In this document: one piece after another, positions 1 to 64,000 of the stretch
How the letters are laid out: each line of letters begins with the position of its first letter
Numbering within the stretch: position 1 is the first letter of the stretch
NCBI RefSeq assembly: GCF_019721995.1
Contig: NZ_BLYC01000004.1
Location: 1 to 64,000, forward strand
Length of the DNA stretch: 64,000 nt
Reading direction: 5' to 3'
Origin: Bathymodiolus japonicus methanotrophic gill symbiont
GTDB taxonomy: Bacteria; Pseudomonadota; Gammaproteobacteria; Methylococcales; Methylomonadaceae
Program-made: the position numbers and the translations under genes
Notes under the pieces: model-generated
What the model saw: the letters and a program-made list of their open reading frames with translations, nothing else
Database searches by the model: none
Told to the model about the DNA's origin: nothing

Positions 1-236
1 CCGTAGGGCCGTTGTTTTGTCGGAGTCTGAGCGTTAGCGAAGGTGGAGACAAAATAAAAGGCCATCCGACACGGCGTCAAGTCATTTGGAGCCTATGTTC
101 CGACCCCTTGTTGGGTCGGGACGAGGTGACGAGGACGAATCGGGGCCGCCGGAGGCATAAGTGGTCGCGTTAAGTTTTTGCCGCTTGCTTGGGCTGGGAT
201 GCCCAAAACAAGCTTTCGCAAAAATAGCGACTCCCC
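1..236 (-). repeat. Class B short insertion element, partial (window edge)
   Basis: This is the first part of a class B element whose full copies are 293 nt (for example 49952-50244). Read on the minus strand it begins GGGGAGTCGC at 236 and runs off the window at base 1, so its CAGCG end is not seen. It interrupts the MATE transporter gene in sense orientation. The sequence matches the other B copies nearly base for base over this stretch, which points to recent spread. It holds no plausible gene; the protein frame read through it is an artefact of the host frame continuing into it. Confidence 0.9.
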
Positions 237-618
237 GCAGGGGCTCAATATTTGCGTGACTATTAATCAGATGAAAGCTAAGCGTAGCGATAGGCTGCTG
301 GCAGGCTAATATAATCAAGGATATGCACAAGGCAAGCATCATAGCCCGTACTAAAATAGCCCGTAACTCTACCGGATCATCAGCGCCAAATGCTTGGGCG
401 CTAAGACCTGACGTGCCCATGCGCAAAAAGCCGAAGCCCCAGAAAAGGAAATTGAATATCAACCCTGCAAGTGCAACGGCACCAAGGTAATTGGCATTAT
501 CCAGATGCCCCATCACCGCAGTATCGACCAAGCCTAATAATGGTGTAGAAATATTGGCAATTATCATCGGTAAGGCAAGTTGCCAAACCTGTCGATGATT
601 AAAGCACTGCTTATTCAA
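237..618 (-). pseudogene. MATE-family efflux transporter (DinF-like), N-terminal part, interrupted
   Basis: About 127 N-terminal residues of a multidrug and toxic compound extrusion (MATE) transporter of the DinF branch, an inner-membrane cation/drug antiporter. The opening segment (LALPMIIANISTPLLGLVDT) and the following VMGHLDNANYLGAVALAG are typical of the first two helices, and GFLRMGTSGLSAQAFGADD matches the next conserved loop. The start ATG is at 616-618. The frame runs into a class B insertion at 236 and then reads unrelated residues. The rest of the gene would lie left of the window, so whether removing the insertion restores the frame cannot be tested here. Confidence 0.85.
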
Positions 619-667
619 AGATCGGACAAGTAGTTGTGAGCATATGTTGAGTTATGACAACTTAAAC

Positions 668-955
668 CATCAGTGTTCCCATTATCTGAAGTTTCCCAAT
701 AACTATTTATGGTAAAATTGAAACTATGCTACAACTATATGAAAAAAATAGTCTTTTCATTCGTTTCAAATGCTATTGCCTAAGGGGAATTAAGTAGGGG
801 TTTGCTATAAACATGGCAAAACCACCTAAAATAAACCTCGATACACCAGCATTGTGTATTTCAGCTACTCAATAATTGGGAAACTTCAGCCCATTAAAAG
901 AAGAAGCACCTAAACAAAGCAGCCTATAACCTACCTGAAGGTAGCACCACTCGAA
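668..955 (+). mobile_element. ISa (IS4 superfamily) left-end fragment carrying MITE D
   Basis: The left end of ISa (CATCAGTGTTCCCATT, then AAGAAGAAGCACCTAAAC and the stretch ending at CACTCGAA) is recognisable by comparison with the complete copies at 41856-43682 and 53783-55317. A 204-bp MITE has inserted 18 bp inside the terminus. The fragment stops at 955 where an R1 element begins. No transposase remains. Confidence 0.85.
686..889 (+). mobile_element. MITE D, copy 1
   Basis: A 204-bp non-coding element with terminal inverted repeats CTGAAGTTTCCCAAT. It is inserted in an ISa end and flanked by CCCATTAT (678-685) and CCCATTAA (890-897), an 8-bp duplication with one later change. The interior is AT rich with no gene. 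The same sequence recurs at 13238, 24919, 36970 and 60030. Confidence 0.9.
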
Positions 956-1235
956 CGCTGAAAATCATGGAAACGGAGCTTAGCGAAGTGGTGATTTTTA
1001 GTCCCTGATAGGCGACAGGGCAATTCGCTGATTCGACGTGTGCTAGCAGCACGCGAGAGGAGCAAGAATTGCATTCCGAATAGCCGTCCAGCCAGTGAGG
1101 TAGTAATGACGAAGCGGCTTTTGTGCGTAGTCGTTGCGGACGCAGGGCGTTCAGGGCATCTCCCATCCGCTGCGTAGGTGAACGAATTATGGCGACAGGA
1201 GTCCCGGAATTTCGTGAGGTAGCATGGCGCGCCTG
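956..1235 (-). repeat. R1 short insertion element, copy 1 (280 nt)
   Basis: Full-length R1. On the minus strand it starts CAGGCGCGCC (1235) and ends TTTTCAGCG (956). It separates the ISa remnant from the sequence downstream of oadB. No target duplication is seen at its edges. Two sense frames are open through the whole element, which generates protein-like translations that are not supported as genes. Confidence 0.9.
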
Positions 1236-1435
1236 GTGATTCCTTATTTTAGTTAAATTAATTTACCTTTGGTACTTAGGTAACTCGCAACAAATAATCC
1301 ACCTACCTTGCTTGTCTTTTTGTCCGTCTTCTGTGTTGTAGAAATAGTTACGTAGCCTGCTATGCGCCGTGCCTACGCCTTGAAGGCGAACAAAAATCCT
1401 GCGCAATATTGGTAGGTTATTTATTGCGTGTTACC

Positions 1436-2563
1436 TTACTTCACTAAACTTAGCAACACCCCGGCAGCAACCGCAGAACCAATAACTCCGGCCACATTAG
1501 GTCCCATCGCATGCATTAACAGGAAATTATGCGGGTTATTTTCCAGACCTACTTTATTTGCCACTCGTGCGGCCATCGGTACGGCTGAAACGCCTGCTGC
1601 TCCAATCAGTGGATTAATAGGCGTATCGCTAAATTTATTCATTACTTTAGCCATGATGACACCAGATGCAGTGCCTATACAAAATGCAATCGCGCCTAAG
1701 ACTAGAATTCCTAAGGTTGTTTCCTGAAGAAATTTATCTGCACTCATCTTTGAGCCTACGGCTAGCCCTAAGAAAATAGTGACGATATTGATTAATTCAT
1801 TTTGCGAAGTTTTGCTTAAACGCTCTACTACGCCGCAGACATTCATCAAGTTACCCAGACAAAACATGCCTACCAAGGGAGCCGCTGAAGGCAATAATAA
1901 AGTACATAGCGTAATCAGCATCAGTGGAAAGATAATCTTCTCGGTATTACTGACAAAACGTAATTGTTGCATTTCTATGCAACGTTCTTCTGGTGTTGTC
2001 AGTGCGCGCATGATAGGTGGCTGAATCAAAGGTACTAGTGCCATATATGAATAAGCCGCAACGGCAATGGCGCCGAGTAAATCAGGGGCTAATTTAGAGG
2101 CTACGTAAATTGCAGTTGGTCCATCAGCACCACCAATAATAGCAATGGCCGCAGCATCGGACATGGAAAACTCCATGCCCGGAACCATATTAAGGGCTAA
2201 AGCACCGAGTAGGGTCGTAAAAATACCAAATTGTGCTGCAGCACCTAATAATAAGGTCTTAGGGTTAGCCAGCATGGGACCAAAGTCAGTCATCGCACCA
2301 ACGCCCATAAAGATCAATAAGGGAAAAACCCCAGATTTAATTCCTTCATATAGGTAATACAATATACCGCCAGGCTCGGCAATTCCAGCGACCGGAATAT
2401 TACTTAGAATCGCCCCGAAACCAATAGGAACTAATAATAAAGGCTCAAAATCTTTTTTTATGGCGAGAAAAAGCAATAAGAAGCCTACCAGCATCATAAC
2501 TAGTTGTGGCTCCTCAAAATTATAAATCCCCGTGCTTTGCCACAGGCGAGTGAGATTTTCCAT
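1436..2563 (-). CDS. oadB: Sodium-translocating oxaloacetate/acyl-CoA decarboxylase, beta subunit
   Basis: 375 residues, the usual length of the integral membrane beta subunit of biotin-dependent Na+-pumping decarboxylases (OadB/GcdB/MmdB family). It accepts carboxybiotin from the alpha subunit and couples decarboxylation to Na+ export. About ten hydrophobic segments are visible, with the conserved stretches [20 protein letters not shown] and [12 protein letters not shown] near the pore and [13 protein letters not shown] toward the C terminus. The ATG at 2561-2563 begins [13 protein letters not shown]. It lies 98 bp downstream of oadA on the same strand, and the set oadG-oadA-oadB is in functional order. 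Whether the substrate is oxaloacetate follows from the alpha subunit and is inference. Confidence 0.93.
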
Positions 2564-2661
2564 AGAATGTCTCTATTTGTAGTGTGTTGTAAAAAGAATT
2601 AAGCCCTCATCAACGCAGGTTGACAAGGGCTTTTAAGGTGGGATTTTAAAGCGCAGCTAAT

Positions 2662-4455
2662 CTATAAGGAAACTAGAATATCACCGACAGAAACAGTATC
2701 GCCTTCTTTAATATTTATCGCGCTAACGGTACCTGCAACTTTGGTGCGCACTTCGGTTTCCATTTTCATTGCTTCCATAATTAGTATCACATCGCCTTCT
2801 GCAACTGCAGCACCGATATTGACATTTATTTTCAGGATATTTCCAGCTAGCGGGGATTCGACTATAGCACCGGTTGCTGATGGAGCTTCAGCAACCGGGG
2901 TTGATCCTGCTCCTGCTGGCTGAGGCATCTCTGCCGTGGAAATTGCCAGACCAACGCCGCCTGGGCCAACAGCAACATCAAAGCTCTGACCATTAACATC
3001 AACGGTATAACGTTCTACTTCAGCTTTCGGTGCATTTTTCGCTGCAAAGGCTTCCGGATTAGGTGCTGGCTCAAAAGCGTCAGGATTACCGCGATTCGCA
3101 ATAAATTTCCAGCCAACCTGTACAAACAGGCCATTAATCAGCGCATCTTCTTCAACGTTTTTTGCTAAAGTCACACCTTCTTGTTTTGCTTTTGCTTGCA
3201 CTTCGGCAATCAAGGCATCCATTTCTGGCGAGATTAAATCAGCGGGGCGACAGGATATAACTTCGCCACCCTCTTCTAAGACCAGCGCCTGTAATTCTGC
3301 ATTAACCGGTGCCGGCGTTTTACCGTATTCGCCTTTTAGTACGCCTGCGGTTTCCTTACTAATTGATTTATAACGCTCGCCGGTCATGACGTTTAATACC
3401 GCCTGGGTGCCTACTATTTGCGAAGTGGGTGTTACTAAAGGCAGAAAACCTAAATCTTCACGCACACGCGGAATTTCTTTCAGTACCTCATCAAACTTAT
3501 CTGCCGCACCTTGCTGTTTAAGCTGGCTTTCCATATTGGTCAACATACCACCTGGTACTTGAGCTAATAGAATTCGACCATCTACGCCTTTTAAGCTACC
3601 TTCATGCTCGGCATATTTAAGGCGTACATTTCTGAAATACGCGGCAATATCTTCCAGCTTTTCTAAATCCAGACCGGTATCACGCTCTTGTCCAGCCATG
3701 GTGGCAACAATTGTCTCTGTAGGACTATGTCCATAGGTCATACTTAGGGATGAAATCGCGGTATCAACATTATCAATACCCGCTTCAATTGCCTTAATTA
3801 AAGTACCCACACTTAGCCCAGTTGTTGCATGGCAGTGTAAATGCACAGGAATATCCACCGCACTTTTAAGCTGTGACACTAAGTCATAAGCGGCATAAGG
3901 CGTTAGCAAACCGGCCATATCTTTAATGCAAATAGAGTGCGCACCCATATCTTCAATTTTTCTGCCTTGCTCTATCCATTTAGCAGTCGTATGTACCGGG
4001 CTCAAGGTATATGAAATAGTCCCTTGGGCATGTGCATCAGTATTTAATACCGCTTTGACTGCATGCTCGATATTGCGCATATCATTCATCGCATCAAAAA
4101 TACGGAATACATCAATCCCGTTAACGACGCAGCGTTCGACAAATTTATCGACTACGTCATCCGCATAGTGCCGATAACCCAGTATATTTTGCCCGCGGAA
4201 TAGCATCTGCTGCGGTGTCTTCGGCATTGCAGCTTTTAATAAACGTAGTCTTTCCCAGGGATCTTCGCCGAGATAACGAATACATGCATCAAAAGTTGCG
4301 CCCCCCCAGGATTCTATAGACCAATAGCCAACCTGATCTAATTTCTCACAGATAGGCAACATGTCTTCAATACGTAAACGCGTTGCCAAAATCGATTGAT
4401 GCGCGTCTCTTAAGACGACTTCAGTTATGCCTACCGGCATGCTTGGTTGTGTCAT
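2662..4455 (-). CDS. oadA: Oxaloacetate decarboxylase alpha subunit (carboxyltransferase with biotin domain)
   Basis: 597 residues. The N-terminal carboxyltransferase TIM barrel opens with [18 protein letters not shown], which carries the RDAHQS metal/substrate motif, and includes [11 protein letters not shown] with metal-binding histidines. A conserved carboxylase domain follows to about residue 470, then a Pro/Ala-rich linker. The C-terminal biotinyl domain has the attachment motif EAMKMET (the lysine between the methionines carries biotin). It transfers CO2 from oxaloacetate to biotin and passes it to OadB in the membrane. The ATG at 4453-4455 gives [13 protein letters not shown]. The gap to the upstream oadG holds a 152-bp MITE. 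Pyruvate carboxylase B subunits look alike, but the adjacent beta and gamma genes favour the pump. Confidence 0.93.
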
Positions 4456-4543
4456 GATGTAATTATTTCCTCTGCCTTTGCAGCCGTAGATTCTTCTTAC
4501 CTTGTGGGTAATAGTTCAATCTTTTTACCTTTAATGAGTAATA

Positions 4544-4695
4544 CTCGATGTTCAAGTTTTTTAACTGATTGATTTTATTGATAATTTTACTGACAAAGAA
4601 AGCATCAACATCATTGTAAATCAATCACTTATAAAACAAAGCCGGAAAAATTTACTTTTCTTAGCCCAGTTATAGCTGAAAACTTGAACATCGAG
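4544..4695. mobile_element. 152-bp MITE with ISc termini, between oadG and oadA
   Basis: The ends are CTCGATGTTCAAGTTTT at 4544 and its inverted copy AAAACTTGAACATCGAG at 4679-4695, matching the termini of the IS4-superfamily element ISc at 34997-36526. It is flanked by a perfect 5-bp duplication TAATA (4539-4543 and 4696-4700). The interior is AT rich and non-coding. It sits in the oadG-oadA gap, so oadA may be transcribed through it or from a separate start. Confidence 0.88.
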
Positions 4696-4706
4696 TAATA
4701 GAATAT

Positions 4707-4961
4707 TTATTTATGCTTTGCTCTATGCTTATGCACGGCTGCTGTTATTGCCGCAGTGATATTTGGCGAGACTGCACCTGGAGAAACTACCTGACTGGGT
4801 GACGTGCTAACAGGCGCTGCTTTCTCTTCAGGAACAAAAGTCGCGACACAATAAGCTATTAATTTTACTACTGCAATCAACATTACAAGAAAAAGAAAAA
4901 CAATGCCCATACCAGTGAGCATCAGCTCAACCCCTTGCGTCATCGATTCATTCATAAGCAC
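4707..4961 (-). CDS. oadG: Oxaloacetate decarboxylase gamma subunit
   Basis: 84 residues with one N-terminal membrane helix (about residues 14-40, GMGIVFLFLVMLIAVVKLIA) and a short Ala/Pro-rich C-terminal tail ending in His/Lys. That is the architecture of OadG, the small subunit that holds alpha and beta together and may bind Zn2+ through its His-rich tail. The frame can start at GTG 4959-4961 or at ATG 4953-4955; the latter gives MNESMTQGVEL, closest to known OadG starts. It precedes oadA and oadB. Only 69 bp upstream lies an R1 element, so the native promoter may have been displaced. Confidence 0.88.
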   Translation of the reverse strand: MLMNESMTQGVELMLTGMGIVFLFLVMLIAVVKLIAYCVATFVPEEKAAPVSTSPSQVVSPGAVSPNITAAITAAVHKHRAKHK

Positions 4962-5030
4962 TAACCATTATTATTAAATTTCCAGCATTATCGCTAAAAA
5001 TTGAGTACTTAACAACTTTCTCTACACTTT

Positions 5031-5310
5031 CGCTGAAAATCATGGAAACGTAGCTTAGCGAAGTGGTGATTTTTAGTCCCTGATAGGCGACAGGGCAATT
5101 CGCTGATTCGACGTGTGCTAGCAGCACGCGAGAGGAGCAAGAATTGCATTCCGAATAGCCGTCCAGCCAGTGAGGTAGTAATGACGAAGCGGCTTTTGTG
5201 CGTAGTCGTTGCGGACGCAGGGCGTTCAGGGCATCTCCCATCCGCTGCGTAGGTGAACGAATTATGGCGACAGGAGTCCCGGAATTTCGTGAGGTAGCAT
5301 GGCGCGCCTG
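5031..5310 (-). repeat. R1 short insertion element, copy 2 (280 nt)
   Basis: Full-length R1 on the minus strand, with CAGGCGCGCC at 5310 and CAGCG at 5031. It lies directly upstream of oadG in the same orientation, in what should be the promoter or 5' leader of the oad genes. It shares the ACGTAGC variant near its 3' hairpin with copy 7 (50720). No target duplication is visible. Confidence 0.9.
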
Positions 5311-5437
5311 AAAATCACTTAAAAAACATCATGTTTTAAGCTGACAGTCAAGTATTACTAGTTTAATCCAGCTATTTCCATGCTAGAATGCAATGCTTAC
5401 TAACGACCTAATCAGCTAAGCTAATAATTATTAGCTA

Positions 5438-6868
5438 TAGACTTTCAGAAAATTAATTTTCGAACAAACAAAAACGACAGAGGGGAAACTGGCTTATAAT
5501 TTTCGTCCCAACACTAACGGAAACAGTCAAAAATGGTATCCCTCACTTTTTCAAAGTCAATTGTAGACCGACTAAAAAAAAATATGGCGACAGCTCTCAA
5601 GCTAAGTAATATTTGTTTATATCGATTAACTCAAGCTCTACTCTGGTTCAGTGAATGCATGGGAATCAAAGAAATAGCACGCCTAATGGGAGTCTGTGAA
5701 AAAACCATTATAAATTGGCTGAAAACATTCATGCATAAAGGTGTCGGTTGGTTAATAGGGCAACACTATCAAGGACGTGGTCGGAAGTCAAAGTTAACTA
5801 AAGACCAGAAAAATAGATTGGTTGAGTTGATAAAGAAAGGCCCAGAAGACAATGGATTTCATTGTGGAATATGGAATACTGCGATGATTGCCGAGCTTAT
5901 TTGGTTAAAATTTGAAGTTCGTTATAACTTGAACTATTTATCAAGCCTAATGAAAAAACTGGGCTTCAGTTATCAAAAAGCTCGTTTTGTGACTGATCGC
6001 CAAGAAGAAGAAAAGTACGAGCTTGAAAGAAAAACGTGGCTGGAAGAAACATTGCCTGCCATTATGGAAAAGGCGGTAGAAGAAAAGAGTGTCGTTTTAT
6101 TCGGTGATGAGGTGTCATTTGCTATGTGGGGTTCATTGGCACGAACCTGGGCTCCAATAGGAGAGCAACCCACAGTGAAAACATCAGGGATTCGAAAAGG
6201 GTTGAAAATGTTTGGTACGATCGAACTCGAAGGAGGGAGTTTTCAATACCGAGAATCATTGGCTTATGAGATAAAACCAAAGTCACTTAGACTTTTAAAA
6301 GAGGCTGGGCTGCCTCAAGAATTTTTAGCTATTCTTAAAAGCTTAAAAAATGAGAAATATCCAACACAGAAGCTTTTTATGGAAGCGATATATTCTATTG
6401 CCGACAACGTCTTAATCGAGAGTTATAAGCCAATGATATTACAACACGCTGAAACATCTGGGCGTTTTAATGGTGAAAGCTATGTTGAGTTTTTAACACA
6501 ATTGCTGGCTTATTATAAAGGCAAGATTATTCTAATTGAAGATGGTGCCCCGTATCATGGAAGCGGTGTTATTAAGGAATTTAAGTTAGCTAATGTAGAT
6601 CGTTTGACAGTAGAACGTCTCCCTGCGTTCTCGCCGGATTTTAATCCGATTGAGAAATTATGGAAAAATACGAAACGCGATTCGACTCATATGAAGTATT
6701 TTAAAACTTTTGAAGATCTTCATGATTCAGTTGTGCAAACTTTTAACACTTATATGCATGATGCCAGTAAAGTGATTTGTGTTATGCAAAAATTGCGGGA
6801 AGATTTCGTTGTTACCGCCTAAGTTTAAGCGCTCCAAATTTGGAAATTATTTATCTGAGAAACTATAT
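5438..6868 (+). mobile_element. IS630-family insertion sequence, complete copy
   Basis: Imperfect terminal repeats (TAGACTTTCAGAAAATTAAT on the left against ATATAGTTTCTCAGATAAAT read inward from the right) bound a single transposase gene. It appears to sit at a TA target, as is usual for IS630/Tc1. The exact end bases are uncertain by 1-3 nt because of TA repeats. A second, deleted copy lies at 61044-62303. Confidence 0.85.
5533..6822 (+). CDS. IS630-family transposase, full length
   Basis: 429 residues. The N-terminal helix-turn-helix region (IKEIARLMGVCEKTIINWLK, about residues 44-63) binds DNA. The DDE catalytic core follows, with the first Asp in LFGDEVSFAMWG, the second in LIEDGAPYHGS, and the acidic third residue in SPDFNPIEKLWKN. 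The family cuts and pastes at TA dinucleotides. The frame is intact and all three catalytic positions are present, so this copy could be active and could act on its deleted relative at 61139-62257. Confidence 0.92.
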   Translation: MVSLTFSKSIVDRLKKNMATALKLSNICLYRLTQALLWFSECMGIKEIARLMGVCEKTIINWLKTFMHKGVGWLIGQHYQGRGRKSKLTKDQKNRLVELIKKGPEDNGFHCGIWNTAMIAELIWLKFEVRYNLNYLSSLMKKLGFSYQKARFVTDRQEEEKYELERKTWLEETLPAIMEKAVEEKSVVLFGDEVSFAMWGSLARTWAPIGEQPTVKTSGIRKGLKMFGTIELEGGSFQYRESLAYEIKPKSLRLLKEAGLPQEFLAILKSLKNEKYPTQKLFMEAIYSIADNVLIESYKPMILQHAETSGRFNGESYVEFLTQLLAYYKGKIILIEDGAPYHGSGVIKEFKLANVDRLTVERLPAFSPDFNPIEKLWKNTKRDSTHMKYFKTFEDLHDSVVQTFNTYMHDASKVICVMQKLREDFVVTA

Positions 6869-7093
6869 ATTGAGTTGCATGAATTAGTTGTAAAATCAGT
6901 GTTTCATAAATAATTTTTATCTCCGCCAAGGACTGAAATGGAATGAAAACAACCCTTTTTGTCAAAACTAGTGTTGCACTAGCAGCATATCCCTTAACAA
7001 GTATAATAGCGCGAAGAGTTGCTCTTTGCTTGGCACAAGGCTTGAAACCAGTCTAATAACCTAATCTTTACTACCTAAGTAAATACCACAAAC

Positions 7094-7978
7094 ATGATTT
7101 CAACCATAGTCACTGCCGCAGTATTTATGATTGCCCTCGGTGCGGTACTTGCAATCATTCTGGCAATAGCCAATAAAAAACTATTTGTTTACGAAGACCC
7201 GCGCATCGAAGAGGTTGACGATATGTTACCGCAAGCCCAATGCGGCGCGTGTGGCACACCAGGCTGTCGCCCATTTGCGGAGGCCGTAGTGGAAGGCACA
7301 AAAAATCCTTCTGCCTGCACCGTTAACTCTCCGGAAGGCAATGCTGAAATTGCAGCATATCTGGGCGTGGGTATGGGCGACCATGAAAAAGTGGTTGCCC
7401 GGCTAGCATGCGCTGGCGGCTCACATGTTGCCTACACCCGCGCAAAATATGAAGGCTTAAAATCCTGTCAGGCCGCATCGGTGGTTTCCGGGGGTGGTAA
7501 AGGCTGTAGCTGGGGCTGTTTAGGCCTGGGTGATTGTGCCGATGTCTGTGACTTTGATGCGATTTATATGGATGAGCACGGCTTGCCCATCGTCATTGAA
7601 GATAAGTGCACCGCCTGCAATGATTGTATTGTTGTTTGCCCAAAAGATTTGTTTTCGTTGATGGCGGTCAGCCAGAAACTTTATGTTGCCTGTAAAAGCC
7701 TAGATGAAGGCGATACTGCGCAACAAGAGTGCGAAGTGGCCTGTACTGCCTGTGAAAAATGCGTAGTAGATGCGCCCCCAGGCCTGATAGAAATTAAAAA
7801 TAATCTGGCGGTGATTGATTATACAAAATATCAGGATATTGATGTAGACCGTACACCTATTGAGCGCTGCCCAACAGGGGCAATCGTCTGGCTAGATAGC
7901 AAACTCGGCTCGACTCATGGAAGTAAGGGTAAAGAAGGCATGAAGCCCCGGCGTGAAACTGCGCTGCCTGTTGGATAA
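7094..7978 (+). CDS. rnfB: RnfB-like iron-sulfur protein
   Basis: 294 residues. One N-terminal membrane helix (about 5-27) is followed by the [4Fe-4S] motif CGACGTPGC (about residue 50) of the RnfB/Fe-S domain, then a Cys-rich segment near 137 (CSWGCLGLGDCADVC), and ferredoxin-type clusters near 172 (CTACNDCIVVCPKDL) and 217 (CTACEKC). RnfB passes electrons between ferredoxin and the membrane Rnf complex. The C-terminal ferredoxin region is longer than in E. coli RsxB. No other rnf genes adjoin it. The neighbour is nifJ, so it may take electrons from the oxidoreductase; that link is inference from position. Confidence 0.87.
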   Translation: MISTIVTAAVFMIALGAVLAIILAIANKKLFVYEDPRIEEVDDMLPQAQCGACGTPGCRPFAEAVVEGTKNPSACTVNSPEGNAEIAAYLGVGMGDHEKVVARLACAGGSHVAYTRAKYEGLKSCQAASVVSGGGKGCSWGCLGLGDCADVCDFDAIYMDEHGLPIVIEDKCTACNDCIVVCPKDLFSLMAVSQKLYVACKSLDEGDTAQQECEVACTACEKCVVDAPPGLIEIKNNLAVIDYTKYQDIDVDRTPIERCPTGAIVWLDSKLGSTHGSKGKEGMKPRRETALPVG

Positions 7979-8075
7979 TTACGTTAAATTTTCGTATTCA
8001 AGCTAATATTAATATAATATCTGGGTTAACCCATACAAATTAAAACGTCACTATTCGAATACCTCAAACACAGGC

Positions 8076-8132
8076 GTAGAGCGTGGCTTTAGCCCGCTAG
8101 TTTAATAAATGCGGGCTAAAGTCACATTCTAC
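8076..8132. repeat. REP-like palindrome starting GTAG
   Basis: GTAGAGCGTGGCTTTAGCCC and its inverted arm GGGCTAAAGTCACATTCTAC form a hairpin in the gap between rnfB and nifJ. The leading GTAG and imperfect stem resemble repetitive extragenic palindromes mobilised by RAYT transposases. Related palindromes occur at 15188 and 15934. It could also end rnfB transcription. Confidence 0.65.
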
Positions 8133-8212
8133 AAGGAAGCAATATTTGCGGACTATCAAATCAGGGACTGATTACACACTAAGACTGCATACCATTTTCA
8201 GAAGGAAACCAA

Positions 8213-11200
8213 ATGGCTATTTTTGGCAAAAAAGACAAACACAAAAAATTTAAATACCCCGGCATACGCATGGCAATGGATGGTAATGCGGCAGTCATTA
8301 TGTGTGAGCGCGAAGCTAGCGATGCCGCTGGTGCCTTTCCAATTACCCCATCGACTGATATGGGTGAAGGCTGGGCAGAACAAAAAAGCAAGGGCCATAT
8401 TAATATTTCCGAGCGCCCACTGATATTTGTTGAGCCCGAAGGCGAACATGCGGCTGCGGCAATTACCGCAGGTATGTCGATGACGGGCTTGCGTGCGACA
8501 AATTTTAGCTCATCGCAAGGTATCGCCTATATGCATGAGTCTTTATATACTGCTGTCGGCAAGCGCCTGCCTTATGTTCTGAATATTGCCTGTCGCGCCA
8601 TTACAAAAGCAACATTAAACGTGCATTGTGGTCATGATGACTATCATTGCATGGACGATACCGGTTTTATCCAGATTTTTGCCAAAGATAATCAAGAAAT
8701 TGCCGATCTGAATATTATTGGCCGTAAAATTGCCGAGCTGAGTCTAAATCCGGCTGCCGTGGCTCAGGATGGCTTTTTAACCTCACACTTAATCGAAGAC
8801 TTGCAGTTACCTGAGCGCGAATTAATCGAGGAATTCCTGGGACTGCCTGACGATATTATTAACTGCCCAACACCAGCACAACGTATTTTATACGGCGAGA
8901 ATCGGCGCAGAATCCCTGAACCCTGGGATGTTGATAAACCGATGATGTCAGGCGTAGTGCAGAATCAGGATTCATACATGCAGTCGGTTGCCGGACAGCG
9001 CCCGTACTTTTTTGACCATGTGCAGAAATTTGCAGATGAATGCATAGACGAATGGTATGAGCTCACCGGTAGACGCTATCACCGGATCGGCCAATATCGC
9101 TGCAAAGATGCGGAGTACCTGATTATTGCTCAGGGCAGCGTAATTCACACCGCACAGGCAACTGCCGATTATTTGCGCGAAAAGCGCAATATAAAAGTGG
9201 GTGTCGTGAATATGACCTTTTTCCGCCCATTTCCAGGTGACCTGATTTCTGCTGTTGCCAAGGGACGTAAAGGTATTACCGTAATGGAGCGTACCGACCA
9301 GCCCTTATCCGAGGATTTACCACTGATTTCGGAAATCCGTAATGCCATGGCCAAGGCCTTTGAAAATGGCCATGCCAAAGAAACGCCATTCCCGGAATAT
9401 GCTTCCTATAATAAAGTCACCGATACCTCACCGCTTTACTCTGCCTGTTTTGGTCTGGGTAGTCGTGACCTGCAGCCTGAAGGTATTATAGCTGCCATAG
9501 AAAATATGCTACCCGAAGGCAAGCGCAAGAAGTTCTTTTACCTGGGTATAGATTTTGTACGTAGCCAGGCATTTTCACCTAAACAGGAATTACAACAACA
9601 AGCCGTTCTAGATGCATACCCTGCGATACGTGATTTAGCGCTAAAAGGTTCAGAAAATCCGAATCTTATGCCGAAAGACTCACTGACAGTACGTATGCAT
9701 TCAGTCGGTGGCTGGGGAGCAATCACCACGGGTAAAAATCTGGCGATGACCTTATTTGATTTGCTGGATTACAATATCAAGGCTAATCCAAAATACGGCT
9801 CTGAGAAAAAAGGCCAGCCGACCACCTATTATTTATCTGCAGCACCAGAGCCTATTCGTATTACCTGCGAATATACCCATGTGGATGTGGTTATCGCACC
9901 TGACCCCAATGTATTCACTTACTCGAATCCGTTGGCGGGGCTGAATGAAAATGGCGTATTTATTATTCAAAGCGACCTGGAAACCGCCGAAGAAGTCTGG
10001 CGCACATTCCCCAGAGCCTCACAGCAATATATCGTAGATAAAAATATTAAGGTCGCTTATCTAGATGGTTTTAAAATTGCTCGCGAAGAAACTGATCACC
10101 CTGACTTACAATTCCGTATGCAGGGCATCGCATTTCAGGGTGCTTTTTTTGAGTCTTCACCTATTGCCGAAAATGCAGGCAAGAGCAAAGATGATATTCT
10201 GCAAGCTATTCATGAAACCATCAAAAACAAATTTGGCAGTAAAGGTGAGCAGGTCGTCGAAGACAATTTCCGCACTGTAAAGCGTGGCTTTAGCGAAACC
10301 AGGCACCTTGCTGTAGAAGATATGAAAGTGGGCGATGTTGCTCCCTGGGCAGTTAAAAAAGAACAAACAGCGCCATTGATGTTACTGCAAAAGCCTGCGA
10401 ACGACGATCCTTTATCGGACATTCATCGCTTTTTTGCACAGACAGGCACCAACTATATTAATGGTCGCGCCAATGATAGTCTGGCCGATCCATTTATGGC
10501 GATGAGCATAATTCCGGCAGCTAGTGGCATATACCGGGACATGACCCAGGTGCGCTTCGAGCATCCGGTATGGATACCTGAAAATTGTACCGCTTGTGGT
10601 GATTGCTATACCGCTTGCCCTGACAGCGCCATTCCAGGCCTGATCAATAGTGTAAACGAAGTGTTTGAAACTAATATCAAACGTATCGAAAAAACCGGTA
10701 AAACGGTTAAGCACTTACGTCGCGCGATTCGTACTGTGGAGAAAAAATACCATGCCTTAACCGCGGATAAATCCGAAGGTACGGTGTTAGATCCAATCTT
10801 TAACAAGTCTATCGGCGAAACTATCAAGGAATACCCTGATACCGACCAGGCCGAAGTTAAACAGGAATTTGAATGGTTTAAAGAGGCGATGGGCGACTTT
10901 AAATTCGCTATTACCAAACCTTATCATGATGCAGCAAATAAGCGCACACCAAATAATGGCGGCCTATTCTCGATCACTATTAATCCAATGACCTGTAAAG
11001 GTTGCATGGAATGTGTCGAGGTCTGCCCGGACGAAGCCCTGGAACCGGCCCCGCAAACAGTTGAAAGCATACAAACGCTACGCAATGGCTGGGAATACTG
11101 GAACGACCTGCCTACTTCCAATCCTAAATACAAGCGTATTAATGACCTGGATGAAAAAGCCGGTGCATTGACCACTATGCTGCTGGATAAGCACACTTAT

Positions 11201-13237
11201 GCGTCAATGAACTGTGGTGATGGCGCATGCCTGGGTTGCGGTGAAAAAACCATTGTGCATTTATTTACCGGCACGGTAACTGCATTGATGCAGCCACGTG
11301 CCAAAAAACAAGTGGCTAAAATTGACCAGTTAATTACAGATATGGAAAAACATATCCGTCTGAAATTATCTGAGAAACTGGATATTAGCGATATAGAAGC
11401 GGTAGAAACTGCGATCGATGCGAATAAAAATGTCGATCTAACCTTAAGCAAACTCAGTAGCTCTTTAAGCGTAGGCAAAGCCAGCGACCCAATTGATGCC
11501 AAATGGTTAAAATGGGCATCTCAGACCGTCGCCAAACTGAAGCACTTAAAATGGCAATATACAGAAGGCGTCACGGGTAATGGCCGTGTAGAAATGGGCA
11601 TTACCAATAGCACTGGCTGCTCTTCAGTCTGGGGTTCCACATTTCCGTTTAATCCCTATCCTTTTCCCTGGGCGAATAACTTGTTCCAGGATGCACCGTC
11701 TTTAGCAATGGGTATTTTTGAAGGGCATATGGTTAAAATGGCAGATGGCTTTAAAGCCATTCGCATGGCTGAGCTAGAAATTGCGGGCAAATATGACAAG
11801 CAGGAAAGCGCGCATTTCTTTAAATACTTTGACTGGCATCAGTTCAGCGAAGAAGAATACCTGCTATGTCCCCCTGTGGTCACAATTGGTGGTGATGGTG
11901 CGATGTACGATATAGGTTTCCAGAATTTATCACGCAGCATTATGTCAGGTATGCCACTGAAAATATTAATTCTGGATACGCAAGTATATTCCAATACTGG
12001 CGGACAAGCCTGCACCTCTGGCTTTACCGGGCAAATATCTGATATGGCGCCGTATGGTAAAGAGTGGAAAGGCAAAACCGAGCGGCGTAAAGAAATGAGC
12101 CTGATTTCGATGGCGCATAGAACGACCTACACGCTACAAAGCTCTATTGCCCATCCGAACCACTTAATCGAAGGCTATATCGATGGCCTAAATTATCGCG
12201 GCCCGGCTATTTTTAATATCTATGCTGTCTGCCAACCGGAACACGGCGTGGCTGATGATGCTGCGGATATGCAAAGCCGGCTGGCTGTAGAAGCTCGTGC
12301 ATACCCGTTAATGACTTACGACCCACGTGAAGATGATACCTGGGAAAAAAGTATGTCCTTAAAAGGCAACCCGGATCTGGATAAAGACTGGACTAGCTAC
12401 GAGCTTCAGTTCGTGGATGAATACGGTATCGAAGACACCATGACCGTGCCTTTAACCTTTGCCGACTGGGCCATGACGGAAGGCCGTTTCCAGAAGCATT
12501 TTACATTTATCGCGCCGTCACAATGGAGCGATGATATGGTGCCTCTGCATGAATTTATTGATTTAGGTCATGATGAAATGGCAGAAAATACCGCTTATGT
12601 GCATGCGGTGCATCCAGAGTCCAATACCCTGGTTCGCGTAGTCGTTGATCCTGAGATCGTGCATGCTACCATCGAGCGGCGTAATTTCTGGCGTACCTTA
12701 AAAGGCTTGGCTGGCGTAGATAAAATAGTGATTGATACCGATGCTATTGCTGCGCAGGCAAAAGCAGAAATGGCCTCTAGCATTGCCTCTAACTTAATGA
12801 ATATGGTTGGCGAAGGCACATCCGATGGAAATGCTGATATCAGTGCACTTGCTGCAGTTTTAGCAGCACCACCGGCTGCAAATGCACCGCAAGTTCCAGT
12901 TCCTGCAGCTGCCAGTGCGACACAGGCCAGTGCAGCGCCACAAGCAGCAGCAAGCTCTGCTAAAGAAGAAGCACCAGCAGCCGGCGGACATGAGGCAGTC
13001 TGGATAGAAACACCAGATTGCACCACTTGTGATGAATGCGTGGAAATCAATCCTAAAATTTTCAAATACAATGAAGATAAAAAAGCCATCATCGTAGACC
13101 CGACTGCAGGGACATTTGAAGATATCGTCAAAGCAGCTGAAAAATGTACTGCAGTGATTATTCACCCTGGTACCCCATGGAACCCTAATGAAAAGAACCT
13201 GGAGAAATTAATCAAACGGGCGGAGAAGTTTCAATAG
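8213..13237 (+). CDS. nifJ: Pyruvate:ferredoxin (flavodoxin) oxidoreductase, extended form
   Basis: 1674 residues; common NifJ/PFOR proteins have about 1,170-1,200. It oxidises pyruvate to acetyl-CoA and CO2 with TPP and Fe-S clusters, reducing ferredoxin or flavodoxin. Visible order: N-terminal substrate/TPP domain (ITPSTDMGEGWAE, GEHAAAAITAG), transferase-type middle, gamma domain near 492 (HSVGGWGAITTGKNLAM), dicluster ferredoxin near 791 (CTACGDCYTAC) and 927 (CKGCMECVEVC), then the TPP domain (CGDGACLGCGEK near 1000, IGGDGAMYDIG near 1227, YSNTGGQAC near 1259). An Ala/Pro linker (about 1551-1591) leads to an extra C-terminal CxxCxxC ferredoxin-like domain near 1603. The start ATG follows AGAAGGAAACCAA. 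The extra domain probably acts as a built-in electron acceptor (inference). Confidence 0.92.
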   Translation: MAIFGKKDKHKKFKYPGIRMAMDGNAAVIMCEREASDAAGAFPITPSTDMGEGWAEQKSKGHINISERPLIFVEPEGEHAAAAITAGMSMTGLRATNFSSSQGIAYMHESLYTAVGKRLPYVLNIACRAITKATLNVHCGHDDYHCMDDTGFIQIFAKDNQEIADLNIIGRKIAELSLNPAAVAQDGFLTSHLIEDLQLPERELIEEFLGLPDDIINCPTPAQRILYGENRRRIPEPWDVDKPMMSGVVQNQDSYMQSVAGQRPYFFDHVQKFADECIDEWYELTGRRYHRIGQYRCKDAEYLIIAQGSVIHTAQATADYLREKRNIKVGVVNMTFFRPFPGDLISAVAKGRKGITVMERTDQPLSEDLPLISEIRNAMAKAFENGHAKETPFPEYASYNKVTDTSPLYSACFGLGSRDLQPEGIIAAIENMLPEGKRKKFFYLGIDFVRSQAFSPKQELQQQAVLDAYPAIRDLALKGSENPNLMPKDSLTVRMHSVGGWGAITTGKNLAMTLFDLLDYNIKANPKYGSEKKGQPTTYYLSAAPEPIRITCEYTHVDVVIAPDPNVFTYSNPLAGLNENGVFIIQSDLETAEEVWRTFPRASQQYIVDKNIKVAYLDGFKIAREETDHPDLQFRMQGIAFQGAFFESSPIAENAGKSKDDILQAIHETIKNKFGSKGEQVVEDNFRTVKRGFSETRHLAVEDMKVGDVAPWAVKKEQTAPLMLLQKPANDDPLSDIHRFFAQTGTNYINGRANDSLADPFMAMSIIPAASGIYRDMTQVRFEHPVWIPENCTACGDCYTACPDSAIPGLINSVNEVFETNIKRIEKTGKTVKHLRRAIRTVEKKYHALTADKSEGTVLDPIFNKSIGETIKEYPDTDQAEVKQEFEWFKEAMGDFKFAITKPYHDAANKRTPNNGGLFSITINPMTCKGCMECVEVCPDEALEPAPQTVESIQTLRNGWEYWNDLPTSNPKYKRINDLDEKAGALTTMLLDKHTYASMNCGDGACLGCGEKTIVHLFTGTVTALMQPRAKKQVAKIDQLITDMEKHIRLKLSEKLDISDIEAVETAIDANKNVDLTLSKLSSSLSVGKASDPIDAKWLKWASQTVAKLKHLKWQYTEGVTGNGRVEMGITNSTGCSSVWGSTFPFNPYPFPWANNLFQDAPSLAMGIFEGHMVKMADGFKAIRMAELEIAGKYDKQESAHFFKYFDWHQFSEEEYLLCPPVVTIGGDGAMYDIGFQNLSRSIMSGMPLKILILDTQVYSNTGGQACTSGFTGQISDMAPYGKEWKGKTERRKEMSLISMAHRTTYTLQSSIAHPNHLIEGYIDGLNYRGPAIFNIYAVCQPEHGVADDAADMQSRLAVEARAYPLMTYDPREDDTWEKSMSLKGNPDLDKDWTSYELQFVDEYGIEDTMTVPLTFADWAMTEGRFQKHFTFIAPSQWSDDMVPLHEFIDLGHDEMAENTAYVHAVHPESNTLVRVVVDPEIVHATIERRNFWRTLKGLAGVDKIVIDTDAIAAQAKAEMASSIASNLMNMVGEGTSDGNADISALAAVLAAPPAANAPQVPVPAAASATQASAAPQAAASSAKEEAPAAGGHEAVWIETPDCTTCDECVEINPKIFKYNEDKKAIIVDPTAGTFEDIVKAAEKCTAVIIHPGTPWNPNEKNLEKLIKRAEKFQ

Positions 13238-13440
13238 CTGAAGTTTCCCAATTATTGAGTAGCTGAAATACACAATGCTGGTGTATCGAGGTTTATTTTA
13301 GGTGGTTTTGCCATGTTTATAGCAAACCCCTACTTAATTCCCCTTAGGCAATAGCATTTGAAACGAATGAAAAGACTATTTTTTCATATAGTTGTAGCAT
13401 AGTTTCAATTTTACCATAAATAATTATTGGGAAACTTCAG
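13238..13440 (-). mobile_element. MITE D, copy 2
   Basis: A 203-bp copy in reverse orientation that begins on the base after the nifJ stop codon TAG. Both CTGAAGTTTCCCAAT ends are present. The two flanks do not match as an 8-bp duplication; the right flank is an IS200 remnant, so the junction was probably rearranged after insertion. Confidence 0.88.
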
Positions 13441-13442
13441 TT

Positions 13443-13649
13443 GTAAAAATACCCCCCAAGGTTTCAGTATCAGATTTAGTTGGAAGAGTAAAAGGAAAAA
13501 CTGCAATTCAAGCTTTCCAGAAATTCCGGAGCTTGCGAACAAAGAAGTATTGGGGGAATCATTTTTGGTCGGCTGGTTACTGTGTTGATACCGTAGGTAT
13601 GGATGCAGAAATGATAAGAAAGTATGTAAAGTTCCAAGAAAATAAATAA
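13443..13649 (+). pseudogene. IS200/IS605-type TnpA (Y1 transposase), C-terminal remnant
   Basis: The frame ending at TAA 13647-13649 gives about 68 residues matching the C-terminal half of IS200-type TnpA: PPKVSVSDLVGRVKGKTA, then YWGNHFWSAGYCVDTVG and MDAEMIRKYVKFQE. The last segment carries the tyrosine that acts as nucleophile in this family. The N-terminal half with the HUH metal site is gone, replaced at its left edge by MITE D. These enzymes move single-stranded DNA bounded by hairpins without target duplication, so this remnant matters for the origin of the short insertion elements (see findings). Confidence 0.85.
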
Positions 13650-13727
13650 CCACTAAAATATTGGGAACAACTTGATCTTATTTCAGCAAGGCCCCATAGG
13701 GGTTTTGCTGAGAACGGCCTTTTAGGT

Positions 13728-13758
13728 CGAATTTAAACCACGTTTTATAAGCGTGGTA
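13728..13758. other. Hairpin, probable right end of the IS200 remnant
   Basis: ACCACG and CGTGGT arms around TTTTATAAG, about 85 bp past the tnpA remnant, match the position of the right-end hairpin in IS200 elements. A second palindrome (CAAGGCCCCATAGGGGTTTTG) lies between. It could also act as a terminator. Confidence 0.5.
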
Positions 13759-13838
13759 GTTAATTTATCGACTTTAATGTTTTGCAGGCGGATAATATTT
13801 TGCTGAAACTGGAAAACTTACAAGCTGATTAACAATAG

Positions 13839-15191
13839 ATGAATAAAAGGAACGGAAATGCAATGTTAAGTCAGCCGCTTGAGCAAGGCAGCGTGCCGTC
13901 GAGTGACGTAGGTGCGGCTCTGGCGCTGTTGGCTGGTACTCAGTCCGGCTGTGGCAAAACTACGATTATGCTGGCTTTATTGCAGTATTTAAGATCCCGG
14001 CAGCTGGATGTGCTATCTTTCAAGTCGGGGCCTGATTTTCTGGATCCATTATGGCATCAAGCTGTTACAGGTCGCTTATCTTATAATCTCGATACGCGTA
14101 TGGTCGGTACGCAACACTCTAAGCAGATAATTGCCGAGCAGTCAGGCTCAGTTGATATTGCCTTGATAGAAGGCGTGATGGGCTTGTTTGATGGCCGTTC
14201 AGGAGTGGGTGGTAGTGGTTCTAGTGCTGAACTGGCTAAAGAATTGCAATTGCATGTGTTTTTAGTGGTTGATGCTAAAGGCATGAGTGGCTCGATTGTT
14301 CCTTTGGTCAGTGGCTTTGTCAGCTATGCATTGCAAATGGGGGTGACGATTGCCGGAGTCATTGCTAACCGGGTAGGCAGTCAACATCATGCAAGGTTAT
14401 TGCGTGATGCATTGCAACAGCATCAACTGCCTCCGCTGATCTCCTGGATGGAAAAATCTGCACCTGGTTTACCCGAACGTCACCTGGGTTTAGTGCAGCC
14501 AGGTGAAGTGTCTGTGCCCGATTTTTTGCCTTATCTGCATATTGAAGTTGCTCACTTGCCCGACTTGTTTTCCAGGCTTTCGTTTACCCTGCCTAAAAAG
14601 CCAGTGCAAGGTTTATTGGTCAATAAGAAAATAGCAGTGGCACAGGACGCAGCCTGTTGCTTTATATATCCAGCCAATATAGATTTTTTATATCAGCAAG
14701 GTGCAGAGGTATTATATTTCTCGCCTATGGCGGGTGAACCAGTTCCAGACAAAGCCGACGGAGTCTGGTTGCCTGGTGGGTATCCAGAGTTGTACGCTGA
14801 ATCACTCGCGCAATCAAAAACCTGGCAGTCACTTAAGCAATTTGTTGAGACAAGTAGGCCTGTGCTGGCTGAATGCGGGGGAGCAATGTTGTTGGGAGCA
14901 ACCTTAATTGATCATGCAGGTACGGAATGGTCTATGGCAAATATATTACCCTATCGCTCGATAATGCAAACGAAACTGGCTGCTTTAGGTTATCGTGAAG
15001 AAGCATCGGGGATAAGAGGGCATGAGTTTCATCATTCAGTGCGTAAAACAGAACAGGTGTTTGAGCCGTGCGTTGATATAGAACGGGGTGATAAAGGAGT
15101 ACGTTATAAAAATTTACGCGCATCTTATGTACACTGGTATTTTCCCAGTGCGCCAGATGTGATAGCGGAATGGTTTAGTGCAAACTGGTAG
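13839..15191 (+). CDS. cobB/cbiA: Cobyrinate a,c-diamide synthase
   Basis: 450 residues. The N-terminal dethiobiotin-synthase-like ATPase carries the P-loop AGTQSGCGKTT and the substrate loop SFKSGPDFLDPLWH. The C-terminal class I glutamine amidotransferase has GVWLPGGYPELYAESLA, the nucleophile in LAECGGAMLLG, and a late histidine in GHEFHHS. It amidates the a and c side chains of (hydrogeno)cobyrinic acid using glutamine and ATP in cobalamin biosynthesis. The ATG at 13839 is used here; ATG at 13863 (MLSQPLEQG) is an alternative. CobO follows downstream, consistent with corrinoid synthesis or remodelling. A REP-like palindrome overlaps the stop codon. Confidence 0.92.
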   Translation: MNKRNGNAMLSQPLEQGSVPSSDVGAALALLAGTQSGCGKTTIMLALLQYLRSRQLDVLSFKSGPDFLDPLWHQAVTGRLSYNLDTRMVGTQHSKQIIAEQSGSVDIALIEGVMGLFDGRSGVGGSGSSAELAKELQLHVFLVVDAKGMSGSIVPLVSGFVSYALQMGVTIAGVIANRVGSQHHARLLRDALQQHQLPPLISWMEKSAPGLPERHLGLVQPGEVSVPDFLPYLHIEVAHLPDLFSRLSFTLPKKPVQGLLVNKKIAVAQDAACCFIYPANIDFLYQQGAEVLYFSPMAGEPVPDKADGVWLPGGYPELYAESLAQSKTWQSLKQFVETSRPVLAECGGAMLLGATLIDHAGTEWSMANILPYRSIMQTKLAALGYREEASGIRGHEFHHSVRKTEQVFEPCVDIERGDKGVRYKNLRASYVHWYFPSAPDVIAEWFSANW

Positions 15192-15355
15192 AGCGGACTT
15201 CAGTCCGCTAGTACAGTACCCCTTTATTTTTAAAACATCATTAAGCGATTGTTTAAATAAGCTAATAATCTTATTGTTTTATTGCTTACTTCGGGGGGGG
15301 GGCTGTACTAGTTTGTCAGAAATAATGGTGATTAGCGGACTGAAGTCTGCTCTAC
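15188..15355. repeat. Pair of inverted REP-like palindromes
   Basis: GTAGAGCGGACTTCAGTCCGCTAG at the left is mirrored by TTAGCGGACTGAAGTCTGCTCTAC at the right, each itself a hairpin, arranged head to head like a BIME. The pair fills the gap between cobB and cobO. A run of ten G lies between them near 15294. Similar palindromes occur at 8076, 15934 and, as a partial copy, near 56106. Confidence 0.65.
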
Positions 15356-15375
15356 AAAGAAACAAGCAGGATATA

Positions 15376-15912
15376 ATGAAACAAAGAGATCGTCGACAGG
15401 GTATTGTTCTGGTTAATACGGGTGAGGGTAAGGGTAAGTCGTCTAGTGCATTTGGCATGGTATTTCGTGCTGCTGGCTGGGGCATGAATGTTTGTGTGAT
15501 TCAATATATTAAAGGTAAGTGGCAGACCGGTGAGCAGAAAGCATCGGAGCGCTTTGATAATATCGAGTGGCATGTATTGGGCGATGGCTTTACCTGGGAC
15601 ACCAAGAATCCGGAACAGGATATTAAAACCAGCCGGGAGATATGGGAGTTTAGTAAACAGAAAATTCTCTCAGAAGAGTATGATTTTGTTTTACTGGATG
15701 AGGTTAATTATTGCTGTGGCTATCACTGGATTTCAGGACAGGAAATTGCGGATTTTATCAGCAATGAAAAGCCACCCTGGATGCATTTAGTCTTAACCGG
15801 GCGTAATGCCGCACCTGAAGTAATTGCGGTTGCCCATACCGTGACTGAAATGACTAAGATAAAACATGCTTATGCTCAAGGTATTAAGGCAACGCAAGGG
15901 GTGGAGTTTTAA
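15376..15912 (+). CDS. cobO: Cob(I)yrinic acid a,c-diamide adenosyltransferase
   Basis: 178 residues from the ATG at 15376, which follows CAGGAT. An upstream extension in the same frame is not used because it would pass through the REP palindromes and the family starts with this short basic segment. The P-loop NTGEGKGKSSSAFG, the segment WGMNVCVIQYIKGKW and the Walker-B-like VLLDEVNY are typical of the CobO/BtuR family. It adenosylates cob(I)alamin or its diamide precursor from ATP. It follows cobB and probably belongs to the same corrinoid pathway. Confidence 0.92.
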   Translation: MKQRDRRQGIVLVNTGEGKGKSSSAFGMVFRAAGWGMNVCVIQYIKGKWQTGEQKASERFDNIEWHVLGDGFTWDTKNPEQDIKTSREIWEFSKQKILSEEYDFVLLDEVNYCCGYHWISGQEIADFISNEKPPWMHLVLTGRNAAPEVIAVAHTVTEMTKIKHAYAQGIKATQGVEF

Positions 15913-15933
15913 GCGATTTTTGAAACGATAATG

Positions 15934-16018
15934 GTAGGGCGTGGCTTTAGCCCGCCAGGCGTAATAAAATTAGACAATGCTGCACAATCTATAAAGCGGG
16001 CTAAAGCTATGCTCTATC
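15934..16018. repeat. REP-like palindrome
   Basis: GTAGGGCGTGGCTTTAGCCC pairs with GGGCTAAAGCTATGCTCTAT across a 40-bp loop between cobO and pip. It belongs to the same GTAG-headed palindrome family as 8076-8132. Confidence 0.6.
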
Positions 16019-16042
16019 AAGTGTGTACACGGCAGGAACTGA

Positions 16043-16984
16043 ATGAAACCACTTTTTCCTGAAATAGAACCGTTTAATACTTTTTTTCTTGCAACGCATA
16101 GCCAGCATCAGGTGTATGTAGAGCAATCGGGCAACCCAAATGGCATTCCCGTAGTTTTTCTGCATGGTGGCCCTTGTTCAGGTACGCGACCAGAACAGCG
16201 CTGTTTTTTTGATCCAGGGCTATACCATATTATCTTGTTCGACCAGCGGGGTAGTGGTCAGTCTTTGCCCTTTGGCGAATTAGAAAACAATACCACGCAG
16301 GACTTAATAGACGATATGGAGCGAATTCGTACACAGCTATATATTAAGCAATGGTTATTATTTAGTGGCTCCTGGGGCAGTGCTTTAGCGCTACTATACG
16401 CCCAGCAGCATACAGCAGCAGTGGTAGGGGTGATTATTCGCGGGGTGTTTTTGGCACGGCAACAAGACCTAGACTGGTTTGTGCGCGAGGGAGCTAGTCG
16501 TATTTATCCCGAGCAATATCAATGTTTGCTGGATGCATTGCCAGACGGGGATATTGATTTGCTGTATTCCAGCCTATGGTCTGATGATGAAGAACAGGTA
16601 CGACGCATAACAGCAGCATGGATGCAATGGAGTAGCCAGGTAGCCGTAGGCGCGGATTATCAAAAACCAGGGCAGGTGCAAGAAGTTACTCCTGAAATGG
16701 TGTTGCAAGTTAGAATGGAATTGAATTATGCGCGTAATCATTATTTTATTCGGGAAAATCAGATCCTAGAAAATTGTTCTCGATTACAAGGTATACCCTG
16801 CATTATTGTGCATGGACGCCATGATTTTGTTTGTCCTATGGCGGCGGGATATAGTTTATCCCGCGCTTTACCCCATGCTGAATATCGTGTGCTGGAACAT
16901 GCCGGGCATATTGCTCAGGGTGAAGAAATGGTTGATGCGTTGGTTAATGCGAGTGATCAAATGGCTGTAAGGTTAGCGTTATGA
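16043..16984 (+). CDS. pip: Prolyl aminopeptidase (alpha/beta hydrolase)
   Basis: 313 residues, the usual size for proline iminopeptidase (peptidase family S33). The oxyanion HGGPCSGTRPEQRCFFDP, the motif LFDQRGSGQS and the nucleophile elbow FSGSWGSAL fit the family. The acid lies in IIVHGRHDFVCP and the catalytic histidine in EHAGHIAQGE. It removes N-terminal proline from peptides in the cytoplasm. The stop codon overlaps the start of ubiX (ATGA), so the two are translationally coupled. The protein is somewhat shorter and more divergent than E. coli-type enzymes, but all three catalytic positions are present. Confidence 0.9.
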   Translation: MKPLFPEIEPFNTFFLATHSQHQVYVEQSGNPNGIPVVFLHGGPCSGTRPEQRCFFDPGLYHIILFDQRGSGQSLPFGELENNTTQDLIDDMERIRTQLYIKQWLLFSGSWGSALALLYAQQHTAAVVGVIIRGVFLARQQDLDWFVREGASRIYPEQYQCLLDALPDGDIDLLYSSLWSDDEEQVRRITAAWMQWSSQVAVGADYQKPGQVQEVTPEMVLQVRMELNYARNHYFIRENQILENCSRLQGIPCIIVHGRHDFVCPMAAGYSLSRALPHAEYRVLEHAGHIAQGEEMVDALVNASDQMAVRLAL

Positions 16985-17559
16985 GTGAGCAAAAGAAACG
17001 CCTGGTGATCGCGATGACTGGAGCAACCGGAGCCATTTATGGGGTTAGAATGTTACAGGTGCTACGCCAGCAGCCTGACTGGGAGTCACACCTGCTCATA
17101 TCCAGTGCGGGTTTGTTAAATTTAAAATATGAGCAGCAGATGAAACGTAGCGAGCTTTATGCTTTAGCGGATGTAACACATGGCGTTAATGATATTGCAG
17201 CAAGCATTGCCAGTGGCTCATTTAAAACCGAGGGTGTGGTCGTTGCCCCATGCTCTATGAAAACACTCGCAGCTATTGCGCATGGCTTTGGGGATAACTT
17301 GATTTCCCGTTCTGCAGATGTGGCTTTAAAAGAACGCCGCCGAGTGGTAATTATGCCGCGTGAAACGCCGTTAAATCTAGCGCATATTCGTAATATGGCC
17401 AGCGTAACTGAAATGGGTGGAATCATCTTTCCACCGATGCCGGCATTTTATAATAAGGCTAATTCTATTGCCACCATGGTCGATGAAGGGGTAGGGCGTG
17501 TGCTGAATTTATTTGGGGTAAATGTTGACGGCTTATATACGCCCTGGGAAGGCTTGTAG
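16981..17559 (+). CDS. ubiX: Flavin prenyltransferase UbiX
   Basis: 192 residues. The opening IAMTGATGAIYGVR binds flavin phosphate, VVAPCSMKTLAAIAHG is the Ser/Cys-containing active-site stretch, and RETPLNLAHIRNM is the conserved phosphate-binding segment near the C terminus. UbiX attaches dimethylallyl phosphate to FMN to make the prenylated cofactor for UbiD, which decarboxylates the ubiquinone precursor. It overlaps the last 4 bases of pip. ubiD is not in the window. Confidence 0.95.
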   Translation: MSEQKKRLVIAMTGATGAIYGVRMLQVLRQQPDWESHLLISSAGLLNLKYEQQMKRSELYALADVTHGVNDIAASIASGSFKTEGVVVAPCSMKTLAAIAHGFGDNLISRSADVALKERRRVVIMPRETPLNLAHIRNMASVTEMGGIIFPPMPAFYNKANSIATMVDEGVGRVLNLFGVNVDGLYTPWEGL

Positions 17560-17630
17560 CACTGATAGCTATCAGCAGAGATGGAGCCAGGAGCTGCTAA
17601 CAATACATGCTTTTGTCTGGCAAGATTTTG

Positions 17631-17661
17631 ACAGGGTGGCGGAGAATATCAGCCACCCTGT
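17631..17661. terminator. Hairpin between convergent ubiX and mscS
   Basis: ACAGGGTGGC and GCCACCCTGT arms enclose GGAGAATATCA in the gap between converging genes. There is no strong T run on either side, so termination would depend mainly on the stem. Confidence 0.55.
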
Positions 17662-18219
17662 CAGCAGAACTATTGCTGTGCCTGCTGGTGCAAATGCACA
17701 TCCATCTGCGGATAAGGAATATTCAAGCCTGCTTTATTGAAAGTGTTGTAAACATTCTCATTCATATCAAAGTATACGCCCCAGAAATCAGTAGCATTCA
17801 CCCAGGCTCTAACCGTAAAGTTCACTGAACTGTCCGCCAATTCGGAGACTGCAATGAATACTTCCGGGTCTTTTAAGATTCTCGAATCGGCATCGCTCAA
17901 CTCCCTGATAATTTGCCTTGGCTAAATCATCGCCATAACCCACACCTATAGTCCAGTCGACTCTTCTCTGGGCTTCAGTGGAAAAGTTAGTCATAGAAGA
18001 CGTTGATAAACCGCCATTAGGGATAATAATGGTTTTATTATCAGGTGTTTTTAAAATAGTGTTGAATATCTGGATTTCCTTTACAGTACCGATAAACCCT
18101 TGAGCATCGATAACATCGCCTATCTTAAATGGCTTGAAGATTAAGATCATGACCCCGCCGGCAAAGTTCTGTAGTGTTCCGGATAACGCCATACCTACTG
18201 CCAAACCAGCCGCACCTAA

Positions 18220-18807
18220 CCCATCTTCGTCACTCGCTGAAAATCATGGAAACGGAGCTTAGCGAAGTGGTGATTTTTAGTCCCTGATAGGCGACAGGGC
18301 AATTCGCTGATTCGACGTGTGCTAGTAGCACGCGAGAGGAGCAAGAATTGCATTCCGAATAGCCGTCCAGCCAGTGAGGTAGTAATGACGAAGCGGCTTT
18401 TGTGCGTAGTCGTTGCGGACGCAGGGCGTTCAGGGCCGCTGCGTAGGTGAACGAATTATGGCGACAGGAGTCCCGGAATTTCGTGAGGTAGCATGGCGCG
18501 CCTGTTTATCTTTCTAAGCTATTGATTCATCGGTTTGAGCGATTTTTTGTCGAAAAATTCTCTTTAAAATCAATGGTGTTTTTTTTGAAAGTTTTATAGT
18601 GCTATTTATATTATTTTTGTCGATAAATTCATTGACTTTTGTCAAAAAACCATCATTATTTGAGTGTAATTTACATGCGACAAAAATACTCTAAAAAATT
18701 CAACGTTTTATACAAAAACACAAAATCTGTAGTGCCAACTGGCTACTTTTCAAAATTTCAACCAATTGATTTATAACAACTACATCATCAATAGTGACGA
18801 AGATGGG
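18220..18807. mobile_element. MITE or small IS in mscS, 15-bp terminal repeats, containing R1 copy 3
   Basis: Perfect inverted ends CCCATCTTCGTCACT (18220-18234) and AGTGACGAAGATGGG (18793-18807) are flanked by a 4-bp duplication CTAA (18216-18219 and 18808-18811). It splits mscS between FIAIL and GAAGLAVG. Without the R1 copy it is about 318 bp, AT rich and without a recognisable gene. Its family is unknown; no transposase with these ends is in the window. Confidence 0.85.
18235..18504 (-). repeat. R1 short insertion element, copy 3 (270 nt, 10-nt deletion)
   Basis: An R1 copy lacking ATCTCCCATC, so 270 rather than 280 nt. Its CAGCG end abuts the 15-bp terminal repeat of the surrounding MITE exactly. 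It is on the minus strand like mscS. Confidence 0.88.
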
Positions 18808-18931
18808 CTAAGATAGCAATGAACGAGGTCATTTGTATGCCCAGCATACCTAGTACGCTGATTATTAGCATGACTTTCAGTAAGATGCGCACTATTCCGA
18901 GTAAGAACGGCTTTAGCGATGGGTCCGCAGA

Positions 18932-19211
18932 CGCTGAAAATCATGGAAACGGAGCTTAGCGAAGTGATGATTTTTAGTCCCTGATAGGCGACAGGGCAAT
19001 TCGCTGATTCGACGTGTGCTAGCAGCACGCGAGAGGAGCAAGAATTGCATTCCGAATAGCCGTCCAGCCAGTGAGGTAGTAATGACGAAGCGGCTTTTGT
19101 GCGTAGTCGTTGCGGACGCAGGGCGTTCAGGGCATCTCCCATCCGCTGCGTAGGTGAACGAATTATGGCGACAGGAGTCCCGGAATTTCGTGAGGTAGCA
19201 TGGCGCGCCTG
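18932..19211 (-). repeat. R1 short insertion element, copy 4 (280 nt)
   Basis: Full-length R1 within mscS, sense to the gene. It is separated by only 5 nt (19212-19216) from a divergent class B element. The two appear to be independent insertions at almost the same point in the channel gene. Confidence 0.9.
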
Positions 19212-19216
19212 GCCTT

Positions 19217-19515
19217 CGCTGCCAGCCATGGAGAGCGAAAGCGAGGGCTGGTAGTCCCCAGAAGGCGTAGGGCCGTTGTTTTGTCGGAATCGTAGCGCTA
19301 GCGTAGGTGTAGACAAAATAAAAGGCATTCCGAAACGCCGTCCAGTCATTTGAGGGAGTGTTACGAAGCCAGCACCGAGTTTACGATGGTAATGGCGAAG
19401 TGGCACGTACGCAGGACGTCTGGGGCGCCGAAGGCATTAGTGGTCGCGTTAAGTTTTTGCCGCTTGCTTGGGCTGGGATGCCCAAAACAAGCTTTCGCAA
19501 AAATAGCGACTCCCC
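19217..19515 (-). repeat. Divergent class B element (Bv, 299 nt) in mscS
   Basis: It begins GGGGAGTCGC (19515, minus strand) like other B copies but diverges in the middle, and its 3' hairpin has different arms (CTACCAGCC and GGCTGGCAG) before CAGCG. It sits after mscS codon 48 in sense orientation. Removing Bv less one G, plus R1 copy 4, rejoins mscS in frame as [12 protein letters not shown]. Confidence 0.85.
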
Positions 19516-19764
19516 GTTGTCTAATGTTTTCGCGACACCCTTTCCTATAATCTTGATAACCCATGAACCGATAATCCAGACAGCAATTGCCCCGAGTACT
19601 TTGGGGCCATATTCCATGCCTAAATCTGTCATTTGTGAAATAAGTTCTTCTGTAGTCATAATGTTTCCTTTTTTAGTTGGCTTGCATTAAATTAGAGCAA
19701 GCGTCTATTTAATTTAAACACTTACCTTGATGGTTTTGTATGATGCGTAGAGTCATGCGTTTGA

Positions 19765-20889
19765 CTAAAAGGTCTTTGAATTCTTGCTATTGCGGAATAG
19801 TAGTGGTTTTTCATCCGTGGATAAAGCACTGTCCCTAGCTGCGTCTATTGCGTCCTGAACAACTTGTCTGTCAGGTGATTTTCTACATACCGGGTCAGTT
19901 TTATACATATCACCCGTCAGCAAATAGGCCTGACAGCGACAGCCACCAAAATCTTTGTCTTTCTCATCGCAACTTCTGCAGGTTTCTTGCATCCATTCAT
20001 TGCCACGGAAGAAATTAAAGGCTTTTGATTCGTGCCAGATATCAGTAACGCTGTAATCATTGATATTAGGACAATCCATGCCGGGTAAATCGCGTGCTGA
20101 GTGACAAGGTAGCGCAACTCCATCCGGGGCTATGGTTAGAAAGGTGGTTCCCCAGCCATTCATGCAGGCTTTCGGGCGGTCTTCGTAAAAATCAGGCACG
20201 ACGTAATAGATTTTCATCTTGCCTTCTACTTTCTTTTTAAAATCTTGGGCAATTTTCTCTGCCTTTTCGAATTGCTCCCGGGTAGGCAATAACAAATCGC
20301 GGTTGGCATGCGCCCAGCCGTAATACTGGGTATTGGCAAGCTCTAGATAGTCAGCGCCCAGCTCTTCGGCCATGGCTAGAATCTCGGCCATCTGATGAAT
20401 GTTTTTGCGATGAATAACTACACATAACACCATTGGGTAATTATGTTTTTTAACTAATCGGGCAGCTTCTTTTTTATGCTGAAAGGACTCGGTACCGGCA
20501 AGATGGTCATTCAGGTCTTTGCTGCTGGCCTGAATGCTCACCTGAATATGATCCAGCCCTGCTTGTTTAAGCTGGATGATTTTAGCTTCATTTAGGCCGT
20601 AGCCTGAGGTGATCAGGTTGGTGTAATAGCCCAGCTCTCGGGCATGTTTAACTAGTTCGGGCAGGTCTGGACGGGTTAAGGGTTCTCCGCCAGAAAAGCC
20701 GAGTTGTACTGCGCCCATTTTGCGCGCCTCAGACAGCACTCGCTTCCAGTCATCGGTGCTGATTTCACTGCTATTGTGTGCGTAATCCAGGGGATTAGAG
20801 CAGTAGGGGCATTGCAGTGGGCATTTATAGGTTAGCTCTGCAAGTAACCAGCGGGGAGGGGTGATGTTAGTTTTGTTGAATCCAGCCAT
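19765..20889 (-). CDS. pqqE: PQQ biosynthesis radical SAM enzyme PqqE
   Basis: 374 residues. The radical-SAM cluster motif is at residues 23-30 (CPLQCPYC), followed by the SAM-binding GFSGGEPLTRPDL. The C-terminal SPASM region supplies auxiliary cluster cysteines (CMNGWG, CHSARD, CRSCDEKDKDFGGCRCQ, DPVC). PqqE forms the carbon-carbon bond between the Glu and Tyr side chains of PqqA, with PqqD presenting the peptide. The start ATG at 20889 lies within pqqD (23-base overlap), indicating coupling. It is the last gene of the minus-strand pqqABCDE cluster. Confidence 0.96.
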   Translation of the reverse strand: MAGFNKTNITPPRWLLAELTYKCPLQCPYCSNPLDYAHNSSEISTDDWKRVLSEARKMGAVQLGFSGGEPLTRPDLPELVKHARELGYYTNLITSGYGLNEAKIIQLKQAGLDHIQVSIQASSKDLNDHLAGTESFQHKKEAARLVKKHNYPMVLCVVIHRKNIHQMAEILAMAEELGADYLELANTQYYGWAHANRDLLLPTREQFEKAEKIAQDFKKKVEGKMKIYYVVPDFYEDRPKACMNGWGTTFLTIAPDGVALPCHSARDLPGMDCPNINDYSVTDIWHESKAFNFFRGNEWMQETCRSCDEKDKDFGGCRCQAYLLTGDMYKTDPVCRKSPDRQVVQDAIDAARDSALSTDEKPLLFRNSKNSKTF

Positions 20890-21139
20890 TATTGAGTGCT
20901 ACCTCTAAGAAACCCGTAATATCATTTTTTAAATCGGTGGTGGAGAACTTTTCCTCCAGATCGGCAACAATCTGATCCAGATTTCGTGTACCATCGCAGA
21001 GTTTTAAAATTTCCGCCGAACTCTGGTTTAGTTCAACCATACCTTCAGGGTAGAGTATAACATCTTTTTGCTGGGCTTCTTCCCATTGCAGACGGTGCAT
21101 GGGAGAGAAGTTGATGGGTAATGCAGTGTTTATGGTCAT
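20867..21139 (-). CDS. pqqD: PQQ biosynthesis peptide chaperone PqqD
   Basis: 90 residues, the standard PqqD length. The winged-helix RRE fold is suggested by MHRLQWEEAQQKDVILYPEG and the acidic helix LDQIVADLEEKFS. It binds the PqqA leader and delivers it to PqqE. It overlaps pqqE by 23 bases and follows pqqC after a 129-bp gap. Confidence 0.95.
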   Translation of the reverse strand: MTINTALPINFSPMHRLQWEEAQQKDVILYPEGMVELNQSSAEILKLCDGTRNLDQIVADLEEKFSTTDLKNDITGFLEVALNNGWIQQN

Positions 21140-21268
21140 ATGTGCTTAGTGTAGGCAGGGTGGATTTTTGAACGTAGTGAAGAAGCGTAACCCGACAATA
21201 TGCAGGATATCGGTCAATGGCGGGTTACGTTATCTCGCAATGCCCGATAATCTAACCCAGTCTACATT

Positions 21269-21997
21269 TTAGTTATTTTCAATATTAAAATAAGGAGGCA
21301 TATCATTAATATAAGCTATATAGATAGCGTCAGCCATAGACCATAAAACATTTAATTTGAATCTTAAAATCTCTAGCATGCGCTCTTGTTGCTCGCGTGT
21401 TTTATAATAATCCAGAGTGATCTCCAGGCCATGTTCTACATCACGGCGCGCTTCTGAAAGACGTTTACGAAAATAGATATAACCTTCTTGTGTAATCCAC
21501 GGGTAAAGTTCAGGCCAGTTATCTAGCCGTTGCTGGTGGATTTTAGGGGCAAATAACTCGGTTAAAGATGAGCTGGCGGCTTCATGCCAGTTTGAGTTGC
21601 GGGCAAAATTCACATAGGCATCCACGGCGAATTTTACGCCTGGTAATACATGTTCTAAAGAAATGACTTCTTCGCGACTCATACCCACCGCGATACCCAG
21701 TTGCACCCAGGCTTCGATGCCGCCGGGTTCGCCAGGTTGCCCATCGTGGTCAAGGATGCGCTGTGTCCAGATGGCACGAGTTTCACGATCCGGACAGTTA
21801 GCCAGTATATTGGCGTCTTTAATCGGGATCATAATCTGATAATAAAACCGGTTGGCTACCCAGCCCTGTAATTGTTTCTGCGTCAGCTTGCCTTCATTCA
21901 TTAAGGTATGCATGGGGTGGTGGATATGGTAATACTTTTCCATGCCACGTAACTGCGCTTCAAATTCTTCTCGAGACCAGGGTGTTTGTTCAGTCAT
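21269..21997 (-). CDS. pqqC: Pyrroloquinoline-quinone synthase PqqC
   Basis: 242 residues. This haem-oxygenase-like all-helical enzyme carries out the final ring closure and oxidation of PQQ using O2 without metal or cofactor. It has the conserved segments [38 protein letters not shown] and the histidine region near [19 protein letters not shown]. It starts two bases after the pqqB stop codon. Confidence 0.96.
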
Positions 21998-21999
21998 TT

Positions 22000-22908
22000 T
22001 TACAGCTCTATATTCATGTTATCGAACGATACTTCTATATCATGCTGGTTTAGTATATCGCGCTCTTTAGAATTATCGTCCAGAATTGGATTGGTGTTAT
22101 TGATATGGATCAATATTTTACGAGGTTTTGGCAGAGTATCTAAAAATCCGATCATGCCGCCTTCACCTGACTGCGGTAAATGGCCAATTTTTCTGGCCAA
22201 TAATGGCCGCCCGACCGAGGCAAGTTCATCGTCTGTCCAGAAGGTGCCGTCGACTAATACGCAGTCAGCAGTGGCCATTGCTTTTTCTACGTGGGGTTCT
22301 ATCAGACCTAAGCCGGGTGCGTAAAAAACCGTTTTTCCGGTTGAAATCTGACGTATTACCATGCCTATATTATCACCTTCGTGAGGATCATCGCGGTGGG
22401 GTGAGTAGGGAGGTGCTTTGCTTTTAAGCGCCAGGGCAGTGAATTCCAGATCGCTAATATTAGGTATGCTAAATGAGTCACCATTGACTGGGATAGGGAA
22501 GTCATTCACGCCGCAGAAGTGCTGCAGAATATTAAAAATAGGGAAGCCAGTACTAAGATCCTGCTTGACCATTTCCGTGCAGTAAATATTTAGTGGATCG
22601 CCTTCGCGCAAAATAAGTAGGCCCGTAGCATGATCAATTTGCGAGTCGATCATGACAATTGCCTCGATACCTGTCCCTCGTACTTTATTTTTAGGGTGAA
22701 TTTCGGGGAAATTTTCTAATTGCGCGCGCACATCAGGCGAGGCATTGAATAACACCCAGTGATCACCGTCTGATGAAATGGCAATTGAGGACTGGTTGCG
22801 TTTGCTTGCTTTAATGGAATTTGATCTGACGGCTTTGCAATTCGGGCAACTACAGTTCCATTGTGGAAAGCCTCCGCCAGCGCCTGAACCGAGAACTCTT
22901 ATTTTCAT
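22000..22908 (-). CDS. pqqB: PQQ biosynthesis protein PqqB (metallo-beta-lactamase fold)
   Basis: 302 residues. The N-terminal [18 protein letters not shown] includes the PqqB zinc-binding cysteines, and [14 protein letters not shown] is the degenerate metallo-beta-lactamase motif. It is thought to hydroxylate the cross-linked tyrosine during PQQ maturation. It lies 83 bp downstream of pqqA, with a strong hairpin between them. Confidence 0.95.
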
Positions 22909-22939
22909 TGTTTTAGTCTGTTAGCAAATAAATAGGCAA

Positions 22940-22975
22940 AAAAAAGGCTCTTAATTTTAATTAAGAGCCTTTTTT
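22940..22975 (-). terminator. Hairpin between pqqA and pqqB (attenuator or processing site)
   Basis: AAAAAGGCTCTTAATT and AATTAAGAGCCTTTTTT form a stem with A/T tracts that would act as an intrinsic terminator on either strand. On the pqq strand it would let most transcripts end after pqqA, giving an excess of the precursor peptide over the enzymes. Confidence 0.8.
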
Positions 22976-22991
22976 CATCAGAACCGAACGA

Positions 22992-23066
22992 TTAACGGTT
23001 GTAGATGTACATAGTTACTTCAAAACCAAAACGTAGGTCTGTGTATGCTGGTGTTTCCCATTTCAT
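22992..23066 (-). CDS. pqqA: PQQ precursor peptide PqqA
   Basis: 24 residues, starting [16 protein letters not shown] and ending VTMYIYNR, with the invariant Glu and Tyr separated by three residues (E-V-T-M-Y) that become the PQQ skeleton. The ATG at 23064-23066 is preceded by the ribosome site GGAGG. It is too short for usual ORF cut-offs. It heads the pqqABCDE cluster. Confidence 0.96.
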
Positions 23067-23353
23067 ATTATATCCTCCGGAGTTATATTTAATTCTTATT
23101 TATGTTTATGCTAGCTTGATCAAGTAAGCTACATCAAAGTATACGATGAACTGTTTTGTAGCACAACATAATTATTATAAGCCATTTGCTTCTGTCTGGT
23201 AAATATGTACATTGTCGTCAGAAATACAGAATAATGGTCTGTTGCATAATATTAAGCGCCTGTGTAGGTATTTGATAGATTTGCACTTGTATGCAGACGA
23301 ATACAGGGTTATATTAACTCCTGGTAACAATAAAAACATTGGGGGGAAATACT

Positions 23354-23566
23354 ATGATCGTTGATATATTTTTAGTTACTTTTTTTATGTGGGTAGTTGC
23401 AGTATGCGCATTCGCTCCATTGGGATATTTTATTTATATGTACACGATGAAAAGTGGCGAGCCCTTTGGTGATACCGAGCCTCATGGAGATAGTGAGTCT
23501 AAGGTACTTGAAGTGGTTGGGCTAGCAATCCATGCACTAAAAAAAGGTCTGATCGGAGGAAAATAA
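23354..23566 (+). CDS. Small single-pass membrane protein, unknown function
   Basis: 70 residues from the ATG at 23354, preceded by a GGGGGGAAA ribosome site; the in-frame ATG at 23339 lies before that site and is less likely. Residues 2-30 form a hydrophobic helix (IFLVTFFMWVVAVCAFAPLG). The remainder is hydrophilic and ends in a short amphipathic stretch (VVGLAIHALKKGLIGGK). No family is recognised. It is divergent from pqqA, with about 290 bp between them in which nothing else is seen. Confidence 0.65.
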   Translation: MIVDIFLVTFFMWVVAVCAFAPLGYFIYMYTMKSGEPFGDTEPHGDSESKVLEVVGLAIHALKKGLIGGK

Positions 23567-24091
23567 CGGATTTTTGGGAGCTGGAAATAATCGTCTGATA
23601 TTGGGTGGGAAAAAGACCAACAAGATTGGATGATTATTTATTTCCACCTCCCTTAGCTTGCATTTTCACGAATATACTAGGCTTTGCTGGGTTACGTTTT
23701 TATTGCTTCGCAAAAAAATCTAACCCTTATATGGACTCCTCGTTTATTGCAAGCCAAGTTTTACATAATTGATGCTAATAACAGTGAACAAGATTGCAGC
23801 CATATATTGGGTCTCTAACAGAGGCTTTTTTGCCTCAGAACTCCTGATGAATCTATTCGCATACTTTTTGCCCCTACCAGCCTAACGGTCTCGCAATGGA
23901 CTCTCTGGGTTGCAAGGGTTCTGTAAAAGTATCGGTCTGACCTGTTGTTGTCATCAATATTGGTTAACTTGCCTCCGCAATCTTGGTTACTCGGTTATCT
24001 CAGGGTTATCCACGCTTTGTCCACAGACGAAGAGCCCTCCTAGCTCGCAGTCGGTGGGCAAAGGGTGGGTAACCCTGCTTATGCACTCTAA

Positions 24092-25323
24092 CTATGTCAG
24101 AGCTGCATCATATTCTTTATCCTGACTCGCCATCGCCCACAGTATTCGGGCATTTTCATTGGCCAGCGCAACGGCGGCTTTATTAAATCCACGCCGCTCA
24201 ATGAGTGCTTGTAGCCATAGGCTTAATTTGTCTTTTTTACCACTACAGTGCTTTAACACCGATCGTGCTCCATGAATTAACATCGTACGAATATAGCGGT
24301 TACCTCGCTTACTAATTCCTAAATAAACCTGATTATCACCACTGCTATGTTGTCTCGGAACAATCCCTAAGCTGGCTGCATAATCTCGGCTACTCTGATA
24401 GCTTTTACCTGTCCCTATGTCTGAGGCAATGATGGTGGCTGTTATTGCCCCAATACCTGGCACATCAAGAAAACGCTGGCTTAACTGATTGCTATTACAT
24501 AGCCGGCTAATACGTCTGTCCTGTTGTTTAATCTCTTCATCTAGTGCAACTAGTTTTTCATATTGCTCAGCAAACATTTCCCGACTTAAATCAGTCAAAT
24601 CATTGTCGCTATCTTCTAAAATCAACGGTAATTCTACTCTTACTTTCTTTATACCTTTAGGAATAACAATGCCTCTTTCACTGAGTAGCCCTCGCACTTG
24701 ATTAACCAGCGCAGTACGTTTGTCAACAAGGCCTTCACGTATTCTATGAACGAGTTGAATGTCTTGCTGTTCAATCGTTTTTATCGACACTGTGCGCTTA
24801 TTTGGACGGGTAACCGCATCAAATATAGCAGCGGCATCATTAAAGTCATTTTTGTTCCCCACAACAAAACCCTTTACATAACGGGCATTAAGAAAAATGA
24901 CTTCATGCCCTTGTTTAGCTGAAGTTTCCCAATAATTATTTATGGTAAAATTGAAACTATGCTGCAACTATATGAAAAAAATAGTCTTTTCATTCGTTTC
25001 AAATGCTATTGCCTAAGGGGAATTAAGTAGGGGTTTGCTATAAACATGGCAAAACCACCTAAAATAAACCTCGATACACCAGCATTGTGTATTTCAGCTA
25101 CTCAATAATTGGGAAACTTCAGTTGTTTAGTTAACTCTCTTGCCCAGTGATGAGCTCCGCCACAGGCTTCTATTCCAATTAAGCTCACTGGATAATTTGC
25201 AAAAAATATTAAAAGCTCAGCTCGTTTTAGCTTTTTCTTAACAGGTTGTGATTTTTTTTCATCAAATGTATACATGTGAAAAATATTTTTTGCTATATCC
25301 AATCCAATTACGCTATTATTCAT
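24092..25323 (-). pseudogene. IS110/IS1111-family transposase, split by MITE D
   Basis: The N-terminal part (25323-25123) has the RuvC-like DEDD start NSVIGLDIAKNIFHMYTF and the second acidic residue in IGIEACGGAHHWARELTKQ. The C-terminal part (24918-24092) continues GHEVIFLNARYVKGF with NDFNDAAAIFDA and carries the transposase_20 region (LDVPGIGAITATIIASD, then the Ser-containing SLGIVPRQHSSGDNQ). Removing MITE D and one copy of its 8-bp duplication rejoins KQ to GHEVIFL in frame, so the MITE is the only visible lesion. Confidence 0.9.
24919..25122 (+). mobile_element. MITE D, copy 3, with perfect 8-bp duplication
   Basis: 204 bp with CTGAAGTTTCCCAATAA and TTGGGAAACTTCAG ends, flanked by TTGTTTAG on both sides (24911-24918 and 25123-25130). 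It interrupts the IS1111 transposase. This copy fixes the target-duplication length at 8 bp. Confidence 0.93.
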
Positions 25324-25519
25324 GTCGGGCTCCTCTTTGCTCCGTTATTACTCTTAGGTGCATTATGGCACTGTTGGTGGGAGAGGAGTCCATATCATCA
25401 GCCTACAAAGTAATTAATGGATTATTAATTTAATAAGCCCTTAACTCAATAGCAGTGGTGCTCTGCGTTGTGGAACATTCCTGTATGAATTTCCACGCGG
25501 GCATGAGGAGTATGCAACA

Positions 25520-26278
25520 CTAGAAGGTCTTAGCTTGCTCATTGCTACAGGTAGGGCACTGCAAATTTTTACGTAATTTCATTTCATTCCATTGCATGGA
25601 TAACCCATCTAGCAATAATAATCTGCCGGATAATGGCTCACCTATTTTCATTATCAATTTCATTGCTTCCATGGCCTGAATACTACCAATAATGCCGGTA
25701 ATGGGTGAAATTACTCCATTGGTTGCGCAATTCTGTAATTCTTCTCCATTTTCTGCATATAGACAGTTGTAACAAGGGCTGTCATTATTTGCTGCAAATA
25801 CACTGACCTGGCCTTCAAAGCGAATTGCTGCCCCGGAAACCAGTGGTTTTTTATGTTTTACACAAGCCTGGTTAATTGCAAACCGGGTGCTGAAGTTATC
25901 AGAGCAATCCAGTATCACATCGGCCTTCAATACTTCTTTTTCTAACTGTCCTCCTTGCAGACGCTGCTTAACAGCAATGACATGCGTGTCAGGATTTATT
26001 TTATTTAATGTTTGCCGGGTTGAAATGACCTTATCAGCCCCAATATCGTCTGTGTAATGAGCAATCTGTCTTTGCAAATTGGATAAATCTACTTGGTCAT
26101 CATCATAAATAGTGATTGTGCCTATGCCTGCTGCTGCAAGATAAAGTGCTGCGGGAGAGCCGAGGCCTCCAGCGCCAATAATGAGTATGTGGGCGTCAAG
26201 CAGTAACTCTTGCCCGGCTATATCAACCTGGGGAAGCATGATCTGGCGGCTATAGCGTAGTAATTGTTGGTCGTTCAT
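25520..26278 (-). CDS. moeB: ThiF/MoeB-type sulfur-carrier adenylyltransferase
   Basis: 252 residues from the ATG at 26276-26278 (MNDQQLLRYSRQIMLPQ), the usual start of MoeB/ThiF; an upstream extension in frame is unlikely. The nucleotide-binding loop IIGAGGLGSPAALYLA, the arginine-bearing VDLSNLQRQIAHYTDDIG, and the zinc cysteine pairs CYNCLY and CPTCSN are present. It adenylates the C terminus of MoaD or ThiS to activate it for thiocarboxylation in molybdopterin or thiamine synthesis. Position does not decide which, since no mo or thi genes adjoin. It is divergent from groES. Confidence 0.88.
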   Translation of the reverse strand: MNDQQLLRYSRQIMLPQVDIAGQELLLDAHILIIGAGGLGSPAALYLAAAGIGTITIYDDDQVDLSNLQRQIAHYTDDIGADKVISTRQTLNKINPDTHVIAVKQRLQGGQLEKEVLKADVILDCSDNFSTRFAINQACVKHKKPLVSGAAIRFEGQVSVFAANNDSPCYNCLYAENGEELQNCATNGVISPITGIIGSIQAMEAMKLIMKIGEPLSGRLLLLDGLSMQWNEMKLRKNLQCPTCSNEQAKTF

Positions 26279-26322
26279 ATGTGATAGTTTTCGATAAGTA
26301 ATCTGTAAATGATGCCACAAAC

Positions 26323-26350
26323 TTGACATGCTGCAAAAGCGGATTATTAT
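26323..26350 (+). promoter_or_regulatory. Sigma-70 promoter of groESL
   Basis: TTGACA (26323-26328), a 16-bp spacer and TATTAT (26345-26350) lie about 70 bp upstream of groES. The -10 box touches the first base of the CIRCE operator, so HrcA binding would block initiation. Confidence 0.8.
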
Positions 26351-26376
26351 TAGCACTCATATTAGGTGAGTGCTAG
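26350..26376 (+). promoter_or_regulatory. CIRCE operator (HrcA binding site)
   Basis: TTAGCACTC, 9 bp, GAGTGCTAG matches the CIRCE consensus with one change in the last base. It lies between the promoter and groES, predicting heat-inducible repression of groESL by HrcA. Confidence 0.93.
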
Positions 26377-26418
26377 TAACTTTTATTTTATAATTTTATT
26401 TTTTATCAGGAGATATTG

Positions 26419-26706
26419 ATGAATATACGTCCTTTACACGATCGTGTGATTGTTAAACGTGTTGAAGAAGAAACTACATCGGCAGGGGGTATTGTTTTAC
26501 CTGGTTCTGCTACCGAAAAGCCGAGTGAAGGTGAAGTATTGGCAGTTGGTAGTGGTAAGCAACTAGATAACGGTGAAGTTCGTGCGTTAGAAGTAAAAGT
26601 GGGTGATAAAGTGCTATTCGGCAAATATTCTGGTTCAGAAGTTAAAGTTGATGGCGAAGAGGTTATCGTTATGCGTGAAGAAGACATCATGGGTATTTTA
26701 GGCTAA
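26419..26706 (+). CDS. groES: Co-chaperonin GroES
   Basis: 95 residues from the ATG at 26419, with AGGAGA upstream. [28 protein letters not shown] covers the conserved start and the mobile loop that contacts GroEL; the [14 protein letters not shown] roof and the C-terminal EEDIMGIL are typical. It is the heptameric lid of the folding chamber. groEL follows after 54 bp under the shared promoter and CIRCE. Confidence 0.97.
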
Positions 26707-26733
26707 GCCAGAATACATTTGAAATTCATATAA

Positions 26734-28410
<1,677 letters not shown>

Positions 28411-28440
28411 ACTAGTCCATTTAAACCTAGCTTTATAAAA

Positions 28441-28472
28441 AGCCCCGCTAACGAAAGTTAGCGGGGCTTTTT
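28441..28472 (+). terminator. Rho-independent terminator after groEL
   Basis: AGCCCCGCTAAC and GTTAGCGGGGCT arms around GAAA, followed by TTTTT. The region 28473-28732 beyond it holds no gene that can be supported. Confidence 0.92.
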
Positions 28473-28732
28473 ATATGCTCTAATCCGTGTGTAGAGAGGA
28501 ATTTAGTCCGCTAAGAAGCCATTTTACAATCGGGTAAATAATAAGTGGGTTCAGCTAACTGGACTCGTTGCTACCGGAGCATAGAGAACGTTTATTTCCA
28601 CCAGTGGAAACGTTGTCGATGTTTTTAGCTCAAGCCTTAAGTTCTAACAGCTGAGTTTTGTCGTGTAATACATGCGTAACAGTGACTGCACGAAGTAAAA
28701 AGGCAGAGCTTTCACATTAGGAATCAAGATTA

Positions 28733-30256
28733 TTAAGGCATGCAATTACCTACCTCTACGCCATTATTATAAAGGCTACACCCAATTAGCGTTCCATCTA
28801 AAGCATAGGATTTCATAGTCATTATTTCACCTTCTTCAGTGAGTTCATACTGAAGTTGCCCGGTTTCATAGTAGCCCAGAATAGTACCAACCTGGTCGCC
28901 GTTTACATAAGGCATTTCTCTCATAAGGGCTCCTGATTCATAATACTCTCTTATGATGCCATGTCGTTCACCGTTAACATATGGGAGCTCTATAGCAAGT
29001 TGCCCGGATTCGTAATAGCCTATTGCAAGCCCGTTGGAATAGCCATCCGTTACAGGAGTTTCCGCTTTAAGCTGTCCCGATTCATAGTATTCTTTGACAA
29101 TTCCGTGTATTTTGTCGTTAACATAAGGGACTGCCTCTCCGAGTTGACCGGATTCATACGCTGAAAATCATGGAAACGGAGCTTAGCGAAGTGGTGATTT
29201 TTAGTCCCTGATAGGCGACAGGGCAATTCGCTGATTCGACGTGTGCTAGCAGCACGCGAGAGGAGCAAGAATTGCATTCCGAATAGCCGTTCAGCCAGTG
29301 AGGTAGTAATGACGAAGCTGCTTTTGTGCGTAGTCGTTGCGGACGCAGGGCGTTCAGGGCATCTCCCATCCGCTGCGTAGGTGAACGAATTATGGCGACA
29401 GGAGTCCCGGAATTTCGTGAGGTAGCATGGCGCGCCTGATAGCCTTTTTCTATACCATGCTTATCGCCACCTACATAAGGAGTTTCTCCCCTGAGCCGGT
29501 CAGACTCATAGTATCTTTTTTGCGTACCATGCATGATTCCATCTATATAGGGCGTTTCTTCTCTAAGCTGACTGGAATCGTAGTAATATTTTTCTAGCCC
29601 ATTTAACTGCTTGTCAATATAGGGCGCGTCAATAAAAAGATGGCCATCATTGTCGTACCCACAATAAATATAGTCCTCAAACATAACATCACCATCCTTA
29701 TCGCGAAGATTAAGTTTGATCGAGTGATCAGTAGAGTCATTATCAAGCGCCGGGTCATAAGTCACTGGACACGTAGTAGCGGGGAGCGGTGGTGGAGTTA
29801 TATCTGATGGGTAATATATATATTCAGCATCTTCTGAGTCATAATTGATCCCATCCACTACAACCCTGGCAAATGCATATACATAAATATTTGCATATTC
29901 CGAGTCTTCAATTTTGAGAGTGGTCGGGCCAGTGTACCTAAATTCAGGGCTTGAATAATATTCATCAAGTCGATAATAGAGGTCGCCTTCACCCTCAACT
30001 GAAAGGGTCAGGATGGCACTAAATTCAAATGTACTACTCTCTGGGCTTGCCGTCGGTTTATTAGGCACTTTGGGCATGATTAGTTCGTTACTTATCGCGC
30101 CGTCTTTAAGTTCGGCAACAATGCGTACTGGTCCTGCTGCTAATCCATCTGGTACACCAGTCGATAAACCCGCATCGCTAACCCTGCTGGCAATTCCCTC
30201 TATCCTGTTATTTTTATAATCGATAAAATAGATATGTGCCAGTTCACTAAGTCCAT
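28733..30256 (-). pseudogene. YwqK/MORN-like repeat protein, truncated by an IS end and interrupted by R1
   Basis: Read on the minus strand, the frame enters from an ISa end at 30256 (DDGLSELAHIYFIDYKNN), so its N terminus is missing. A beta-rich region with an FEFSAILTLSVEGEGD-type sheet leads to about seven tandem repeats of roughly 24 residues with the pattern YYESGQL..E.PYVNG..HGI.KE, as in YwqK-family proteins. R1 copy 5 sits inside one repeat. Deleting exactly 280 nt gives GIEKGYYESGQLGEAVPY, a perfect repeat unit. Function is not known; it is probably secreted or surface exposed. Confidence 0.8.
29159..29438 (-). repeat. R1 short insertion element, copy 5 (280 nt)
   Basis: Full-length R1, sense to the repeat-protein gene. 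The flanks are GGCTAT on the 5' side and TATGAATCC on the 3' side. Direct joining gives the Tyr-Tyr-Glu-Ser expected at this place in every repeat unit, so no bases were duplicated or lost. Read-through of the element shifts frame and meets a stop 3 nt past its end. Confidence 0.93.
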
Positions 30257-30436
30257 CATCAGTGTTCCCCTATCAATTGAGGCCGTGAAACTAACCTCGC
30301 CACAAGAGAGCTCATAAAGCACTGTAAAGACATTCCTGTTATTATTGCGTTTTGAACTGCTCGAATGGTATACGAGCTGATACGAGATATTCTTGCCTGG
30401 AAAATAATGGATTCACAAAACGATCTCGTTTTTGAG
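30257..30436 (-). mobile_element. ISa right-end fragment
   Basis: About 180 bp identical in outline to the right end of ISa (CATCAGTGTTCCCCTATC inward through the 3' end of the transposase, which here reads toward the left). It truncates the repeat-protein gene. It ends where an IS3-type end begins. Confidence 0.85.
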
Positions 30437-30441
30437 TATAA

Positions 30442-30654
30442 TGATCCCCAAAAACTAGACCAGCATTTAAGATAGAATCTTGCCCTCAAAACTGAGGATT
30501 AAGAAATGACCATAAATCGTAAGAAGCATAGTACGCAAACCAAAGTAAAAGTGGTATTAGACGTACTAAAAGGGGAAAAGACAAGAGCTGAAATTACCGC
30601 GAAATATGGTATTCATGCAACACAAATCAACAATTGGAAAAAAGCTGTATTAGA
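30442..30654 (+). mobile_element. IS3-family left-end fragment with orfA start
   Basis: It starts TGATCCCCAAAAACTAGACC, the form of an IS3-family terminus. An orfA follows from the ATG at 30506 (MTINRKKHSTQTKVKVVLDV, then KGEKTRAEITAKYGIHATQI), the helix-turn-helix repressor-like subunit, about 50 residues before it is cut by another ISa end at 30655. No orfB adjoins it. Confidence 0.8.
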
Positions 30655-30855
30655 CATCAGTGTTCCCCTATCAATTGAGGCGGTAAAACTAACCTCGCCA
30701 CAAGAGGGCTCATAAAGCACTGTAAAGACATTCCTGTTATTATTGCGTTTTGAACTGCCCGAATGGTATACGAGCTGATATGAGATATTCTTGCCTGGAA
30801 AAATAATGGATTCACAAAACGATCTCGTTTTTGAGCCTGTTGCTGCCTAATTTCC
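30655..30855 (-). mobile_element. ISa right-end fragment, second copy
   Basis: A second right-end piece of ISa in the same orientation as 30257-30436, with a few base differences. It is bounded by the IS3 orfA on the left and the IS66 left end on the right. Confidence 0.85.
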
Positions 30856-30936
30856 GTAAGCGTCAATTAAAGTACGCATTCTAAACCAATATAAAAAATG
30901 GCAGACTAATACCTCCAATTAACTCAGGAGGAATTT

Positions 30937-31278
30937 ATGAGTCCATCTCAAAATAAAGCGGCTATGCAAAATCATATACCGCAATGGCAAGCCAGTCGTT
31001 TAACTCAGGTCGGGTATTGCAAAGCCCATGATATCAAGCCGCATATCTTCAGTTATTACAAAAAGCAATTCAGTTCGCTCGCTCCACCAGTGTTACAAGC
31101 CAAGCAATTGGTTCCGGTAACACTGGTTGCAGAGGACATGTTGAACGGATCAGGCGTACCTGCTGATTCATCAGTTATCAAAGTGACTCATTCTAATGGC
31201 TTCAGTCTGGAAATTTGTGTCAGTACAGAACTTGCATCATTAAAGCCGCTTCTGAAACTGGTTAGGCCTATCTCATGA
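30937..31278 (+). CDS. IS66 accessory protein TnpA
   Basis: 113 residues. The N-terminal helix-turn-helix-like segment (WQASRLTQVGYCKAHDIKPH) and the typical late stretch VIKVTHSNGFSLEI match IS66-family TnpA. AGGAGGAATTT precedes the ATG. Its stop overlaps the tnpB start by 4 nt, the normal IS66 arrangement. The name refers to the IS66 accessory gene, not to a catalytic transposase. Confidence 0.88.
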   Translation: MSPSQNKAAMQNHIPQWQASRLTQVGYCKAHDIKPHIFSYYKKQFSSLAPPVLQAKQLVPVTLVAEDMLNGSGVPADSSVIKVTHSNGFSLEICVSTELASLKPLLKLVRPIS

Positions 31279-32191
31279 TAAACGGGCTTGTTGTTAATCA
31301 AGTGTTTTTGGCGACCGGCGTTACTGATATGCGTAAATCTATCAATGGTCTGTCACTGATTGTTTCGGAACAGTTTGGCCATGATCCCTTTGCCGGAAGT
31401 ATTTTTGTCTTTTGTAACCGCTCTCGCGATAAACTGAAAATACTCTATTGGGAGTGTAATGGGTTCTGGCTTTATTATCGGCGCCTGGATAAGGGGAAGT
31501 TTCAGTGGCCAACCGAGTTAAACGAACATCCGTTATCATTAGCCTTACCTGAATTCAAGTCATAAGTACATAACCCAATAAATTTTTCATATCTATCCCA
31601 GTCAGCTCTTCAAATACCTCATAAGGTGTTTTGTAATTGAGACACTTTATTAGGGCGACTATTTAGCTTATCAACGGCTATAAAAACCTCTTTTATCGTA
31701 ACATCAATCAACTCCATTACTTTAGGGAAATACTGTCTTAATAAGCCATTAGCATTCTCATTTTGCCCTCTTTCCCAAGAGCTGTATGGAGTCGAAAAAT
31801 ACGTATCACAACCTAGTGCTTCTGCTATTTTTTCATGCAGGGTAAACTCTTTCCCGTTATCAAAAGTAATTGTTTTAACAAAGCTTTTTATAGGATCAAG
31901 CATTAAAATAGTTGCGTCTAATACATATTGAGCCTTTTTCCCCGCTAAAGGGAAGGCCAACCGTAATTTAGAGACTCGCTCATCCAACGTTACAATCGCC
32001 CCTTTGTGATTTTTCCCAATGATTGTATCTGCCTCCCAATCACCTATACGCTTACGGTTGTTGACCTCTTCAGGACGCTCATCTATATCGACTCTATTAG
32101 GGATTCCTGTCCTATTATGGGCTGACCCATACCGCTTGCGATAGGTTTTGTTCTGATGCCGAAGATGCTTGTATAGTTCACCCCCTGCCTT

Positions 32192-32471
32192 CGCTGAAAA
32201 TCATGGAAACGGAGCTTAGCGAAGTGGTGATTTTTAGTCCCTGATAGGCGACAGGGCAATTCGCTGATTCGACGTGTGCTAGCAGCACGCGAGAGGAGCA
32301 AGAATTGCATTCCGAATAGCCGTCCAGCCAGTGAGGTAGTAATGACGAAGCGGCTTTTGTGCGTAGTCGTTGCGGACGCAGGGCGTTCAGGGCATCTCCC
32401 ATCCGCTGCGTAGGTGAACGAATTATGGCGACAGGAGTCCCGGGATTTCGTGAGGTAGCATGGCGCGCCTG
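32192..32471 (-). repeat. R1 short insertion element, copy 6 (280 nt)
   Basis: Full-length R1, sense to the IS30 transposase. The flanks GCGGACAAA and AAGGCAGGG join in frame with no duplicated base. One base (CCCGGGATTT) differs from the consensus. Confidence 0.93.
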
Positions 32472-32495
32472 TTTGTCCGCCAGAATATGCTGGTA

Positions 32496-33669
32496 CTCGA
32501 TGTTCAAGTTTTTCCATCCCATTGCCATCAAACTCTTACCTTCACCCAGCAGAACAATACTTTAATGATGGTGTTGGCTCTAAGCGCCCTAAATCTCTGC
32601 CAATCATATGTTTTCCTGATGGCATCAGTTGAAACACATCCTTTATTAATTCACCTAACTCTTTCAGCTTATCACCAGGATCTGGAAACTCTAGCAATGA
32701 CGTGATGAACTCAAGCAGTACATCCATTTGAGACTTGCGCTGTAAGCTTCCTACGGTATACGCAGTCTGATCAATGCCTTTGTTAATCGAATTAAAGTAG
32801 CTCTCGACTGACCTTATTCTACCTCTATATTCAATATTTTGGTTTTTACGTAATTGGCTAATCACCTGCGAGCCTCCAGATTCTTTAGCGGCTTCGTCCA
32901 TAAAGGCTTTTTCACCATACAGCGCATCAGCCAGTACGCCTTTAATTTTAATAAGGCTATGCGCAACTTTAAACTCTTTTAATAAGCCTAATGCAATCTC
33001 TGTTTTGGTCGGGTAGGCACTGTCACGTTCAGGCTTAATAGGCCGATCTTTTTTTGCTATACCGCTCTTTTTCAACCGTTTATCTTCTTTATCCCACTGC
33101 TTTAAGGCTGGATCCGGCATATAAAAGAAAAAACCGACAGGCACTGTAATGGATGAGGTAACTAGCAGCAATAATACTATCGTTTGTCCATTAACATACC
33201 CGCCGGAGCCTTTGTGTTTCTGCTTGTAAACCTTATAAATACGTTTTGTAGACTTAGATCGTGCTCGGTCTGATTCATCAAAGGCCAACACACCTTCAGT
33301 AATGCCATAACGTTTTAAAATTAAGACCACACTCACCCGTAGCAACCAGTCCCAGGGTATACTTGCTTTACGAAACACCCAGGATAATGCGGCTACTTTG
33401 CAATCTCCAAGGCTTGCTCGCTCAAACTTAGCCCAGCAAACAGAGTTCATTAGCAGTATGCCCGTTAAACAAGTGCCCAACCAAGCGGCTTGAATCCGTG
33501 TCAAAGCGGCTCCGGGTTTTAGCTGATTGAGCGCATCATTTAAATCGTCAATATAGCTTTGGATAAAGGTGGCTGGGGCATTCATTAACATGGGCTTACA
33601 CCGATAAAATTACAACAACCTCAGAATACCTGATTTTACCTTCTCAATATCAAAAACTTGAACATCGAG
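32496..33669 (-). mobile_element. ISc (IS4 superfamily), internally deleted copy
   Basis: The ends CTCGATGTTCAAGTTTTT (32496) and CAAAAACTTGAACATCGAG (to 33669) bound a minus-strand transposase gene (32542-33591, 349 residues). It lacks about 130 residues present in the copy at 35075, including the YREK catalytic segment, so it is inactive. The flanks do not form a duplication, consistent with loss of IS30 sequence at this junction. Confidence 0.87.
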
Positions 33670-33993
33670 TGAAAGTCTATAGGTGTGTATAGCTCATTTG
33701 TAGCCTCTGTAAATTGTTTGGTAGCTGTTTACTTTACACCTATGTCTTGTCTTAATTCAACAGGTGTTAGTCTAGCCAATACTTGCAGAGGGTTATGCAC
33801 TTATTATACGAATTCAGGTTACGTGAATTACACTGGTTACTGGAGGGTTTATCCTATCGGCAAGCGCAAGCTCATGCCGCTATTTCTGGCTTAATAAACA
33901 ATTGATTTGTTGCCGTTATTTTACGTTGAAAATATCTAATAAAACAGCCAGTTAAATGATTATTTAACCCTGTTTGGTGGTATAATAAACACC

Positions 33994-34996
33994 ATGAGAT
34001 CACTTCCTGAAACACTGCCAGACGAGACGAATGTACTGCACAAAATGGTGCTGGACTATCAGTCGACAGTGGATCAATTACAGGAAAAACTGACATGGTA
34101 TGAGGAGCAGTTTCGTCTGTTGCAACATAAGCGTTTTGGCACCTCCAGTGAGAAATGTCCGGGTCAAATGGAGTTGTTTAATGAAGCAGAGTCCATTCTT
34201 GATAGCTTAAAGCAGGATGATTCCGACCCTGAAGAAACCCTAAGCTATCAGCGTAAAAAGCCAGGCCGCAAGCCATTATCCAGAGATATCCCGCGCGAAG
34301 TTATCCGTTATGAATTACCTGAAGCAGAGCGTGTTTATGCCTGCGGTCATGCATTGCATGAGGCTGGCGAAGACAAGTCAGAGCAGTTAGAAATCATTCC
34401 TGCCCAGATCAAAGTCATTGAACATATACAGATCAAGTATGGCTGCCGCGCCTGTGAAAATGGCATTATCAGTGCACCAAAACCCGCACAGCCCATTCCT
34501 CGTAGTTTTGCCTCGGCAAGTTTATTAGCTTACATTATTGTCGCCAAGTTCATGGATAGCCTGCCACTTTACCGGCAGGAAACCATTTTCAAGCGCTTAA
34601 GTGTTGACCTTTATCGTGCCACGCTATCTAACTGGGTATTAAAGTCCGCTGAATTGCTCCAGCCCTTTTATGATCGACTGCATGCTCTGCTGATTCTACA
34701 GAAGATCCTCCAGGCCGATGAAACAACCTTAAATGTGATTCGGGATGGTCGAGAGACGAAATCGAAAATCCTATATGTGGCTCTATCAGAGTGGTGGGCA
34801 TGAATCCGAGCACCCGATCGTTTTGCATGATTATCAGTCAACGTGGGCAGGAGCGCATGCTGAAAGCTTCTTGCGGGCCTTTTCAGGTCACTTGCAAGTA
34901 GATGGCTATGCAGGCTATCATGCACTGGCATCAGATGATTGTATCCTCGTGGGGTGTATGGCACATGCGCGGCGTAAATTCGATGAAGCGCTAAAA
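33994..34996 (+). pseudogene. IS66 transposase TnpC, frameshifted and truncated
   Basis: The N-terminal coiled-coil/leucine zipper (YQSTVDQLQEKLTWYEEQF), the zinc-finger region (CRACENGIISAPKP) and the first catalytic Asp in LQADETTLNVI are present. Near 34762 one extra A in an A4 run shifts ETKSK out of frame with YMWLYQSGGHESE. The next frame continues through VDGYAGYHAL and CMAHARRKFDEALKL until ISc begins at 34997. The C-terminal third with the last catalytic residue is missing. Confidence 0.88.
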
Positions 34997-36526
34997 CTCG
35001 ATGTTCAAGTTTTTGATATTGAGAAGGTAAAATCAGGTATTCTGAGGTTGTTGTAATTTTATCGGTGTAAGCCCATGTTAATGAATGCCCCAGCCACCTT
35101 TATCCAAAGCTATATTGACGATTTAAATGATGCGCTCAATCAGCTAAAACCCGGAGCCGCTTTGACACGGATTCAAGCCGCTTGGTTGGGCACTTGTTTA
35201 ACGGGCATACTGCTAATGAACTCTGTTTGCTGGGCTAAGTTTGAGCGAGCAAGCCTTGGAGATTGCAAAGTAGCCGCATTATCCTGGGTGTTTCGTAAAG
35301 CAAGTATACCCTGGGACTGGTTGCTATGGGTGAGTGTGGTCTTAATTTTAAAACGTTATGGCATTACTGAAGGTGTGTTGGCCTTTGATGAATCAGACCG
35401 AGCACGATCTAAGTCTACAAAACGTATTTATAAGGTTTACAAGCAGAAACACAAAGGCTCCGGCGGGTATGTTAATGGACAAACGATAGTATTATTGCTG
35501 CTAGTTACCTCATCCATTACAGTGCCTGTCGGTTTTTTCTTTTATATGCCGGGTCCAGCCTTAAAGCAGTGGGATAAAGAAGATAAACGGTTGAAAAAGA
35601 GCGGTATAGCAAAAAAAGATCGGCCTATTAAGCCTGAACGTGACAGTGCCTACCCGACCAAAACAGAGATTGCATTAGGCTTATTAAAAGAGTTTAAAGT
35701 TGCGCATAGCCTGATTAAAATTAAAGGCGTACTGGCTGATGCGCTGTATGGTGAAAAAGCCTTTATGGACGAAGCCGCTAAAGAATCTGGAGGCTCGCAG
35801 GTGATTAGCCAATTACGTAAAAACCAAAATATTGAATATAGAGGTAGAATAAGGTCAGTCGAGAGCTACTTTAATTCGATTAACAAAGGCATTGATCAGA
35901 TAATACGTGTACGTGGCGGCAAAGAGATTAAAGTGACTGTCAGCAGTGCACGATTAAAGGTGAGTTCTCACAGTAAAAAACGCTTTGTCATTGCCTTAAA
36001 ATATGACGGTGAAAACGACTATCGCTATTTAGTGGCGACAGACCTGACTTGGCGCACACAAGATATTATTCAAGCCTATACGTTGAGATGGCTGATTGAG
36101 GTTTTCTTTGAGGACTGGAAGCTTTATGAAGGATGGGGGCGTGAGGCCAAACAATTAGATGAAGAGGGATCAAGCCGTGGCCTGATTCTGAGTCTTTTGT
36201 TTGACCATTGCCTTCTCCTTCACCCAGAGCAAATAGCCCGCATTGAAAGCAAACTACCTGCGTATACCGTAGGAAGCTTACAGCGCAAGTCTCAAATGGA
36301 TGTACTGCTTGAGTTCATCACGTCATTGCTAGAGTTTCCAGATCCTGGTGATAAGCTGAAAGAGTTAGGTGAATTAATAAAGGATGTGTTTCAACTGATG
36401 CCATCAGGAAAACATATGATTGGCAGAGATTTAGGGCGCTTAGGGCCAACAGCATCATTAAAGTATTGTTCTGCTGGGGAAGGTAAGAGTTTGATGGCAA
36501 TGGGATGGAAAAACTTGAACATCGAG
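34997..36526 (+). mobile_element. ISc (IS4 superfamily), complete copy
   Basis: 1,530 bp with terminal repeats CTCGATGTTCAAGTTTTT and AAAAACTTGAACATCGAG, holding one transposase gene. No target duplication is visible (left flank IS66, right flank an IS3-like fragment), so it marks a rearrangement or has lost its duplication. Its ends match the 152-bp MITE at 4544-4695. Confidence 0.88.
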
Positions 36527-36619
36527 TGTAATGAGGACGAGTATGCCAATTTACCACCGAGTCAAATCGTCCCTATCCTGGCAGACAAAGGCATCCGCTG
36601 TCAGCCCCGGACGGGCTGA
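35075..36619 (+). CDS. ISc transposase (IS4 superfamily DDE), reading past its natural end
   Basis: 514 residues as it reads; the last ~30 come from sequence beyond the IS end at 36526 and from the class C element, so the native protein is shorter or its stop was lost. The first Asp lies in LAFDESDRARSKSTKR, the second in GVLADALYGEKAF, and the IS4 YREK signature (Y-x2-R-x3-E-x6-K) in YTLRWLIEVFFEDWK. All catalytic positions are present, so it may drive the ISc-ended MITE at 4544. Confidence 0.87.
   Translation: MLMNAPATFIQSYIDDLNDALNQLKPGAALTRIQAAWLGTCLTGILLMNSVCWAKFERASLGDCKVAALSWVFRKASIPWDWLLWVSVVLILKRYGITEGVLAFDESDRARSKSTKRIYKVYKQKHKGSGGYVNGQTIVLLLLVTSSITVPVGFFFYMPGPALKQWDKEDKRLKKSGIAKKDRPIKPERDSAYPTKTEIALGLLKEFKVAHSLIKIKGVLADALYGEKAFMDEAAKESGGSQVISQLRKNQNIEYRGRIRSVESYFNSINKGIDQIIRVRGGKEIKVTVSSARLKVSSHSKKRFVIALKYDGENDYRYLVATDLTWRTQDIIQAYTLRWLIEVFFEDWKLYEGWGREAKQLDEEGSSRGLILSLLFDHCLLLHPEQIARIESKLPAYTVGSLQRKSQMDVLLEFITSLLEFPDPGDKLKELGELIKDVFQLMPSGKHMIGRDLGRLGPTASLKYCSAGEGKSLMAMGWKNLNIECNEDEYANLPPSQIVPILADKGIRCQPRTG
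36527..36595 (+). pseudogene. Fragment of an IS3-like integrase-type transposase
   Basis: About 23 codons read EYANLPPSQIVPILADKG, a segment common in IS3-family OrfB proteins just before the DDE core. It is bounded by ISc on the left and a class C element on the right, and nothing more of it is present. Confidence 0.65.
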
Positions 36620-36855
36620 TAGTCTCCAGAAGGCGCAGGGAAATTTGCCAATCCGAAGTGCGCGATAGCGCGCGAGGGAGGCTAAAATTTTATCCCGAAT
36701 AGCCGTAGAGCCATTTGTGGTAGCCATGACTGAGCTGCTTTGTGCTCAGTCTGTGGCGGACGCAGGGCGGCTGGAGCATCTCCTATTCGCTGCGTAGGTG
36801 AACGAATTACGGCGACAGGAGTCCCGGAATTTCGTGAGGTAGCATGGCGCGCCTG
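36596..36855 (-). repeat. Class C short insertion element, copy 1 (260 nt)
   Basis: It starts CAGGCGCGCC (36855, minus strand) and ends GACTATCAGCCC, loop, GGGCTGACAGCG (36596). It shares the 5' half with R1 but has a different centre and a shorter GC-rich 3' hairpin. On its 5' side lies a minus-strand coding fragment (36856-36969) in the same orientation. The other flank is an IS fragment. Confidence 0.88.
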
Positions 36856-36969
36856 AGCCCTTTGGGCCAATTAATTTGCCACCATCTGTAACAACAGCAT
36901 CCTGAACATGTCTATAGTTATTAACTATCTGATTATTTTCTTTATCTTTAACCTCAACACTAAGGTAGA
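36856..36969 (-). pseudogene. Gene fragment between a class C element and MITE D
   Basis: An open minus-strand frame reads SVEVKDKENNQIVNNYRHVQ then DAVVTDGGKLIGPKG. It has the composition of a surface or Ig-like beta protein, but no family can be named. It is cut on both sides by repeats. Confidence 0.4.
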
Positions 36970-37172
36970 CTGAAGATTCCCAATAATTATTTATGGTAAA
37001 ATTGAAACTATGCTACAACTATATGAAAAAATAGTCTTTTCATTCGTTTCAAATGCTATTGCCTAAGGGGAATTAAGTAGGGGTTTGCTATAAACATGGC
37101 AAAACCACCTAAAATAAACCTCGATACACCAGCATTGTGTATTTCAGCTACTCAATAATTGGGAAACTTCAG
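36970..37172 (+). mobile_element. MITE D, copy 4
   Basis: 203 bp with CTGAAGATTCCCAATAA and TTGGGAAACTTCAG ends. The left end carries one change from the consensus. The flanks show no 8-bp duplication. Confidence 0.88.
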
Positions 37173-37513
37173 TCAATATAGTTTGCGAAGGCCTGAGCTT
37201 TGGCATTAGCAGAAATTTATTGCTTCGACGAAAACCTGGTTTTCGCAGTGCGTGGTTTTGAATCAGCATTAGCGAGTCCTTTTCAGACGGTAAGAGGTAT
37301 TCCGGCTGAACTAAGTATTGTCGCCTAAATTCGAGAGGTGTTTGTTGAGCTTTAGGAGTATTTGCATAGCAAATCATGAAAGTTAAAAGTTTAGTTGTTT
37401 ACCATTGCAAAGATATTTAGGATAATATCCTGTTAATGTGATTTTATGCTGTAATGCGAAGCGCGACAATAAGTAAATCTTCGTCAGCCTTTTTGTGAGA
37501 TCTAGTACTGATT
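37173..37513. other. Intergenic stretch upstream of ffh
   Basis: 341 bp between MITE D and ffh. A minus-strand frame to 37377 (start MICYANTPKAQQTPLEF) is open but has no recognisable homology, no clear ribosome site and reads on into the MITE, so it is not called as a gene. The ffh promoter should lie in 37380-37510. Confidence 0.5.
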
Positions 37514-38869
37514 ATGTTTGATAATTTAACCGACCGTTTAGGTAAAACCCTAAAAAATCTTCGCGGCCAGGGGCGGCTGACAGAAGATAATATTAAAGAT
37601 GCAATGCGTGAAGTGCGGATGGCTTTGCTGGAAGCCGATGTTGCGCTTCCAGTAGTTACTGCATTTATTGATAATGTAAAAGTAGCAGCTCTAGGCAAGG
37701 AAGTTCAAACTAGCCTGTCACCCGGACAGGCGCTGATAAAAGTTGTGCAGTCTGAGCTTGAAAAAGTAATGGGCGAGCGCAATGAAGAGCTGGATTTAAA
37801 AGCTAATCCGCCTGCAGTTATCCTTATGGCGGGTCTGCAGGGGGCAGGTAAAACAACGACAGTTGCCAAGTTAGGTCGCTGGTTGCAAGAAACAAAAAAG
37901 AAGTCAGTTGGGGTAGTCAGTGCCGATATTTATCGCCCGGCCGCGATTAAGCAACTGGAAACGCTTGCTAGTGATGTGTCGCTTACTTTTTTTGATACTG
38001 ATGTAAGTAAAAGTGCGGCCGATATTGCACTAAATGCCATAGAGCAGGCTAAAAAGAAATTTCTGGATGTCGTGATTGTCGATACGGCAGGTCGTCTGCA
38101 TATCGATGATGAAATGATGACTGAGATTAAGCAATTACATGCTGCGATTAATCCGGTTGAAACTTTATTTGTGGTCGATAGCATGACCGGGCAGGATGCT
38201 GCGAAAACCGCAAAGGCATTTGATGATGCACTGCCATTAACCGGTGTGGTTTTGACCAAGACCGATGGTGATGCGCGTGGCGGAGCCGCTTTATCTATTC
38301 GGCATATTACCGGTAAGCCTATTAAGTTTGTCGGGGTAGGTGAGGCGACAGATGCGCTGGAGCCATTTCATCCTGATCGGATGGCTTCAAGAATCCTGGG
38401 TATGGGAGATATGCTCAGCCTGATTGAGGATATTGAGCAGAAGGTCGATAAAAAGAAAGCCGATAAGCTAGCTAGAAAATTACATAAGGGCAAAGGATTT
38501 GATCTGGCTGATTTTGTAGAGCAATTAGAGCAGATGCAGAATATGGGTGGTATGGGGGCAATGATGGATAAATTTCCGGGCATGAATGAAGTGCCGCAGG
38601 ACATGAAAGATCAAGTAAATGATCAGCAATTAGCGCGACAAATTGCGGTGATTCGCTCTATGACCAAGCAGGAAAAACGTTATCCTGATCTGATTAAGGG
38701 TAATCGTAAGAAACGTATTGCCAAGGGTTGCGGGCAAGAATTGCAGGATGTGAATCGTGTTTTGAAGCAATTTAAGATGATGCAGAAAATGATGAAGCGC
38801 TTCAAGAAAGGTAATATGGCAAATATGGTGCGTGGAATTAAAGGCAATATGCGCGGAATGCGGATGTAA
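37514..38869 (+). CDS. ffh: Signal recognition particle protein Ffh
   Basis: 451 residues. An N domain (MFDNLTDRLGKTLKNLRGQG) precedes the GTPase G domain with AGLQGAGKTTTVAKLG, VVSADIYRPAA, VDTAGRLHIDDEM, TKTDGDARGGAAL, and the Met-rich M domain at the C terminus (MMQKMMKRFKKGNMANMVRG) that binds 4.5S RNA and signal sequences. It targets nascent membrane proteins to FtsY. It precedes rpsP-rimM-trmD-rplS, a common gammaproteobacterial order. Confidence 0.97.
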   Translation: MFDNLTDRLGKTLKNLRGQGRLTEDNIKDAMREVRMALLEADVALPVVTAFIDNVKVAALGKEVQTSLSPGQALIKVVQSELEKVMGERNEELDLKANPPAVILMAGLQGAGKTTTVAKLGRWLQETKKKSVGVVSADIYRPAAIKQLETLASDVSLTFFDTDVSKSAADIALNAIEQAKKKFLDVVIVDTAGRLHIDDEMMTEIKQLHAAINPVETLFVVDSMTGQDAAKTAKAFDDALPLTGVVLTKTDGDARGGAALSIRHITGKPIKFVGVGEATDALEPFHPDRMASRILGMGDMLSLIEDIEQKVDKKKADKLARKLHKGKGFDLADFVEQLEQMQNMGGMGAMMDKFPGMNEVPQDMKDQVNDQQLARQIAVIRSMTKQEKRYPDLIKGNRKKRIAKGCGQELQDVNRVLKQFKMMQKMMKRFKKGNMANMVRGIKGNMRGMRM

Positions 38870-38975
38870 ATTCGATTTACTTGCGATGTTTTTTGGAATT
38901 TTTCTTCACATAATAATTAAAACGCGTAGAATAGTTGGATTAAATTTGGTTAAATGTAATTTTTGAGGAAGTTAG

Positions 38976-39233
38976 ATGGTAGTTATTCGTCTTGCCAGAG
39001 GTGGGCAAAAAAATCGTCCTTTTTATCATGTAGTTGTGACAGATAGCAGAAACAGCCGTGATGGACGTTATATTGAGCGCTTAGGTTTTTTTAATCCTTT
39101 AGCTAAAGGATCTGAAGAAAGATTAAGACTTGATGAAGAGCGCATTGCGCATTGGCAGTCAAAAGGTGCACAACCTTCTGATCGCGTTGCTAAATTATTA
39201 AAAGACGCTAAAAAACAAGCAGCTGCAGCATAG
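38976..39233 (+). CDS. rpsP: 30S ribosomal protein S16
   Basis: 85 residues, full length. The [20 protein letters not shown] opening is diagnostic. AGGAAG precedes the ATG. It is the first gene of the rpsP-rimM-trmD-rplS operon; rimM starts two bases after its stop. Confidence 0.97.
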
Positions 39234-39235
39234 GT

Positions 39236-39739
39236 TTGGCAGAGCAATTTGTTAGTATTGGGAAAGTTTCGGGTCTGTTTGGGGTCAGAGGCTGGATAAA
39301 GGTCTTTTCATATACTGAAGTACGTGAAAATATACTGAGCTATTCGCCCTGGACTTTACGCAAAGGCAAGGAAAGCAAAGAAGTTCAAGTGATTGATGGT
39401 CGGCGGCACGGAAAAACAGTCGTGGCTCGTCTGCAAGATGTAGATGATCGAGATCAAGCGGCTGAATTAAATGGCTGGGAAATCCTGATTCATGCGCATC
39501 AATTGCCAGCAGCAAAGCATGGTGAATATTACTGGGCTGATTTAGTCGGTTTACAAGTTAAAACGGTCGATGGTGTGGATTTCGGGACTGTTGAACAGAT
39601 GCTTGAGACAGGTGCTAATGATGTTGTTGTTGTCTCGGGTGACCGGGAGCGCTTAATTCCTTTTTTACAGGGACAGACTATTATCAATATTGATCTGGCC
39701 GCTGGCGAGATGCTGGTAGACTGGGATGCTGATTTTTAA
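39236..39739 (+). CDS. rimM: 16S rRNA processing factor RimM
   Basis: 167 residues, starting at a TTG codon (39236) two bases after rpsP, which gives [20 protein letters not shown], the standard RimM start. The C-terminal PRC-barrel part has [12 protein letters not shown] and RLIPFLQG. It binds S19 and helps mature the 30S head. Its TAA overlaps the trmD ATG by one base. Confidence 0.95.
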
Positions 39740-40491
39740 TGCGCTTTGATGTGCTGACAATATTTCCGCAAATGGTGCTCGATAGTGCGATGAACGGAGT
39801 GACAGGACGTGCGATAAAACAGGGATTGGTTGGCTTGTCGGTGTGGGATCCGAGGAATTATACATCGGATAGGCATCGAACAGTGGATGACCGGCCTTAT
39901 GGTGGTGGTCCTGGGATGGTGATGAAGTACCAGCCCTTAAAGGATGCTATCGCAAGTGCTAAAAATTCAGCGGGTAAAGAGATTGTTAAAGTTGTTTACT
40001 TGAGTCCGCAAGGCAAGCCTATTACGCAGCAGATGCTGAATGACTGTGTCGCATTGGATCAATTGATCCTGGTAGCAGGGCGCTATGAAGGAATAGATGA
40101 GCGCTTTATTGAGAACGAATGTCAGGAAGAATGGTCGTTGGGTGATTTTGTTATTAGCGGCGGCGAGTTAGCTGCTTTAGTCGTTATTGATGGTGTATCA
40201 AGACTATTACCTGGGGTATTGGGTGATGATGAGTCTGCTCGGCAAGACTCACATGTGGACGGGCTGTTGGACTGCCCTCACTATACCCGACCGGAAGTAA
40301 TCGCAGGACAAAAAGTGCCTGATATTTTGCTGAGTGGTAATCATAAGGCCATTGAACAATGGCGGTTACAGCAGTCGCTGGGGAAAACCTGGTTGAAAAG
40401 GCCAGGTTTATTGTTAGATAAAGAATTAACAGCACAGCAGCAGGCGTTGTTAGAAGAATTTAAAATTGAATTGAAGTATAAAAAGGTGTAG
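39739..40491 (+). CDS. trmD: tRNA (guanine-37-N1)-methyltransferase TrmD
   Basis: 250 residues. The SPOUT methyltransferase has [33 protein letters not shown] and the knot motif [23 protein letters not shown]. It methylates G37 of tRNAs reading CNN codons and guards against frameshifting. It starts on the last base of the rimM stop; rplS follows after 2 bases. Confidence 0.97.
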
Positions 40492-40493
40492 TA

Positions 40494-40838
40494 ATGAGTA
40501 ATATTATTAGTCAATTGGAAGCAGAGCAGCTGAAAAAAGATATGTCGGTTTTTAACCCTGGTGATACAGTTGTTGTGCAGGTCAAAGTAAAAGAAGGAAC
40601 TCGTGAGAGATTGCAGGCTTTTGAAGGTGTTGTGATTGCAAAGCGTAACCGTGGGTTAAATTCAGCGTTTACGGTTAGAAAAATTTCTCATGGTATTGGT
40701 GTAGAGCGTGTTTTTCAAACACATAGCCCGCTGGTTGGAGATATTCAGGTGAAACGTCGTGGTGCAGTACGTAGAGCCAAGTTATACTATTTGCGTGAGC
40801 TATCAGGTCGAGCAGCACGTATTAAAGAAAAGCTATAA
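40494..40838 (+). CDS. rplS: 50S ribosomal protein L19
   Basis: 114 residues, full length. [20 protein letters not shown], then [20 protein letters not shown] and the C-terminal [17 protein letters not shown], are typical. It lies at the 30S-50S interface and is the last gene of the operon, with a terminator following. Confidence 0.97.
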
Positions 40839-40864
40839 GCAACGCTTGTTGTTGCGAGTAGATA

Positions 40865-40890
40865 AAAGGTGTCTTCGGGCGCCTTTTTTT
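40865..40890 (+). terminator. Rho-independent terminator after rplS
   Basis: AAGGTGTCTTCGGGCGCCTT forms a stem with a CUUCGG-type loop, followed by a run of T. Confidence 0.85.
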
Positions 40891-40929
40891 ATGCTTGCTA
40901 ACTTAAAACATCAATTTTTACTTTGGGAT

Positions 40930-41855
40930 TTATAAGTCCCTGGATATGTCAACTCCAGTTTCCTCAAGTAAGGCGCGGCGTAGTTTTTCTGCTTCTGCGG
41001 CACGCTCAATGATATTAGGGGTTAGGCAGACTTTGCCTTCAAAGCGCTTAATGCCGCCTGTTGTGCGTTCGCTGACAACATCAACAATAATTTTCCAGTT
41101 AATTTTCTTTTTGTCGGCAGCAAAAGCAAAAACCAGCGCCAGGTCACCCAGGTTATTGATTAGTCGAGGGATTCCGCCAGAGTAATAATACAAAGCTGCA
41201 CAGGCAGAGGGGTGAAAAATAATTTCTTCACTGCCGGCAACTTTTAAACGGTAATGGATATATTCCTCAGTTTCCTGATAACTTAATGGCTGTAGATGAT
41301 ATTCAATGGAAATACGTTGCGAGAACTGTATCAGTTCCGGTCGATTTAATTTTTCAACTAACTCAGGCTGACCCACCAGCACTAGTTGCAGCATGATATC
41401 CTGGTTAACATTGATATTAGATAGCAGGCGTAGTTCTTCCCGTGTCTGTATGTCCATATTCTGGGCTTCGTCTACAATTAAAACGACGCGCTTGCTGGCG
41501 CCGCTTTTTTCGGTAATAAAGTTAACAAAGGCTTGATAGCGCTCGGCTTTATTACTAGCCGTAGATTCAATTTTGAATGCAGCTAAAACCCAGGTTAATA
41601 GATCGCCGAATGCACTATGGGTATTGGTGATTAAGCCCACCTCGCAGTCTGCGCGTAGTTCATCAAGCAAGCTACGTACCAGGGTGGTTTTTCCAGAGCC
41701 AATTTTCCCCGTAATCACAGTAAAGCCCGCCTGACTAACAAGACCATATTGTAAGGTTGTTAACGCTTTTTTGTGTTTAGCACTTAAATGGAGAAAGCTT
41801 GGGTCAGGAATCAACGAAAAGGCTTTTTTGTGAGACCGAAAAACTTTGTATACAT
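40930..41855 (-). pseudogene. ExeA/GspA-like AAA ATPase, start codon within an IS duplication, frameshifted
   Basis: About 308 residues. The native start MYTKFFGLTKKPFS begins at 41855, inside the ISa duplication GTATACAT. A T4 run (41817-41820), where T5 is expected, shifts that frame; from there DPSFLHLSAKHKKALTTL continues unbroken. Walker A is TGKIGSGKTTLVRS and Walker B LIVDEAQNMD, and the late GGIPRLINNLGDLAL is typical of ExeA/MSHA-type ATPases. Relatives energise assembly of secretion or pilus machinery at the inner membrane. No partner genes adjoin. Promoter access is blocked by ISa upstream. If the T4 is a sequencing error the protein may be intact. Confidence 0.85.
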
Positions 41856-42087
41856 CATCAGTGTTCCCATTGAAAGAAGAAGTACCTAAACAAAGCAGCC
41901 TATAACCTACCTGAAGGTAGCACCACTCGAATATCTCCATCTTTTTGATTTTAATCACTTATAACAGCAAATAGACACTCTGTAGGCACCGTAAAAAAAC
42001 AACAAATAATTTCAAATAAAGCTTGCAATTGCCGAAAAAATTTTCTAAAAATTTCCGTTTTAATCACCTCATAAACGGATATCACCC

Positions 42088-43680
42088 ATGCTTAAAGACC
42101 TACCACTCTCTGAACATATTCACCAACACTGCAATGAAAGTATGGAACGTGCCCTGTTAGCAGAGCGTCATCCTTTGTGGGCTCGTTCATGCCCAGAGTT
42201 GAAGGATATCGACTTTATTCGCCTTGGGTTATTACGCTGTATCAGTGTAGTCGATAGTGGTCGCAATTTCCTCCAAACCAATGAACAGATTTATGGCCAG
42301 CTGCTTCCCCGCTCAACGTATTTTAAATCACTGAAGTCGCATAGACGAACAAGTATGCTTGAGGCATTTGAACAGCAGAGCTACCATCTTCACTCTGAAA
42401 CACTGCTATCGCAAGACATTGATTATCTTAAAGCATTCCCGGAACTTGAGGAATACACCATAGAAGCAGCGGATGGACATTTTATTGATCATGCCTGCCA
42501 TACTGAAAAAAACAGCAAGGGGAAGGTTTATGCGGCCGGGGGGATTTACGCGTTGAATCTCAGAAGTGGGTTGCTCAGATTTCTTTGTCTGGTGACAAAC
42601 GGAACTCAGAGACATCAAGAAATACCTGTGTTACGAGATCATATTGAAAAGCAAAACACGGGGAGTCGCTATTTTTGCGAAAGCTTGTTTTGGGCATCCC
42701 AGCCCAAGCAAGCAGCAAAAACTTAACGCGACCACTTATGCCTCCGGCGGCCCCGATTCGTCCTCGTCACCTCGTCCCGACCCAACAAGGGGTCGGAACA
42801 TAGGCTCCAAATGACTTGACGCCGTGTCGGATGGCCTTTTATTTTGTCTCCACCTTCGCTAACGCTCAGACTCCGACAAAATAACGGCCCTACGGCTATC
42901 GAGGACTAAAAATCATCACTTCGCTTAGGCTCCGTTTCCCTGATTTTCAGCGAGGGAAATAACAGCTCTCAGAAACATCTCTATGTCTACGATAAAGCCG
43001 TCACCGACTTTGTCTGGTGGGATCGGCAGAAACGAGATGCTAATTACATGATTTCAATGCTAAAAGAAAATTCAATTGCGACTCTGGTTGAGTCTATCCC
43101 TTTTGACTCCCGCCATGAGATCAATACAGGGGTTGAAGCATACAGTGTGTACGAAAACAAGGGCATCAAATTTAACGTGGTGGATTACCGTGATCCAGAA
43201 ACCGGAAAACTTCACCGGTTTGTGACAACCTTGCCAATGACTATTAACCCTGGAACCATTGCCATGCTGTATTTCAAGCGATGGACGATTGAAAAGACAT
43301 TCAATAACACTAAAAGTAATTTCAAGGAAACTAAAGCTTGGTCTTCCAGTACCCGCTCACTTGAAAATCAAATGCGCCTGACTGCAATGAGCTATAATTT
43401 AATGCGAGTGTTTGAAGAGATTTCAAAAACACAACAGCCAGAATTGATTCATCCATCGGATAAAAAATATAGCGAGGCTCTGGAGATTAGGCAGCAACAG
43501 GCCCAAAAACGAGATCGTTTTGTGAAATCATTATTTTTCCAGGCAAGAATATCTCGTATCAGCTCGTATACCATTCGAGCAGTTCAAAACGCAATAATAA
43601 CAGGAATGTCTTTACAGTGCTTTATGAGCTCTCTTGTGGCGAGGTTAGTTTCACGGCCTCAATTGATAGGGGAACACTGA
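42088..43680 (+). pseudogene. ISa transposase (IS4 superfamily), split by a class B element
   Basis: The N-terminal part (to 42658) matches the intact copy at 53785-55083, with DLPLSEHIHQHCNESMERAL and the first catalytic Asp in TIEAADGHFIDHACH. The C-terminal part (from 42953) has VYDKAVTDFVWWDRQ and the YREK signature in YFKRWTIEKTFNNTK. The intact copy reads QNKGNNSSQKHLYV across the break. In this copy the frame runs into the insertion after KQN. Confidence 0.92.
42659..42952 (+). repeat. Class B short insertion element inside ISa (empty site known)
   Basis: Sense to the transposase. The occupied site reads GCAAAACA, then CGGGGAGTCGC to CAGCG, then AGGGAAATAAC. The intact ISa at 53783 reads GCAAAACAAGGGAAATAAC. 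The net addition is 294 nt (293-nt body plus one C) with no duplicated target base. Confidence 0.95.
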
Positions 43681-43690
43681 TGGTATACAT

Positions 43691-44031
43691 AGGTAAGTGC
43701 GGGCTGTTGTTTATTGGGACTACAATGAAAATTTTATTATACCGTAATTATTCTTTTTGTAGAGAGATTAACAAGGTAGTGCAGCAGCTATTTTAGCTTT
43801 GATGGATAGATAAGGCTTAATGTTGTTAATATTTCAATGGCATATTGACCCTTTTTCCGCCTATTAAGTATGCTGCAGTACTAGTATTTAAAATCAGTGG
43901 GCAGGAGGGGTTAAGGGGGGGGTGCTTTGGCGAGATAACTAAACACGATATAATACTGATACTGCCTGGCATAAGCGTTCAATATTAGAAAGATTTCCAG
44001 GCAGGTTTAAAACTAACCATTTGGAGAGCTT
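43691..44031 (+). promoter_or_regulatory. rapA upstream region with candidate promoter at 43927-43954
   Basis: TTGGCG (43927-43932), a 16-bp spacer and TATAAT (43949-43954) lie about 80 bp before rapA; GGAGAG precedes its ATG. The rest of the 341-bp gap shows no gene. Confidence 0.55.
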
Positions 44032-46782
44032 ATGCAGGATTTTGTCGTCGGGCAGCGATGGATCAGTGCGTCAGAGCCGGAGCTGGGTCTGGGTATTGTG
44101 TCTAATGTGGCGATTAATCGAGTTACTATTTTATACTTAGCCAGTGATGAGCGTAGAGTTTATGCGCAAGACAATGCTCCTCTAACCCGGGTACGCTTCT
44201 CTGTGGGTGATGAAATTGAAGCTGAAGATGGGCTGCAAGGCGTAGTAACAGATGTTGGTGAGCGAGCAGGAATTGTTCATTATCAGATGCTGACTCAGCA
44301 GAGTGATACTGTATTAATTGATGAAATGGCTTTGAGCCATCATATCCAATTTAATAAGCCGCAAGATAAATTATTCATCGGTCAGGCCGAAGCTGGGCTC
44401 TGGTTTACCTTACGTTATCAAACCTGGGAGCATTTGCAGCGCTTGCATAAAAGTCAGGTGAAAGGGCTGCTGGGTGCGCGTGCTGCATTAATCCCTCATC
44501 AGCTCTATATCGCTCATGAAGTTGCTCAGCGAGATGCGGTCAGGGTGATGCTTGCTGACGAAGTAGGTTTGGGAAAGACTATTGAAGCGGGCTTGATTTT
44601 GCAGCATAGACTGCATATGGGGCTTTCCGAGCGAATAATGGTTCTGGTCCCTGAAAGCCTGCTGCATCAGTGGCTAGTAGAGATGCTACGACGATTTAAT
44701 TTGCAATTTAGCCTTTTTGATGAGTCCCGTTGTGAGGTGTATGAGAATACTAACCCTTTTTTAAGCGAGCAGTTAATTTTATCTAGCCTGGACCTTTTTA
44801 ATCAGAACCCGCAGAGAAAAGAGCAGGCTGCTCAGGCTGGCTGGGATATTATAGTGGTAGATGAAGCGCATCATTTACAGTGGTCAGAGCAGGGAGCCAG
44901 TGATGCCTACCTGTTTGTAGAGCAGTTGGCACAAAGTTCTGCTGGCTTGATTTTATTAACGGCAACTCCTGAGCAACTTGGCAAAGAAACGCATTTTGCG
45001 CAATTAATGCTATTAGATGCTGATCGGTTTTATAGTCTTGCGCAGTTTTTAGTAGAACAACAGGAATTTGAGCCAATTGCACGTTTGGCAGAAAAAATAG
45101 TGCATCAGTTGGCTCTGGATACTGCAGATAAGCAGCTCTTGACCAGCCTGGTCGATGAAAAATTAAGCGCTGATTTTTTGCGCAAGATGGACGATAAGCG
45201 GTTAAGGCAGGAAGTGATAGATCAGTTAATTGACCGGCACGGAACTGGACGTATTTTATTTAGAAATTCGCGGCAGGTGGTGCAGGGTTTTCCGCAGCGG
45301 GAATTTTATGCCTATCCCTTGCAACAGCAAGCTGGGAAGAGCGAGCATATTTACCTGCAATGGTTAGTGAAACAGTTAAAGGCGCTGCAAGGGTTTCAGG
45401 TTTTGCTGATTTGCAAACATGCGGATACAGTACTCAGCTTACATAAGCAGTTGCGTGATAAACATGCAATTAATGCAGCTGTGTTTCATGAGGGGATGAG
45501 TATTATTGAACGTGATCGAGCTGCAGCCTATTTTGCGGATCAAGATGCGCAGGTGCAAATTCTGCTATGCTCGGAAATTGGCAGCGAGGGGCGAAATTTT
45601 CAATTTGTGCAGCATTTGATTTTATTGGAATTACCCGCAAACCCAGACCTACTGCAACAAAGAATTGGTCGCCTGGATCGCATAGGTCAGCGACATATTA
45701 TTAAAATTCACGTACCTTATATTATTGCAAGCAAGCAGCATAGTCTGTGTCTTTGGTATGGCGAAGGGTTAAAGTTATTTCAGCAAAACAGTAATGCAGC
45801 GAGTGAAGTCTATCGCTTGCAAAGGCAGGCATTAGAAGATGTTTGCTTAAGTGAACAGCAGCAAGGGTTAGACCAGCTTGTTACTACGGGAAAGGTTCTG
45901 CTTAACAAAATAGAAGCGCAAATGCACCAGACGAGAGACGTGCTGTTAGAGCTTAATTCCTGCCAGAAAAATGTTGCTGATGACATCATAGCGGGTATTG
46001 AAAACAGTATGCAAACCCGTGTGTTGTGGGAATATATGGAAAATGTATTTGATTGCTTTGGAGTGGAGTCAGAATTTCATTCAGAAAGCTGTGCTATTTT
46101 GCAGGCAGGGCAGTTGCAGCGCGTCAGCCATTTTCCAGGTGTGCCGGAAGACGGGGTTACGGTAACCATTGATAGAGCTATTGCGTTAGCGCGTGAAGAT
46201 ATGCAATATCTGAGTTGGGAGCACCCCATGCTAGTGTCGGCAATGGATTTAATATTATCCGGTGGTGTTGGTAGTGCGGCAGTAAGCGTGGTTAGACATG
46301 AGGAGCTAAGTGCCGGACAGTATTTTCTGGAGTGTCTTTTCCTGGTTGAATGTAGTGCGCCTTTGCCATTGCAATTAAGCCGGTTTTTGCCGGCGACGCC
46401 GATACGTATTTTTATAGATCAACAGCAACAAGATTTGACTATGCAATTTCAGCATGATGAGCTTGTGGAGGTGGATGAAAAAATAGAACTTGAACAAATT
46501 AGCGCGTTTATCAGTGCAGAACATAAGAATATCAATGCCATGATTGCCATTGCCGAGCAAAAATCTGCAACTATTATGCAGGATATTGTTACGCAGGCAA
46601 ATGAAGAGATGCTTAAGGTGTTAGCCAAGGAAATAAAGCGCCTAGATGCGTTGATCCAGGTAAACGCAGCGATAAAACCAGACGAAATAAGTGCCTTAAA
46701 AGATAAGGCTGTTGCATCTCATGGATATATTAAGGGGGCTAAATTGCGCTTGGATGCAGTTCGTTTTATTATAAGCAGTTAG
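44032..46782 (+). CDS. rapA: RNA polymerase-associated protein RapA (SNF2-type ATPase)
   Basis: 916 residues, slightly shorter than E. coli RapA (968). N-terminal Tudor-like domains (VGQRWISASEPELGLGIVSN) precede the SWI2/SNF2 helicase with LADEVGLGKTIEAGLI (Walker A), VVDEAHHLQW (DEAH) and, in the second RecA domain, SEIGSEGRNFQF and RIGRLDRIGQRH. It binds RNA polymerase and recycles stalled complexes after transcription. It is monocistronic by spacing. Confidence 0.95.
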   Translation: MQDFVVGQRWISASEPELGLGIVSNVAINRVTILYLASDERRVYAQDNAPLTRVRFSVGDEIEAEDGLQGVVTDVGERAGIVHYQMLTQQSDTVLIDEMALSHHIQFNKPQDKLFIGQAEAGLWFTLRYQTWEHLQRLHKSQVKGLLGARAALIPHQLYIAHEVAQRDAVRVMLADEVGLGKTIEAGLILQHRLHMGLSERIMVLVPESLLHQWLVEMLRRFNLQFSLFDESRCEVYENTNPFLSEQLILSSLDLFNQNPQRKEQAAQAGWDIIVVDEAHHLQWSEQGASDAYLFVEQLAQSSAGLILLTATPEQLGKETHFAQLMLLDADRFYSLAQFLVEQQEFEPIARLAEKIVHQLALDTADKQLLTSLVDEKLSADFLRKMDDKRLRQEVIDQLIDRHGTGRILFRNSRQVVQGFPQREFYAYPLQQQAGKSEHIYLQWLVKQLKALQGFQVLLICKHADTVLSLHKQLRDKHAINAAVFHEGMSIIERDRAAAYFADQDAQVQILLCSEIGSEGRNFQFVQHLILLELPANPDLLQQRIGRLDRIGQRHIIKIHVPYIIASKQHSLCLWYGEGLKLFQQNSNAASEVYRLQRQALEDVCLSEQQQGLDQLVTTGKVLLNKIEAQMHQTRDVLLELNSCQKNVADDIIAGIENSMQTRVLWEYMENVFDCFGVESEFHSESCAILQAGQLQRVSHFPGVPEDGVTVTIDRAIALAREDMQYLSWEHPMLVSAMDLILSGGVGSAAVSVVRHEELSAGQYFLECLFLVECSAPLPLQLSRFLPATPIRIFIDQQQQDLTMQFQHDELVEVDEKIELEQISAFISAEHKNINAMIAIAEQKSATIMQDIVTQANEEMLKVLAKEIKRLDALIQVNAAIKPDEISALKDKAVASHGYIKGAKLRLDAVRFIISS

Positions 46783-46878
46783 ATAAAAATTGTCTGGTTG
46801 TTTGGGCATAAAAGCCGAGTATTGCTTTAAGTGCCTAGAATCAGTGGAAATTAAGATAATAAAATTATAGAGGAAAAC

Positions 46879-47607
46879 ATGGGCTTATTTGATTCGATTA
46901 CTGGCAAATCAAAAGTTAAGGCAGCTAATAAAAAAGTACAGAAAGCACGCGCAAATGATGATGCTACGCAAGCTGAGCAACTGTTAGCAGAAGCAATGCT
47001 TGTATATGAGAGCATATCATCTGGAAACTCTGCTTTTAATGATGCGCTCTATAACTGGGGGATGGCACTATTATATCAAGCGCGATTAAAACAAGGTGCG
47101 GAAGCTGTGGCTCTTTACCGGCAGGCAGGTACAAAGTTCTCATATTGTCTAGTGGCAAAGCCTGAATACTTAGGTGCGGCTTTAGACTGGGGCGTTGCCT
47201 TAATGGAACAGGCTGCTTTGCAGGATGCTTCTGAAAAAGCCGCAAGTTATACTTTGGCAAAAGAGAAATTTGCTATCGCAGACGATATACAAGAAGGTGT
47301 AGCCAGTTATAACTTCGCATGTTTGCATGCGGTAGATAATGATTTTGATGCTTGTAAAAAGGCGATAGAGAGAGCTTTAGAGTATGGCAACCTGCCTGAT
47401 GAAGAAGAGATCAAAAACGATGCTGATATGAGTATTGCTAAAACCAAGCCCTGGTTTAATGATTTTATTGCTTCTATTGATGCGCCGGAAAGTGATGAGG
47501 ATTCTGAAGCAGATAACGCCGAGGATGATGCTAAAAATGTTGTCTATAGTAAGACTAAAGTGCGTACCGATGGCTATAAAGTTGAACACGATAAAAAAGA
47601 CAAATAG
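46879..47607 (+). CDS. TPR-like cytoplasmic protein of unknown function
   Basis: 242 residues. Helix pairs repeat through the middle (ALYNWGMALLYQARL, AALDWGVALMEQAAL, ASYNFACLHAVDNDFDACKK), resembling tetratricopeptide repeats, and the tail is acidic then basic (SDEDSEADNAEDDAKN). There is no signal peptide. AGAGGAAA precedes the ATG. TPR folds mediate protein contacts; no partner can be named from the context between rapA and sodB. Confidence 0.75.
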   Translation: MGLFDSITGKSKVKAANKKVQKARANDDATQAEQLLAEAMLVYESISSGNSAFNDALYNWGMALLYQARLKQGAEAVALYRQAGTKFSYCLVAKPEYLGAALDWGVALMEQAALQDASEKAASYTLAKEKFAIADDIQEGVASYNFACLHAVDNDFDACKKAIERALEYGNLPDEEEIKNDADMSIAKTKPWFNDFIASIDAPESDEDSEADNAEDDAKNVVYSKTKVRTDGYKVEHDKKDK

Positions 47608-47740
47608 CATATGCGAATAATGTAATTGTAGGTTAAATAGACAAAGTGAATGAGCTATAATACCGTAGTTAAATACTTGGTATTTACAAGATTAATAATT
47701 TATACTCTTTGCGCTCAGCAATTGGTATCAAGGGGTTTGC

Positions 47741-47746
47741 TATAAT
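47741..47746 (+). promoter_or_regulatory. Candidate extended -10 promoter of sodB
   Basis: TTTGCTATAAT gives a TGn-TATAAT extended -10 box about 60 bp upstream of sodB; no good -35 box is spaced correctly. Confidence 0.4.
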
Positions 47747-47808
47747 ACAGCGGGCTACTGGTCTGATGCTGAGGCAACTTTATTTATAACTCTTTAGGAG
47801 AATGTTCA

Positions 47809-48390
47809 ATGGCTTACGAATTGCCAGCTTTACCTTACGCAAAAGATGCTTTAGCACCCCATATCTCAGAAGAAACGTTAGAGTTTCACTATGGTAAGCA
47901 TCATCAGACTTATGTGACCAATTTAAATAACCTGGTGCCGGGGACTGAATTCGAAGGAGCTTCTGTGGAAAGCCTGGTGATGCGAGCTTCTGGTGGTATT
48001 TTTAATAATGCAGCCCAGGTATGGAATCATACTTTTTACTGGAACAGCTTGTCGCCTAATGGCGGTGGTGAGCCTACGGGTGCCTTAGCCGATGCAATCA
48101 ATGATTCTTTTGGTTCATTTGCTGAATTTAAAGACGCGTTTACTAAATGTGCGGTAACTACTTTCGGTTCTGGTTGGGCGTGGCTAGTAAAAAATGCTGA
48201 TGGTAGTCTGGAGCTAGTCAGTACCAGCAATGCAGGTTGCCCGTTAACAGAAGGGCAAACGCCTTTATTGACTTGTGATGTTTGGGAGCATGCGTATTAT
48301 ATTGATTACCGAAATGCGCGCCCTAAGTATCTGGAAGCTTTTTGGGCCTTAGTGAATTGGGAATTTGCGGCGGAGAATTTTGCCGGCTAA
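47809..48390 (+). CDS. sodB: Superoxide dismutase [Fe]
   Basis: 193 residues. The metal ligands are in [11 protein letters not shown] (His26 or 27), WNHTFYW (His near 74), and [11 protein letters not shown] (Asp and His near 157 and 161). The segment [13 protein letters not shown] with Gln in FGSGWAWL favours iron over manganese. It converts superoxide to O2 and H2O2 in the cytoplasm, useful in an aerobe rich in Fe-S enzymes. AGGAGAATG precedes the start. Confidence 0.95.
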
Positions 48391-48433
48391 CTCTTGATGC
48401 CTGTAAGTAGGATTTTTTGCCTGCCTGCAGACC

Positions 48434-48471
48434 AAAAAAAGCCTGAGTTGTTAGCAGCTCAGGCTTTTTTT
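48434..48471. terminator. Bidirectional terminator between sodB and sspB
   Basis: AAAAAAAGCCTGAGTT and AGCTCAGGCTTTTTTT form a stem with A and T tracts, serving both converging genes. Confidence 0.9.
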
Positions 48472-48475
48472 GCAG

Positions 48476-48850
48476 TTATTTTACTACTCGTAGATGTGGC
48501 CGGGTCGGAGGAGGGGCTTCTGGTGGAGTATGATCCTCCTCTTCATCAGGGTCAAATACCATGCCTTTGCCGTTTTCTTTCGCATAAATGGCCAAAACGG
48601 CTGGGACAGGGGCAATGATATGCAGGGCTTGTCCATTAAATCGAGCATTAAATTCAATGTTCGTATTTTCTAATGCCAGGCCCTGAATTGCTTCGGGGCG
48701 CATATTAAGGGCAATTTTGCCATCTTCTATGTAATCGTTGGGCAGTTCTGCGTGTGGGTGGGATGCGTCGACTAGTAAATGCGGTGTTAAATTATTATCA
48801 ACAATCCACTCATATATGGAGCGGATAAGATAGGGCTTTAACGAGGTCAT
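48476..48850 (-). CDS. sspB: ClpXP protease specificity-enhancing factor SspB
   Basis: 124 residues. The N-terminal substrate-binding fold (LIRSIYEWIVDNNLTPHLLV, GKIALNMRPEAIQGL) precedes a flexible acidic/proline linker and the C-terminal ClpX-binding tail (PTRPHLRVVK). It tethers ssrA-tagged proteins to ClpXP. Its ATG overlaps the sspA stop by 4 nt. Confidence 0.95.
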   Translation of the reverse strand: MTSLKPYLIRSIYEWIVDNNLTPHLLVDASHPHAELPNDYIEDGKIALNMRPEAIQGLALENTNIEFNARFNGQALHIIAPVPAVLAIYAKENGKGMVFDPDEEEDHTPPEAPPPTRPHLRVVK

Positions 48851-49488
48851 CGTTTGCTGAGCGGTTTAGTCATTTCCTGTTCTTCTTCGCTCAGGCTGGC
48901 CACAAATGCTTCGCGCTTGAATAGGCGTTGCGCATAAGCATCTATAGCGCCTTCACTTTCAGACAAGTTGATGCCTATATGTGGTAATCGCCATAGTAAA
49001 GGCGCTAGTGTACAGTCAATTAAAGAAAAATCTTCGCTCATAAAAAAATCGCTGGCTGCAAATAGTGGCGTTGCAGCAATCAGGCTTTCTTTAAGCATCT
49101 TTTTTGCACGCGCAGATTTTTTCTCACCCGAGTTAAGTACCTCGTCCAGTAAATGATACCAGTCCTGGTCGATGCGCTTGATAATCATGCGCGCATTAGC
49201 CCGGGAAACCGGATCCATTTGATGTAGTGGCGGGTGAGGAAAGCGCTCGTCAAGATATTCCATAATAATGCGCGAATCGTATAAGACCAGATCACGCTCG
49301 ACTAATGTTGGCGAAGTACCGTTCGGGTTGAGTTCTAACAGGCTTTCTGGTGGATCGCTAGGGTCAAAATATTCAATTTCTGCAGTGACGCCTTTTTCAT
49401 GCATGGCGAGTCTTGTGCAATGACTCATTGCGCAAGTTGGTGAAGAAAACAAGGTCATGACGGAACGACGAGTATTAACAGTTACCAC
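48847..49488 (-). CDS. sspA: Stringent starvation protein A
   Basis: 213 residues with a glutathione-transferase fold. The N-terminal thioredoxin-like part (RSVMTLFSSPTCAMSHCTRL) and LVERDLVLYDSRIIMEYLDERFPHP are characteristic. SspA binds RNA polymerase and alters promoter choice under stress. The start at 49488 (MVTVNTRRSVM) matches the short N-terminal extension seen in E. coli SspA. It is co-transcribed with sspB. Confidence 0.95.
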   Translation of the reverse strand: MVTVNTRRSVMTLFSSPTCAMSHCTRLAMHEKGVTAEIEYFDPSDPPESLLELNPNGTSPTLVERDLVLYDSRIIMEYLDERFPHPPLHQMDPVSRANARMIIKRIDQDWYHLLDEVLNSGEKKSARAKKMLKESLIAATPLFAASDFFMSEDFSLIDCTLAPLLWRLPHIGINLSESEGAIDAYAQRLFKREAFVASLSEEEQEMTKPLSKR

Positions 49489-49583
49489 GAATCATAACTC
49501 CCAATTAGTTAAAGATTAGACAAATAGGGTTATTGTAGCATATCTCGTTGTAACTAGGCGGAGCATATTTTATTTACTACCAG

Positions 49584-49785
49584 ACGTAGGCCAGATTAGA
49601 TTTTTTGTCGCGTAGCAAAAAGTGTTATCTGGCACAGGGCGTAAAGAAGATGGTATGTAAGAAAGTAGACTATGAGTAGTCACCATCCTGAGTGAAATCT
49701 ATTGCACGGCGGGGGCTTTAGTGTGTGCCGGATAACGTTATCTGCGCTTATCTAGTGCAGCACTAGATAAGCTAATCCGGCCTAC
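49584..49785. repeat. REP-like palindromes in the gap after sspA
   Basis: Two imperfect palindromes. 49584-49639 has arms GTAGGCCAGATTAG and GTTATCTGGCAC. 49727-49785 has arms GCCGGATAACGTTATCTG and GATAAGCTAATCCGGCCTAC, with an inner stem TCTAGTGCAGCACTAGA. The GTAGGCCGGAT end resembles enterobacterial REP sequences. The rest of 49489-49814 shows no gene. Confidence 0.6.
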
Positions 49786-49951
49786 GGTGCTTTATTGGGT
49801 TGTGTAGTGTGGTTTTATTTAATCTCTACGATACTGATCACGTCAAACCAGTCTTGCGTATTTTCATTACTAGCGGCATGATATTGCAGGATAACAGAAT
49901 AGCCGATGCCACTGCTGGAGTCAGTTACACGAGGAATAAGGACTTCGCCAT

Positions 49952-50244
49952 CGCTGAAAATCAGGGAAACGGAGCCTAAGCGAAGTGATGATTTTTAGTC
50001 CGCGATAGCCGTAGGGCCGTTATTTTGTCGGAGTCTGAGCGTTAGCGAAGGTGGAGACAAAATAAAAGGCCATCCGACACGGCGTCAAGTCATTTGGAGC
50101 CTATGTTCCGACCCCTTGTTGGGTCGGGACGAGGTGACGAGGACGAATCGGGGCCGCCGGAGGCATAAGTGGTCGCGTTAAGTTTTTGCTGCTTGCTTGG
50201 GCTGGGATGCCCAAAACAAGCTTTCGCAAAAATAGCGACTCCCC
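49952..50244 (-). repeat. Class B short insertion element, copy in the secreted-protein gene (293 nt)
   Basis: It starts GGGGAGTCGC (50244, minus strand) and ends CAGCG (49952), sense to the host gene. The host reads FNPEI before it and, one base out of frame for a 293-nt excision, DGEVLIPRV after it. Keeping one G of the element gives FNPEIDGEVLIPRV. Confidence 0.92.
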
Positions 50245-50719
50245 AATTTCAGGGTTAAAGGTTGCGCGATAGGCGTCTACCACGTCTTCAACACTCAGCT
50301 CTTCTATAGCCGTCAAGATAAAATTAATGCCACCTTCTGAGCTACGAGCTTGTTGGGCTGGCGGATCTAACTCCGCCTCATACATCTTTTTACCAACGCG
50401 AACAATAGGGAGACGCAGTTTACCGGTAAGTGCTTCAAAAGTAGCTGCATTTCTGGCTGCTTGCTCAGTATTTAGAGGGTGTTGGTAATTTTGATTGCAT
50501 ATTGGTCGTCTCTGGTATGGAGAAGCCACAATATGTTCTTCACTGGTAGGATATGATTTTGGTTTTCCAGGTACTTCATTGCCATCTTGATCTTTAGTTG
50601 GAGCCCCATGGCCTGCTGCAGGACGAGTACCATTTTGTTTCTAACCAAAATAATGGACCCTTGAACACAGCTGTTTGGTTTGTCTTCATTCACTGGGGTA
50701 TCTTTATTGTTTTTGCCTT

Positions 50720-50999
50720 CGCTGAAAATCATGGAAACGTAGCTTAGCGAAGTGGTCATTTTTAGTCCCTGATAGGCGACAGGGCAATTCGCTGATTCGA
50801 CGTGTGCTAGCAGCACGCGAGAGGAGCAAGAATTGCATTCCGAATAGCCGTCCAGCCAGTGAGGTAGTAATGACGAAGCGGCTTTTGTGCGTAGTCGTTG
50901 CGGACGCAGGGCGTTCAGGGCATCTCCCATCCGCTGCGTAGGTGAACGAATTATGGCGACAGGAGTCCCGGAATTTCGTGAGGTAGCATGGCGCGCCTG
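50720..50999 (-). repeat. R1 short insertion element, copy 7 (280 nt)
   Basis: Sense to the secreted-protein gene. The flanks CCGCTTA and AAGGCAAAAAC join as CCG CTT AAA GGC, reading ISSPLKGKNNKDTPVNE without a gained or lost base. Confidence 0.93.
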
Positions 51000-51380
51000 T
51001 AAGCGGTGATGAAATGGCAATAAGATAGTTTATTGGCTTTGAAGTTGGCGGTACACCAATCTTGACGGAGTTCAATGAACCAAAACAAGGATCGACAACA
51101 CCTATTAGTGCGCCTTCAAAATAACCTAAGTTATAAGAGAGCTGAAGTTTCCTAGTTTTTAAAGCATAAGAATATCAGCTAATGCTTATTTTTCTGAAAT
51201 ATTAGATATTACTAATATTAATGGCATTCCGTTGACTAAAAGCCTTGAATTCTTTTTAAAAACAACAGGTTAATCGTGAACGAGGCCTAGTTTTAGTGTA
51301 TAATGAAAGTTTCTAACACATTGATTATACAAACAAACCGGCCTCATTCATGTTCATTTTACGCGATACTTTACTTCCGC

Positions 51381-51640
51381 CGCTGTCAGCCCCGGACGGG
51401 CTGATAGTCTCCAGAAGGCGCAGGGAAATTTGCCAATCCGAAGTGCGCGATAGCGCGCGAGGGAGGCTAAAATTTTATCCCGAATAGCCGTAGAGCCATT
51501 TGTGGTAGCCATGACTGAGCTGCTTTGTGCTCAGTCTGTGGCGGACGCAGGGCGGCTGAAGCATCTCCTGTTCGCTGCGTAGGTGAACGAATTACGGCGA
51601 CAGGAGTCCCGGAATTTCGTGAGGTAGCATGGCGCGCCTG
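51381..51640 (-). repeat. Class C short insertion element, copy 2 (260 nt)
   Basis: Nearly identical to 36596-36855. It lies antisense to the ISb transposase, but in the same direction as the secreted-protein gene that hosts ISb. Flanks CTTCCGC and TTCAAGATC join in frame with no duplication. Confidence 0.92.
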
Positions 51641-51709
51641 TTCAAGATCATTTTTCCAAAACCACTTTAGGCCGCGAACGAGCCTCTCTGTTTGTTTACA
51701 CGATCCTGT

Positions 51710-52002
51710 CGCTGAAAATCAGGGAAACGTAGCCTAAGCGAAGTGATGATTTTTAGTCCGCGATAGCCGTAGGGCCGTTGTTTTGTCGGAGTCTGAGCGT
51801 TAGCGAAGGTGGAGACAAAATAAAAGGCCATCCGACACGGCGTCAAGTCATTTGGAGCCTATGTTCCGACCCCTTGTTGGGTCGGGACGAGGTGACGAGG
51901 ACGAATCGGGGCCGCCGGAGGCATAAGTGGTCGCGTTAAGTTTTTGCTGCTTGCTTGGGCTGGGATGCCCAAAACAAGCTTTCGCAAAAATAGCGACTCC
52001 CC
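51710..52002 (-). repeat. Class B short insertion element in ISb (293 nt)
   Basis: Full-length B, antisense to the ISb transposase. About 100 codons of the transposase are missing exactly at this element, as if two B copies had recombined or the insertion had deleted DNA. Confidence 0.9.
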
Positions 52003-52179
52003 GATCAAAGCAAATATCCATGGGCACAAAACATTGTATCGGTAGGGTTGCTGAAACAGGTCAAAGGTCGCTGGGCGTGCTTATTTTTAGATTTCCGATT
52101 TTATCTCCCCTTAAAAACAATTCAGGCAAAAAAAGAAACCGCCACGATAAGAGGTGATGTCGTTCCTTTCCAGACCAAG

Positions 52180-52459
52180 CAGGCGCGCCATGCTACCTCA
52201 CGAAATTCCGGGACTCCTGTCGCCATAATTCGTTCACCTACGCAGCGGATGGGAGATGCACTGAGCGCCCTGCGTCCGCAACGACTACGCACAAAAGCCG
52301 CTTCGTCATTACTACCTCACTGGCTGGACGGCTATTCGGAATGCAATTCTTGCTCCTCTCGCGTGCTGCTAGCACACGTCGAATCAGCGAATTGCCCTGT
52401 CGCCTATCAGGGACTAAAAATCACCACTTCGCTAAGCTCCGTTTCCATGATTTTCAGCG
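52180..52459 (+). repeat. R1 short insertion element, copy 8 (280 nt, plus strand)
   Basis: The only plus-strand R1, lying sense in the plus-strand ISb transposase. CAGACCAAG precedes it and five G then CGGAAT follow. Exact excision is one G short of the expected frame (GGRNKKYGQRLG needs six G), within a G run where sequence error or slippage is likely. Confidence 0.92.
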
Positions 52460-53782
52460 GGGGGCGGAATAAAAAGTACGGGCAGCGTCTGGGGTCAGCC
52501 ACAGACATGGCAAAAACAGTACAACAAAAGGCCCGATCGTATACCGTGAATCTCTATGGAAAACAGCGTGAAGTCAGGGCTTATAGTCGCGTTGTCATGC
52601 TGAAAACATTGAAACGACCCGTTCAGGTTGTCTGGGTGTTTCGTCGCACACAGTGGATTGCTTTGTTTGCGACCGATCTAAGTTTATCCGTCACACAGAT
52701 TATTGAGTATTATGGTGCGCGATGGAAAATCGAATCCGGGCTCAAAGAACTCAAGCAAGACATAGGGAGTCAGAAAAGTCAGTGTCGAAATACGCAGGCA
52801 GTGACCAACCATTTGAACTTCTGTATGATGGCAACAACGCTGACGTGGATTTACGCGGATCGTTTAAAAACCGATCCGGAACGTCGGCACAAAGTGAAGG
52901 GGCGAGCCAGTTTCGCCTTTTCAGATATCCGCCGCATCATTGCCGAAGCGGCTTTGGATCCGTATTTTGAAAGGGTTTGCCCCAAATACAGCAGCTCCCC
53001 TGTAAATTCGGTGGTAGCCGTTTTATTGCGAATGGTTGCTTGATGAATTTCTAAGAAACTTCAGTAAGAGAGGTACATGTGGTTAGAAATGCCAGCAGTA
53101 CCAGATATAATTTTTTCTCCACTTTCATCGAAAGAAGAGCCAGTTTTATCGAGCCAACGTTTAAATGTATAAACCCCATTTTCTCCCCTTCCCTGCACAT
53201 TTAAGTCAGTTAGGCAGTCAGGGTCAAACACATAAAGTACCCAGCTTTTTTGCCAAAGCAGTTTGTGCCTTTAGGACAAACCTCGAGAGTTATAATTTCA
53301 TCGCCTGCACTTGTTAAAACGTACCAGTCCTTATCTTCTGAATCATATAAATGGCCTTGTATATTTTTACCTGAATTAAGTGGGGTTGCCTGGTTAGAGC
53401 GGTTATTAAATTCGACATCGACATTGTCGTAATCATCATCAGGTTGGTCAAATATAGTATCACCGTTACCATCCACTGGATTGCCGATAATAGTGATTGT
53501 TAATTTTGCTGTTGCACTTTCACCTGAAAGAGCAAAATATTGGTAATCAAATATATCCATAGAAACTTCACCTGCTTTTAAGGCGACAACACTAGGTGAC
53601 GTTTGATATAAAGAATATGTATATGTACCATCTGCTGACAATATTAAAATGCCATACTCACTTGCAGGGGAGCGGCTTAGTTGTACATACTTACCATTGC
53701 TATCATTGGTTGTAAGGTCTCCACTTATTGATGTGATGAGTTTATTATCTGTATCAAACTGGTTTGGAATTGCTGTATTAGT

Positions 53783-55317
53783 CATCAGTGTTCCCCTATC
53801 AATTGAGGCCGTGAAACTAACCTCGCCACAAGAGAGCTCATAAAGCACTGTAAAGACATTCCTGTTATTATTGCGTTTTGAACTGCCCGAATGGTATACG
53901 AGCTGATACGAGATATTCTTGCCTGGAAAAATAATGGATTCACAAAACGATCTCGTTTTTGAGCCTGTTGCTGCCTTATCTCCAGAGCCTCGCTATATTT
54001 TTTATCCGATGGATGAATCAATTCTGGCTGTTGTGTTTTTGAAATCTCTTCAAACACGCGCATTAAATTATAGCTCATTGCAGTCAGGCGCATTTGATTT
54101 TCAAGTGAGCGGGTATTGGAAGACCAAGCTTTAGTTTCCTTGAAATTACTTTTAGTGTTATTGAATGTCTTTTCAATCGTCCATCGCTTGAAATACAGCA
54201 TGGCAATGGTTCCAGGGTTAATAGTCATTGGCAAGGTTGTCACAAACCGGTGAAGTTTTCCGGTTTCTGGATCACGGTAATCCACCACGTTAAATTTGAT
54301 GCCCTTGTTTTCGTACACACTGTATGCTTCAACCCCTGTATTGATCTCATGGCGGGAGTCAAAAGGGATAGACTCAACCAGAGTCGCAATTGAATTTTCT
54401 TTTAGCATTGAAATCATGTAATTAGCATGTCGTTTCTGCCGATCCCACCAGACAAAGTCGGTGACGGCTTTATCGTAGACATAGAGATGTTTCTGAGAGC
54501 TGTTATTTCCCTTGTTTTGCTTTTCAATATGATCTCGTAACACAGGTATTTCTTGATGTCTCTGAGTTCCGTTTGTCACCAGACAAAGAAATCTGAGCAA
54601 CCCACTTCTGAGATTCAACGCGTAAATCCCCCCGGCCGCATAAACTTTCCCCTTGCTGTTTTTTTCAGTATGGCAGGCATGATCAATAAAATGTCCATCC
54701 GCTGCTTCTATGGTGTATTCGTCAAGTTCTGGGAATGCTTTAAGATAATCAATGCCTTGCGATAGAAGTGTTTCAGCGTGAAGATGATAGCTCTGCTGTT
54801 CAAATGCCTCAAGCATACTTGTTCGTCTATGCGACTTCAGTGATTTAAAATACGTTGAGTGGGGAAGTAGCTGGCCATAAATATGTTCATTGGTTTGGAG
54901 GAAATGGCGACCACTATCGACTACACTGATACAGCGTAATAACCCAAGGCGAATAAAGTCGATATCCTTCAACTCTGGGCATGAACGAGCCCACAAAGGA
55001 TGACGCTCTGCTAACAGGGCACGTTCCATACTTTCATTGCAGTGTTGGTGAATATGTTCAGAGAGTGGTAGGTCTTTAAGCATGGGTGATATCCGTTTAT
55101 GAGGTGATTAAAACGGAAATTTTTAGAAAATTTCTTTCGGTAATTGCAAGCTTTATTTGAAATTATTTGTTGTTTTTTTACGGTGCCTACAGAGTATCTA
55201 TTTGCTGTTATACGTGATTAAAATCAAAAAGATGGAAATATTCGAGTGGTGCTACCTTCAGGTAGGTTATAGGCTGCTTTGTTTAGGCACTTCTTCTTTC
55301 AATGGGAACACTGATGG
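53783..55317 (-). mobile_element. ISa (IS4 superfamily), complete copy with 8-bp duplication
   Basis: 1,535 bp with ends CATCAGTGTTCCCCTATC (53783) and AATGGGAACACTGATG (to 55317), flanked by GTATTAGT (53775-53782 and 55318-55325). It is inserted in the secreted-protein gene between ARNDTN and TAIPNQFD. It is the intact reference for the interrupted copy at 41856. Confidence 0.95.
53785..55083 (-). CDS. ISa transposase (IS4 superfamily DDE), intact
   Basis: 432 residues. The first catalytic Asp is in TIEAADGHFIDHACH, the second near VYDKAVTDFVWWD, and the YREK signature is YFKRWTIEKTFNNTK (Y-x2-R-x3-E-x6-K). The C terminus runs to the last bases of the IS (ARLVSRPQLIGEH), as in many compact ISs. 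All motifs are present, so it may be active and could mobilise the other ISa copies and fragments in the window. Confidence 0.92.
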   Translation of the reverse strand: MLKDLPLSEHIHQHCNESMERALLAERHPLWARSCPELKDIDFIRLGLLRCISVVDSGRHFLQTNEHIYGQLLPHSTYFKSLKSHRRTSMLEAFEQQSYHLHAETLLSQGIDYLKAFPELDEYTIEAADGHFIDHACHTEKNSKGKVYAAGGIYALNLRSGLLRFLCLVTNGTQRHQEIPVLRDHIEKQNKGNNSSQKHLYVYDKAVTDFVWWDRQKRHANYMISMLKENSIATLVESIPFDSRHEINTGVEAYSVYENKGIKFNVVDYRDPETGKLHRFVTTLPMTINPGTIAMLYFKRWTIEKTFNNTKSNFKETKAWSSNTRSLENQMRLTAMSYNLMRVFEEISKTQQPELIHPSDKKYSEALEIRQQQAQKRDRFVNPLFFQARISRISSYTIRAVQNAIITGMSLQCFMSSLVARLVSRPQLIGEH

Positions 55318-55783
55318 TATTAGTATCATTCCTGGCAATGGGGGCGCTAGATCCATCAGATAAGTTGGGATCAGCATTGACATCAATAATTAACCGGGCA
55401 GTATCTGTCTGGCCAGATTCATTTGCAAGGGTATAGGTAAAGCTATCAATACCTACTCCACTAGAGGGCCGGCTAGCATTAGTTGTACTATCGAAAAGCT
55501 GGTAGGTATATTCGCCATCAGAGTCGAAAGAGGTAATTAGCCCATACTGGCCAACCCATGATTGCTCAAGCGTAGCGATAGTACCATTAATATCATTGCT
55601 TATAACATTGCCTTCAGCAACTATATAAACGCCAGCTACTGCAGAAATATGATCATCTCTCGCATTAGGATAGCTATTAGATGGAACAGAGGGAGTAGTC
55701 CCGCCCCTAAGTTGTAGGGCAAAGACATTGACTGAGCTGACTAAAAGAAGAGCTGCTAATATGGATGTGTGTTTTATATGCAT

Positions 55784-56156
55784 AAGGGGATATGTGTCTA
55801 AGACTGTGCAAGCAATTAGTATTGCTTAGAAGTTTAGTTTGTTTTTTTATATAGTCAAGCGCTACACCTGTGCCTGGGGGTTGTTATATTAAAAAAATAT
55901 TATGATATCAGTTATATAGATTCTTTCCGCCGCTTGTGCAGCAGCTATTGTAGTATCATGGGGTACGTGACTTAATATTTTTGTTAAATCAGGCGTTTAA
56001 AACGCGTTTATCCTTCAAAACAACACGGTGCTGCACGAACTTAATTATTACTCATTTTGCTAAAAAATTAATGATAGAATGCATAATTGCACAATCATCG
56101 TTTTGGTAGACTGAAGTCCGCCCTACATTATTGCTTGAAACAAAGAGGACATAATA
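55784..56156. other. Divergent intergenic region
   Basis: 373 bp between the divergent secreted-protein gene and the small secreted protein. It is AT rich and holds a partial REP-like palindrome (GTAGACTGAAGTCCGCCCTAC at about 56106-56126). Both promoters should lie here, but no box pair stands out. Confidence 0.5.
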
Positions 56157-56603
56157 ATGATAAAAAAATCTTTAAAAATAGCTTGTTTATTTGTCAGTAT
56201 TGGCTTTGCGGGTTCTGCATTTGCTTATAATGCAGGAAATACCGAGCGCAAGTGCCAGGATCCAAAATTTAAAACGTTTGTCCCTGCGCATAAATCAGAA
56301 GTCGATCCTGAATCAGAAATTTCATTTACGGTTTCCGGGTATGCTGATCCAACGACGATTAAGGCAACGGCTAAAAATGTGCCATTAGAGCTGACTATCG
56401 TTGATAAAAATAGTTTTTATGCTGTTTCGGCGAAGTTGCATGCATCTTTAACCGGGAAATATGCGCGGATTCATGTTAGAGCACATAATTCTGTGGAATG
56501 TAAATCTAAGGATGGCTGGTTGATTAAAATCAGGGATAAGCCAGCGAGCGCAGAAGCAGTTGAGACAGGTGCCATTGTAGAAGAGAGTGAGCAGGTTCAA
56601 TAA
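56157..56603 (+). CDS. Small secreted protein of unknown function
   Basis: 148 residues with a clear signal peptide (KKSLKIACLFVSIGFAGSAFA, cleavage after about residue 22). The mature part has a beta-sandwich look (EISFTVSGYADPTTIKATAK, LTGKYARIHVRAHNSVEC) with two cysteines and an acidic tail (VEESEQVQ). AGAGGACAT precedes the ATG. It is probably periplasmic. No family is recognised. It converges with the guanine deaminase gene and their ends overlap by a few bases. Confidence 0.75.
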   Translation: MIKKSLKIACLFVSIGFAGSAFAYNAGNTERKCQDPKFKTFVPAHKSEVDPESEISFTVSGYADPTTIKATAKNVPLELTIVDKNSFYAVSAKLHASLTGKYARIHVRAHNSVECKSKDGWLIKIRDKPASAEAVETGAIVEESEQVQ

Positions 56604-57343
56604 GGAATTTTATTTTCCAGTGCCTGCCATGCAATAAAAGGGCTAAGTGATTCGCTTAGTTGTAAATGGTGTATGGGTATTTCTCGTTTTTCAGGTGCTA
56701 GGGAAATTTTCTCATAGATAAAACTATCATCAAAACCTGCCTGCGCAGCATCAACGTGACTGCAGGCAAAAAAACCTGTTTAAGCCTTGCCCAGTAAATC
56801 GCGCCAAGACACATAGGGCAAGGCTCGCAACTACTGTAAAGTATGCAGTCAGCCAATTGAAAGGTATTTAATTGCTTACATGCTGTACGAATAGCAACTA
56901 TTTCTGCATGAGCGGTAGGGTCATTACAGCAAGTGACGGTGTTGGTGCAGGCAGAGATGATCTTTCGCTGAAAATCATGGAAACGGAGCTTAGCGAAGTG
57001 GTGATTTTTAGTCCCTGATAGGCGACAGGGCAATTCGCTGATTCGACGTGTGCTAGCAGCACGCGAGAGGAGCAAGAATTGCATTCCGAATAGCCGTCCA
57101 GCCAGTGAGGTAGTAATGACGAAGCGGCTTTTGTGCGTAGTCGTTGCGGACGCAGGGCGTTCAGGGCATCTCCCATCCGCTGCGTAGGTGAACGAATTAT
57201 GGCGACAGGAGTCCCGGAATTTCGTGAGGTAGCATGGCGCGCCTGTGATCTAAACAGATAATAGCAGCAAAGGGACCACCTTTTTTTGTGGCAACATTTT
57301 CTTTGGCTAAATCGACAGCTTGTTGTAAAAATTCTGTATGCAT
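56597..57343 (-). pseudogene. guaD: Guanine deaminase (CDA family), interrupted by R1 and frameshifted
   Basis: The N-terminal part (57343-57246) reads FLQQAVDLAKENVATKKGGP then FAAIICLD. After R1 the frame resumes KIISACTNTVTCCNDPTAHA with the zinc ligands in PTAHAE and CEPCPMCLGAIYWARL. Exact removal of 280 nt gives ICLDQKIISAC in frame. A T7 run near 56768-56774 needs one more T to continue as FFACSHVDAAQAGFDDSFIY and LSPFIAWQALENKIPY to the TGA at 56597-56599. The whole matches the ~155-residue B. subtilis-type guanine deaminase, which converts guanine to xanthine and ammonia. Confidence 0.87.
56966..57245 (-). repeat. R1 short insertion element, copy 9 (280 nt)
   Basis: Sense to the guanine deaminase gene. 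Flanks TTAGATCA and AAAGATCATC join as GAT CAA AAG ATC ATC, restoring the family sequence with no duplication or loss. Confidence 0.94.
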
Positions 57344-57462
57344 TGTTTAGTCATCTGAAACACACCAACAAAGCTTTGATGCAATAGTCATACCTTCAAG
57401 TCCTTCATGCTTTTCATGGTAAAAAACAATAAAGATTTAGAGCCGGCACGCTACACACTAGG

Positions 57463-58527
57463 CTATAAATCTAGCGGATTATCGGGATTAACCCCGGGCA
57501 TAAAAGGTAGGCGCCTATCTTGGTTAGTTATCTGATAGACTTTTCCTAGCCAGTTATTAAACACGGCTTTTGCTGTGTCGCGCCAGGTGTTGTCTAAAAA
57601 TTCCTCGATTTCCTGTTCCGGGAAAGGCAAAATAGCGTGCTTATTTTTTAGAGCATTTTTTACATGTCTGGCATAAGTGTTGAAAATAGCTTGTACTTCA
57701 GTATTAAAATAGTGCTCTGGAAAAGGCGGGTACAGGTTAGTTTCCTGATTAATAAAACGCATGACTTCGCGCTTATATTCCTTCATCAGGCTAATGGCAT
57801 CATATTCAGGGTGTCCCTGAAAATAGACGATACGAAAGCCGTCAGGGCTAACAGCCAGATGAACCCCTGCTTCGGGGCTGGCAACCAGAATTTTAACCCC
57901 CCGTTGCTGTAAGTCTGAGGCAAACACTTCATTAAAGCGTGAGTGTGGTACATCAAACCGGGTATTGATTTCAGCGATAAGTGGATGCGTGCGGTCGATG
58001 ACTTTATGCGCATAAACTCCCCAGCGCTTGCCCGGTAAACGGGTGCGTTCAATGCCATAGCAAAACTGAATCAAGGCGTGAGTGGCAAGGCAGGAGCAAA
58101 GAATGGAGGTCACATTGTGCTTGGCCCATTCAAATACTTCGGTTAACGGCTGCCAGAAATCCTCATCTTGTAGATGCTCATGAGTAACATTAGCGCCACT
58201 GATAATGAGTGCATCCAGGCCATCCAGTTTAAGCTGCTCAAAGGTTTCATAGTATTGATCGATATGTGCCTGTGCTGCTGCATCTCTGGGCAAACCTTTA
58301 ATCGTAAACGGGTGAACATGGAACTGGGCGATTTGATTACATGCGCCAATCAGGCGAAAAAACTGTCTTTCGGTCGCTTCTAGTGCGGCATCCGGCATAA
58401 TATTGAGAAAGCCGATATGTAATTCGCGGATGTGCTGATGTGTGGCGCGATCCGGGTTAAGAATATCCTCGCCTTCTTCTTGTAGGCGCTGGAATGTAGG
58501 TAATTGTGTGTGAGCAACTAAAGGCAT
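57463..58527 (-). CDS. metA: Homoserine O-succinyl/acetyltransferase (MetA family)
   Basis: 354 residues. This class-I-amidotransferase-like acyltransferase has IGFLNIMPDAALEATERQF, IISGANVTHEHLQDEDFW, the nucleophilic cysteine region ILCSCLATHALIQFCYG, and the late catalytic His/Glu stretch IVYFQGHPEYDAISLMKEY. It activates homoserine for methionine synthesis. Sequence alone does not settle succinyl versus acetyl specificity. It starts 7 bases after the P-loop gene upstream, so they form an operon. Confidence 0.92.
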   Translation of the reverse strand: MPLVAHTQLPTFQRLQEEGEDILNPDRATHQHIRELHIGFLNIMPDAALEATERQFFRLIGACNQIAQFHVHPFTIKGLPRDAAAQAHIDQYYETFEQLKLDGLDALIISGANVTHEHLQDEDFWQPLTEVFEWAKHNVTSILCSCLATHALIQFCYGIERTRLPGKRWGVYAHKVIDRTHPLIAEINTRFDVPHSRFNEVFASDLQQRGVKILVASPEAGVHLAVSPDGFRIVYFQGHPEYDAISLMKEYKREVMRFINQETNLYPPFPEHYFNTEVQAIFNTYARHVKNALKNKHAILPFPEQEIEEFLDNTWRDTAKAVFNNWLGKVYQITNQDRRLPFMPGVNPDNPLDL

Positions 58528-58534
58528 GGCATTT

Positions 58535-59383
58535 CTAGGGTGTTTGCTGGTCTATTGCAGCGGCAATAAGCTGAATAAAATCGGTCTCATTCGTAACTCT
58601 CGCAACAGCGCAGGCATCAAGAGTATAACCATATTCATCGGCAATTGCCTGATAGCGCGGCAAGCGGCATGTAAATAAACGGGGGAAAACCCAGTTGACA
58701 AACTCATCAGGGGGGATGGTGTCGGGGTCAGTATAATTATTTTCGCGCATAAATACTGCCAATTGCTGGTCTAAAAACTCTTCGCGATAATACAATGGTT
58801 TGGGTGAAGTTTTAGAGCGCTCGATAATGGTTGCGTTTAATTCTGGCGAGGTTTTGATATAGATAATCAGTGTGTGTTTTGCCAGGTGTTCTAATACCTT
58901 TTCATCATCTAGCTCGCAAACACTTCCCCCCGCATCATTGATAAAATGCTTATAGCCGTAAATACTCTCCGCTTTATGGATAAACTCACTGACATCATAC
59001 ATTGCAGCTATTTCCGCTTTATGATGTAACTTCTGTCTGCGTTTAAATTCATCGAGTGGCAGACCACCTAGCTTGCGGTCACCAATTTTTCCTAAAAAGC
59101 TGGAAACAGGTGCAAGATTATCTACCGAGACGTTGTTGCAAATATAAATTGAGTCAGAAAGTAACAGATCCTTTAAAAACGGGACTTCCATGGCCTGTTG
59201 TTTGATATTATCCAGTATTGGTTCGCCTAAGTATTTGGTGCCGATGCGGTAATCTCCCGAATAATGAAACCACTTGTCTCGGGGTAATTTGTTTGCCAGT
59301 GTGGTTTTTCCTGCGCCAGACATGGCTAACAGCGTGATGCTTTTGGAGCCCCAGTCTAGGAACTCCCGAGAACTCATTTTCAT
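58535..59383 (-). CDS. P-loop ATPase of unknown function, upstream of metA
   Basis: 282 residues from the ATG at 59383 (MKMSSREFLDWGS), which follows an AGGAAA ribosome site; an earlier in-frame start at 59407 is less likely. The Walker A motif SITLLAMSGAGKTTLANKLP is at the N terminus, and FINDAGGSVCEL may be the Walker B equivalent. A long C-terminal helical part contains RLFTCRLPRYQAIADEYG. It looks like a nucleotide kinase-type fold of no named family. Tight coupling to metA suggests a role linked to sulfur amino acid metabolism, which is inference only. Confidence 0.8.
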   Translation of the reverse strand: MKMSSREFLDWGSKSITLLAMSGAGKTTLANKLPRDKWFHYSGDYRIGTKYLGEPILDNIKQQAMEVPFLKDLLLSDSIYICNNVSVDNLAPVSSFLGKIGDRKLGGLPLDEFKRRQKLHHKAEIAAMYDVSEFIHKAESIYGYKHFINDAGGSVCELDDEKVLEHLAKHTLIIYIKTSPELNATIIERSKTSPKPLYYREEFLDQQLAVFMRENNYTDPDTIPPDEFVNWVFPRLFTCRLPRYQAIADEYGYTLDACAVARVTNETDFIQLIAAAIDQQTP

Positions 59384-59514
59384 GCAAATTTTTTCCTGGT
59401 GCAACAATTGCTTTCCTTTGTTGAAAGGAGCTATGTTTACGTTTGTGTATTAACAAGAGGTTTAGTCGGATGCCAGGTTTATCTGTCTTGTAAATCTGTT
59501 ATCCGAGTACAGCG

Positions 59515-59805
59515 TTAGTCGAGAAAGTCCTTGAGTGGCGTGTCGTCCATATCACTACGGCGGGTGTCCGAGTTAGAATAGCCTAAATCATCTGGCTCAA
59601 GATCATCAAATGGCGCATTCCAGTCTTCGGGAGCCTCTACAAAGTCAAAAGTTGAGTTATACCAGCTGTCGTTATCAAATTCGGTTATATCGCCATTATG
59701 ATATTGCACTTCGATGCTGTCGTCACTCTCTTCAATGGCAACGACCTTAAACAATAAATTATCTTTATACCATTGGTCGATTACGGGGTCTGTTATGGTA
59801 GTCAT
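59515..59805 (-). CDS. Small acidic protein, unknown function
   Basis: 96 residues, strongly acidic. A likely beta-barrel-like N-terminal part (LLFKVVAIEESDDSIEVQYH) is followed by a disordered Asp-rich tail (DLEPDDLGYSNSDTRRSDMD). AAGGAATTAATC precedes the ATG at 59805. It lies 130 bp upstream of the P-loop gene on the same strand. No family is recognised with confidence. Confidence 0.7.
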   Translation of the reverse strand: MTTITDPVIDQWYKDNLLFKVVAIEESDDSIEVQYHNGDITEFDNDSWYNSTFDFVEAPEDWNAPFDDLEPDDLGYSNSDTRRSDMDDTPLKDFLD

Positions 59806-60106
59806 GATTAATTCCTTGTTCAGTATGTGCAGGTAAATAATTTAGCCTTGGAAAAAACACAAGTAGCTTGTTTTAATCCTTTTTTATAGCTGTATTTCAT
59901 ATTGCGTAGAAGGTTTATTTGTCTCTAGGGTTAATACGATATTATGCCTATGGGTTGCAGATTGCAAGGTCTGAATATGGATTTGTGTAAATGCAATAAG
60001 CAGGTGTTTTTAAGCGCCTGCATTATAAACTGAAGTTTCCCAATTATTGAGTAGCTGAAATACACAATGCTGGTGTATCGAGGTTTATTTGTAACTACTC
60101 AGCGTA

Positions 60107-60397
60107 CGCTTAAAATCAGGGAAACGGAGCCTAAGCGGAGTGATGATTTTTAGTCTCTGGTAGGCGACAGGGCAATTCGCTGATCCGAAGTGCGCTAGTA
60201 GCGCGCGAGGGAGGCAAGAATTGCATTCCGAATAGCCGTCCAGCCATTTGAGGTAGACTTAACTGAGCAGGGTTTTGTGCGTAGTTGAGTAGTTGAGACG
60301 GACGCAGGGCGACCAGGGCATCTCCCATTCGCTGCGTAGGCGAATGAATGTTGGTGACAGGAGTCCCAGAATGTTGTGAGGTAGCATGGCGCGCCTG
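60107..60397 (-). repeat. Divergent R1-like element (A2, 291 nt)
   Basis: It starts CAGGCGCGCC (60397, minus strand) and ends TGATTTTAAGCG (60107) with the same overall layout as R1, but with many base changes and a longer centre. It is an older copy or a separate subfamily. It lies near the left end of IS66. Confidence 0.85.
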
Positions 60398-60494
60398 AAT
60401 AATTAAAAAAGTTCTTGACAGGGTTTTAGTCTGGTTTTTGTGATTTTTAGTAAACTGCCCAACAGTCGATTAATCCACGCTTTATTGCTTCTAT

Positions 60495-60782
60495 CGCTGA
60501 AAATCAGGGAAACGTAGCCTAAGCGAAGTGATGATTTTTAGTCCGCGATAGCCGTAGGGCCGTTGTTTTGTCGGAGTCTGAGCGTTAGCGAAGGTGGAGA
60601 CAAAATAAAAGGCCATCCGACACGGCGTCAAGTCATTTGGAGCCTATGTTCCGACCCCTTGTCGGGACGAGGTGACGAGGACGAATCGGGGCCGCCGGAG
60701 GCATAAGTGGTCGCGTTAAGTTTTTGCTGCTTGCTTGGGCTGGGATGCCCAAAACAAGCTTTCGCAAAAATAGCGACTCCCC
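60495..60782 (-). repeat. Class B short insertion element in IS66 (288 nt)
   Basis: B copy with a 5-nt deletion in the GGTCGGAA region. Flanks are GCTTCTAT on one side and GCCGCTATAG on the other; the interrupted sequence is not recognised as a gene. Confidence 0.88.
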
Positions 60783-61043
60783 GCCGCTATAGTCATCACA
60801 AAATGTCCCCTTAAACATCTACGACCTCGAAGAACTTTTTTATTCGCCTTACAATCGCTTAAAACAAGGAAAATTCGGGATTTAAAACCCATGAGATAAT
60901 AAGCCTGTCCTTAAAGCAATACAGGTTACCCTTTGAAAATAGACTTCATCGATGTTGATTCCGCAATCAGTCATGCCAAACAGTTACTTGAAACTGAGCG
61001 TGATATATCGCCTGCGCTAAAATCAGCACTGGAAGTGATTCTA

Positions 61044-62303
61044 TAGACTTTCAGAAGATTAATTTCCGAACAAACAAAAACGACAGAGGGGAAACTGGCT
61101 TATAATTTTCGTCCCAACACTAACGGAAACAGTCAAAAATGGTATCCCTCACTTTTTCAAAGTCAATTGTAGACCGACTAAAAAAAAATATGGCGACAGC
61201 TCTCAAGCTAAGTAATATTCGTTTATATCGATTAACTCAAGCTCTACTCTGGTTCAGTGAATGCATGGGAATCAAAGAAATAGCACGCCTAATGGGAGTC
61301 TGTGAAAAAACCATTATAAATTGGCTGAAAACATTCATGCATAAAGGTGTCGGTTGGTTAATAGGGCAACACTATCAAGGACGTGGTCGGAAGTCAAAGT
61401 TAACTAAAGACCAGAAAAATAGATTGGTTGAGTTGATAAAGAAAGGCCCAGAAGACAATGGATTTCATTGTGGAATATGGAATACTGCGATGATTGCCGA
61501 GCTTATTTGGTTAAAATTTGAAGTTCGTTATAACTTGAACTATTTATCAAGCCTAATGAAAAAACTGGGCTTCAGTTATCAAAAAGCTCGTTTTGTGACT
61601 GATCGCCAAGAAGAAGAAAAGTACGAGCTTGAAAGAAAAACGTGGCTGGAAGAAAAGAGTGTCGTTTTATTCGGTGATGAGGTGTCATTTGCTATGTGGG
61701 GTTCATTGGCACGAACCTGGGCTCCAATAGGAGAGCAACCCACAGTGAAAACATCAGGGATTCGAAAAGGGTTGAAAATGTTTGGTACGATCGAACTCGA
61801 AGGAGGGAGTTTTCAATACCGAGAATCATTGGCTTATGAGATAAAACCAAAGTCACTTAGACTTTTAAAAGAAGCTGGGCTGCCTCAAGAATTTTTAGCT
61901 ATTCTTAAAAGCTTAAAAAATGAGAAATATCCAACACAGAAGCTTTTTATGGAAGCGATATATTCTATTGCCGACAACGTCTTAATCGAGAGTTATAAGC
62001 CAATGATATTACAACACGCTGAAACATCTGGGCGTTTTAATGGTGAAAGCTATGTTGAGTTTTTAACACAATTGCTGGCTTATTATAAAGGCAAGATTAT
62101 TCTAATTGAAGATGGTGCCCCTCATATGAAGTATTTTAAAACTTTTGAAGATCTTCATGATTCAGTTGTGCAAGCTTTTAACACTTATATGCATGATGCC
62201 AGTAAAGTGATTTGTGTTATGCAAAAATTGCGGGAAGATTTCGTTGTTACCGCCTAAGTTTAAGCGCTCCAAATTTGGAAATTATTTATCTGAGAAACTA
62301 TAT
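61044..62303 (+). mobile_element. IS630-family element, deleted copy, in IS66 tnpC
   Basis: Same ends as the copy at 5438-6868, inserted at a TA. It is 171 bp shorter because of two in-frame deletions of 36 and 135 bp in the transposase gene. End bases are uncertain by 1-3 nt. Confidence 0.85.
61139..62257 (+). pseudogene. IS630 transposase with two in-frame deletions
   Basis: 372 residues against 429 in the complete copy. It lacks 12 residues after KTWLEE and 45 residues after DGAP, which removes the SPDFNPIEKLW segment with the third catalytic residue. The frame is open, but the enzyme should be inactive. It could still be mobilised in trans by the copy at 5533. Confidence 0.9.
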
Positions 62304-63893
62304 TATTAGTCACGGTATTACTCAATCGAGTGACACTGAACAGCAAAAATAGCAGTAAACCACCTGCAAGTGATCCCAAACGTAAAAAAGGGAATCGAAA
62401 AAAATCAGATAAGCCTTCTGGCGGACAAAAATCGCATGTCGGCACGACACTTCAAAAAATAGATGACCCGGATGAAATCGAGATCATTACCATTGATCGC
62501 CGTACCTTGCCAAAAGGGCGATACACGGCAGATGGCTTTGAAACACGCCAGGTATTCGATATTGATATCTCAAGGGTAGTGACAGAATACCAGGCGCAAC
62601 GGTTGATAAATGAAAAAGGGCAGTGTTTTATCGCTCCTTTTCCAGATGAGGTTACTAAGGCTGCGCAATATGGTAATGGGATAAAAGCCCATGTGGTTTA
62701 TCTTTCGCAATATCAGTTATTGCCCTACAACCGAATACAGGAGTATTTCGCTGATCAATTAGGTATGCCGATTAGTGAAGGCTCTATCTATAATTTCAAT
62801 GAACTGGCCTATGAGAAGTTGGCTGGGTTTGAAACTATCAGTAAAGAACACTTAGTCGAATCAGCGTGCATTCATGCGGATGAAACAGGCATTAATATTA
62901 ATGGTAAGCGCCATTGGCTACATGGGGCCTCCAATGTTCAGTGGACACACTTCTTTCCCCATGCGAAACGTGGCACAGAGGCAATGAATGACATTGGTAT
63001 TTTACCCCATTTTCATGGGATTTTATGTCATGATCATTGGAAGCCCTACTATAAATATGATTGTACTCATTCGCTTTGTAATGCACATCATTTGAGGGAA
63101 TTAACGCGCGCCTGGGAGCAGGATAAACAGGAGTGGGCGCTTGAAATGAAACGACTACTTGAAAAAATGAATGATGCCGTCAATGAAGCAGGTGGCATGC
63201 TACTACATAAAGAAGCAGAAAAATGGAAGGTACAATACAGAGAATTACTTGGCAAAGCGGAGATCGAATGCCCACCACCCGATAAGCCTAAAGAAGTAAA
63301 ACGGGAGCGAATAAAACGCAGTAAAGCTAGAAACTTACTGGAAAGGCTGATTAATTATGAAGAGGATGTCTTGCGCTTCATGACAAATGCCTGGGTGCCA
63401 TTTACCAATAATGCCGCAGAAAATTCGATTCGGATGACCAAGGTTCAACAGAAAATATCCGGCTGCTTTCGTAGTACCAAGGGTGCAGAGATATTTTGTC
63501 GTGTCAGAGGGTATTTATCAACGTGCCGTAAACAAGGTCTAAGTGCAACTCAGGCAATGACCTTGGTCTTTGAGGGAAAGTTACCTGAATTTGCTTTATA
63601 ATTTCATTGAACTACTCAGCTTCGCTGAGTAGTTACGTTTATTTTAGGTAGTTTTGCCATGTTTATAGCAAACCCTTACTTAATTCCCCTTAGGCAATAG
63701 CATTTGAAACGAATGAAAAGACTATTTTTTTCATATGGTTGTAGCATAGTTTCAATTTTACCATAAATAATTATTGGGAAACTTCAGTTATAAAAAATAC
63801 GGGATAAAATACCAGCTGATTTGAGCATAACCCTGCGGTTGTATCTAGTTCCAGGGTTGACTCCTAAGGAACCAGAATTAAATAACATATTAG

Positions 63894-63956
63894 GTAGGGT
63901 GTGCTGAGGTACGAAGCGCACCAATGTGTGATGCGCTTCGTGCCTCAGCACATCTT
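63894..63956. repeat. Long REP-like palindrome near the right edge
   Basis: GTAGGGTGTGCTGAGGTACG and CGTGCCTCAGCACATC are the arms of a long hairpin with an inner stem GAAGCGCA/TGCGCTTC. It is GTAG-headed like the other palindromes. No gene is seen in 63788-64000. Confidence 0.6.
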
Positions 63957-64000
63957 ATTAATTTGCGGTTTTTACATAATCCTCAACCCTAAAGCCCTCG

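Follow-up and report, generated by a model that had tools for sequence, protein, structure and literature searches.

Non-coding elements of the Bathymodiolus japonicus methanotrophic gill symbiont insert base-exactly after CNNN on one strand, possibly through topoisomerase I

How does a short DNA element without a gene of its own enter a bacterial genome, to the exact base and without duplicating its target? The genome of the Bathymodiolus japonicus methanotrophic gill symbiont contains hundreds of copies of short non-coding elements that form three classes, R1 (280 nt), class C (260 nt) and class D (295 nt), and account for 8% of the 1.26 Mb sampled. The elements start with CGCTG, measure 260-295 nt and also occur as insertions inside genes. 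R1 had no match in Rfam at the curated score in the comparison that the original prediction had called for. The two element ends, CGCTGAAAATC and GGCGCGCCTG, do not form an inverted repeat, and a MITE of a DDE transposon was rejected on account of the absence of both target duplication and terminal inverted repeats. A survey of 218 left ends, covering 864 kb, revealed no autonomous long copy with its own transposase; the next right end lies at least 400 nt away for 13 of them, and the longest frames of these 13 stretches correspond only to element-internal short frames, unrelated ISs or host genes. Solo short hairpins built from the element left end were also observed, two in the symbiont genome and one in genome G031.

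The window, that is, the whole 64-kb stretch of DNA analysed here, harbours the R1 copies of the original prediction, seven on the plus strand and one on the minus strand at 280 nt, whereas the copy at 18235-18504 (plus strand, target CACT^) measures 270 nt. The full-length plus-strand copies reside at 956-1235 (CGAA^), 5031-5310 (CTTT^), 18932-19211 (CAGA^), 29159-29438 (the reference copy, within a minus-strand repeat-protein gene; CATA^), 32192-32471 (within an IS30-like transposase; CCTT^), 50720-50999 (within a secreted-protein frame; CCTT^) and 56966-57245 (within a guanine-deaminase-like gene, guaD; CTTT^), these gene names being assigned by eye. The minus-strand copy (copy 8) spans 52180-52459 (CCCC^) and a divergent R1-like copy of 291 nt spans 60107-60397 (plus strand, CGTA^). 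Two class C elements of 260 nt lie on the plus strand at 36596-36855 (CATC^) and, inside an IS, at 51381-51640 (CCGC^). Class D is represented by two plus-strand elements of 295 nt at 49952-50246 (CCAT^) and 51710-52004 (CTGT^), a minus-strand element at 42658-42952 (CCCT^; 295 nt as given, 294 nt by its empty site) and an internally shortened plus-strand copy of 290 nt at 60495-60784 (CTAT^).

Insertion of R1, C and D is exact to the base. No base is duplicated or lost at 104 clean paralogous empty sites, which were retained from 116 joined-flank matches upon removal of six with a length misfit and six with more than three mismatches, and which support the proposed base-exact, non-duplicating insertion of the non-coding R1 more strongly than originally claimed. 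A looser comparison of joined flanks yielded gap-free rows in 37/43 cases for R1 and 43/49 for class C, and a 2-base gap in 26/34 rows for class D. The two flanks share four bases at one site and six bases at another among 283 sites, which argues that there is no target duplication.

Removal of R1 had been predicted to restore the reading frame of four genes and, indeed, the joined flanks are continuous at 29159, 32192, 50720 and 56966. The empty orthologous site sought in guaD was found, as the gene is unbroken and gap-free at this position in seven of the eight relatives compared (8 of 10 loci, omitting L331, which has internal stops, and L332, at 39% identity). The same restoration had been claimed for the class C element at 51381, where uninterrupted paralogues do exist but no joined frame exceeds 110 aa. 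The best paralogues at 51381 and at 32192 (20 and 18 uninterrupted matches, respectively) are identical across 82 joined bases. Among the 12 matches listed for copy 8, its two flanks are never adjacent in other IS copies, and no empty paralogue was found.

The original prediction saw no target consensus, a claim overturned by the cytosine found at position -4 relative to the element in all 16 window copies and in 279 of the 283 distinct sites sampled (R1 131/132, class C 79/82, class D 69/69). One of the four exceptions is an element carrying an extra 5' base, without which the target reads CAAA^; at another, the remaining IS copies have CCTT in this place; two are without explanation. There is no mirror rule on the opposite strand (G at +4 in 43/283). 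Scored against 225,628 background positions with C at -4, insertion sites favor T (x1.70) and disfavor C (x0.23) at -5, favor C at -3 (x1.69), A (x1.23) and T (x1.27) at -2, T (x1.59) and C (x1.48) over G (x0.10) at -1, and T (x1.48) at +1, where A is not enriched, and no base is fixed at -2, -1 or +1.

The rule extends to other records, in sets that overlap partly with each other and with one further set: C occupies -4 in 27/27 rows (26 distinct places in 11 genomes), in 38/39 sites of genomes G008 and G027, and in 12/12 sites of viral, plasmid and one MAG record. The 27-row set, like the set used for structure analysis, includes rows from G059, in which the elements lie on contigs C79 to C91, the two of known length measuring 5,679 and 3,340 bases, so that contamination is likely. 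We regard an assembly or annotation artefact as barely credible: the assembly comprises 109 contigs with near-identical repeats, but relatives of the elements that follow the same rule are found in two genomes of 2 contigs each, G008 and G027, as well as on a named plasmid, and the guaD-like gene is intact in relatives.

The elements themselves end according to this rule, with their own C at -4 of the 3' end in 104/104 clean cases. This 3'-end rule is based on two lineages of sequence, R1/C and D, together with variants from relatives. A copy from a relative (L274) has TCTG and obeys the rule only with its end moved by one base. Clear 3'-end variation is confined to class D, whose lengths of 293, 294, 295 or 296 nt are exactly those placing one C of its CCCC run at -4, and whose 295-nt copies terminate with GA, GC, GT, AA or AT; owing to this run, the rule is easy to satisfy in class D. 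The fifth length, 290 nt, belongs to the internally shortened copy, which ends CCCCGC. For R1 and C, slippage at the 3' end would be too strong a reading: the 261-nt class C case has an extra 5' base, and the R1 case of 281 nt can be read either way. A single rule on one strand, 5'-CNNN^-3', describes the target, the left junction and the 3' end.

Structure predictions support the end hairpins of R1, C and D in part. The predicted plus-strand structures, which draw on 12 of 14 loci from relatives (without L277 and L278), display paired changes on both sides. A 5' hairpin is predicted in several folds, although neither the consensus fold of 13 R1-like sequences nor R1 and D folded as DNA contain it; as DNA, all three classes are predicted to fold with a paired 3' tail. 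The foot of the modeled 5' hairpin would lie one base from the cut.

The elements are oriented relative to replication in the symbiont genome: using GC skew computed with the elements removed, 259 run along the leading sense and 95 against it (p=1e-18), so that the lagging-strand template is favored. The bias does not depend on gene direction and persists where the genes on either side are oriented against replication (28 vs 9), in a test of 236 of 354 elements, each having a long frame no more than 2 kb away to the left and to the right, in stretches with a skew of at least 0.02. At the same skew limit, the bias is not significant in G008 (9 vs 5) and G027 (13 vs 9).

The CNNN^ mark is known from cutting by housekeeping topoisomerase and not from a known transposon enzyme, and it fits neither IS200/IS605, TnpA-REP, HEARO nor duplicating ISs. 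PMC9352719 gives TCNTTA/T as the in vivo motif of Escherichia coli TopoI, which cuts 4 nt past a strictly required C, and according to PMC7587558 both topoisomerase I and reverse gyrase prefer cytosine at -4. The cytosine at -4 of each cut that characterizes type IA topoisomerase substrates is observed here in 279/283 targets and 104/104 clean 3' ends. The symbiont genome has one type IA topoisomerase match only, TopA, which retains the equivalent of R169, a residue whose replacement in the R169A variant is reported to shift the -4 preference to A (PMC7587558). A point against this enzyme is that TopA of the symbiont and of 11 relatives has Tyr instead of Arg at 173 and Phe instead of Tyr at 177, numbered by alignment and the E. 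coli positions in PMC7587558.

With close to even confidence, we propose that the elements are cut and rejoined as single strands by an enzyme with the CNNN^ habit. TopA is its likeliest identity and would thereby serve as an accidental transposase. R1, C and D would be non-autonomous, hairpin-ended elements mobile as one DNA strand, the plus strand bearing a 5' hairpin and, at its 3' end, a second hairpin with a short tail terminating in C-N-N-N. The enzyme would cut single-stranded DNA three bases past C in three places: the left junction, the right end of the element and the target, the latter on the exposed lagging-strand template. All three cuts would generate the same ends, CNNN-3'OH and 5'-phosphotyrosine, and because identical ends could be rejoined in new pairs, insertion would proceed without duplication or loss. 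We infer that the intermediate is a single strand, that the covalent chemistry is as described and that TopA is the enzyme. TopA cannot be the sole condition, since it was matched in 18/18 genomes searched whereas an R1 match is absent from 39/61 genomes. Several traits of the insertion sites lie outside the E. coli motif (C x1.69 at -3, C x1.48 at -1, and T without A at +1), and among the papers listed no title or abstract opening gives an account of bacterial topoisomerase I moving elements. Somewhat more tentatively, the elements, at ~8% of the sampled genome, might represent a class of transposase-free mobile DNA in which folded single strands are joined into the replication fork by housekeeping topoisomerase I.

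A Y1 HUH transposase (IS200/IS605 TnpA or TnpA-REP/RAYT) acting in trans at a relaxed CNNN^ site is a rather unlikely but serious alternative, as such enzymes typically act on single strands in a strand-specific manner, form a 5'-phosphotyrosine, favor the lagging strand and work on hairpin ends (PMC6006769, PMC8266576), and Y1 (PF01797) matches occur in 56/61 genomes, with 22 matches in the symbiont genome. The presence of Y1 and of the elements shows no simple concordance, and of the 50 Y1 loci inspected, 4 had R1/C/D or related sequence, at three places in the element-dense G000 and G006; furthermore, one RAYT class is broken in the symbiont genome and has no match in the element-carrying G027 and G015. 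The IS200/IS605 cut site is set by a guide tetranucleotide just 5' of the hairpin foot, but the modeled foot leaves one base here, and of the four target positions C at -4 alone is fixed, instead of a tetra- or pentanucleotide with its guide; no autonomous copy with a Y1 gene exists among the 218 left ends in 864 kb. TnpA-REP proteins cut at CT, and one also at CA, according to PMC8266576, at variance with the free bases at -2, -1 and +1. REP sequences carry a GTAG or CGTC tag at the end of a 20-40 bp palindrome (PMC3733652), whereas the elements lack this tag, beginning with CGCTG over 260-295 nt. Hairpin-guided single-strand transposition of the IS200/IS605 or REP-like kind was the best of the originally proposed candidates with regard to the one-strand rule, the lagging-strand bias and the 5' hairpin of several folds, but the defining IS200/IS605 and REP features that we tested were not found.

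The paired changes on both sides of the predicted plus-strand structures could also point to a structured RNA that enters DNA at the replication fork, either by reverse splicing or through reverse transcription, and group II introns favor the lagging-strand template. This route appears very improbable to us: R1 folds no better than its shuffles (z -0.59), Rfam hits for the loci of relatives are weak and below the curated score (E 0.04 to 8.9), and nothing in it accounts for CNNN at the element's own 3' end. Reverse transcriptase (RVT_1) has five matches in the symbiont genome and none in G022 (100% complete) and G003 (91% complete), both of which carry elements, and retro-mobility, another of the initial candidates, therefore seems not to be needed. 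HEARO/omega-RNA was rejected by an RF02033 search and sequence comparison, with no match at E <= 1 in the symbiont genome and matches above the cut-off in 2 of 37 genomes searched. The same marks as for TopA would be expected from a dedicated single-strand transposase with a habit of -4 C. Such an enzyme of a wholly new kind, neither HUH nor topoisomerase, would agree with the lack of an autonomous copy among 218 left ends (864 kb) if the partner were lost or located elsewhere; we consider it improbable, as it requires an unseen enzyme that coincidentally has the topoisomerase I cut rule.

If TopA is the enzyme involved, a protein of every bacterium can serve as a transposase, and mobile elements would thus need neither own nor borrow a transposase gene. 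It would also provide a testable route for non-coding elements inserting without duplications and, possibly, a tool with which single-stranded DNA could be inserted after CNNN. Whatever the enzyme, the one-base rule common to target and element end is a searchable mark in other genomes.

The IS200/IS605 family inserts without target duplication, as observed here at the 104 clean empty sites. The elements resemble this family, which includes IS608 and ISDra2, and the non-autonomous elements derived from it in lacking duplication, in inserting 3' of a short site on one strand and in their preference, in the symbiont genome, for the lagging-strand template, as well as in a tetranucleotide resembling the target site at the right end; they differ in having no transposase gene, one fixed target base out of four and a modeled left hairpin without room for a guide. 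With REP/BIME/REPIN sequences and TnpA-REP (RAYT) they share palindromic non-coding DNA at high copy number, solo short hairpins included, although R1, C and D are about ten times longer, start with CGCT, occur in genes and follow CNNN^ rather than CT/CA. HEARO is a structured element of ~300 nt that inserts without duplication and targets ATGA/GTGA; its likeness to our elements lies in size, structure and lack of duplication, whereas the target here is CNNN and the symbiont genome has no match to the HEARO / IscB omega-RNA model (RF02033). The known role of bacterial topoisomerase I (type IA) is cutting and resealing, unlike the movement proposed here, and the elements match it in the proposed single-strand cut, the cytosine four bases upstream and the TCNTTA/T-like context.

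The window does contain the 280-nt R1 element, at the places given in the original prediction. In 864 kb of the symbiont's own genome, R1 and its relatives fall into three classes, each almost constant in length (R1, 280 nt; C, 260 nt; D, 295 nt, the D lengths being taken from empty sites, i.e. uninterrupted copies of an element's two flanks), represented by 218 left ends and 230 right ends. Class C has its right end in common with R1, and its left hairpin is another sequence of the same shape. The elements occupy 8.0% of the sequence in 63 tiles of 20 kb, and the R1/D left module yielded 1,003 matches across the whole genome, with none for a reversed control pattern. The proposed comparison of R1 with Rfam returned no match. 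Two of the three minus-strand frames of R1 are open in the window copies, so that insertions create long chimeric ORFs which annotators may take for genes. Solo hairpins of ~48 nt, in which GATTTTCAGCG closes the left end of R1/D and the rest of the element is absent, occur in the own genome, G000 (C1:303494, locus L103), and in locus L081 at 1006.

We joined the flanks of 283 distinct sites (132 R1, 82 C and 69 D) and sought uninterrupted copies in the sampled own genome. A junction-spanning match was found for 116 sites, from which 6 were excluded on length and 6 on mismatches, leaving 104 clean cases. The element length at these empty sites is 280 nt in 32/33 R1, 260 nt in 40/42 C and 295 nt in 24/29 D cases, and the two flanks have four bases in common at one of the 283 sites and six at one, in agreement with the claim of exact insertion without target duplication. 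Empty orthologous sites were also sought in relatives, for the guanine-deaminase-like gene carrying R1 at 56966-57245. The alignment over the R1 site is gap-free throughout in seven of the eight relatives compared, and the eighth has three gap positions, all beyond the 30 bases displayed around the site.

The original prediction saw no target consensus, which is not borne out: the fourth base before the element (-4) is a C in all 16 window elements of the three classes with both ends found and in 279/283 distinct sampled sites. Among the 104 clean cases, in which the flank equals the empty copy except for at most three mismatches, -4 is a C in 102, indicating that the C at the target precedes insertion. 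Two of the four deviating sites remain exceptions to this rule, CNNN^ (a cut three bases after C); in one class C copy the element has an additional base at its 5' end and, counted so, a target with C at -4. The rule also holds in other genomes and records, and in 20/20 flanks of one further set inspected by eye. On the opposite strand, the mirrored position shows no such preference at the 283 sites.

The last four bases of the elements likewise start with C, being CCTG in classes R1 and C and CCGA or a variant of it in class D. The class D end varies among copies (293, 294, 295 or 296), and these lengths are precisely those placing one of the four Cs of a run at -4, as though cutting were not tied to one particular C of the run and donor flanking bases were carried along; one additional copy of 290 nt is shortened internally. 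Changes on both sides affect 25 of 54 predicted pairs in 19 aligned elements. A 5' hairpin, its foot at a distance of one or two bases from the cut site, is present in the 19-element consensus, the D-like consensus, the R1 RNA fold and the DNA folds of C and of the element from a relative, G027; neither the consensus of 13 R1-like sequences nor R1 or D folded as DNA shows it. The right hairpin of the G027 element stops 6 bases short of the cut, the 3' tail is paired when R1, C and D are folded as DNA, and R1 alone folded no better than shuffles on either strand. The hairpin ends are predicted from a model and are less secure than the cut rule.

Based on GC skew, 259 elements lie along the leading-strand sense and 95 against it, in tiles of both skew signs, the plus strand being the lagging-strand template in the favoured orientation. 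The bias is equally strong whichever way the flanking genes point (both against replication, 28 vs 9; both with it, 72 vs 30; mixed, 47 vs 11 and 31 vs 8) and therefore reflects replication rather than transcription. Trends of the same sign in relatives G008 (9 vs 5) and G027 (13 vs 9) are not significant.

R1 occupies the same place in a G008 contig and in plasmid AP023241.1 of Methyloprofundus sp., a methane-oxidizing member of the Methylococcales. Plasmids of Methylobacter and Methylomonas carry the left module too, as do a Methyloglobulus MAG and 7 stretches of viral_contigs; the phage collection gave no match. The copies listed for genome G059 lie on contigs C79-C91, of which both that have a known size are below 6 kb, and this placement suggests contamination. 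Among the matches listed for Methylococcales/Methyloprofundus repeats and topoisomerase-driven transposition, no title or abstract start described these elements or such transposition, most subscription journals being outside coverage. A separate MITE-like family of ~205 nt with inverted-repeat ends CTGAAGTTTCCCAAT / ATTGGGAAACTTCAG is found at 682-889, 13238-13449, 24915-25122 and 36965-37172; some of its copies elsewhere in the own genome contain R1, C and D copies. A 905-nt inverted IS pair (32766-33670 and 34996-35900, 100% complementary) encloses an apparent IS66-type transposase fragment. In the own genome, a RAYT-like gene resembling the E. coli type (C16:36052-36482, loci L232 and L247) appears to be disrupted by stop codons. 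The relative G041 has six strong HEARO RNAs (RF02033; loci L206 and L210-L214), in contrast to the own genome.

Judging from the cutting rule, our tentative best explanation, at slightly less than an even chance, is that a CNNN^-cutting enzyme, most likely the type IA topoisomerase I TopA, would cut and rejoin the elements as a single strand. TopA is the one type IA topoisomerase match in the own genome, lies on the same contig and retains the arginine whose loss alters the -4 preference; two neighbouring contact positions differ. The main rival, a Y1 HUH transposase encoded elsewhere and acting in trans, is distinctly less probable. The folds lacking end hairpins made it a shade less doubtful and brought the TopA reading down from an even balance. 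Neither Y1 nor RT genes follow the presence of the elements across genomes in any simple way.

A single fixed C in CNNN^ fits neither the guide-set target tetranucleotides of IS200/IS605 (PMC6006769) nor the CT/CA cleavage of TnpA-REP (PMC8266576), which argues against a HUH enzyme. The pattern is that of bacterial topoisomerase I: the E. coli enzyme strictly requires in vivo a cytosine at the fourth base upstream, within TCNTTA/T (PMC9352719), and such a cytosine is a preference of topoisomerase I and reverse gyrase, topoisomerase III having other residues at the contact positions (PMC7587558). Lesser site preferences agree with the described E. coli motif at -5, -2 and -1, and partially at +1 (the first base after the cut), although that motif is without the C enrichments that the insertion sites show at -3 and -1.
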